Shown here: in pieces, positions 1 through 23,434 of the stretch | Layout of the letters: each line of letters begins with the position of its first letter | Position numbering within the stretch: the stretch's first letter is position 1 | Origin: a virus | Length of the DNA: 23,434 nucleotides | IMG/VR virus record: IMGVR_UViG_3300018080_000603 | Span: 1 to 23,434 of that record | Reading direction: 5' to 3' (one strand) | Translations under genes and position numbers: made by a program | Notes under the pieces: generated by a model | Told to the model about the DNA's origin: nothing | Database searches by the model: none | The model's input: the letters and a program-made list of their open reading frames with translations, nothing else

Positions 1-582
1 AATGTGGCAGCGCCGAATGGTAATGCCCACCAGGCTGGTGCTGCTGTTAATCCCGTCTTCAGCCAGTGTTTCAAATTCGCTGTCTTCAAGCAGCACGTCA
101 TAAGTGGGACCTACGGTACACTGCCAGCCCTTCGCCACGTTCGCAATCCTGCACCGCTTCAGCTGGAAGTAGGAAGCGGAATTGCCGTCCACGCCGTCAT
201 ATCCTGTGTCCGCACCGTCCAGCACCAGGTCCTGCAGCGTCACCCATGATTCGTCAGAAAGGTCTACAATGTCCTGGGCAGCGCCAGTGGCTGTAATCAC
301 AGGGCGTGCTGCCTGGTCCAAGAATAAACCAGGCCAGGCACCCGTGGCCCAGCCTTCAATGCGCACCCGTTCTGATTCCTGGGTGGCACCTATGGCAGGC
401 AACGTGATTCCGCCAGAATAGGGCGTGCTGCCCTTTATGATTCGGCAGGTATCCCCCACCGTAACAACGTTCAGGAAGGCAGGAATGGAAGCGAACGGGC
501 CTGACGTTCCGCCCTGGTACGTATCAAAAAGACCGTCCCAGCCGTCATTCCCGTTGTCTTTGTCCACATAGTAGGCGGGCAT
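1..582 (-). CDS. Beta-helix-like virion protein, 3' end cut by window edge
   Basis: I translated this frame by hand: it is open from an ATG at 582 to base 1 (194 codons, no stop), so the C-terminus lies outside the window. It starts MPAYYVDKDNGNDGWDGL, then has a SIPAFLNVV..GDTCRIIKG stretch and short repeats such as WVTLQDLVLDG, YFQLKRCRIANV, YDVLLEDSEFE and LVGITIRRCHI. That spacing is typical of right-handed parallel beta-helix (pectate-lyase-like) phage proteins. Such proteins are often tail spikes, fibres or decoration proteins that contact the host surface; that role is inference here. It lies 10 bases after the fibre-like gene, behind an AGGGGCG ribosome site at 588-594. A second ATG at 586 is in another frame and closes after 13 codons, so 582 is the start. 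No catalytic residues can be assigned. Confidence 0.75.
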   Translation of the reverse strand, partial: MPAYYVDKDNGNDGWDGLFDTYQGGTSGPFASIPAFLNVVTVGDTCRIIKGSTPYSGGITLPAIGATQESERVRIEGWATGAWPGLFLDQAARPVITATGAAQDIVDLSDESWVTLQDLVLDGADTGYDGVDGNSASYFQLKRCRIANVAKGWQCTVGPTYDVLLEDSEFETLAEDGINSSTSLVGITIRRCHI

Positions 583-592
583 TCATTCGCCC

Positions 593-2116
593 CTATACTG
601 CGAACTTCAGCAGAACTTTGCCCAGGTCAGCGTTTTTCGCCTGGTCAGCGTACAGCCTGAAGGCCAGGGTGATAATATCGCCAGCAGCAAAGGTTCCGGT
701 GGCAAGATTCGCTGCGGTCAGTGTGGTGGTGGTCCAGCTTGTGCCCTGGATTTTCGCTGGCGTGTTCGCCAGTGTTCCTGCCGCGTCATACACACGCAGT
801 TCGATTCCAGTGGCACCTGGTGTGGCCGACATTCTGCTGTCCCAGCGCACGGCCTGGGTGGCGTCCCAGCCATTCCAGGTGTCAGACAACTTGACTTGCA
901 CCACCAGGTCCAGGTCCTGCGTGCTGGCCTGGCCCGTGGTTCCACGGTAGAAATTCCGGCGCGGTGGCCCGGCTTCGTGTTCCGAAGTCACCAGAATGGA
1001 ATTTGTGCCGCTGCCGGACAGGGCTTCCAGGACGGCACCTGGGAATTCCGGAAGCAGGGCTGGCGTTTTTCCCAGTGTCTGAACCTTGCTGTTTTGAAGG
1101 TTCGTCAGGTGGTAATACTCACTGGCAGCGCCGCCCTGAATGTTCCCCAGGTCATTGTGGTTCGCCACATTGCTTCCGGTGAAATTGTTTGTAAATGGGT
1201 TTTCCACTGACGTGAAGGCGGCTGCGCTTTTCTGAATAATAACCTTCGCAATCAGCAATGACGTGCTGACCAGGCGCGGCGGAAGTGAAGCTGGCGGCTG
1301 TGCCAGTGTCGCCTGGGCCAGGGTGTAGTCCCCTTGCCCATATACCACCACCACGTGGCCGTCATTTTCCATGTATACCCAGTGAACGCCGTACCTGTTC
1401 GCAGTCAGCGCCACCAGGCCAGAAGCAATGTTGTTCCAGTTCGTATTGTCAATCTGCGCCTGGGCCGCCACTTCCACCCAGGCCGCGCCGTTGTAGTACG
1501 CATACGTGAACCGGTCAGCGCCGCTTGAATCGAAGGCAGCCGTGGTGAACCTGTTATGCGCGCAATAAAACGTGCCAGCAGTGATTCCCAGGTTTCTGGT
1601 TCCAGTTCCTGACGTGATAGCGCCCGAAGCCCTGACCACGCCGTACACTTCAAAGTCTTTTTTGCAGGCCACTGTCTGGTATGCCTGGAATTTCTGCCCT
1701 GCATTCAGAATGTGGACCGTGGTTCCCGTTCTGTATGCGCGGCCCACCATTAGCCTGGTATTCGTGTTCACGTCAGCAAACGTGACGGTGGCTGCGAAGA
1801 CAGGTGAACCGGAATTATAATCAATATAAATCCAGTTCAGCGCATTGTCCGTCAGGGAAAGCCCGGTGGCTGCGGCAATGTCGAAGGCCAGCAGCTGCGC
1901 AATTGCATTGTCCGTGGCGCGTATAAATCCCTTTGCCGCCGAAATGTTCACCGTGCCGGAACCGCCGTCAGACACCACGCCGCCGTCCACAATGCCAGCC
2001 CCGTTCATTTTGTCCAGGAAGTCCTGCAGTTCATTGTAGGTGGGCGAACCCAGGACGGGCAGCGGAATTTGCGTGGTTACAATGTCATGCCGCTTTCCGT
2101 CACGAAGGATTTTCAT
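593..2116 (-). CDS. Tail-fibre-like or other virion appendage protein
   Basis: This is a 507-residue protein rich in Thr, Ala, Gly, Asn and Tyr. Around residues 315-340 it has NHNDLGNIQGG followed by SEYYHLTNLQ. The HNDL..QGG..xEYYHLT signature is common in phage tail fibres, receptor-binding proteins and baseplate-associated appendages. The N-terminal 60 residues have a MxKMNGAGIVDGGVVSDGG-like pattern often seen where a fibre attaches to the virion. The last ~100 residues look like a beta-sandwich. Its ATG overlaps the stop of the upstream gene as TAATG, so the two are probably co-translated. The exact place in the virion is not shown by the sequence; a fibre or head-tip appendage are both possible. 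Confidence 0.7.
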   Translation of the reverse strand: MKILRDGKRHDIVTTQIPLPVLGSPTYNELQDFLDKMNGAGIVDGGVVSDGGSGTVNISAAKGFIRATDNAIAQLLAFDIAAATGLSLTDNALNWIYIDYNSGSPVFAATVTFADVNTNTRLMVGRAYRTGTTVHILNAGQKFQAYQTVACKKDFEVYGVVRASGAITSGTGTRNLGITAGTFYCAHNRFTTAAFDSSGADRFTYAYYNGAAWVEVAAQAQIDNTNWNNIASGLVALTANRYGVHWVYMENDGHVVVVYGQGDYTLAQATLAQPPASLPPRLVSTSLLIAKVIIQKSAAAFTSVENPFTNNFTGSNVANHNDLGNIQGGAASEYYHLTNLQNSKVQTLGKTPALLPEFPGAVLEALSGSGTNSILVTSEHEAGPPRRNFYRGTTGQASTQDLDLVVQVKLSDTWNGWDATQAVRWDSRMSATPGATGIELRVYDAAGTLANTPAKIQGTSWTTTTLTAANLATGTFAAGDIITLAFRLYADQAKNADLGKVLLKFAV

Positions 2117-2538
2117 TATGACACCTGTTCGCCCAGGGCTTCAGCTTCAATGCTGATTCCGCCTGTGTTCACGGTATCCAGCTTCACTTCGTCCCCGTTG
2201 TCCCACAGCGGGCCTGGTAGTTCAAAATAGGCTTCAGTCCACCCGGTCAGGACCGTGCCCAGCAGGTATTCGGGATTTCCGGCTGACTTGCTGCGCAGGC
2301 GCAGGGTCAGGTCCCCAGTGACAGGCGCTGCGGCTTTCACCACAATGGTTTGTGGCCGCCACTTTCCTGCCGCGCCAGTGGTGAACGTCCAGGGCGCGCT
2401 GGTGTCAGCGGCCTTTACCTGGCGTTCGGGCGTGGTAGTCGGCGGCGTTCCGCCACCAGTTGAAATTACCCGCAGGGCGTCCGCTGCGTCATCATGGCAA
2501 TCCTGCAGTACCTGGTCCCCGGATTTGTTCGGCGGCAT
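2116..2538 (-). CDS. Hypothetical virion protein, beta-rich
   Basis: This 140-residue protein has a polar N-terminus (MPPNKSGDQVLQDCHDDAA) and a Thr/Pro linker at about residues 28-40. A beta-strand-rich C-terminal half follows (IVVKAAAPVTGDLTLRLRS, then TGWTEAYFELPGPLWDNGD). I do not recognise the family. Its place between a capsid-region gene and the fibre-like gene, with a TAATG junction to the latter, suggests a structural role such as a connector or fibre partner. The start is set by a strong AAGGGGG ribosome site at 2544-2550, five bases before the ATG. The C-terminal sandwich-like composition resembles the end of the next gene only loosely. Confidence 0.6.
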   Translation of the reverse strand: MPPNKSGDQVLQDCHDDAADALRVISTGGGTPPTTTPERQVKAADTSAPWTFTTGAAGKWRPQTIVVKAAAPVTGDLTLRLRSKSAGNPEYLLGTVLTGWTEAYFELPGPLWDNGDEVKLDTVNTGGISIEAEALGEQVS

Positions 2539-2568
2539 GGTTTCCCCCTTGCGCGCCAGGCGCAGGGT

Positions 2569-2925
2569 TTACCTGCGCCGGGTGCTTTTCTTTTTCGTAG
2601 TTTTCTTCGTGGCGGTTTTGCGTTCGGCGGGCGCGCCTTCCGCGTCCGTCATGCCCAGTTCCGCCGCTTCGGTTTTCTTGGGAACCGGCTTGCCGCCGTA
2701 AATGTTCCCTATCATGCGGCAGCCTTCGGCGGGTTCCGTGCCGTCCGGCACCGCTTCAATTACCTTCCCGTGCTTCGGGTGTTCCCCGCCCAGGTCAGCA
2801 ATCAGGTGATATGTGGAAGCGTCATTGTCCGCATTCACCACAATGTCACCGGCCATGCATACGGTGTAGCCCACCGTCAGCCCGTCTTTCAGCACCCTGA
2901 AAAGCCTATCTTTTTCTTTCGCCAC
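2569..2925 (-). CDS. Hypothetical protein with basic Lys/Arg tail
   Basis: This 118-residue protein begins at GTG (2925) behind a TAGGGGG ribosome site at 2934-2940. The first ~75 residues look beta-rich (LFRVLKDGLTVGYTVCMAGD and YHLIADLGGEHPKHGKVIEAV). The last ~20 are almost wholly Lys, Thr and Arg (ATKKTTKKKSTRRR), the sort of tail that binds nucleic acid or an acidic partner. Its position just after the capsid gene and its hairpin fits a small head or head-completion protein, but no family is recognised. Early ATG starts are absent, so GTG is the best choice. Confidence 0.6.
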   Translation of the reverse strand: MAKEKDRLFRVLKDGLTVGYTVCMAGDIVVNADNDASTYHLIADLGGEHPKHGKVIEAVPDGTEPAEGCRMIGNIYGGKPVPKKTEAAELGMTDAEGAPAERKTATKKTTKKKSTRRR

Positions 2926-2988
2926 TTTCTTTTCCCCCTATGGGTTTTTTATGATTCGGAAGTATTGCATGTCAGCATGGAGAAAGCA

Positions 2989-3024
2989 AACGGGAAGCAG
3001 GCCCATTCGAACCTGCTTCCCGTT
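2989..3024 (-). terminator. Probable Rho-independent terminator after the capsid gene
   Basis: A perfect 13-base-pair inverted repeat (arms 2989-3001 and 3012-3024, AACGGGAAGCAGG and its complement) encloses a 10-base loop. On the minus strand it is followed by TTTGCTTTCT, a broken T-run, about 30 bases after the capsid stop at 3054. The + strand side has no T-run, so termination should act on the minus-strand message. The interrupted T-run suggests partial read-through, leaving the virion genes to the left expressed at a lower level. Confidence 0.7.
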
Positions 3025-3053
3025 GTTCACAGTATCACCTGTGCCTTTGTGGC

Positions 3054-4064
3054 TTATGCCACGTCCGCGTACACCACGGCTTCCGGCTTTTTCAGCACGG
3101 GAAGGAAACTGGACGCCACCAGGGCCTGAACGCCCGCAGGGTCCTTTTCAGTCCACGATTTGCTGAACAGTCCGGGCTTGCCGCCTGCTTCCACGTCTTC
3201 TGGCGAACCCTGCTGAATGTCGGCCAGCAGGTTTGTGATTTTGCCGCCCGCTTCCGGGCTGCGCTTGTCACCCTTCGCAATAATAAACACGTGGTCATCC
3301 GGCACGAACTGCGTATACGAACCGCCAGTGGGAACATACCCGTTGTCATATTCCACCACGTTGAGTCCGCACAGCTTGACAATCCGGCCTTCCTCGGCCA
3401 TTTGCCGTCCGTACTGCTGGCGCATCAGTTCACGCACCTTCGCATTGTCCACCAGATAGCCCATGACGGTGGAAGACACGAACATGTCCGTGGGCTGTTC
3501 GCCGCTGTCCTGGGTAATCAGCTTTTTCCAGGCGCGAATGTTTGCAATGGGGTCCGCGTTCGCCGTGTCTGACCATACGGTGCCAGCCGTGGGTTTGTGG
3601 CCTGCGGCAATGCCGTAATCCACCACAAATTGCACGTCTTCCTGGGCCACGGTTAGGGTGCCCTTCAGCATTTCCCAAAATGCGTATTCCCAGGTTTTCT
3701 TCACCTTCATGGTCAGGTCTTCCAGTTCAGCCTTCACGCGCTGTTCAGCCCACTGGCTGGCCCAGTCACCGCCAGGCTGGCGCAGGTGGTACAGCTGCAT
3801 GCCCTTGAGCAAACGCTTTTCGCGGATGCAGGCCATGCGTGCCACCTGGTGGTACACGTCCAGGTTTGTGTCCACGTGCGCGCCGGTGCCGAACTGACGG
3901 AACGGTGCCAGGTTCCGGCTGTTCCGCAATTCGTCCCATTCGGCCACCACGCCTGGGATATTATCCGCAAGCGGGCACATGGAAACGCCCATTAAGGGCA
4001 GGTGGGGAAACTTCGTCACCAGTGCTGTCAGCACTTTTGTTTCAAGCAGCTGCAGAGGTTCCAT
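3054..4064 (-). CDS. Major capsid protein, GpE family
   Basis: This 336-residue protein has the layout of lambda GpE-family major capsid proteins. The N-terminal part has a conserved stretch (APFRQFGTGAHVDTNLDVYH, then RMACIREKRLLKG) where subunits hold an N-terminal arm and E-loop. The middle has the paired-helix and strand pattern (VKKTWEYAFWEMLKGTLTV, then TDMFVSSTVMGYLVD). A C-terminal P-domain-like part has VPDDHVFIIAKGDKR and ends LPVLKKPEAVVYADVA. Length is normal for the family (about 330-350). It sits just after the decoration gene, the usual order in lambda-like heads, and is followed by a terminator hairpin. The AAGGGGG ribosome site at 4074-4080 decides the ATG at 4064. Four of the rare GAG/CTC words of this window fall inside this gene. 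Confidence 0.9.
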   Translation of the reverse strand: MEPLQLLETKVLTALVTKFPHLPLMGVSMCPLADNIPGVVAEWDELRNSRNLAPFRQFGTGAHVDTNLDVYHQVARMACIREKRLLKGMQLYHLRQPGGDWASQWAEQRVKAELEDLTMKVKKTWEYAFWEMLKGTLTVAQEDVQFVVDYGIAAGHKPTAGTVWSDTANADPIANIRAWKKLITQDSGEQPTDMFVSSTVMGYLVDNAKVRELMRQQYGRQMAEEGRIVKLCGLNVVEYDNGYVPTGGSYTQFVPDDHVFIIAKGDKRSPEAGGKITNLLADIQQGSPEDVEAGGKPGLFSKSWTEKDPAGVQALVASSFLPVLKKPEAVVYADVA

Positions 4065-4073
4065 TGTTCATTT

Positions 4074-4080
4074 CCCCCTT
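4074..4080 (-). promoter_or_regulatory. Ribosome-binding site AAGGGGG of the capsid gene
   Basis: AAGGGGG lies 9 bases before the capsid ATG and overlaps the stop codon of the decoration gene. It differs by one base from the consensus AAGGAGG; the changed A removes a GAG. A G at that place can still pair with the anti-Shine-Dalgarno U as a G-U wobble. The same form precedes 2538 and 7988, and close variants precede 2925 and 4459. Confidence 0.8.
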
Positions 4081-4459
4081 AACCCAGGTCCAGGCCCAGG
4101 TCCGTTTTGTCATAGACAATACGGCCCTTCGTGTCCACGGCGGCTGCCGCGTCAAAACCTGTCAGTTTGTCTTCCGCCACCACGCCAACAATCAGCATGT
4201 TGCCGGGCATGTTCGCAGCGCCGCTGGCGTCCACGTCCAGGTCCAGAATTCCGCGTGCGTCTTCCAGCCCCGTTACGGAAGCGTCATCATAGGCATCCGC
4301 CAGCTTCGAAGCGGTGATAATGCCCATAACGGTTCCTTTCGCCAGTGCGCCTGCACCGGCCACAATTGTGATTCCCTGAAACACGCACTTGTCCAGGCCG
4401 CACAGCTTGTATTCGCTGCTCACGCCCTGGGTAGTGGTAATACCGGGATTTCCAGGCAT
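4079..4459 (-). CDS. Head decoration protein, gpD-like
   Basis: This is a 126-residue protein with the pattern of lambda gpD-like decoration proteins. It has a short variable N-terminus, then AGALAKGTVMGIITASKLAD near residues 35-55. Next come a VTGLEDARGILDLDVDA segment, GNMLIVGVVAEDKL and a short C-terminal end. Such proteins trim or stabilise expanded capsids as trimers on the outer surface. The gene lies between the protease-scaffold gene and the capsid gene, the classical place for it. The ATG at 4459 has an AGGGGG site at 4470-4475. Individual residues are not diagnostic, so the call rests on the motif pattern, length and synteny together. Confidence 0.75.
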   Translation of the reverse strand: MPGNPGITTTQGVSSEYKLCGLDKCVFQGITIVAGAGALAKGTVMGIITASKLADAYDDASVTGLEDARGILDLDVDASGAANMPGNMLIVGVVAEDKLTGFDAAAAVDTKGRIVYDKTDLGLDLG

Positions 4460-4487
4460 AATTCAATAACCCCCTGTGTTTTCTTTT

Positions 4488-6032
4488 TTATTCGGTCAGT
4501 TCGCCACGTGTGGCTTTCACGGCCTGGGCCTTGTCCGAATCGGACATGGCCGCCCATTCGGCCTTTGACTTCCCGGTGTAAACCCGGTTCGCCTCGCTGT
4601 CCGCGTCCGCCGCACTCATGTTCACGCCGTCTTCCTGGCCGCTATTTGCGCCTTTCTGTCCGGCGGTTTCTCCGAATTGCACGGAAGGCGTGGTGCCTTC
4701 CACGTACATGCGGAACAGGGCATTGACCGGCAGCGGGTCCTGCCCGTCCGCATAGGACACTTTCCCCATGCCGCCCAGGTTCGGGCTTGCAAGGGCAAGG
4801 GCCACGTCTTTGAACTTGGGAAGAATCTTCCCGGCTTCCACCTGGGCCTTCACCCAGGCTTCGGCTTCGCTGAAGGCGGCCTGCTGGGCGGCCTTCACGC
4901 TGTCCAGGGCCATGCGGCGCACGGTGGCCGGGTCCAGGTTGTCCAGTGCGGCCTGCATGTCCGCGTCACTGAACTGGATTCCGGCAGGAATGACCATGCC
5001 GCTGTCCCCGAACTTGGGCAGCCTGGTGCTGTCCGCATTCTTCACGGGCACCGGGTATCCGAACCCCTTTTGCTTCATTTCCTTTTCGTCTTCTGGTTCG
5101 TCTTCGTCCTGCATTCCGGGCGCTGCGGTTTTCTTGGCTTTGCCCTTCGTGCCCATTTTCGCTGCCTTTTTCTTTGCAGCGGGCGTGGCACAGGTGGCTG
5201 CCTTGTCCGCATTGTCCGCGCTGTCTTCGGCGTCCGCGCCGTCCGTGGCTTCGTCTTCGTCTTCGGTTTCGGCTTCGTCCCCGTCTTCGGCTTCCGTGCT
5301 GTCCGTGCCGTCTTCGGTTTCGCCTGTTTCGGCGTTTTCGTCTTCGGCGTCAGCTTCGCCTTCGCCTTCAGTGCCCTGGGCCTGGGTGCTTTCGGCTTCC
5401 GGGTCCTGGGTTCCGTCTTTTTTCTTTTCGGCTTTCGGGTCCATTTCGTCCCCCTGAAAATTGATTGCCACTCCTGATTCGTCTTCCGCTGCCAGGGCTA
5501 CATAGGCCAGGCCGGATTCAGAAAGGGTGGCTGATATTTCTTCCATTCCTTTGACTTCTGGAATGGGCACAAATGAAACGGCCCGCAGCACATTTGCCAT
5601 GCGTGTTCCGTCCGGGCGTGTCCAGGGCCGTGGTTTGTCGTGCAGTTCCGCACTGCGGAAGCGAAACGCTTTCCGCTTTATCAGGTCCATGACCTGATTT
5701 GACACAAGGCGGAAGTCTGCGAACAGGTCCCTTCCCACAGCATAAACCTTTTCTGCCCAGCCTAATACCGGATTTCCCCGGTTGTCATCTTCGTGGCTGG
5801 ATTTCAAAGGCGGCACATGTTCGCCAGCGGCCTTCAGCATTTCGAAATGCGAAGCAATCTGCTGCAGGTCCTGGTTATTCCATGCGCCCTTGTTTTTGTG
5901 GGTGTAATCACCGGCACGGAAAATCTGAACGCCCTTCAGCAAGGGCTGGTGGCTTGAAGAATTAAGGAAGGAATTTACGGCGTCATGCTGTTTTGCGGCG
6001 GTCTTTTTGTGCATGCTTCCATGTGCCCGCAC
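4488..6032 (-). CDS. Prohead protease with acidic scaffold-like tail (Mu gpI-like)
   Basis: This 514-residue protein has three parts. Residues ~33-190 match the Mu gpI-like prohead protease pattern: IFRAGDYTHKNKGAWNNQDL, then H80 in PPLKSSHEDD, GWAEKVYAVGRDLFADFRLV and S127 in FRFRSAELHD. H80 and S127 are the likely catalytic pair. Residues ~205-290 are an extreme Glu/Asp/Ala/Thr tract and then a Lys-rich stretch. The C-terminal part is helical, with residues such as DMQAALDNLDPATVRRMALD, and is probably the scaffold that is cleaved during maturation. Despite dozens of Glu residues I found only one GAG codon. The GTG at 6032 is tentative; an in-frame ATG at 6014 (MHKKTAAKQHD) is the main alternative. 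Confidence 0.8.
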   Translation of the reverse strand: MRAHGSMHKKTAAKQHDAVNSFLNSSSHQPLLKGVQIFRAGDYTHKNKGAWNNQDLQQIASHFEMLKAAGEHVPPLKSSHEDDNRGNPVLGWAEKVYAVGRDLFADFRLVSNQVMDLIKRKAFRFRSAELHDKPRPWTRPDGTRMANVLRAVSFVPIPEVKGMEEISATLSESGLAYVALAAEDESGVAINFQGDEMDPKAEKKKDGTQDPEAESTQAQGTEGEGEADAEDENAETGETEDGTDSTEAEDGDEAETEDEDEATDGADAEDSADNADKAATCATPAAKKKAAKMGTKGKAKKTAAPGMQDEDEPEDEKEMKQKGFGYPVPVKNADSTRLPKFGDSGMVIPAGIQFSDADMQAALDNLDPATVRRMALDSVKAAQQAAFSEAEAWVKAQVEAGKILPKFKDVALALASPNLGGMGKVSYADGQDPLPVNALFRMYVEGTTPSVQFGETAGQKGANSGQEDGVNMSAADADSEANRVYTGKSKAEWAAMSDSDKAQAVKATRGELTE

Positions 6033-6067
6033 CTTTGATTCCCGCCACAGGAACCTTCAATGTAATT

Positions 6068-6283
6068 TCAGGGTATGGCCTGGCTGCCGTTTATGTCAAT
6101 GGATTTTTCGGGCACACTGCACTTGAAGGTACCTGGGACAGCGCCAGGTGGCCGCTGCTGGCACTTCCCGGCACTGCAAATGGTACGTGCCGGGCAAAGG
6201 CCGTTCCGGGCATCCTGGGCCATTTCAGCGCGTGCTGCAAGGGCCAGGGCCGCCATGCTTGGAAGCATTGGAAGGTCAATCAT
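6068..6283 (-). CDS. Hypothetical small protein
   Basis: This 71-residue frame starts MIDLPMLPSMAALALAARAE, overlaps the upstream stop by 8 bases and fills the space before the protease-scaffold gene. The N-terminus is Ala/Leu/Met-rich and could be a short helix. The rest has four Cys (LCPARTICSAGKCQQRP and FKCSVPEK) but no clear metal-binding spacing. The ribosome site is weak (AGG nine bases upstream). No family is recognised. The call rests on the packed arrangement and could be wrong. Confidence 0.4.
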   Translation of the reverse strand: MIDLPMLPSMAALALAARAEMAQDARNGLCPARTICSAGKCQQRPPGAVPGTFKCSVPEKSIDINGSQAIP

Positions 6284-6590
6284 TCGGAAGCCTGGTGCTG
6301 GTCATTCCTGGCATACCTGGCGTTCCTTCACCTGGAACCTTTGTCTTGGTCATACCTGGGCCAGCAGGCTGAATGACGCCCTTGTCAATCATGGCCTGTC
6401 TGTGCCTGGCTGCTTCGTCAGGTGACATTGTGCGCAGGCGCTTGTCCTTCGGTTCCACGTGGAACTTCACTGCCTTGTCCTGGCCTTCCTGTGTTGCCCT
6501 GGCCGCCGTGTCCTGCATTGGTACTGGCTTGCACTTCGTGCGCCACGGGTCCAGGCCGTCAGTTCTTCGTTTCTTATTCTCTTTTCCCAT
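6276..6590 (-). CDS. Hypothetical small basic protein
   Basis: This 104-residue, mostly disordered-looking protein starts MGKENKKRRTDGLDPWRTKC. It has a charged helix near residues 50-70 (RTMSPDEAARHRQAMIDKGV). It ends with a Pro/Gly/Met/Thr stretch in which PGMTKTKVPGEGTPGMPGMT is a loose internal repeat. A strong AAAAGGA ribosome site lies just before the ATG at 6590. It lies within the head cluster upstream of the protease, but nothing in it points to a known virion function. Confidence 0.55.
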   Translation of the reverse strand: MGKENKKRRTDGLDPWRTKCKPVPMQDTAARATQEGQDKAVKFHVEPKDKRLRTMSPDEAARHRQAMIDKGVIQPAGPGMTKTKVPGEGTPGMPGMTSTRLPND

Positions 6591-6632
6591 AAGTCCTTTT
6601 CCTAATCATAGTCTTAATCCTAATCATGGAAC

Positions 6633-6815
6633 CTATACATACCCTATGCATGCCCCATGGGAAGGGTATTTATACCCTTTCATGGAATGGACAATTAAGG
6701 GAACATTCAGCCGAACCCAAGAAGAAACGGGCAGCCTTGCTTTGCATGAACGTGCAGCCGAATGGGCACCCGTAGGGCACCCGTTTTCATGCACTGAAGA
6801 ATGACATTCAATCAT
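6633..6815 (-). CDS. Doubtful small ORF in an AT-richer spacer
   Basis: This 60-codon frame begins with an ATG at 6815 that overlaps the preceding stop as TAATG, the junction used elsewhere in this block. The product (MIECHSSVHENGCPTGAHSA at its start) resembles nothing I know. Codon use is unlike the neighbours (TCT, TCA, TTA and ATA appear). The frame runs through the palindrome at 6662-6679. It may be a decayed gene, a real small gene, or chance in a regulatory spacer. If it is not coding, 6591-6814 is the longest non-coding stretch of the window (224 bases). Confidence 0.25.
   Translation of the reverse strand: MIECHSSVHENGCPTGAHSAARSCKARLPVSSWVRLNVPLIVHSMKGYKYPSHGACIGYV
6662..6679. promoter_or_regulatory. 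Perfect 18-base palindrome, possible operator or hairpin
   Basis: AAGGGTAT, two bases, then ATACCCTT form a perfect inverted repeat with 8-base arms. A further ATACCC copy lies at 6639-6644, in the same AT-richer spacer upstream of the gene starting at 6590. The compact two-fold symmetry suits a dimeric DNA-binding protein better than a terminator, since no T-run follows. A TATAAA lies inside the palindrome on the minus strand and could serve as a -10 box, but no convincing -35 box is visible. Confidence 0.4.
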
Positions 6816-7015
6816 TATTTGATTTCTTCCATGCCCGTTTCATGGCCGCCTTGCACGTTTCTGCAGTGCGGGCACGTCACCTGGTCCTGTGCGCGGTGCA
6901 GATATGGCTTGCCGCATTTCAGGCACCGGTACCGCTTCAGCGGCGGAACTGACTTGCTGGTGCCAGCACCCATTCCCTGGGAACCCATGCCGCCGCTACC
7001 CATTTTTCCGTTCAT
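6815..7015 (-). CDS. Small zinc-ribbon protein
   Basis: This 66-residue protein has a Gly/Met-rich flexible N-terminus (KMGSGGMGSQGMGAG) and then a zinc-ribbon with two CxxC knuckles: YRCLKCGKPY and TCPHCRNV, at about residues 30-52. This fold often mediates nucleic-acid or protein contacts. It starts as ATGA on the stop of the upstream gene, so it is probably translationally coupled. Its function within the head cluster is unknown. Confidence 0.7.
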   Translation of the reverse strand: MNGKMGSGGMGSQGMGAGTSKSVPPLKRYRCLKCGKPYLHRAQDQVTCPHCRNVQGGHETGMEEIK

Positions 7016-7761
7016 TTCGCCAGCACCGCCTTTCCGGGTCCTGCGGCTTGGGCCGCTTCGCTTTTCGGTTCAGCTGCCCTGGGAATGTCCAGGCCGGACA
7101 CTGGGCTGTACTGCCACAGTTCCAGCTGGCTTCCACGGTCCACGGATTCGCTGTGCGTGTCCACATACGGCTGCTGTTCCTTCGGCCTTTCCACCTGCCA
7201 CATGCCAGCGGTTTGTTTGAACAGCCAGCGCCCGTTCAGGCTTGACAGCTTCGGGTCAGAAAATTTCAGGAAGTATTCGTGGAAGCCAGGCTTTTGCGTG
7301 CCGTATGTCATGAAGCCTTTTCCAATGGGAAGCACGAACCCGTCATGTTCCCGTGTGGCACCTGGGTTCCCTTTTTCAATCCGCCCACGGAAGCCAAGCC
7401 AGGCAGCTTCGTGAACTTCCTTCATGGTCCCCTGTGTTGCCTGGCCCTTCAGGAATTTGTCCGCTTTCTTTTGCGTGCCTGGCGTAAACAGCGTCCAGCC
7501 GATTGCCTGACCGTCAGGACGTTCCATGCGCAGGTCCCCGTGAATTCCCACGGGTTCGTTCGCGCCGTTTTCCAGGTTCAGCTTCGCGTCTTTGTCCGTC
7601 CATTCTTCAGGAAGTGCGCGGGCGTGCCATTGATACACGAAAGGAAATGACCGTGAACCTGGCTGGCGCACCAGGTAATCACGCGCTGACTGGAACACCT
7701 GGGCCAGTGCCGGAATGTCTGACAGCTGAATGTATTTCACAGCTGCTGGTTCGTCATTCAC
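7012..7761 (-). CDS. LigD 3'-phosphoesterase-like protein
   Basis: This 249-residue protein begins at GTG 7761, which forms GTGA with the previous stop and has a GGCGGG site six bases upstream. A longer frame opens at GTG 7803 but overlaps the neighbour by 46 bases. The core resembles the 3'-phosphoesterase (PE) domain of bacterial LigD. FPFVYQWHARA (H46) matches the first His block, and IHGDLRMER (H74, D76, R78) matches the HxDxR metal-binding motif. Then come WLGFRGRIEKGNPGATREHD, like the FEGxIPxGxYGAG block, and a GRWLFKQ end like KGRWxLxR. About 20 extra residues separate H46 from H74. PE enzymes remove 3' phosphates or ribonucleotides during end repair. Its presence among head genes is unexpected. 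Enzyme activity is inference. Confidence 0.6.
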   Translation of the reverse strand: MNDEPAAVKYIQLSDIPALAQVFQSARDYLVRQPGSRSFPFVYQWHARALPEEWTDKDAKLNLENGANEPVGIHGDLRMERPDGQAIGWTLFTPGTQKKADKFLKGQATQGTMKEVHEAAWLGFRGRIEKGNPGATREHDGFVLPIGKGFMTYGTQKPGFHEYFLKFSDPKLSSLNGRWLFKQTAGMWQVERPKEQQPYVDTHSESVDRGSQLELWQYSPVSGLDIPRAAEPKSEAAQAAGPGKAVLAK

Positions 7762-7988
7762 ACCAGGCCCGCCTTCATTAACCGCTGGTAGTTCTGCAAG
7801 CACACGCCGTCTTCAATTTCCCAGGTGGACCAGTGTTCCCGGATTGCCTGCTGCTTGCACCCGCACTTGCAGTCCGTCATGGCTTCCAGCATTGCCTGCA
7901 CCACGTCTTCATTCGCCCGCCTGCTGACCTGGGCCGAAGCCCTGGGGTCAGGTACCGCTGCCCGCGCTTTCGCCTGTGTTTCCGGCAT
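7758..7988 (-). CDS. Small Cys-cluster hypothetical protein
   Basis: This 76-residue protein has a charged Ala-rich N-terminus, a helix (NEDVVQAMLEAMTD), a tight CKCGC cluster at residues 40-44 and a further Cys in EDGVCLQNYQRLMKAG. The four cysteines could bind a metal, but no known ribbon spacing is present. The ATG at 7988 has an AAGGGGG ribosome site at 7995-8001. It lies 18 bases after the portal-fusion gene and overlaps the next gene by GTGA. No family recognised. Confidence 0.6.
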   Translation of the reverse strand: MPETQAKARAAVPDPRASAQVSRRANEDVVQAMLEAMTDCKCGCKQQAIREHWSTWEIEDGVCLQNYQRLMKAGLV

Positions 7989-8006
7989 TGATTGCCCCCT
8001 TGTGAA

Positions 8007-10823
8007 TTACAGCTTGAAGCCTTCCTGCGGTTCTTCCGCAGGCCGTGTTTCCGTTCGCTTCCATTCTTCGCCGCGCACGTAGGGAACCACAATGCTGCGG
8101 CAATTAAAATGATTCGGCGGTACGATTTCCTGCCAGGCCGGGTCCGAAGGCGGCCTGGTGAACCCGTCATATGAACGGCAAAATTCAGTGGTGCGGCTGT
8201 CAATGATTGCCGAATACTGCAGGGCTTCCACCACGTCTTCCACGTCCGGGTCCGAATACAGGGCCATGCGTCCTGAATTGTAGGCTTCCGCCAGGTTCGT
8301 GCGCACTATGGTTTCCAGGCGGCCAGGCGTTCGCAGAATCGTTTTCCCGGTTTGCGGGTCTACCCTGATTTCGCCGGTCATGACGTACTTTGAAAAAACG
8401 TTGTCCACCTGGCCCATGATTGACGGAACGCTGCTGCCACGGGCCAGCCCTGTTTCCAGCACATACTTGACTTCAGCCAGTATTCGTTCCTTTTCCACAC
8501 CAGTGACAGTGAACGCCCGGCGCAGGTATGCACGCAGCGCCCGGCGCAGTGTGGGCCGCTTTGCCGCCAGGTATTCTATGGCGTCCGCCGGGTCCAGGTT
8601 CGGCGCAGCGAACCGCAGGTGTTCAAGGTCCAGCTGGATTTCGAAGTGCAGGCCGTATGGTCCGTCTTCGAATCCGGCCAGCTTTTTGCCCAGGGCCTTT
8701 CCCACTTCAGTGGAACCGTCCTGAATCCCCTTCACATAATCCAGGGTGTACAGGTCTTCCATTGCCTTGCGGAAATTCCCCATTTCTTTGACCGGCAGCT
8801 GCAGCTTGTCAATGTCGCTTGGCTTCCCGCTGTCAGCAATCCTGCGGGCCTGCTTCGTCACGGCACGCTTCACGCCGCGCATGGCGTCTTCCAGCTTGTC
8901 CACCGTAACGTTCGTCAGGGCTTCCCACCAGTTCTGGATTTCCTGGAAGTCTACCTTGCGTTCGGCTTCCGTCTTCGGCCTGGGCAGCTTGCGCACCTTC
9001 AGGTCCGTGGCCGGTGGGGTCATGGCCGTGGCCTTGCCCTGCCCTTCCTGGAACCCTGCGCTGGTGCTTCCCCTGGTCATGGGCGTTCCGCATTTCGGGC
9101 AGTTCACTTCACTGCATGGCTGGCCGGTTTCATGGTCAGCCTTCATACCGCACTTTGGACACACGCACCTTCCACCTGGTCCGGCAGCCAGTAGCCCTTC
9201 CATTCTTCCACGCCCGCCGTTTTCTTCCAGCAGCGCCACGTATGACGCCAGGCTTTCATGCCTGGGCCAGTCCGTGGCAGGGCTATGCTTGGCTTCCATG
9301 AACGGAACCACGCTGCGCAGCATGTAATCACGAATGCTGAAGGCGTCCTGGGTGTCACCCTGGCTGACGCTGCCCGTGTCCTGGTCCCCGCCTTTGTCAG
9401 GCCCTGGTTCGGCCTTCGGCGCTGGTGCTGGTTCGGCCCTTCTCTGCTGTTCGTCTTCCACCACCTGGGGAAAGCCCAGCTTTTCACGAACCCAGGGTGC
9501 CGTGGCGTCCGGCAGCGCGCCCAGGTTTGCGGCACGTTCCAGCAGTTCCGCATATTCGTTTTCCCTATCCGGGCCGTATTCATTGAATTTGAAATACGGG
9601 TACGCTTCCACGTTCCTGAAATTGTAATCAATCAGGCGGCGCACCAGCTGTTCGTTTATGATTTCTTCCACCAGCGCGCCCAGATAATTAAGCACATAAA
9701 TGAACACACGGCCATGTTCACGCCCCAGGGCCTGGGTGCCACGTTCTCCTTCGTCAGTGGTAAGGGTTGGAAGCAGAATGGCCTTCACAATTTCCTTATC
9801 ATAATGCTTCACCGCTGCTTCAAAGCCAGCCTTCCCATTCTTCCCGCTTTCAAGCAGATTCAGCTTCACGCCTTCGGGAACATAAAAACTGCTGGCTGTC
9901 TGTATCTTGTCCAGCATGTCCAGCAAGTAATCTTTGTCAGCCTGTGACAGGCCGCCCTGCTGTTCGCTTCCGTCAGGTTCGGATTCTCCCTGGTCTTCCA
10001 TTTCCGGCAGCGTGGCATACACCGTTGGCATTCCGAATTTTTCCAGAGCAACATTCCAGTATCGGCCCACCATATCTTTGCTGAAATAGGCCCGGTATGC
10101 GGCGCGCAAGTCGCTGGTTCCATACCAGTTCCCATGTTCGCCATTGTAGGAAAACACAATGAACTTTTCAGGTGGCAGCTTTGACTGCTGGCCGGTGGTC
10201 AGGCCCTGCACCAGCTGAATAAGATTCCCGTATTTGTCAGTCACAAAGTCCCAGTCCCTGGGGTCCTTCGTCTTCAGTGTGTCAAGCCCCAGGTATCCGG
10301 CCCACTTCCCGCGCTTGTATATGGTCCAGTTTTCTTCCGTGACGCTGAACCCGTATGGAAGCGCAGACATGACACGGCGCAGGGCTTCAAGAAAATTCCC
10401 ACGCATGTGTTCAATGTTGTATTCCGTGAACGCTGCCAGTTCCGCTGCCCTGGGTTCCACGCTTTCGTCAGGTGGCAGGATTGAATATCCGGTGGACAGG
10501 CGGGCAAGTATTTTCGTTTCAATGGCGTTCTTCACCACTCCGTCACGCCGCATCATGTCACGGTAAACTACCAGGCCACGGCGGCTTACCAAGTCGTCAG
10601 GATTGTACGGAATAAGGCCATTCAACCATTGCTTGCTGATTGAATCCACGGCCAGTTCGCGCAGCAGAATGCCACGTGAAACGGTCATGGCTGGGCGTGC
10701 GCCTGGCGCACCTGGTGATTGATTGACTGCTGGAAGGGTGTTTGCGGATTCCTGGAACTGGTGGTGCCGCTTTACTATGGCCTGTCCCGTATTTCGGCGG
10801 CCAGCGGCCCTGCGTTTACTCAT
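8007..10823 (-). CDS. Portal protein fused to Mu gpF-like head morphogenesis domain
   Basis: This single 938-residue frame joins two proteins that are usually separate. Residues ~45-480 match DUF935-type portal proteins (Mu gp29 family): SRRGLVVYRDMMRRDGVVKN, then RVMSALPYGFSVTEENWTIY, then KYGNLIQLVQG and a long FYVPEGVKLNLLE region. A zinc-ribbon-like Cys cluster follows at ~553-580 (CVCPKCGM, PCSEVNCPKCG). Residues ~700-930 match the Mu gpF / SPP1 gp7 head-morphogenesis family, with RTNLAEAYNSGRMALY near 835-855, DSRTTEFCRSYDG and PPNHFNCRSIVVP near 905-915. The portal ring is the DNA gate of the head; gpF-like proteins help assembly or are ejected. It starts as ATGA on the large terminase stop. 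I see no stop or frameshift between the parts. Confidence 0.88.
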   Translation of the reverse strand: MSKRRAAGRRNTGQAIVKRHHQFQESANTLPAVNQSPGAPGARPAMTVSRGILLRELAVDSISKQWLNGLIPYNPDDLVSRRGLVVYRDMMRRDGVVKNAIETKILARLSTGYSILPPDESVEPRAAELAAFTEYNIEHMRGNFLEALRRVMSALPYGFSVTEENWTIYKRGKWAGYLGLDTLKTKDPRDWDFVTDKYGNLIQLVQGLTTGQQSKLPPEKFIVFSYNGEHGNWYGTSDLRAAYRAYFSKDMVGRYWNVALEKFGMPTVYATLPEMEDQGESEPDGSEQQGGLSQADKDYLLDMLDKIQTASSFYVPEGVKLNLLESGKNGKAGFEAAVKHYDKEIVKAILLPTLTTDEGERGTQALGREHGRVFIYVLNYLGALVEEIINEQLVRRLIDYNFRNVEAYPYFKFNEYGPDRENEYAELLERAANLGALPDATAPWVREKLGFPQVVEDEQQRRAEPAPAPKAEPGPDKGGDQDTGSVSQGDTQDAFSIRDYMLRSVVPFMEAKHSPATDWPRHESLASYVALLEENGGRGRMEGLLAAGPGGRCVCPKCGMKADHETGQPCSEVNCPKCGTPMTRGSTSAGFQEGQGKATAMTPPATDLKVRKLPRPKTEAERKVDFQEIQNWWEALTNVTVDKLEDAMRGVKRAVTKQARRIADSGKPSDIDKLQLPVKEMGNFRKAMEDLYTLDYVKGIQDGSTEVGKALGKKLAGFEDGPYGLHFEIQLDLEHLRFAAPNLDPADAIEYLAAKRPTLRRALRAYLRRAFTVTGVEKERILAEVKYVLETGLARGSSVPSIMGQVDNVFSKYVMTGEIRVDPQTGKTILRTPGRLETIVRTNLAEAYNSGRMALYSDPDVEDVVEALQYSAIIDSRTTEFCRSYDGFTRPPSDPAWQEIVPPNHFNCRSIVVPYVRGEEWKRTETRPAEEPQEGFKL

Positions 10824-12457
10824 GGCAGGCCCCCTGCACTTGTTCTACTTGCCACTATGCCCGCCCGCTTTCTGATTGTTTGTTTTACCCTGCGTCCATA
10901 CCCTTTGTCAAGCCACATGCGCAAGGCCAATTCAGCGTACACTTCAGCCAGCAGGAAGTGGTCAGGCTTTGGGCTAATCCACCGCACCACCGTTTGCCCA
11001 CGCTTATTAAGCCCCTTCACCCTGCGGCCTTTCTTCAGGTGGTCAAAATAGCCTGGTATCACTGGCGCATCCACCGGCAGGACCATTTGCTGCTGTTCCA
11101 GCCTGGTGCTGTACCAGGTGTCAAAGGCCAGGGTGCGGTTGCTGTTCAGCACCAGGTCTTTGTCCCTGGGTTCAATCAGGGCTGTTTTCATGCTGTCCTT
11201 CCACCAGTTCGCCCAAGCCCGCTTCGGGTGTCGTTTGCAAAAAGCCTTTACTGCGCTGGTTTCAGCCTGGCCGTCAATCACGGCCTGGTTCACCCGGAAC
11301 CGCTGCATTAATGGTTCCAGGTGGGAAAGCCTTTCGTCCATTGGAACTGTTCCAATGAATACTGGATACACACGGCCCTTTTCATATTTGTTCACACGGG
11401 TGTGAATGACTGCCCCAGGGTCAGCACCCAGGAACGTGTACCCGTCTTCCAGGGTGGGCGGCATTCTGTATTCCGGGTCCACCAGGGCGGCCAGGATTTC
11501 GTGGCCTATGCTGGCACCCTTCGGGCTGTATGGTTCGCCCAGGCTGCCATTGTAGAATGCCTGCATTTTGAATTCGTCCGTGGCTGCCAGGTACGCTGCC
11601 ACCAATTCTTCAATGCTGGCGGTGGGCGTGAACAGCTTTGAAATGTGCCACCCGGCAGCTGGTGCGCCAGGCTTCGTTGGAACCCAGCGCCCTTCCGCCA
11701 GGCGGTCCAGGGCCTTGCCGCAGCGCCTATTCCGACACCTGACCACATGGGCCTTCATGTCCACCCGGTCCCAGGTCAGTTGCTGCCAGGTTCCACAGTG
11801 TGGGCATGGCACTTCCCATTTCCGCTGGTCAGACAGCAGCCAGTCAGCGTGAATGCCAACGTTTTCGAATTCAGGCGTGGAAATATCCCGCAGCCATTTG
11901 TGCTGGCTGTTCCCGTACCGATCCAGGATTGCCGGTGCCACGTCAGGCGGTATCAGGTTTTTTTCGTCCCTGTATATTATATCCGCGTCCGCACTGGTGA
12001 TTTGCTTTATGTTCTGCGCACCTGAAAAGTAAATGGTACCTGCACCCAGGGTTTTAATGTACGTATTATCCAGGGTTTTATAGTACGTCCCACGCAGCTG
12101 GGCCGTCAGCCAGTCACTGCACTGTATGGCTTTATCAAAGCGGCCTTGCACGAACTGGGCACACTTGCTGAATGTGGGGAAGGCATAAAAAACATTCCAG
12201 CCTTCAGTGGTCATTTTCCACAGGGCTTCATTCAGGGCGTATTCAGACACCCTGCACTGCGCGGATTTCATAACCACCTTCCAGCGGTGGTCCAGGCTGT
12301 AGATTTCGTGCAGGTAATGGAAGCCTTCAAACGTGTTCTGAATACCCACACGGACCAGCGGCCTGCGCAATTCTGACCAGGTGATTAAATCAATTAGGCT
12401 TGTGCCTTCGGTCAGTTCATATTCCGTGGCCTGGGCCAGCACTCCCAGGTCATCCAC
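10820..12457 (-). CDS. terL: Large terminase subunit, GpA family
   Basis: This 545-residue packaging ATPase/nuclease resembles lambda GpA-type large terminases. An adenine-binding/Q-like region (TFEGFHYLHEIYSLD) is followed by a divergent Walker A at ~61-72 (VVMKSAQCRVSE), where the usual GxGKS is not present. Walker B and the catalytic acid are ADADIIYRDE (D164-E165). A four-Cys zinc knuckle follows (C218, C221, C241, C246), typical of GpA. The C-terminal RNase H-like nuclease has acidic residues D346 (FLGADPG), D395 (AVIDGQAE) and D499 (PKPDHF). The start is GTG 12457, preceded by GGTGGGG, overlapping the upstream stop by 8 bases. It powers DNA entry through the portal encoded immediately downstream. 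Confidence 0.9.
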   Translation of the reverse strand: MDDLGVLAQATEYELTEGTSLIDLITWSELRRPLVRVGIQNTFEGFHYLHEIYSLDHRWKVVMKSAQCRVSEYALNEALWKMTTEGWNVFYAFPTFSKCAQFVQGRFDKAIQCSDWLTAQLRGTYYKTLDNTYIKTLGAGTIYFSGAQNIKQITSADADIIYRDEKNLIPPDVAPAILDRYGNSQHKWLRDISTPEFENVGIHADWLLSDQRKWEVPCPHCGTWQQLTWDRVDMKAHVVRCRNRRCGKALDRLAEGRWVPTKPGAPAAGWHISKLFTPTASIEELVAAYLAATDEFKMQAFYNGSLGEPYSPKGASIGHEILAALVDPEYRMPPTLEDGYTFLGADPGAVIHTRVNKYEKGRVYPVFIGTVPMDERLSHLEPLMQRFRVNQAVIDGQAETSAVKAFCKRHPKRAWANWWKDSMKTALIEPRDKDLVLNSNRTLAFDTWYSTRLEQQQMVLPVDAPVIPGYFDHLKKGRRVKGLNKRGQTVVRWISPKPDHFLLAEVYAELALRMWLDKGYGRRVKQTIRKRAGIVASRTSAGGLP

Positions 12458-12821
12458 GCGGCCCCACCATTTCTGCAGGTGGCCTGGGTATTGTGCCCAC
12501 CAGTGAATTTGCGGGCCTCCATAGGTGCAAGCAATATGGGTGGTGGTTTACATAATCCGCTTCAGGCGGGTGCAGCTGCATGCAGCATTCATCAGGTTCA
12601 AAGAATAGATTTTTAATCCAGCACATTTCGTCCCAGGTCGGGCACCGGTCATTCAGGCTGACGCTGACGTGTTCCCAGCCGTGGCCCCTGGTAGCAATCA
12701 CCCGCAGGTGGGCGCTGCCCAGGACCAGGACGAAAGCGCCGTAATTCTGGCCGGGCTTCGTGGCCCACTGACTGCGCCGAATGCGCCCACCTTCCACCTG
12801 GGCTGGGAATGTGGCTTTCAT
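12450..12821 (-). CDS. DUF7694-like hypothetical protein
   Basis: This 123-residue protein carries a conserved pattern I know from many phages and prophages: GWEHVSVSLNDRCPTWDEMC, then WIKNLFFEPDECCMQLHPPE and YVNHHPYCLHLWRP. It matches the family annotated DUF7694 as far as I can tell from memory. The function is unknown. The His/Cys/Asp-rich motif could bind metal. Its ATG overlaps the nuclease-like gene by ATGA and its stop overlaps the terminase start by 8 bases. Confidence 0.65.
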   Translation of the reverse strand: MKATFPAQVEGGRIRRSQWATKPGQNYGAFVLVLGSAHLRVIATRGHGWEHVSVSLNDRCPTWDEMCWIKNLFFEPDECCMQLHPPEADYVNHHPYCLHLWRPANSLVGTIPRPPAEMVGPRG

Positions 12822-13441
12822 GCTTTCACATTTTGTGCTTTCAGTTGTTCCCGGTACCAGCGCCGCTGTTTATTATTTTTCACCGCACTGCACATGCTAC
12901 CGGCTGAAGCATAATGATTCGGGATTGTATTATATATTTCGCGCCAGGTGGCCTTCGGGTGCCTGCGCCTGTAGGATTTAATCACGGCTTCCACGTCAAT
13001 GGCTGGCCCTATGCCTGCCTGGCATGGAACGCCACCGTGCCCCTGGTATCCGGCTTCCTGGGCAGCCTGACATGCGTCCAGGGTGCGCTGCACCCAGGGA
13101 CCTGAAGGCGCGAAACGGGCCGCAGGTTCTAGCACCACGTCCACCTGTGCGCCATGTACCCGCAGTATTCCCAGGCCCAGCTTCCGGCACTGGTCAACGT
13201 TGCGTGGATTCGAATACACGCCCACATATGCGCGTTCAGTCACCAGCTGGCACGATGCAGCCTGGCGTATCACTTTTTTTGTCAGATTCAGCTTCAGTTC
13301 AATACACACCAGTTCATTTCTTTTGTGTGCCACCACGTCCACTGTCCTATAAAACAGCGGCAGTTCCCCGAATACACGGAAGCCCTGGTGCCGAAGCCAC
13401 CGCTTCACTGGCAGGAACATGCGGGATTCCGTCATTTTCAT
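12818..13441 (-). CDS. PD-(D/E)XK nuclease-like protein
   Basis: In this 207-residue protein the N-terminal ~100 residues fit a PD-(D/E)XK nuclease core: helix MFLPVKRWLRHQGFRVF with E26, strand TVDVVAHKR with D35, then LVCIELKLN with E48 and K50 and the following helix TKKVIRQAA. D35, E48 and K50 form the usual catalytic pattern. The C-terminal part (from ~150) has IDVEAVIKSYRRRHPKATWR and a following Trp/Lys/Arg-rich end that may be an HTH-type DNA-binding helix set. It could be a restriction-like or repair endonuclease, or act on packaging ends given its place just before the terminase. Substrate and target sequence are not visible. Confidence 0.65.
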   Translation of the reverse strand: MKMTESRMFLPVKRWLRHQGFRVFGELPLFYRTVDVVAHKRNELVCIELKLNLTKKVIRQAASCQLVTERAYVGVYSNPRNVDQCRKLGLGILRVHGAQVDVVLEPAARFAPSGPWVQRTLDACQAAQEAGYQGHGGVPCQAGIGPAIDVEAVIKSYRRRHPKATWREIYNTIPNHYASAGSMCSAVKNNKQRRWYREQLKAQNVKA

Positions 13442-13671
13442 TTTCTGCGCCCAGCTTTCCAGCCGTCTTCCCAGTACCTGCGAAAGGCCCTGGACCAGGT
13501 AACGGAATTCCGGTACGTGTCCCGCACGTCTTCATACGGATTCGCGCTGGCTGGATGGCCCAGGGCGCCGGCCCTGTAACCTTTGTCCCAGGCCGAACGG
13601 AACGCCCTGCACCTGGTCTTCGGCAGCTTGTCCTGGGGAACGCCCGGAATTTTGCTGGCTTCCCAGTTCAT
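13438..13671 (-). CDS. RMF-like small protein
   Basis: This 77-residue protein has a core resembling ribosome modulation factor (RMF). GYRAGALGHPASANPY at residues 31-46 corresponds to RMF's GYxAGxxGxxxxxCPY, and YWEDGWKAGRRK at the end corresponds to WLGGWREA. RMF dimerises stationary-phase ribosomes in gammaproteobacteria. Here there is a longer basic linker between the two blocks and a Cys/Arg-rich front (KTRCRAFRSAWDK). It is coupled by ATGA to genes on both sides. A ribosome- or RNA-binding role is inference; many phages carry distant relatives of unknown function. Confidence 0.5.
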   Translation of the reverse strand: MNWEASKIPGVPQDKLPKTRCRAFRSAWDKGYRAGALGHPASANPYEDVRDTYRNSVTWSRAFRRYWEDGWKAGRRK

Positions 13672-13886
13672 GGCTTGAACTGTCCACGCGGTCCTGGCAG
13701 CCTTCGCCTGCGCAAGCGCCAGCAGTAGTTCATGCCGTACCGCAAAATGTCTTCAGCTTCCGTCAGCGTCAGATTGAAGTCTTCGCACAGGTCCGCCAGT
13801 TCGTCACCTGCGGAAAAGCGGTCCAGGATTGCTTCGCCCACAGGCATTCCCAGCTTCCGTTCACGGAAGTATTCGCTGGTTTTCAC
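13668..13886 (-). CDS. DUF433-like small HTH protein
   Basis: This 72-residue protein has GMPVGEAILDRFSAGDELAD followed by LCEDFNLTLTEAEDILRYGM. That resembles the DUF433 pattern (a strand, ILD.ha.G.s..ei...y..Lt..di..al.Y), a VapB-like or HTH-containing domain often found in antitoxins. The tail is Arg/Pro rich. The best start is GTG 13886, which forms GTGA with the upstream stop and sits five bases after a GGAAGG site. A TTG frame from 13925 would overlap the neighbour by 43 bases. I see no toxin partner nearby, so the antitoxin reading is weak. Confidence 0.5.
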   Translation of the reverse strand: MKTSEYFRERKLGMPVGEAILDRFSAGDELADLCEDFNLTLTEAEDILRYGMNYCWRLRRRRLPGPRGQFKP

Positions 13887-14098
13887 TTTCGCCTTCCTTC
13901 CCAGCACGCCCAGGGATTGCCCCAAAAATGGGCGTTATGAATCATCACCGCCTGGGTGTAGCTGGTTCTGTTTGAATCAGTGGGACACCTGGCAGGAACC
14001 CTGAACCGCTGCAGCAGTTCTTCCTGCATTCGCTTTCGCACTTCCAGGTGTTCCAGGTCCTGCCGTGTCATCCGAATGGGTTTCAGTTCAGTGCCCAT
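13883..14098 (-). CDS. Hypothetical small protein
   Basis: This 71-residue protein starts MGTELKPIRMTRQDLEHLEV, continues with a charged helix (RKRMQEELLQRFRVP) and ends in a His/Trp/Asn-rich part (AVMIHNAHFWGNPWACWEG). No family is recognised. An AAAGGCGGTGG ribosome site (14103-14113) precedes the ATG at 14098. It overlaps its upstream neighbour by 11 bases and its downstream neighbour by GTGA. Confidence 0.6.
   Translation of the reverse strand: MGTELKPIRMTRQDLEHLEVRKRMQEELLQRFRVPARCPTDSNRTSYTQAVMIHNAHFWGNPWACWEGRRK
13891..13899 (-). promoter_or_regulatory. Ribosome-binding site deciding the GTG start at 13886
   Basis: AAGGAAGGC on the minus strand, with GGAAGG five bases before GTG 13886, is the best ribosome site near this junction. 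It supports the GTGA-coupled start rather than an upstream TTG, and again lacks GGAGG. Confidence 0.65.
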
Positions 14099-14318
14099 AC
14101 TTCCACCGCCTTTCGTAAATCTGGTCCCACTGGGCCTGGACGGCGCAGCGCCAGCCCCATTCGCCCAGTTCGTCCTTCACGTGCGCGGATATAATGGCAT
14201 TTTCGATTCCCCGCACCATGAAGGAATACACCATGCGGTCAAGGTCAAACACCACGCCGGTTTCAGGGTGGCATAGGTCCTGGCAAATGTCCGTGGGGTC
14301 TTCGTGCTGCATTCCCAT
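14088..14318 (-). CDS. Hypothetical small protein
   Basis: This 76-residue protein starts at ATG 14318, which overlaps the HAD gene stop as TAATG and follows an AGGGGA site six bases upstream (14325-14330). A longer frame from 14420 would overlap the HAD gene by 103 bases with a Gly/Ala/Pro shadow-like product and is not accepted. The protein has HEDPTDICQDLCHPE, then YSFMVRGIENAIISAHVKDE and a Trp-rich basic end. No family is recognised. Confidence 0.6.
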   Translation of the reverse strand: MGMQHEDPTDICQDLCHPETGVVFDLDRMVYSFMVRGIENAIISAHVKDELGEWGWRCAVQAQWDQIYERRWKYGH

Positions 14319-15004
14319 TAGAAGTCCCCTGGCCGCACCTGCCAGCAGGGCAGCCCCAGGTCCTGGCGCACCATGCGCACCACGCTGTCCCGGTCTTCCA
14401 GCCACACCACCACGTCCCACCTGGGTTCGATTGTTTCCCGGTACACCCTGGCCTTCAGTTCATGGTCCGGGCAGTGGTCCCCGTCCGGGCGCATGTACAG
14501 GTGCGTGTTCACGCTGTCTTCACCTGCCCATGTAATGAAATTATGCTTGGTCAGCCAGCCCCTTGTTTGCTTCATGTATTCCCACGGGCGGCCTGTCAGG
14601 AAAATAGGCGTGATGCCCTGGGCAATCAGACCACGGACTACTACCTGGCAGGCACGCACTGGCGGGTCTTTTTCCGCTGCTTCATAAAAGGCTTTCCAGT
14701 CAGGCTTCGGGCCGTTCCCGTTTTCTATATGGTCATATACCTTGCGCACCAAGTGGACACGGTGTGAACAGTCAGCAGCGGTGCCGTCAATATCGCACAC
14801 GAACGCAAGAGGTTTTCCATTGCGCAGCACGTCTTCTAGGCACCACCCATTGCAATGCATAAGGCCCTTCAGCTGGTGTTTCACCTTTCCGTCCTGGTCA
14901 GTCCTGGTGTCCAGCACTTCATATGTTTTGTCAGGGTCCCTGGGGTCAGCCAGACTTTGCTGCAGCCGTACCAGGTCCCCCGCTTTGAACTTCGGGCCGT
15001 TCAT
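14318..15004 (-). CDS. HAD phosphatase with SH3-like N-terminus, PNKP 3'-phosphatase type
   Basis: In this 228-residue protein, residues 1-60 (FKAGDLVRLQQS, TYEVLDTRTD, HQLKGL, NGWCLEDVL) look like a small SH3/KOW-type beta barrel. From 66 on it is a HAD-fold phosphatase: motif I AFVCDIDGTAAD (nucleophile D71, acid/base D73), motif II IFLTGRP (T137), probable motif III K184, motif IV VVWLEDRDS (E201, D202). The domain most resembles the 3'-phosphatase half of T4 polynucleotide kinase, but the kinase half is missing. It may clean 3' ends or act on another phosphate ester. Its ATG overlaps the small terminase stop as TAATG and has an AAAGGCGGTGA ribosome site (15009-15019). Confidence 0.7.
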   Translation of the reverse strand: MNGPKFKAGDLVRLQQSLADPRDPDKTYEVLDTRTDQDGKVKHQLKGLMHCNGWCLEDVLRNGKPLAFVCDIDGTAADCSHRVHLVRKVYDHIENGNGPKPDWKAFYEAAEKDPPVRACQVVVRGLIAQGITPIFLTGRPWEYMKQTRGWLTKHNFITWAGEDSVNTHLYMRPDGDHCPDHELKARVYRETIEPRWDVVVWLEDRDSVVRMVRQDLGLPCWQVRPGDF

Positions 15005-15672
15005 TATGTCACCGCCTTTGACTTTTTCAGCACAGCATCCCGCAGCTGCTGCCTGGTCAGCTTCCCTTTTTCAAGTGCGGACAGCAGCGCCTTTTTCACG
15101 TGTTCCACGCCAGGGCTTGCCTGTTCCCTGTCCACGCCGAACCGTACCAGCAGGCTTTCGTCCCGGCCTTCCAGCAGGGCGGTTTCGGTTTTAATGGCGT
15201 TCAATAGGTCATTCACCGTCACCTTTTCTACCTTGCCAGCCAGTATGGCGTCCACCAGGGTTTCCCGAACCAGGGCCAGCTGGTCCAGGCTGGCTTTCCT
15301 GGTCAGCACGTACCGTTCGCCTATCACTTCCAGGAACTGCTTTGTGACACCTGCTATATATTCCTTTCGCAGCTGCGCCCAGTTTTCCTTTGAAGCGCGC
15401 CGGTGGACCACTGACACGTTACATTCCACTTTCTTGCCGTCACGGTCCTTCAGGTGGTCCAGCAGTTCTTCGTGCGTCAGATACCGGCTGCTGGTGATAT
15501 ATAGGCGCTTCGCCATTTCCCACTGAATGTGCTTCGGCCCAGTGCTTCCTTCGCCAGGCTTGCCCTTCGCAGTCTTCCGGGTGCCCGTTTTTGCTGCACT
15601 TCCTTTTGACTTGCTGGGCCGTTTTCTGGCTGGTGCTGTCTTTTTCTTGGCTGCCTGTTTTTTACTCGCCAT
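15004..15672 (-). CDS. Candidate small terminase subunit
   Basis: This 222-residue protein starts at ATG 15672, four bases after AAAGGTGG. The first ~45 residues are Lys/Ala/Arg-rich (SKKQAAKKKTAPARKRPSK), like a histone tail. Then comes a helix-turn-helix-like region (WEMAKRLYITSSRYLTHEEL to VVHRRASKENWAQLRKEYI) and a long helical part (LALVRETLVDAILAGKVEKV, LNAIKTETALLEGRDES). HTH followed by KENWxxLR and oligomerising helices is the usual plan of phage small terminases that bind pac/cos DNA. Seven genes separate it from the large subunit, which is unusual, so another DNA-binding role remains possible. Confidence 0.55.
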   Translation of the reverse strand: MASKKQAAKKKTAPARKRPSKSKGSAAKTGTRKTAKGKPGEGSTGPKHIQWEMAKRLYITSSRYLTHEELLDHLKDRDGKKVECNVSVVHRRASKENWAQLRKEYIAGVTKQFLEVIGERYVLTRKASLDQLALVRETLVDAILAGKVEKVTVNDLLNAIKTETALLEGRDESLLVRFGVDREQASPGVEHVKKALLSALEKGKLTRQQLRDAVLKKSKAVT

Positions 15673-15676
15673 TATT

Positions 15677-15684
15677 CCACCTTT
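15677..15684 (-). promoter_or_regulatory. Ribosome-binding site deciding the start at 15672
   Basis: AAAGGTGG lies four bases before ATG 15672. This favours a 222-residue product over a longer frame from 15732 that would overlap the previous gene by 41 bases and has no ribosome site. Confidence 0.7.
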
Positions 15685-15691
15685 CGAAGCC

Positions 15692-15997
15692 CTATTGATA
15701 CCGCTTGAATGCCCTATACTGTAACATTGCACTGCACTTTCGGCAAGTCCCCAGCCTTGTTTGTATCACAGCCAGGGATTCCCTTTCAGGCCACCCTGCT
15801 TTTCCTTCAGCGCCCTGGCATATCAGTTCCAGGCGTTCTTTGTGTATGGCGTCCAGGTCCAGGCGCGCCACCAGGCAGTCAAAGCAAATTCCCAGGTTCA
15901 GGTCATAGTCCATTTCCATGACGCGCAGCGGTGTGCTGTTCGTCAATGGAACCAGTGGCTTGTCTTCGGCACCACATGCCACGCAGCTTTTTTTCAT
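15692..15997 (-). CDS. Small zinc-finger-like protein
   Basis: This 101-residue protein has three CxxC pairs: SCVACGAED near the N-terminus, ICFDCLVARL near residue 40 and TCRKCSAML near residue 88. The first two would make one metal site; the third sits by itself at the end. No enzymatic motif is visible. It starts as ATGA on the lipoprotein stop. A role in nucleic-acid binding is possible but not shown. Confidence 0.65.
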   Translation of the reverse strand: MKKSCVACGAEDKPLVPLTNSTPLRVMEMDYDLNLGICFDCLVARLDLDAIHKERLELICQGAEGKAGWPERESLAVIQTRLGTCRKCSAMLQYRAFKRYQ

Positions 15998-16383
15998 GGC
16001 ACCACCAGCTGCATGTACCGCTTCGGTTCAGGGTTCGCCATTTCATAAAACGAAAACCACACAGGGTCCTGGTCATACTCTATCCAGTCCAGGACGTGCA
16101 GGCCGCCCGTTTCATCTTCGCCAGTGAATACCAGGAACATGTGGCCGGTAGGGTATATGTCAGGCCCCCAGGCATAAAAGGCCCTGTCATCCAGGGTGCC
16201 GGTTGCGTTCAGTTCGCTTCCGTCTTTGGAAAGGGTCATGTCCCCCACCGTGAAAAAAACCGTTTCCTGAATGTCAATGGGAATATCCAGTGGCAGCCCA
16301 CAATATGCCAGCTGTACCTGGTGCGATTGCGAACACCCGGCCAGGGACAGGGCCACCAGAATGAATGCAGCTGCTTTCTTCAT
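15994..16383 (-). CDS. Predicted lipoprotein
   Basis: This 129-residue protein has a textbook lipoprotein signal: MKK, a hydrophobic core (AAAFILVALS) and the lipobox LAGC with Cys at 17. Ser at +2 argues against inner-membrane retention in enterobacteria, so an outer-membrane anchor is likely if the host is Gram-negative. The mature part looks beta-rich (IQETVFFTVGDMTLSKDGSE, AFYAWGPDIYPTGHMFLVF). Phage lipoproteins are known to block superinfection or to act as lysis spanins. It lacks the short Pro-rich form of an o-spanin and no lysis genes are nearby, so a surface-exclusion role is the better guess. An AAGGCGGTGGA site (16387-16397) precedes the ATG. Confidence 0.75.
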   Translation of the reverse strand: MKKAAAFILVALSLAGCSQSHQVQLAYCGLPLDIPIDIQETVFFTVGDMTLSKDGSELNATGTLDDRAFYAWGPDIYPTGHMFLVFTGEDETGGLHVLDWIEYDQDPVWFSFYEMANPEPKRYMQLVVP

Positions 16384-16649
16384 GGTTCCACCGCCTTATA
16401 TTTCTTTTCGAATATGTCCGCCGCGCACGGGTACAGTTCACCTTCAGTTCCTTGCACCAAGTAGTCACCCGCATTTCCGTGGCTGACACCTTCCAGGGTG
16501 TGGACCGTGAACGGGTCCTGCATTTTCACAGCACGCACCTTCACCGGCCTGGGCATGAATTCCTGTCCGCCCACTGCCGTGGCTGAAATGAAGTCCCGCT
16601 TGCTGCCCTTGCATATGGTCCCCTTGCCGCCTTGAATAACGCTTTTCAT
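16380..16649 (-). CDS. PGDYG-like small protein
   Basis: This 89-residue protein has a C-terminal part following the PGDYG-family pattern: HTLEGVSHGNAGDYLVQG, then GELYPCAADIFEKKYKAV. That family is widespread in phages and prophages and has no firm function. The ATG at 16649 overlaps the upstream stop as ATGA. An ATG six codons earlier (16667) would overlap by 22 bases. It is coupled by ATGA to the lipoprotein gene downstream. Confidence 0.6.
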   Translation of the reverse strand: MKSVIQGGKGTICKGSKRDFISATAVGGQEFMPRPVKVRAVKMQDPFTVHTLEGVSHGNAGDYLVQGTEGELYPCAADIFEKKYKAVEP

Positions 16650-17569
16650 GGGTGTGCTGCCTTCCATAGATTCCCCACACCGTCCGCGTGGTGTATTTCC
16701 ATTTCCCGAAGGACCACCTGCCGCTTCGCCAGGTTTTCCAGCTGGTCCCGCACATGCTGGGCCGTCACCTTGTCACTGATTCCCACCTGGTCAGCCAGGT
16801 GCGCCTGCAGTTCAAATTCCGTGGCCCCGTTCGGGTGGCCCTTAAGGTACAGCATAATGTGCTTCCGCAGCTGTGTGGACCAGGACCTGGCCGTGCTGCC
16901 GTCCGGCGGGTCCGTGTATGCCGTCCTGGTCTTCCGTCCCTGGCCGCGCAGCTTGTCTTCCTGCTGGCGCTTGCGGACCACCGGGCGCATGTCTTTGATT
17001 CGATATAAGGAAGGCTTGTATTCTTCGATTTTTTGCGAATTGCCCAGGATTCGCAGGGCAGCCTGCAGGGCGTCCGGGCCTTGCCCGGTTTCAATTTCCA
17101 GGTCCAGGTATGATTTCGGGCCTTCCTCTATCAGCTGCAGAACCTTGCGCCGCAGGACCAGGCGGCCCATTTCTGGCTTCCGCTGGGCCTGTGTGGCTGA
17201 CTGGCTGGCTTTCTCCGGGTCCACCTGGGCCTGGGCCGGGTCCGGGCCTGGTGCAGCCACAGGGCTTCCTGGCGCGTCCTGGGCGTTCGTCCGGTACCCG
17301 GCTTTTGCCATGCACTGGTCAAAGGTCAATCCCATTTTTTTGTCCGCTGGTTCATCCTGCAGCAGTTTAGCTGCTTTCTTCAGGATTCCAGCACCCAGTT
17401 TCGGCTGTTCCTCGACCACTTCCGGCCCCAGCTGCTGCACCATGTGCGCGATTTCGCACAGTTCATGGTATCGGCCCAGCCATGCCGCGCTGTCCGGGTG
17501 CTGGCTTAAAGCGTCTTCGCAGTTCTGCAGGCGAATTTCAATGCGCCGTTCAAATTCGTCCCTGGTCAT
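16646..17569 (-). CDS. Winged-helix-like DNA-binding protein
   Basis: This 307-residue protein has three parts. Residues 1-47 form a helical region that aligns without gaps to the N-terminus of the upstream neighbour. A Pro/Ala/Gln-rich linker covers ~95-130. Two winged-helix-like modules follow: one at ~135-190 (LRRKVLQLIEEGPKSYLDLE ... EEYKPSLYRIKDM) and one at ~230-300 (LRKHIMLYLKGHPNGATEFE ... ADGVGNLWKAAHP). Each has the helix, helix, recognition-helix and hairpin order of wHTH proteins. It could be a regulator or a replication-related DNA-binding protein. The AGGCGGTGGA ribosome site (17573-17582) supports the ATG at 17569, which forms ATGA with the previous stop. Confidence 0.5.
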   Translation of the reverse strand: MTRDEFERRIEIRLQNCEDALSQHPDSAAWLGRYHELCEIAHMVQQLGPEVVEEQPKLGAGILKKAAKLLQDEPADKKMGLTFDQCMAKAGYRTNAQDAPGSPVAAPGPDPAQAQVDPEKASQSATQAQRKPEMGRLVLRRKVLQLIEEGPKSYLDLEIETGQGPDALQAALRILGNSQKIEEYKPSLYRIKDMRPVVRKRQQEDKLRGQGRKTRTAYTDPPDGSTARSWSTQLRKHIMLYLKGHPNGATEFELQAHLADQVGISDKVTAQHVRDQLENLAKRQVVLREMEIHHADGVGNLWKAAHP

Positions 17570-17964
17570 TTGTCCACCGCCTGCGTGGGATATGCCCAGC
17601 CAGGAATATGGAACACGAACGCCACAGGCACAGGTTCGTCCAGTCCCTTGATTCGGACCACCGCATGGTTTGTGGCTGTGTCAATGTGGGCCGGGCGTTC
17701 CACTTCGCCTTCCAGGGCCACGGTGCCCTTTGACTGGCAGTACACCACACGCTGCCCAGGTGCCACCATTCGGTTAAATGATTCAGCCAGCACCTGGTCA
17801 TATGTCATGCTGTGAATCCTGGTCAGCTGCTGCACCGCGCCCACCACCCATTCCAGTTCCATTTTCCGCACCATGCCGTGGGCGCTTCCAGGTGCGTTCT
17901 TCAGGGCCGCTTCGGATTCCAGAAGCCTGGCCGCCAGTAGTTCCAGCAGTTCCTGTTTCGTCAT
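17566..17964 (-). CDS. Hypothetical protein sharing its N-terminus with the next gene
   Basis: In this 132-residue protein, residues 1-47 (MTKQELLELLAARLLESEAA onward to VQQL) match the same region of the downstream gene at about 17 of 47 positions without gaps, including RL, E, AL, P.SA, R..EL and VQQL. The C-terminal half is beta-rich (GQRVVYCQSKGTVALEGEVE, TATNHAVVRIKG, PVAFVFHIPGWA) and looks like a small barrel. The function is unknown. It is coupled by ATGA at both ends. Confidence 0.6.
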   Translation of the reverse strand: MTKQELLELLAARLLESEAALKNAPGSAHGMVRKMELEWVVGAVQQLTRIHSMTYDQVLAESFNRMVAPGQRVVYCQSKGTVALEGEVERPAHIDTATNHAVVRIKGLDEPVPVAFVFHIPGWAYPTQAVDK

Positions 17965-18203
17965 TTCATTTCACCATGCTTTCTTCCCGTCCGGCACACC
18001 TTGCCGGTGGGTTGTATCACCCGCAGTTCCCAGTTCAGGAAATGGCACCACCAGAACACCGGCAGCGTGGGCCTGGGCCACCAGCCCTTCGCAGGCCACA
18101 TGGGCACCAGGTGGAAAAACACCTGGACCTGGTGCCCGCGCCAGGGCCTGTTCACCAGGCACCAGGTCCCCCTGCTGGGAAGCAGCGAATGAAGCCAGTT
18201 CAT
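17961..18203 (-). CDS. Trp-rich small hypothetical protein
   Basis: This 80-residue protein starts at ATG 18203, which forms ATGA with the upstream stop. A longer frame from 18362 would lie almost wholly inside the neighbour and is rejected. The sequence has many Trp, Pro, Arg and Cys (GTWCLVNRPWRGHQVQVFFH, MWPAKGWWPRP, VFWWCHFLNWELRV). The alternating hydrophobic pattern suggests beta-strands rather than a membrane helix. No family recognised. Confidence 0.5.
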   Translation of the reverse strand: MNWLHSLLPSRGTWCLVNRPWRGHQVQVFFHLVPMWPAKGWWPRPTLPVFWWCHFLNWELRVIQPTGKVCRTGRKHGEMK

Positions 18204-18415
18204 TTCCCCAGCTTCAGCCCCACGCTGTGAATGTTCACAGCCACCATGAAACAGCCCAGGGCCACGGCCCGCAGCGGCCACTTCACCAGGCAGTATATGA
18301 ACCCGGTATACATGGCCCACCCCACCAGGGCGCGCAGGAACCGGACAATGGCAGCTTGCCATGCCCTTTCCCTGGCCGCCTTCATTTCCTGTTCAGCGTT
18401 CATTGTTTTGCCCAT
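18200..18415 (-). CDS. Small membrane protein, two predicted TM helices
   Basis: In this 71-residue protein a charged front (MNAEQEMKAARERAWQ) is followed by two hydrophobic segments at about 22-43 (AIVRFLRALVGWAMYTGFIY) and 47-67 (LRAVALGCFMVAVNIHSVGL). The pattern suggests a small inner-membrane protein. Holin-like proteins look similar, but no endolysin is nearby, so I do not call it one. ATGs at 18415 and 18403 are both possible; neither has a clear ribosome site. Confidence 0.5.
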   Translation of the reverse strand: MGKTMNAEQEMKAARERAWQAAIVRFLRALVGWAMYTGFIYCLVKWPLRAVALGCFMVAVNIHSVGLKLGK

Positions 18416-18632
18416 TTAATGGATTCGGCATTGCAGGGAATGGTCTTGACTTTTCCATATCTTCGGCCCTGTCACTTTCAAGAATCTTCAATGCTTCCAC
18501 CATTTGGTGCCTGACCACCGGCAGCAGCGTTCTTCCCCACTGCAGCGCGGGTGCCATTTTCACCACATTGTCCAGGTTAATAATGGCGCACTGCACCGCT
18601 TCCGCCGCTTCGTTCTGTTCTTCCCTTGTCAT
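18393..18632 (-). CDS. Small helical hypothetical protein
   Basis: This 79-residue protein begins at ATG 18632, two bases after the previous stop, behind an AAGGGGAAG site (18638-18646). A longer frame from 18728 overlaps the neighbour by 94 bases and is rejected. The product is mostly helical (EEQNEAAEAVQCAIINLDNV, VRHQMVEALKILESDRAEDM) with a disordered Pro/Asn-rich tail. No family recognised. Confidence 0.6.
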   Translation of the reverse strand: MTREEQNEAAEAVQCAIINLDNVVKMAPALQWGRTLLPVVRHQMVEALKILESDRAEDMEKSRPFPAMPNPLNGQNNER

Positions 18633-18634
18633 GC

Positions 18635-18940
18635 TTACTTCCCCTTTCTGTACGTTCTGGAATATCCGGCCATGTGCTTGCGCCAGGTCTTCCTGTGTGG
18701 CCTGAACTGGGCCTGCGTCCATTGCCATTCACGGCGCACCAGGGACCAGTACCGCTTCCTGTCAGTCTTCCGTACCTGCCACACTATGCGCACGAACCAC
18801 ACCCTGGTGAAGAACATTCCCACCCAGGCCGGGTATATAGGTTCCGGCTGACGCGGAAGCCTGGACAGCGCCCTGGTCAGCAGCTTGGCTGTAATGCGCG
18901 GGTGCTTCCCGTCCTTCGTGGCCCAGTTGTCCAGGTTCAT
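18635..18940 (-). CDS. Small basic aromatic-rich hypothetical protein
   Basis: This 101-residue, very basic protein has many Arg, Lys and Trp (ITAKLLTRALSRLPRQPEPI, RKRYWSLVRREWQWTQAQFR, HRKTWRKHMAGYSRTYRKGK). A segment near 38-55 (AWVGMFFTRVWFVRIVW) is hydrophobic but contains Arg, so it may be an interfacial helix. The charge suggests nucleic-acid binding, but no family is recognised. It starts as ATGA on the radical SAM gene stop. Confidence 0.55.
   Translation of the reverse strand: MNLDNWATKDGKHPRITAKLLTRALSRLPRQPEPIYPAWVGMFFTRVWFVRIVWQVRKTDRKRYWSLVRREWQWTQAQFRPHRKTWRKHMAGYSRTYRKGK
18638..18646 (-). promoter_or_regulatory. Ribosome-binding site deciding the start at 18632
   Basis: AAGGGGAAG places GGGG eight bases before ATG 18632. 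It is the clearest site in this stretch and fixes the short form of the gene. It is an A-to-G variant of AAGGAG. Confidence 0.7.
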
Positions 18941-19875
18941 TCCACACCGTCCAGTTCATTGACAGCTTGCATGAAACGGTGCGGAACCCCACGGTTTTTG
19001 ACGTGCAGAAATTCCAGCTGGTCCTGGCCGCGCTTCGTCTTCGCGCCGTCCGGCAGGCCCAGCATGGCGGCGCGGTGGTAAGTGGCAGGCGGCCTGGTCC
19101 ATATTGCTTGGAACTGGCCCCAGGCTTCGGTTTTCTGGTTCTTCCCTTCCGGGTCCCTGTAGAACATGGCGAACGGCAGCCCGCCCAGTTCCCACACGCG
19201 CACGCACCTGGCTTCCGCTTCCTGCAGCGTGTCACCTTCGAACCCCACCAGAACGTACACCTTCAGCTTCCGCCGGTGGAAGTGCGGGCACAGCTTCGCC
19301 AGGGCGCGCTGCAGCGGCCTTTCTTCGTTCGGGCGGTCATAGGCCATGAACAGGCGGCCCAGTTTGATTCCGCGCAGCTGTTCCACCACCCAGTCAGAAA
19401 CACGGGCCGCTTCCAGGCCGCCTGTGAAACAGGCTGGCTGGCCCTGTTCAGAAAGCATGCTGAATACAGCTGACACGTGGGCCTTGCTGCAGGCCAGCAG
19501 GTTATTGTCCAGGATTATGTGGCCTGGTTTGATTTCCAGCTGGCGCAGCTTACCTTCACGCTTCGGAACCAGGCAATGGGCGCAGCTATTCGGGCAGCCA
19601 CGGCTTGTCATGGTAAATCCAGGCTTCAGGTATAGGCCAGGCATGAATTCACCGCCTGGCGCGTTATAGGCCGGGCCGCCCACCTGGACGTTCGGGCAGA
19701 CAGCCCGCCATTGCTTCGCCAGGTTTTCGGCCCAGGGCTTGTCCCAGGTGAAAACACAGGACACATGCACCTGGTCATATACTTGGGCGCTGAACATGGG
19801 TGGCGGTCCATAGTAGGCGTCCACGTCCGTGGGCGTGTACGTTGTCCTGGAAGGGAACACGCGGGCCAGCTTCAT
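18937..19875 (-). CDS. Radical SAM protein
   Basis: This 312-residue protein starts at ATG 19875, which overlaps the upstream stop as ATGA. A GTG frame from 19926 adds 17 residues but breaks the coupling pattern. It has the radical SAM CxxxCxxC motif TSRGCPNSCAHC (C94, C98, C101), which binds the 4Fe-4S cluster. Before it lies VHVSCVFTWD and a GGPAY motif reminiscent of the Rossmann-like front domain in B12-linked radical SAM proteins. Later parts keep the barrel pattern (GHIILDNNLLA, ACFTGGLEAAR, LKVYVLVGFEGDT). The substrate is unknown. Similar proteins occur in several phage groups. Confidence 0.8.
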   Translation of the reverse strand: MKLARVFPSRTTYTPTDVDAYYGPPPMFSAQVYDQVHVSCVFTWDKPWAENLAKQWRAVCPNVQVGGPAYNAPGGEFMPGLYLKPGFTMTSRGCPNSCAHCLVPKREGKLRQLEIKPGHIILDNNLLACSKAHVSAVFSMLSEQGQPACFTGGLEAARVSDWVVEQLRGIKLGRLFMAYDRPNEERPLQRALAKLCPHFHRRKLKVYVLVGFEGDTLQEAEARCVRVWELGGLPFAMFYRDPEGKNQKTEAWGQFQAIWTRPPATYHRAAMLGLPDGAKTKRGQDQLEFLHVKNRGVPHRFMQAVNELDGVE

Positions 19876-20195
19876 GAAAGCCACCGCCGGAACCACCAGG
19901 GCTTGTCCTTCCCAAGCCACAGCCACTTACTGGGTGCTTTATGGTAGTTCGCACGTGCCAGCAGGTCCGGCCACCAGGAAGGCGAATCATTCACCTGAAC
20001 TGCCCCCAGTGGCACTGACTGACTGTCAACAAATTTGCTGACTTTTTTTGCCCGCAGCAGGGTGTACCGCATATCAATGCTGACAAGCGGTGGCGGCAGG
20101 CTTTCCAGGGTTTTTTTCCACTGCTTCAGCGTATCCAGCGTCACCGGTTCGCTTGAATCGGTTTTTGCCGTAGTCCATGCCTGGGATTCGTTCAT
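19872..20195 (-). CDS. Hypothetical protein
   Basis: This 107-residue protein has a Thr/Ser-rich front, a helix (LDTLKQWKKTLESLPPPLVS), a middle IDMRYTLLRAKKVSKFVDSQ and a Trp-rich end (DKPWWFRRWLS). No family recognised. Codon use matches the neighbours well in this frame. The ATG at 20195 has no clear ribosome site; ATG 20072 is an alternative that would leave room for the small ORF at 20074-20247. Confidence 0.55.
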   Translation of the reverse strand: MNESQAWTTAKTDSSEPVTLDTLKQWKKTLESLPPPLVSIDMRYTLLRAKKVSKFVDSQSVPLGAVQVNDSPSWWPDLLARANYHKAPSKWLWLGKDKPWWFRRWLS

Positions 20196-20247
20196 GGTAC
20201 AGGCAGCCCGGTTTTAATGGGCACCGATAACAGGTCAGGTAATGCAT
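20074..20247 (-). CDS. Possible 57-residue Cys-rich ORF overlapping its neighbour
   Basis: I translated this frame by hand. It starts MHYLTCYRCPLKPGCLYHER and ends AATACQH, with a CxxC plus Cys front part like small metal-binding phage proteins. It begins behind a GGGAAGCGCGGGC stretch and fills part of the 71-base gap 20196-20266 that otherwise holds nothing. Its stop lies one base before ATG 20072, an in-frame alternative start of the next gene. Most of it overlaps the better-supported reading frame of that gene, so only one of the two may be real. Confidence 0.25.
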   Translation of the reverse strand: MHYLTCYRCPLKPGCLYHERIPGMDYGKNRFKRTGDAGYAEAVEKNPGKPAATACQH

Positions 20248-20266
20248 GCCCGCGCTTCCCGCCTTT

Positions 20267-20854
20267 TCAGTGTAGTTTATCTGCAGCGCCTGGACCAGCC
20301 CAGGCAGGGTTCCCTTTCTTCAGTGTGTCCAGGTCCCCGCTGGCTTCAATTTCCTTGAACAGCACAGCGGCAATTGCCAGGGCGTCCGCTTCGTCTTCCT
20401 GGTGTGGCAATAGCTTGTCCCACTTCCAGAACCGCTGGACGGCTTCCATTATCATGGCCTTGTTTGCCTTGCGTGCCGTGTGGGCCGTTCGCACACCAGC
20501 CTTTTTGCAAAGGCGCTTCAGGCCCAGCACCTTGAACCGCTGGGTTTGCTGAATTTCATTCACGGCCTGGCGGGCGTTCCCTTCATAGGCCATATATACA
20601 ATGTTCCTGAATCCTGCAATCATGTCAGTGGTCCGCATGCCACGCAGGACCGGCTGCTGTTCCATGCAGCAGAATGCTGACGGGTACCGCTGAATGACTG
20701 ACAGCACGCCGCCGTAAAAGGAAAGCAGATTGATTCCACGGCTGGCTTTGTTGTCACGTTCCCAGGCTCCCACGGCCACCACTTTCTGGTGTTCATCCAC
20801 CACGGCAAAGCCCGTGCGGGTGCTGGATACGTCCCAGGCCGTAATCAGGTTCAC
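20267..20854 (-). CDS. RuvC-like Holliday junction resolvase
   Basis: This 195-residue protein has an RNase H-fold in which the RuvC acidic residues can be followed: D8 in LITAWDVSSTRTGFAVVD, E65 in AFCCMEQQP and the pair D154/D157 in HQEDEADALAIA. The layout and length match RuvC-type resolvases (about 170-190). In phages such enzymes cut branched DNA before packaging. The start is GTG 20854, forming GTGA with the upstream stop. The C-terminus (WAGPGAADKLH) is short and poorly conserved. A different RNase H-like nuclease role cannot be excluded. Confidence 0.8.
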   Translation of the reverse strand: MNLITAWDVSSTRTGFAVVDEHQKVVAVGAWERDNKASRGINLLSFYGGVLSVIQRYPSAFCCMEQQPVLRGMRTTDMIAGFRNIVYMAYEGNARQAVNEIQQTQRFKVLGLKRLCKKAGVRTAHTARKANKAMIMEAVQRFWKWDKLLPHQEDEADALAIAAVLFKEIEASGDLDTLKKGNPAWAGPGAADKLH

Positions 20855-21246
20855 GGGTGCTTCCTTTCAGCTTCGGCTGCAATCCTGGCCGCGTGTTCTT
20901 CCTTCACGGCCAGTTCCGCGCCTTTCTTCAGGTTCAATTCGATTTGCTGCAGCGCAGCATGCGCCTTTTGCCATTCAGGGTTCAGCCCGCTTTCCATTAC
21001 CATTTGCAGCAGTTCCTTGCTTTGTTCCTTGTCATTCAGCGGCAGCGGTACCAGCAGCACGAAACGGAACTGCACGGCCAGGTGCATGACGCCGATTTTT
21101 CCCACCTGCGGCTTGCCGTCCTTCATGCCCACCGGAATTTCCACGGTGCCTTCCTTCAGCGGCCTGGCTGTTATACCTTCCAGCACCTGGTCAGGTCCCT
21201 TTGACTTGTCCTGGCCCAGCAGCGGAATGTTCGGCGATATGTTCAC
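20851..21246 (-). CDS. Hypothetical protein with helical C-terminus
   Basis: This 131-residue protein has an N-terminal part that looks beta-rich (VLEGITARPLKEGTVEIPVG, GVMHLAVQFRFVLLVPLPLN). The C-terminal half is a charged helix that may form a coiled coil (ALQQIELNLKKGAELAVKEE, RIAAEAERKHP). No family recognised. The GTG start at 21246 forms GTGA with the upstream stop; no nearby ATG keeps the coupling. It sits directly before the resolvase gene. Confidence 0.55.
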   Translation of the reverse strand: MNISPNIPLLGQDKSKGPDQVLEGITARPLKEGTVEIPVGMKDGKPQVGKIGVMHLAVQFRFVLLVPLPLNDKEQSKELLQMVMESGLNPEWQKAHAALQQIELNLKKGAELAVKEEHAARIAAEAERKHP

Positions 21247-21608
21247 GTGGCTTTCCCTTTCTGTTCCTGGGAACAGCTGTCACAATACAGCGGAATGTCA
21301 GGCGGCGCGCTGACCACCTTTTTTCCAGGCGTCCTGGGCTTGGCTTTTTTCAGGACGCGGGCCTTGTCAAGGCGCGAAAACAGGCGCTTGCACCTATCAC
21401 ACAAAAACACGGTGTGCCAGTTCAGGCCGCCGATTCCTTCAGACAGTGAAAGGGAATAGTACGGCGTGGCGGTCCAGTCCTGTATTTTCAGCTGCGTGCC
21501 CTTTTTCTTGCCCATGTCTGGTCCGTTATACACTGCACTTTCCCCCTGTGTAAATAGCTGAATGACGCACCGGCAGTTCACGTGGACGGGCGGCCAGCGT
21601 TCGGTCAT
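21243..21608 (-). CDS. Small Cys-pair protein with MuF-like front
   Basis: This 121-residue protein begins TERWPPVHVNCRCVIQLF, a motif like the C-terminal PPxHxNCRC end of Mu gpF-type proteins. It is followed by an unrelated part with two CxxC pairs, VFLCDRCKRLFSR and LYCDSCSQEQKG, spaced like a zinc finger. An AGGTGACAGGG stretch precedes the ATG at 21608. An internal ATG (21515, MGKKKGTQLKIQDW) is possible and would remove the MuF-like part. The function is unknown. Confidence 0.55.
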   Translation of the reverse strand: MTERWPPVHVNCRCVIQLFTQGESAVYNGPDMGKKKGTQLKIQDWTATPYYSLSLSEGIGGLNWHTVFLCDRCKRLFSRLDKARVLKKAKPRTPGKKVVSAPPDIPLYCDSCSQEQKGKAT

Positions 21609-22309
21609 ACCCTGTCACCTGGCAGCTGGTGCGGAATGGGACAGCGCACGCCCCAGTGCTTCATGCCTTTGATCCACACAGGCACGCGGTGACTGGTGGC
21701 CCAGCTGTGCCATGCATGCACGTTCGCTTCGCTTTTCACCAGGCGCTGGTTCCCATGTCCGTGCAATGGTTCGGACACCACCCAGTCAGGCTTGAACACG
21801 TCATGCAGCCGTTCTGAAGGAACGGAAAGTGCGGGCGCTGCATTAATCCATTTCACGCCATAGTGACGCGCCCAGTTCAGTTCCACGGCACGGTCCAGCT
21901 GCGTTTCCCATGTGTCCAGCGTGGTTCCCAGCCAGACATTTTCCGGCCACTTGTAGTGCTGGTAAAAACTGGGCCGCTTCGTCAGGAATATGAAATGGAC
22001 ATGTGGCCTTGTGCTTACCCTTTCAATGATTTTCTGGACCCATAGGCGGTCCACGCCAGGGCTGAATATGTCCGCCATGCTACACACGAACACGCGCTGG
22101 CCTGGCCTGGGCTGCTGCAGTTCTTCGGAAGTGTTCCGTTCCGGGTGGTATGCTGGTTTCTCCCAGGGTGGCCCGCCATGTATCGCTTCAAACCGATTCG
22201 CCAGTGGCCGTGCGTAGCAGTACCAGCAGCCATTCTTGCAGCCTGTAATGGGATTCCATGACCAGTCCCACCACAGGTCCCGCCGCTTGTCCTTCGGAAC
22301 GCGGTTCAT
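21605..22309 (-). CDS. Gp37/Gp68-type radical SAM-like protein (DUF5131 family)
   Basis: This 234-residue protein has the recognisable start DWSWNPITGCKNGCWYCYA, with the CxxxCxxC cluster C24, C28 and C31. It continues with the conserved VFVCSMADIFSPGV, then FIFLTKRP and VWLGTTLDT and a late VVSEPLHG. This is the family called phage protein Gp37/Gp68 or DUF5131, common in phages and bacteria, with an iron-sulfur radical SAM core but no proven reaction. It overlaps neighbours by ATGA at both ends. It is one of two radical SAM proteins in this operon. Confidence 0.85.
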   Translation of the reverse strand: MNRVPKDKRRDLWWDWSWNPITGCKNGCWYCYARPLANRFEAIHGGPPWEKPAYHPERNTSEELQQPRPGQRVFVCSMADIFSPGVDRLWVQKIIERVSTRPHVHFIFLTKRPSFYQHYKWPENVWLGTTLDTWETQLDRAVELNWARHYGVKWINAAPALSVPSERLHDVFKPDWVVSEPLHGHGNQRLVKSEANVHAWHSWATSHRVPVWIKGMKHWGVRCPIPHQLPGDRV

Positions 22310-23025
22310 GGATGCACCGGAAGCGGCACAGGGTACTTGTCAATGGCAATTTGCAGCAGGGTGTCAGGCAAGCCATGCAGCTGCTTTTCCACGAACACTG
22401 CCAGCAGCGCGTGTGGATGCACGGCGGTTTCAATTTCATGCTTCAGAATCATTCCCACCCGTCTTCCCAGCACGCGCAGTTCCCAACAATCGTTCAGGGT
22501 GTCTTCCGTCCATGACACCAGCGGGCCACCCAGCTTGAATTCCACCCAGGCCCTGGTCCGGTCATGCAGCTTCAGCTTCCACCAGTTCGCCAGGTACCAG
22601 GCCCTGGTGTCCGGCCTGCCCTGGGCGCGGCCAGCGCCGCGCCAATCAGCCAGCATTTCCCGCCTGGCTTCGCTGGACATGGGAAGAACCTTCAGGCCGC
22701 CTTCGTCTTCCGGCAGGCACCACCACTGCCAGTGGTGGTCATTCCGTTTCTGGTGCAGCAGCCAGGCGAAGTCAAAGCCCTGGTGCCCCGTGTCCGTGGG
22801 CTTATAGTACCCCGTGCTGTCCCGCTTGGCTTTCGCATTGCGCAGCGCCGCGCCCTGGCCGTGGAAAAAATCCACGTATGGGAACCATTCGCTGGGCAGG
22901 AACTTTGACAGGTCATGCACCAGGCCGCGCCAGGGAATGCCCAGCTTGCAGCATTCCACGAACACGAACCACCGGTGGCGCATGACATAGGACAAATACC
23001 TGGCATGGGCAGCTGGGCTATTCAT
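22306..23025 (-). CDS. DUF5662-like protein
   Basis: This 239-residue protein has an N-terminal pattern typical of the DUF5662 family: YLSYVMRHRWFVFVECCKLG, then GLVHDLSKFLPSEWFPYVDF. Conserved His and Asp (HDLSKF) and a second HHWQWW block near residue 97 could form a metal site like that of HD-type hydrolases, although this is inference. The C-terminal ~80 residues (from about VEFKLG) are not part of the family as I know it. The function is unknown. ATGA overlaps link it to both neighbours. Confidence 0.75.
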   Translation of the reverse strand: MNSPAAHARYLSYVMRHRWFVFVECCKLGIPWRGLVHDLSKFLPSEWFPYVDFFHGQGAALRNAKAKRDSTGYYKPTDTGHQGFDFAWLLHQKRNDHHWQWWCLPEDEGGLKVLPMSSEARREMLADWRGAGRAQGRPDTRAWYLANWWKLKLHDRTRAWVEFKLGGPLVSWTEDTLNDCWELRVLGRRVGMILKHEIETAVHPHALLAVFVEKQLHGLPDTLLQIAIDKYPVPLPVHP

Positions 23026-23291
23026 GGTTTTTTCGGCCTTTCATATTTATTGCACATGTCCAGTGGTCCCACTGATTCGTCCAGCGTCACTGGCAGTGGC
23101 AGGTCTTCACGTCCGGTTCGTTCTTCACGTTCGTGGTGCTTCCTCATTTTTTCAATGTTCTGGTCCTGCATCAGGTTGCACCACAGTTCGCCTTCGTATC
23201 CTTGTTCCATGTGTTCGCATGTCCAGCAGCATTCAAGGTTCAGCGTGCGGAATTTCACCTGCTTGTAATGCTTGCGTGTGGGCGCGTTCAT
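23022..23291 (-). CDS. Small Cys-cluster protein
   Basis: This 89-residue protein has the pattern ECCWTCEHMEQG, GELWCNLM and a late GPLDMCNKYERP. It matches the widespread small phage and bacterial family CWxCKH...C...V.P.xxCxxFE, likely a four-Cys metal-binding knuckle. No enzymatic motif. It starts as ATGA on the upstream stop and ends as ATGA on the DUF5662 gene. Confidence 0.65.
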   Translation of the reverse strand: MNAPTRKHYKQVKFRTLNLECCWTCEHMEQGYEGELWCNLMQDQNIEKMRKHHEREERTGREDLPLPVTLDESVGPLDMCNKYERPKKP

Positions 23292-23434
23292 GTTTTCACC
23301 CCACGCGCCTTGAATGAAATTTCTTTGCCGTCTTCAGAAATTTTAATGCTTTCTTTGTCCACGTTTTCGCCTAGCCTGAATGACTGATTTTCAATGTCAA
23401 TTTCCACCAGCCCCCACAGCATGCGTGGCGTTCC
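23288..23434 (-). CDS. Partial hypothetical protein at the right edge
   Basis: A frame open from the window edge to a TGA at 23288 gives 48 residues ending GKEISFKARGVKT. An ATG at 23422 (MLWGLVEIDIENQSFRLGEN) could be the start, or the gene may begin outside the window. The product looks beta-rich and is not recognised. It is linked by ATGA to the next gene. Confidence 0.5.
   Translation of the reverse strand, partial: GTPRMLWGLVEIDIENQSFRLGENVDKESIKISEDGKEISFKARGVKT

Follow-up and report, generated by a model that had tools for sequence, protein, structure and literature searches.

Why would a phage lose a single trinucleotide from nearly all of its DNA? The question is raised by the linear IMG/VR virus record IMGVR_UViG_3300018080_000603, analysed here over its full 23,434 nt (the window), in which a first-pass annotation made from the letters alone had reported near-erasure of GAG and its complement CTC. 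The window is an incomplete phage genome whose main genes lie on one strand, and the gene for the terminase large subunit marks it as a tailed-phage fragment (Table 1). No tRNA genes were found in it.

Near-erasure of GAG/CTC

Exactly 6 GAG (at 2980, 3363, 3807, 4055, 10046 and 14809) and 23 CTC are left on the plus strand of the whole window. The first-pass annotation, which had counted about 5 and about 22, had the first five GAG positions right and missed the one at 14809. The Markov k-mer count that it proposed confirmed the near-erasure: 554 GAG plus CTC were expected from a per-strand maximal-order model (565 when strand symmetrised), and the 29 observed correspond to a loss of about 95%, or about log2 -4.3. 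From base composition alone, about 822 would be expected (four NGAG expectations summed). GAG/CTC has a z of about -22, below that of every other trinucleotide pair (32 in all), and the leftover sites are spread roughly evenly over the window, with a mean of 1.2 per kb and a variance of 1.8.

A search for longer words containing GAG, also proposed earlier, gave none. All 16 one-base-flank contexts (N-GAG-N) were depleted, and therefore the depleted word is the bare triplet and a single longer word was rejected. This also argues against BREX-like words, which are 6 to 7 bp long, and differs from the loss of only one longer word expected for BREX or Type I/III systems. A word of 2 to 4 nt lost on both strands whatever its context is what would be expected of a CRISPR PAM.

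Loss across codon boundaries and in non-coding DNA

Glutamate is encoded by GAA 466 times and by GAG 9 times, as the earlier reading of almost exclusive GAA had it, and leucine by CTC 2 times versus CTG 498 times. Codon preference alone was rejected as the explanation, since boundary phases and spacers are depleted as well. Synonymous codons were shuffled with protein and codon usage fixed in 36 ORFs picked from the ORF list by visual inspection, of which some are doubtful and some overlap, so that overlapped bases were counted twice; the ORFs at 1-582 (open) and 18200-18415 were left out. Across codon boundaries, GAG/CTC was found 16 times versus 262 expected, a 16-fold deficit. On the coding strand, GAG stood at 13 of 153 expected (7/51.6 and 6/101.6 in its two phases) and CTC at 3 of 109 (3/51.0 and 0/58.2), and this loss of both words from one strand fits what recognition of duplex DNA requires. 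The 909 bases of non-coding DNA contain one GAG/CTC, versus about 32 expected. The claim of a loss within codons, across boundaries and in spacers was thus borne out.

Serines that follow an internal Met or Trp are encoded by TCN in 12 of 13 cases, and AGC/AGT make up 165 of the 333 serine codons overall; a Leu codon precedes AGN once, as TTA. In three of the four boundary classes the main gain was a transversion, to CAG (205, 99 expected), GTG (126, 62 expected) or CGC (143, 115 expected). The main gain in the fourth class, xxC|TC, was a transition, to TTC (84, 26 expected), which leaves room for a mutational contribution. Whatever the reading phase or orientation, GAG/CTC is removed as the plain trinucleotide, from spacers and Shine-Dalgarno sites too, and synonym choice, transitions and transversions all contribute to its removal.

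Table 1. Features of the window (a dot marks a feature that belongs to no strand).
Feature	Coordinates	Strand	Remarks
GAG/CTC-depleted stretch	1..23434	.	29 sites left
Terminase large subunit	10820..12457	-	phrog_675, 3e-76
Portal-head morphogenesis fusion	8007..10823	-	phrog_113, 9e-85; phrog_220, 1e-26
Major capsid protein	3054..4064	-	phrog_29, 4e-51
Head maturation protease with acidic tract	4488..6032	-	phrog_976, 2e-29
Possible PD-(D/E)XK nuclease-like protein	12818..13441	-	phrog_12193 (unknown function), 1e-6; sub-threshold Hjc 0.12
RuvC-like resolvase	20267..20854	-	phrog_159, 8e-9
AGGCGG (AGGCGGTGG), presumed ribosome-binding site	17577..17582	-	central A replaced by C; lies 7 nt ahead of the ATG that starts 16646-17569
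AGGCGG (AGGCGGTGG), presumed ribosome-binding site	16391..16396	-	of 15994-16383
AGGCGG (AGGCGGTGA), presumed ribosome-binding site	15012..15017	-	of 14318-15004
AGGCGG (AGGCGGTGG), presumed ribosome-binding site	14106..14111	-	of 13883-14098
AGGCGG (AGGCGGTGC), presumed ribosome-binding site	7026..7031	-	of 6815-7015
AGGGGG, presumed ribosome-binding site	10830..10835	-	of 8007-10823
AGGGGG, presumed ribosome-binding site	7995..8000	-	of 7758-7988
AGGGGG, presumed ribosome-binding site	4470..4475	-	of 4079-4459
AGGGGG, presumed ribosome-binding site	4074..4079	-	of 3054-4064
AGGGGG, presumed ribosome-binding site	2934..2939	-	of 2569-2925
AGGGGG, presumed ribosome-binding site	2544..2549	-	of 2116-2538

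The gene at 4488-6032 had been read as an acidic scaffold; the acidic tract is there, and the product matches a head maturation protease instead of a scaffold.

Rewritten Shine-Dalgarno sites

The Shine-Dalgarno sites of the window are rewritten to omit GAG, which is a new observation. AGGAGG is absent from both strands, and AGGCGG or AGGGGG was found at most 20 nt upstream of 12 of the 36 called starts (11 at the usual spacing), with 0.65 expected at random places. Table 1 omits the sixth start-linked AGGCGG, which precedes ORF 17961-18362, itself doubtful, by 13 bases. As a control, an automatic caller placed 803 genes in 47 other records, and near their starts the motif read AGGAGG 86, AGGCGG 9, AGGGGG 20 and AGGTGG 17 times; the same caller found 25 genes in the window, with 0, 2, 3 and 0, respectively. 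This contrast appears only in the start-linked motif count: over whole records and irrespective of starts, AAGGCGG exceeded AAGGAGG in 27 of the 47 other records, and the reverse held in 13. A changed anti-Shine-Dalgarno sequence of the host as the cause of AGGCGG appears disfavoured from the motifs themselves, AGGGGG being equally frequent.

Other records and a second purged triplet

GAG had an observed/expected ratio of 0.70 to 1.53 in the 47 other records, none of which showed a comparable loss of it. They consist of one bacterial contig (L014) and 46 virus or phage records, two of which (L031 and L032) look alike and possibly represent a single phage; they were picked either for their homology to the window or deliberately and are therefore not a random sample. 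Scans of viral contigs with the terminase, radical SAM, portal, DUF5131 and RuvC proteins gave no relatives; those with the capsid, DUF5662 and DUF7694 proteins gave 11, 19 and 5 loci at 24 to 62% identity, and GAG was not depleted in any of these 35 (0.70 to 1.13). The best DUF5662 match in a phage was to Moorella phage MTATph1 (57%), with a GAG ratio of 0.96. Among genomes, the terminase scan gave no locus and the DUF5662 scan one Poribacteria contig; among phage records, no near DNA match was found. Neither a close relative nor the host nor the responsible enzyme was found by these scans.

For the ranking of trinucleotides across records, an expectation of at least 50 was required and two pieces of the window (L001 and L034) were dropped. 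One record that has one gene in common with the window, L035, is purged of TTA/TAA, with 1 versus 232 expected over 46.6 kb. The L035 phage encodes a replication initiation protein. DUF7694 as a marker of purging was rejected, since in seven other carriers (L036-L039, L050-L052) no trinucleotide was below 0.37.

The agent behind the loss

The loss is best read as selection acting on duplex DNA. The first-pass annotation had likewise argued for selection on DNA and not just codon choice, and the boundary phases, both orientations, the spacers and the ribosome-binding sites support it; of its candidate causes (restriction, BREX, phosphorothioation or a phage nuclease), action on DNA is upheld, and they could not be narrowed to one. 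Tentatively, and at somewhat less than an even chance, we attribute the loss to an enzyme that recognises GAG in duplex DNA inside infected cells and has a low efficiency at each site; a nuclease or nickase of host defence is the likeliest kind. This reading is favoured over a phage-borne nickase or escape from a CRISPR PAM. Such an enzyme, most likely belonging to a host restriction system with an unusually short word or to one of the phosphorothioate type, would damage each 3-bp site with a small probability; every site lost would slightly improve phage survival, the lineage would drift to near-absence and not exact absence of GAG, and part of the cost would be borne by translation-initiation sites. 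Two points speak against a host enzyme: protecting so short a word as 3 bp would place a heavy cost on the host, and the 29 leftover sites would not escape a nuclease of full efficiency. Among host restriction systems in the open-licence literature searched, none was found to recognise GAG alone.

Restriction-site avoidance is well known. According to the portions of the sources available, phages avoid Type II palindromes as words selected by duplex-reading nucleases, with observed/expected ratios below 1 (PMC6286503, PMC12707154), and a survey found palindromic sites avoided and Type I or III sites without systematic avoidance (PMC6286503), which counts against the host-enzyme reading. The known cases are mainly palindromes of 4 to 6 bp, whereas GAG is a 3-bp non-palindrome that is nearly gone and whose loss changed ribosome-binding sites. 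The Ssp system (SspABCD-SspE) is, in the excerpts of PMC9646914, a host defence on a 3-bp non-palindromic word with a nicking effector, and together with the chlorovirus nickases described below it gives the host-enzyme reading a precedent for 3-bp words; but its phosphorothioate word is CCA (CCA/TGG is at 1.27 across codon boundaries in the window) and its effector senses modified host DNA. Phage avoidance of CCA has no mention in those excerpts.

It is also conceivable, though unlikely, that the phage or its virion carries a GAG-reading nuclease or nickase that shreds host DNA and protects its own by the absence of GAG instead of by methylation. Chloroviruses, in the part of PMC7019647 available, encode nicking enzymes with 3-bp non-palindromic words, Nt.CviPII (CCD) and Nt.CviQXI (R/AG, which covers GAG); the restriction enzymes packaged in their virions are believed to break down the DNA of the host. 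The even loss along the window is what a constant self-imposed pressure would give, and the possible PD-(D/E)XK nuclease-like protein is a candidate. However, the chlorovirus enzymes come paired with virus-encoded methyltransferases, and no such nickase and no enzyme of shown GAG specificity was found in the window, an incomplete fragment. AAG/CTT is not depleted across codon boundaries (0.98), which makes GAG, not RAG, the word that is lost. Profile matches and structure prediction gave no evidence that the candidate reads GAG: its model is poor (mean pLDDT 42), and its sole match among phage records (E 0.005) is in phage D6E, whose GAG is normal (0.94). Rather less probable is that GAG is the PAM of a host CRISPR-Cas system. 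PAMs are short and non-palindromic and lost on both strands, a low cost per site would let leftovers be tolerated, and functional E. coli type I-E PAMs include GAG (PMC4246573, in part). Yet the reported depletion amounts to tens of percent, slight for the PAM GAA in CRISPR-positive Streptococcus phages (median log2 -0.32 and -0.38; same excerpts), versus 95% here; moreover the principal PAM of E. coli type I-E, AAG, is undepleted, and CGAC, GATG, CCAA and CAAC would require more PAMs.

A composition or mutation bias common to the host, or context-dependent mutation such as deamination, is improbable. Several other words are skewed too, and the changes from GAG to GAA codons and from xxC|TC to TTC are transitions; but the deficit remains under shuffles that preserve codon usage, transversions dominate replacement in the other three boundary classes, which disfavours transition-type mutation, and the loss has no parallel in the 47 other records. 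There is little to be expected from the proposal that 5'-CTC is the initiation triplet of a DnaG-type primase and that its erasure suppresses priming on phage DNA. We know of no primase using CTC, and the phage would gain no clear advantage. If single strands were read, the strands should differ, and they do so weakly at most (13/153 versus 3/109). Replication initiation proteins of the kind encoded by L035 usually rely on host helicase and primase. Bacterial primases do start on pyrimidine-pyrimidine-led triplets (CTG, CTA, TTA and CCC; PMC5204125, in part), a form that CTC fits, and TTA, purged in L035, is used by Firmicute primases; but half of all trinucleotide pairs fit that form, and CTC has no mention in the available part of this source. 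Avoidance at the RNA level, for instance of mRNA cleavage by an endoribonuclease specific for GAG or CUC, is hardly credible. RNA toxins that read trinucleotides exist, such as MazF (ACA), but with the main genes on one strand, GAG and CTC are both lost there and non-coding DNA is hit too.

Near-erasure of a bare non-palindromic triplet that alters ribosome-binding sites was not found in the accessible portions of the open-licence literature searched. It may be, although we hold this with still more reserve than the host-enzyme reading, that purging of a single trinucleotide is a recurrent, undescribed feature of tailed phages, with one non-palindromic triplet per lineage (GAG in the window, TTA/TAA in L035), and that a class of DNA enzymes reads bare 3-bp words of host-specific identity, self being marked by absence of the word and not by modification. 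The GAG purge implies that some potent agent recognises DNA by a word of 3 bp. A purged word would then predict the specificity of an unknown enzyme in a cheap computational screen, and L035 suggests that screening public viral contigs would reveal further cases.

PADLOC, applied to eight proteins of the window, matched only the DUF5131 protein (21605-22309), to two candidate-system models.

Other depleted words

Further words, absent from the first-pass annotation, were depleted in the window relative to the codon shuffle (counts with reverse complement): CGAC (13 versus 164 expected), GATG (24 versus 114), CCAA (41 versus 143), CAAC (34 versus 116), TTAG (7 versus 43) and the palindromes GATC (2 versus 34) and CTAG (2 versus 17). 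The depletion of CGAC, GATC, GATG, CCAA and CAAC suggests that this phage is exposed to more than one system of the kind proposed for GAG.

Near-absence of GAG/CTC from the window

The first-pass annotation had described GAG/CTC as nearly erased, and indeed, the plus strand of the window contains only 6 GAG and 23 CTC, whereas 554 are expected for the two together from a maximal-order Markov model. This expectation is conservative, since the loss of GAG itself lowers GA and AG. Of the 32 trinucleotide pairs, none is more strongly depleted than GAG/CTC (z of about -22). The deficit is spread evenly over the window, which suggests that its genes have long been under the pressure or were drawn from a gene pool with the same pressure. 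The loss is not common to the records compared: GAG reached 0.70 to 1.53 of expectation in the 47 others. Homologues with DNA context were 24 to 62% identical in single proteins, none of them from a close relative.

Codon choice was ruled out as the cause by permuting synonymous codons over all positions, so that protein sequences and codon usage stayed unchanged. At codon boundaries, 16 GAG or CTC were present versus 262 expected (by phase, 7/51.6 and 6/101.6 for GAG and 3/51.0 and 0/58.2 for CTC), and the 909 bases of noncoding DNA contained 1 site versus about 32 expected, as the annotation's "not just codon choice" had anticipated. Met and Trp have a single codon each; of the 13 serines following them, 12 are encoded by TCN, and AGC/AGT makes up 165 of all 333 serine codons. 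Leucine precedes an AGN codon once, as TTA, despite CTG being the main leucine codon. Where the codon itself is fixed, the phage alters the neighboring codon instead.

The depletion, in duplex DNA, concerns the triplet by itself. A check for longer GAG-containing words singled out none, because all 16 N-GAG-N contexts were depleted (0 to 6 seen versus 37 to 68 expected from base composition in each). An RNA-level agent would deplete one orientation only and is disfavored, since both orientations are lost although the main genes share a strand; the proposal of selection on DNA, made because both strands are affected, is supported. At xxG|AG boundaries, the largest gain was CAG (205 versus 99 expected), contrary to a transition-type mutational process, which would give xxA|AG; AAG gained less (71 versus 53). 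Other transversion gains at boundaries were GTG (126 versus 62) and CGC (143 versus 115). However, the largest gain at xxC|TC was TTC (84 versus 26), a transition, and thus mutation type by itself leaves the matter unsettled. Taken together, the sequence data support selection that acts on duplex DNA and disfavors a 3-bp word.

Gene content and candidate agents

The window is an entire linear virus record (23,434 bases, 57% G+C) whose main genes are on the minus strand. Its predicted products include a terminase large subunit, a portal-head morphogenesis fusion, a major capsid protein, a head maturation protease and a decoration protein, which mark it as a fragment of a tailed phage. The PD-(D/E)XK-like candidate has the pattern VDVV...IELK, read by eye, which resembles the PD-(D/E)XK motif; its Hjc match is subthreshold (E = 0.12). 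Two radical SAM-like proteins are encoded in this one small fragment.

Other genes of the window and of phage record L035
Product	Record	Position	Strand	Remark
PD-(D/E)XK-like candidate	window	12818-13441	-	two genes upstream of terminase large subunit
Radical SAM protein (phrog_9298)	window	18937-19926	-	radical SAM-like
DUF5131 protein	window	21605-22309	-	radical SAM-like
DUF5662 protein	window
DUF7694 protein	window
RuvC-like resolvase	window
Polynucleotide kinase-like HAD protein	window
C5 cytosine methyltransferase	L035 (as L047)	3882-5402

The agent that applies the selection can only be inferred. The 29 leftover sites suggest that each site costs little: a scaled coefficient of about 3 would suffice to hold the observed/expected ratio at 0.05 in mutation-selection-drift balance. 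A nicking or weakly cutting host defense would be compatible with this. The nearest host precedent is Ssp, with the 3-bp word CCA (PMC9646914), and the nearest viral one is the chlorovirus nickases, with CCD and R/AG (PMC7019647). Neither matches the window, since AAG (0.98) and CCA (1.27) are not depleted across codon boundaries in the shuffle. Escape from a CRISPR PAM may also be the cause, but the PAM effects reported in PMC4246573 are far weaker than the loss seen here, and it is unlikely that the erased word is a primase initiation triplet (compare PMC5204125). In a literature search on phages that avoid a trinucleotide, on motifs with GAG and on purged words, mostly without subscription papers, the phenomenon appeared in no title or abstract opening.

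Ribosome-binding sites

Since the canonical AGGAGG includes GAG, Shine-Dalgarno sites are touched by the loss. AGGAGG is absent from both strands, and the ribosome-binding sites are rewritten: in the 20-base stretches preceding 36 called starts, AGGCGG occurred 6 times (0.47 expected from random coding-strand stretches), AGGGGG 6 times (0.18) and AGGTGG never (0.42). Spacing was usual at 11 of the 12 sites; the exception, an AGGCGG, is 13 bases away from the doubtful ORF that follows it. All five well-placed AGGCGG sites read AGGCGGTG, which presumably extends them towards the anti-Shine-Dalgarno, and the AGGGGG sites presumably retain a possible G-U pair. As a control, AGGAGG, AGGCGG, AGGGGG and AGGTGG were counted in the 47 other records, where gene calling was automatic; near the starts of 803 genes, they numbered 86, 9, 20 and 17, versus 0, 2, 3 and 0 for 25 genes called likewise in the window. 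Whole-record counts, which are not linked to starts, lack this contrast (AAGGCGG exceeds AAGGAGG in 27 of the 47).

Other depleted words

A trinucleotide below 0.1 of expectation, for an expected count of 50 or more, occurred in just two of the 48 records: the window and L035 (IMGVR_UViG_3300047160_005690, 46,561 bp, also L047 to L049). L035 was included for its DUF7694 gene, and DUF7694 is the sole window protein with a match there (52% identity; E limit, 0.01). TTA/TAA occurs once in this whole record (46.6 kb) versus 232 expected, and at the codon boundaries of 12 ORFs 0 times versus 87; TTA codons and TAA stops are likewise missing from these ORFs. L035 is thus a second case of a purged triplet, but part of its loss may be ordinary composition, since high-G+C phages are often low in TAA (0.19 to 0.73 in the phage records L041, L042, L043, L045 and L050, none near zero).

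In the window, four-base words were also depleted under the shuffle (seen/expected): CGAC/GTCG (13/164), GATG/CATC (24/114), CCAA/TTGG (41/143), CAAC/GTTG (34/116), GATC (2/34), CTAG (2/17) and TTAG/CTAA (7/43). For CGAC, GATG, CCAA and CAAC, both orientations were depleted, and such loss of nonpalindromic words is unusual. These words argue against a single agent for the window, or they mean that the phage encounters several agents that read short words. In other records, too, GATC or CTAG is lost; GATC is entirely absent from L002 (15.6 kb), L013 (Moorella phage MTATph1 80000-129000, 49.0 kb) and L026 (20.5 kb), a conventional palindrome avoidance. On the coding strand of the window, CCCC (10/70 expected) is rarer than GGGG (70/112), an asymmetric depletion, unlike the loss of GAG.

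Follow-up and report, generated by a model that had tools for sequence, protein, structure and literature searches.

The window analyzed here is a linear viral fragment of 23.4 kb (23,434 nucleotides; IMG/VR record IMGVR_UViG_3300018080_000603). Between positions 7012 and 7761, the plus strand is closed by stop codons, and the minus strand carries an intact open reading frame (ORF) of 249 codons, at the coordinates given by the initial annotation (Table 1). The GTG start overlaps the TGA of the preceding gene, and the TGA of this gene overlaps the ATG of the following one. Since start and stop overlap both adjoining genes, the gene looks translationally coupled. It lies downstream of the genes for the terminase large subunit and the portal-MuF protein and upstream of those for the head protease, the decoration protein, and the major capsid protein. 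Profile comparisons and a predicted structure (described below) show that it encodes a single LigD-type 3'-phosphoesterase (PE) domain of a viral branch, inside a head gene cluster.

Table 1. Predicted genes and protein features at the PE locus of the window
Feature	Positions	Strand	Basis or detail
Solo LigD-type PE gene	7012..7761	-	249 aa, GTG 7761 to TGA 7012; held-out viral PE profile, fold match
Small gene upstream of PE, overlaps PE start	7758..7988	-	
Zinc-ribbon-like gene (66 aa), overlaps PE stop	6815..7015	-	
Portal (Mu type) fused to MuF-like minor head domain	8007..10823	-	Pfam PF06074 5.4e-67, PF04233 5.1e-15
Terminase large subunit (GpA type)	10820..12457	-	Pfam PF05876 1.7e-19
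Head maturation protease/scaffold-like gene	4488..6032	-	PHROG 976, 1.9e-29
Head decoration protein (lambda D type)	4079..4459	-	Pfam PF02924 2.3e-9
Major capsid protein (E type)	3054..4064	-	Pfam PF03864 1.6e-41
PNKP-type HAD phosphatase gene	14318..15004	-	Pfam PF25109 1e-25; PHROG 415 8.8e-32
Q44-W45-H46 = LigD Q40-x-H42 (H42 metal ligand)	7624..7632	-	Profile alignment to 3p43/3p4h/3n9b
H74-G-D76-L-R78 = LigD H48-x-D50-x-R52	7528..7542	-	Profile alignment
K114 and H117	7411..7422	-	H117 = LigD H84 equivalent
W121 at LigD Y88 position	7399..7401	-	Invariant in viral family
Q156-KPGFHEYF-164, viral-branch signature	7270..7296	-	Used for collection scan
Insertion of ~21 residues between first His and HxDxR	7549..7611	-	Predicted helix H56-65

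The PNKP-type phosphatase gene sits between the terminase large subunit gene and a gene at 15004-15732, which occupies the position of a small terminase subunit. The phosphatase is a candidate for a second 3'-end-healing enzyme of the window phage, near the packaging genes. Upstream of the terminase gene, a 207-aa protein (12818-13441) has an ELK-type motif like that of PD-(D/E)XK nucleases and a weak match to PHROG 12193, a group of unknown function. The 938-aa portal-MuF ORF has a zinc-ribbon-like CxxC pair between its portal and MuF domains.

Queried on its own, the window PE protein matched nothing in Pfam, PHROGs, NCBIfam, or the sequences of the PDB, and the Pfam family LigD_N does not detect it. 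A weak ribosomal L3 match (E = 0.57) was dismissed as chance, as was the single match of a plasmid search (a pseudoazurin region; E = 7). The identity was settled through relatives: the ANMV-1 virus first, then about 50 non-redundant ORFs from a motif scan. A single relative emerged when 50,697 phage records were searched with tblastn. It lies within an 866-aa protein (AJP62006.1) that is annotated as "ATP-dependent DNA ligase" and belongs to ANMV-1, whose source is methane-seep archaea; the homologous part covers 52% of the query (E = 7e-5). Once these two sequences had been aligned, another virus could be recovered, and after it a third. When viral contigs were scanned with a DNA pattern for Q[KRE]Pxx[FY]HEYF, 66 stretches matched, of which nearly all contain the full domain; a further match lay in a Thermoprotei archaeon MAG. 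Protein-pattern scans of viral contigs that started from the window protein alone, the ANMV-1 domain alone, or the portal-MuF protein gave no relatives, which in these contigs were recovered only via the two-sequence alignment and then the motif pattern. Five pattern matches (L034, L038, L050, L057, and L060) were discarded because they are located in tiny frames. The PE domain is carried by related viruses, but no close relative was found. The small Thermoprotei MAG contig L071 (QMRH01000090.1), which encodes PE and ligase in one ORF, possibly comes from a provirus or a virus.

A profile built from 35 relatives, with the window sequence left out, was run on every six-frame ORF from the window and from the fetched loci. 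It matched the window ORF with 87.8 bits (E = 1.8e-25), and no other window ORF matched at E ≤ 10. Because this held-out profile picks out the window ORF at such an E value, the PE motif match is more than chance. When 37 PE domains were combined into a profile, the PDB search recovered all solved LigD PE chains (3p43, E = 3.4e-4; 3p4h, 8.8e-4; 3n9b, 0.24; 2lj6, 0.25; 5dmp, 0.91), these being five of the seven matches among 177,635 sequences, with the catalytic stretches in register in the alignment. Another profile, drawn chiefly from motif-bearing C-terminal PE copies, matched 3p4h at 2.1e-11. At the family level, homology to LigD PE is also visible from the other side, as Pfam LigD_N matches 23 of the 50 relatives (best E = 3.1e-9).

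The fold prediction agrees with these profiles. An AlphaFold2 model from the window protein and 35 relatives (core mostly with pLDDT >90) is a PE beta-barrel, and structural alignment against the PDB put five PE crystal structures on top: archaeal 3p43 (Z = 13.5) and 3p4h (13.1), Pseudomonas aeruginosa 3n9d (11.1) and 3n9b (10.8), and Methanocella 5dmp (10.4). The next, unrelated chain had a Z of 3.8. The predicted fold is therefore common to the window protein and LigD PE (LigD_N, PF13298; Z of 10 to 13.5). Superposition on the LigD PE structures gave an rmsd of 1.6 to 2.6 Å (1.6 Å over 117 residues for 3p43), and the two strands bearing H46, H74, and D76 fall within the 1.6-Å superposition. 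With Foldseek alone, 3p4h was the sole structure with E < 0.001. A comparison with predicted viral proteins yielded one confident match, an 827-aa protein. The profile match, the modeled fold, and the metal site all place the window protein in the LigD-type PE superfamily, and the earlier reading of the gene as a LigD PE-like domain is supported rather than replaced by a different fold.

We compared the window residues with the LigD active site, in which His42, His48, and Asp50 bind the metal, Arg52, His84, and Tyr88 lie at the sulfate, and Gln40 and Ser61 are supporting residues (PMC8656161). The profile alignment pairs H46, H74, and D76 with the metal ligands, Q44 with Gln40, R78 with Arg52, and H117 with His84. 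In the aligned relatives, Q occupies the Q44 position in 27 of 32 and H the H46 position in 33 of 33, and 44 of 50 first PE copies preserve the full [QEH]xH...HxDxR motif. The initial annotation had listed H46, H74-x-D76-x-R78, and a GNPGATRE block; all are present, and Q44 and H117 are further matches to catalytic LigD residues. The 20 or so extra residues that it placed between the first His and HxDxR are also real: the H-to-H spacing is 28 in the window but 6 in LigD, and most relatives have a spacing of 7. Long loops at this site occur in two relatives as well (L006 and L071).

The phosphate pocket differs from that of LigD. All viral copies have Trp in place of Tyr88, a residue essential in P. 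aeruginosa LigD; G88 of the window stands where LigD has Ser61. The viral signature QKPxFHEYF is a further difference from LigD. The window retains the LigD-like His at position 117, a site taken by Q or E in 33 of 35 relatives, and 34 of 35 relatives have Lys at position 114. Because Tyr88 is Trp throughout the viral branch and Ser61 is Gly, the pocket is remodeled, and the metal site is conserved; the conserved Lys may take over in the remodeled pocket. As the window protein lacks two marks of LigD proper, namely, Tyr88 and a covalent or operon link to a DNA ligase (within the 23.4-kb linear record), it is a member of a viral branch of the PE superfamily rather than a LigD PE proper.

Most relatives carry one or two further PE-like copies C-terminal to the first PE, and the C-terminal copies have an invariant H, H, D, R, one Lys, and one Gly. 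The motif is lost in 35 of 41 second copies and kept in 16 of 18 third copies. The second copies illustrate that noncatalytic reuse occurs in the family, and together with the Trp at the Tyr88 position, they would fit a PE fold reused as a structural or DNA-binding part of the head. We consider such reuse improbable for the window protein, which keeps every metal ligand, R78, and even the His84 equivalent that most relatives lack.

The initial annotation described the gene as standing alone among capsid genes with no ligase. This description holds for the window record, where the neighbors are portal/MuF and protease/capsid genes and a PF01068 search of the 23.4-kb linear fragment (beyond which a distant ligase gene is possible) found no ligase, but not for the family, as a ligase is present in 43 of 51 records. 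Nor does the window have an AEP polymerase, another difference from LigD. Among 50 non-redundant ORFs, the ligase is in the same ORF in 20 and in the adjacent upstream ORF in another 20 (40/50 together); most of the remaining 10 are truncated at the border of the retrieved DNA. Most ligase-bearing ORFs also have a domain that is called nucleotidyltransferase (NTase)-like from a G[GS]...DxD motif recognized by eye; a profile of this domain found no convincing PDB match. An XkdF (Peptidase_S78_2) head protease forms the C terminus of the PE ORF in 11 cases and is encoded by the next ORF in 11 more. The gene order of the window is that of the relatives, with portal and MuF-like genes upstream and head protease and capsid genes downstream.

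Five single ORFs (L004:313-4977, L012:1307-5218, L022:10090-14301, L041:5838-11189, and L045:3065-8980; 1300 to 1970 aa) combine ligase, PE copies, and XkdF, most of them with the NTase-like domain. The NTase-ligase-PE-XkdF proteins (L004, L022, L041, L045, and others; 1400 to 1970 aa) share the PE domain and the place in the head cluster with the window protein but are multidomain, whereas the window protein is a PE domain only. The 1632-aa protein of L003 (4014-8918), encoded between portal and S78 head protease genes, chains together a PNK3P phosphatase, an NTase-like domain, a DNA ligase, a 2H phosphoesterase, and PE domains, and so unites both kinds of 3'-end-healing domain (PNKP-type phosphatase and PE). 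The ANMV-1 gene likewise lies between portal and MuF-like genes and encodes a PE homologous to that of the window; unlike the latter, this PE shares its chain with an NTase-like domain, a ligase domain, and another PE-like copy, and M occupies its R78 position.

The 2H domain of L003, an RNA_ligase match in 3 of the 50 relatives, and the activity of LigD PE on 3'-ribonucleotides (PMC8656161) raise the possibility that the enzyme acts on RNA ends, in tRNA or mRNA repair, instead of on phage DNA. We give this idea very little weight: the companion ligase matches a DNA ligase family in 17 PE-bearing ORFs, with E values down to 8e-25.

Against proteins of up to six domains in the relatives, the single-domain window protein is the lone and most divergent version. 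It has an end branch of 3.1 in the tree, its placement being unsure owing to this length, and it is the sole clearly solo copy without a nearby ligase among those examined; the 23.4-kb linear fragment is without the relatives' ligase, NTase, extra PE copies, and XkdF. Solitude and a long branch might be expected of a decaying remnant of a larger ligase-PE-protease protein. This origin is most improbable, given the full-length intact ORF, the start and stop overlapping the neighboring genes, and the complete active-site motif.

We somewhat favor the reading that the window protein is an active 3'-end-healing enzyme that is made with the head, probably packaged in it, and delivered at infection. 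By analogy with LigD and from its residues, the putative Mn2+-dependent enzyme would strip 3'-phosphates or 3'-ribonucleotides from DNA ends, and the healed ends would be sealed by a ligase, either the host's or one encoded outside the fragment. A T4 PseT-like polynucleotide kinase/3'-phosphatase would yield the same ligatable 3'-OH with an unrelated HAD fold, and the window encodes one such HAD phosphatase too. Gene position and the relatives' protease fusions suggest that the PE is made with the head proteins and enclosed in the prohead with the DNA; we infer this entry because a domain that shares its polypeptide with a prohead protease, as in those relatives, would be expected inside the shell. 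Once delivered, the enzyme may mend or finish the ends of the incoming genome. The case for packaging is weaker for the window copy, as it is joined to neither ligase nor protease.

Other enzymes whose genes accompany those for portal and MuF have been suggested to be delivered with the genome (PMC5512222). These polyvalent or MuF-fused phage effectors have enzymatic domains beside portal/MuF genes, as here, and carry several effector domains per polypeptide, whereas the window protein is single-domain; that account does not mention LigD.

An active PE could instead remain unpackaged, being expressed late and acting inside the infected cell before the DNA is packaged; concatemer ends or recombination ends are conceivable substrates. 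The catalytic residues would be kept in this case also, the window copy is tied to the head by gene position alone, with no signal or fusion, and the window has a RuvC-like gene. Still, the head-protease fusion in 11 ORFs and the portal-protease location in many viruses are hard to explain for a soluble replication enzyme, and for this reason, we regard an unpackaged enzyme as rather unlikely.

Extending the packaged-enzyme reading to the family, we tentatively propose, as a possibility short of an even chance, that many tailed viruses of bacteria and archaea build an NTase-ligase-tandem PE repair machine, often as one chain with the head protease, into the prohead, where the protease would free it for injection with the genome. 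The window protein would be a stripped-down version that uses another ligase. The branch as a whole would have an altered PE active site, with the conserved Lys standing in for LigD His84/Tyr88.

LigD PE is a known part of cellular end joining, and DNA repair in virions has been reported for some large eukaryotic viruses. Dozens of uncultivated viruses encode PE, with a ligase and frequently on one polypeptide with a head protease, within their head clusters. This arrangement suggests that certain viruses produce their DNA repair kit along with the head, such that repair may be built into some virions, and it provides a testable explanation for why late operons include enzymes of this type. 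The domain family itself was already known; the viral ligase-PE-protease cassette and the active-site variant appear undescribed; a limited search of the open-access literature turned up no paper on PE or ligase genes in head clusters. For the PE family, this would be a new active-site variant, and unusual ligases could be obtained from these viruses. The finding would also allow more precise annotation of proteins such as the ANMV-1 "ATP-dependent DNA ligase."

Several other features were observed in the family and in the window. A D12 class adenine DNA methyltransferase matched 7 of the 50 PE-bearing ORFs, which hints at a genome protection kit. Intein/LAGLIDADG-like insertions lie within the PE of L005:6536-9625, L025:4683-7727, L020:3-1916, L039:10645-13632, and L053:1-2355. 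Elsewhere in the window, there are a radical-SAM-like gene (18937-19926; PHROG 9298), the RuvC-like gene (20267-20854), and a Gp37/Gp68-like gene assigned by eye (21605-22309); ANMV-1 also has a RuvC-like nuclease and gp37/gp68.
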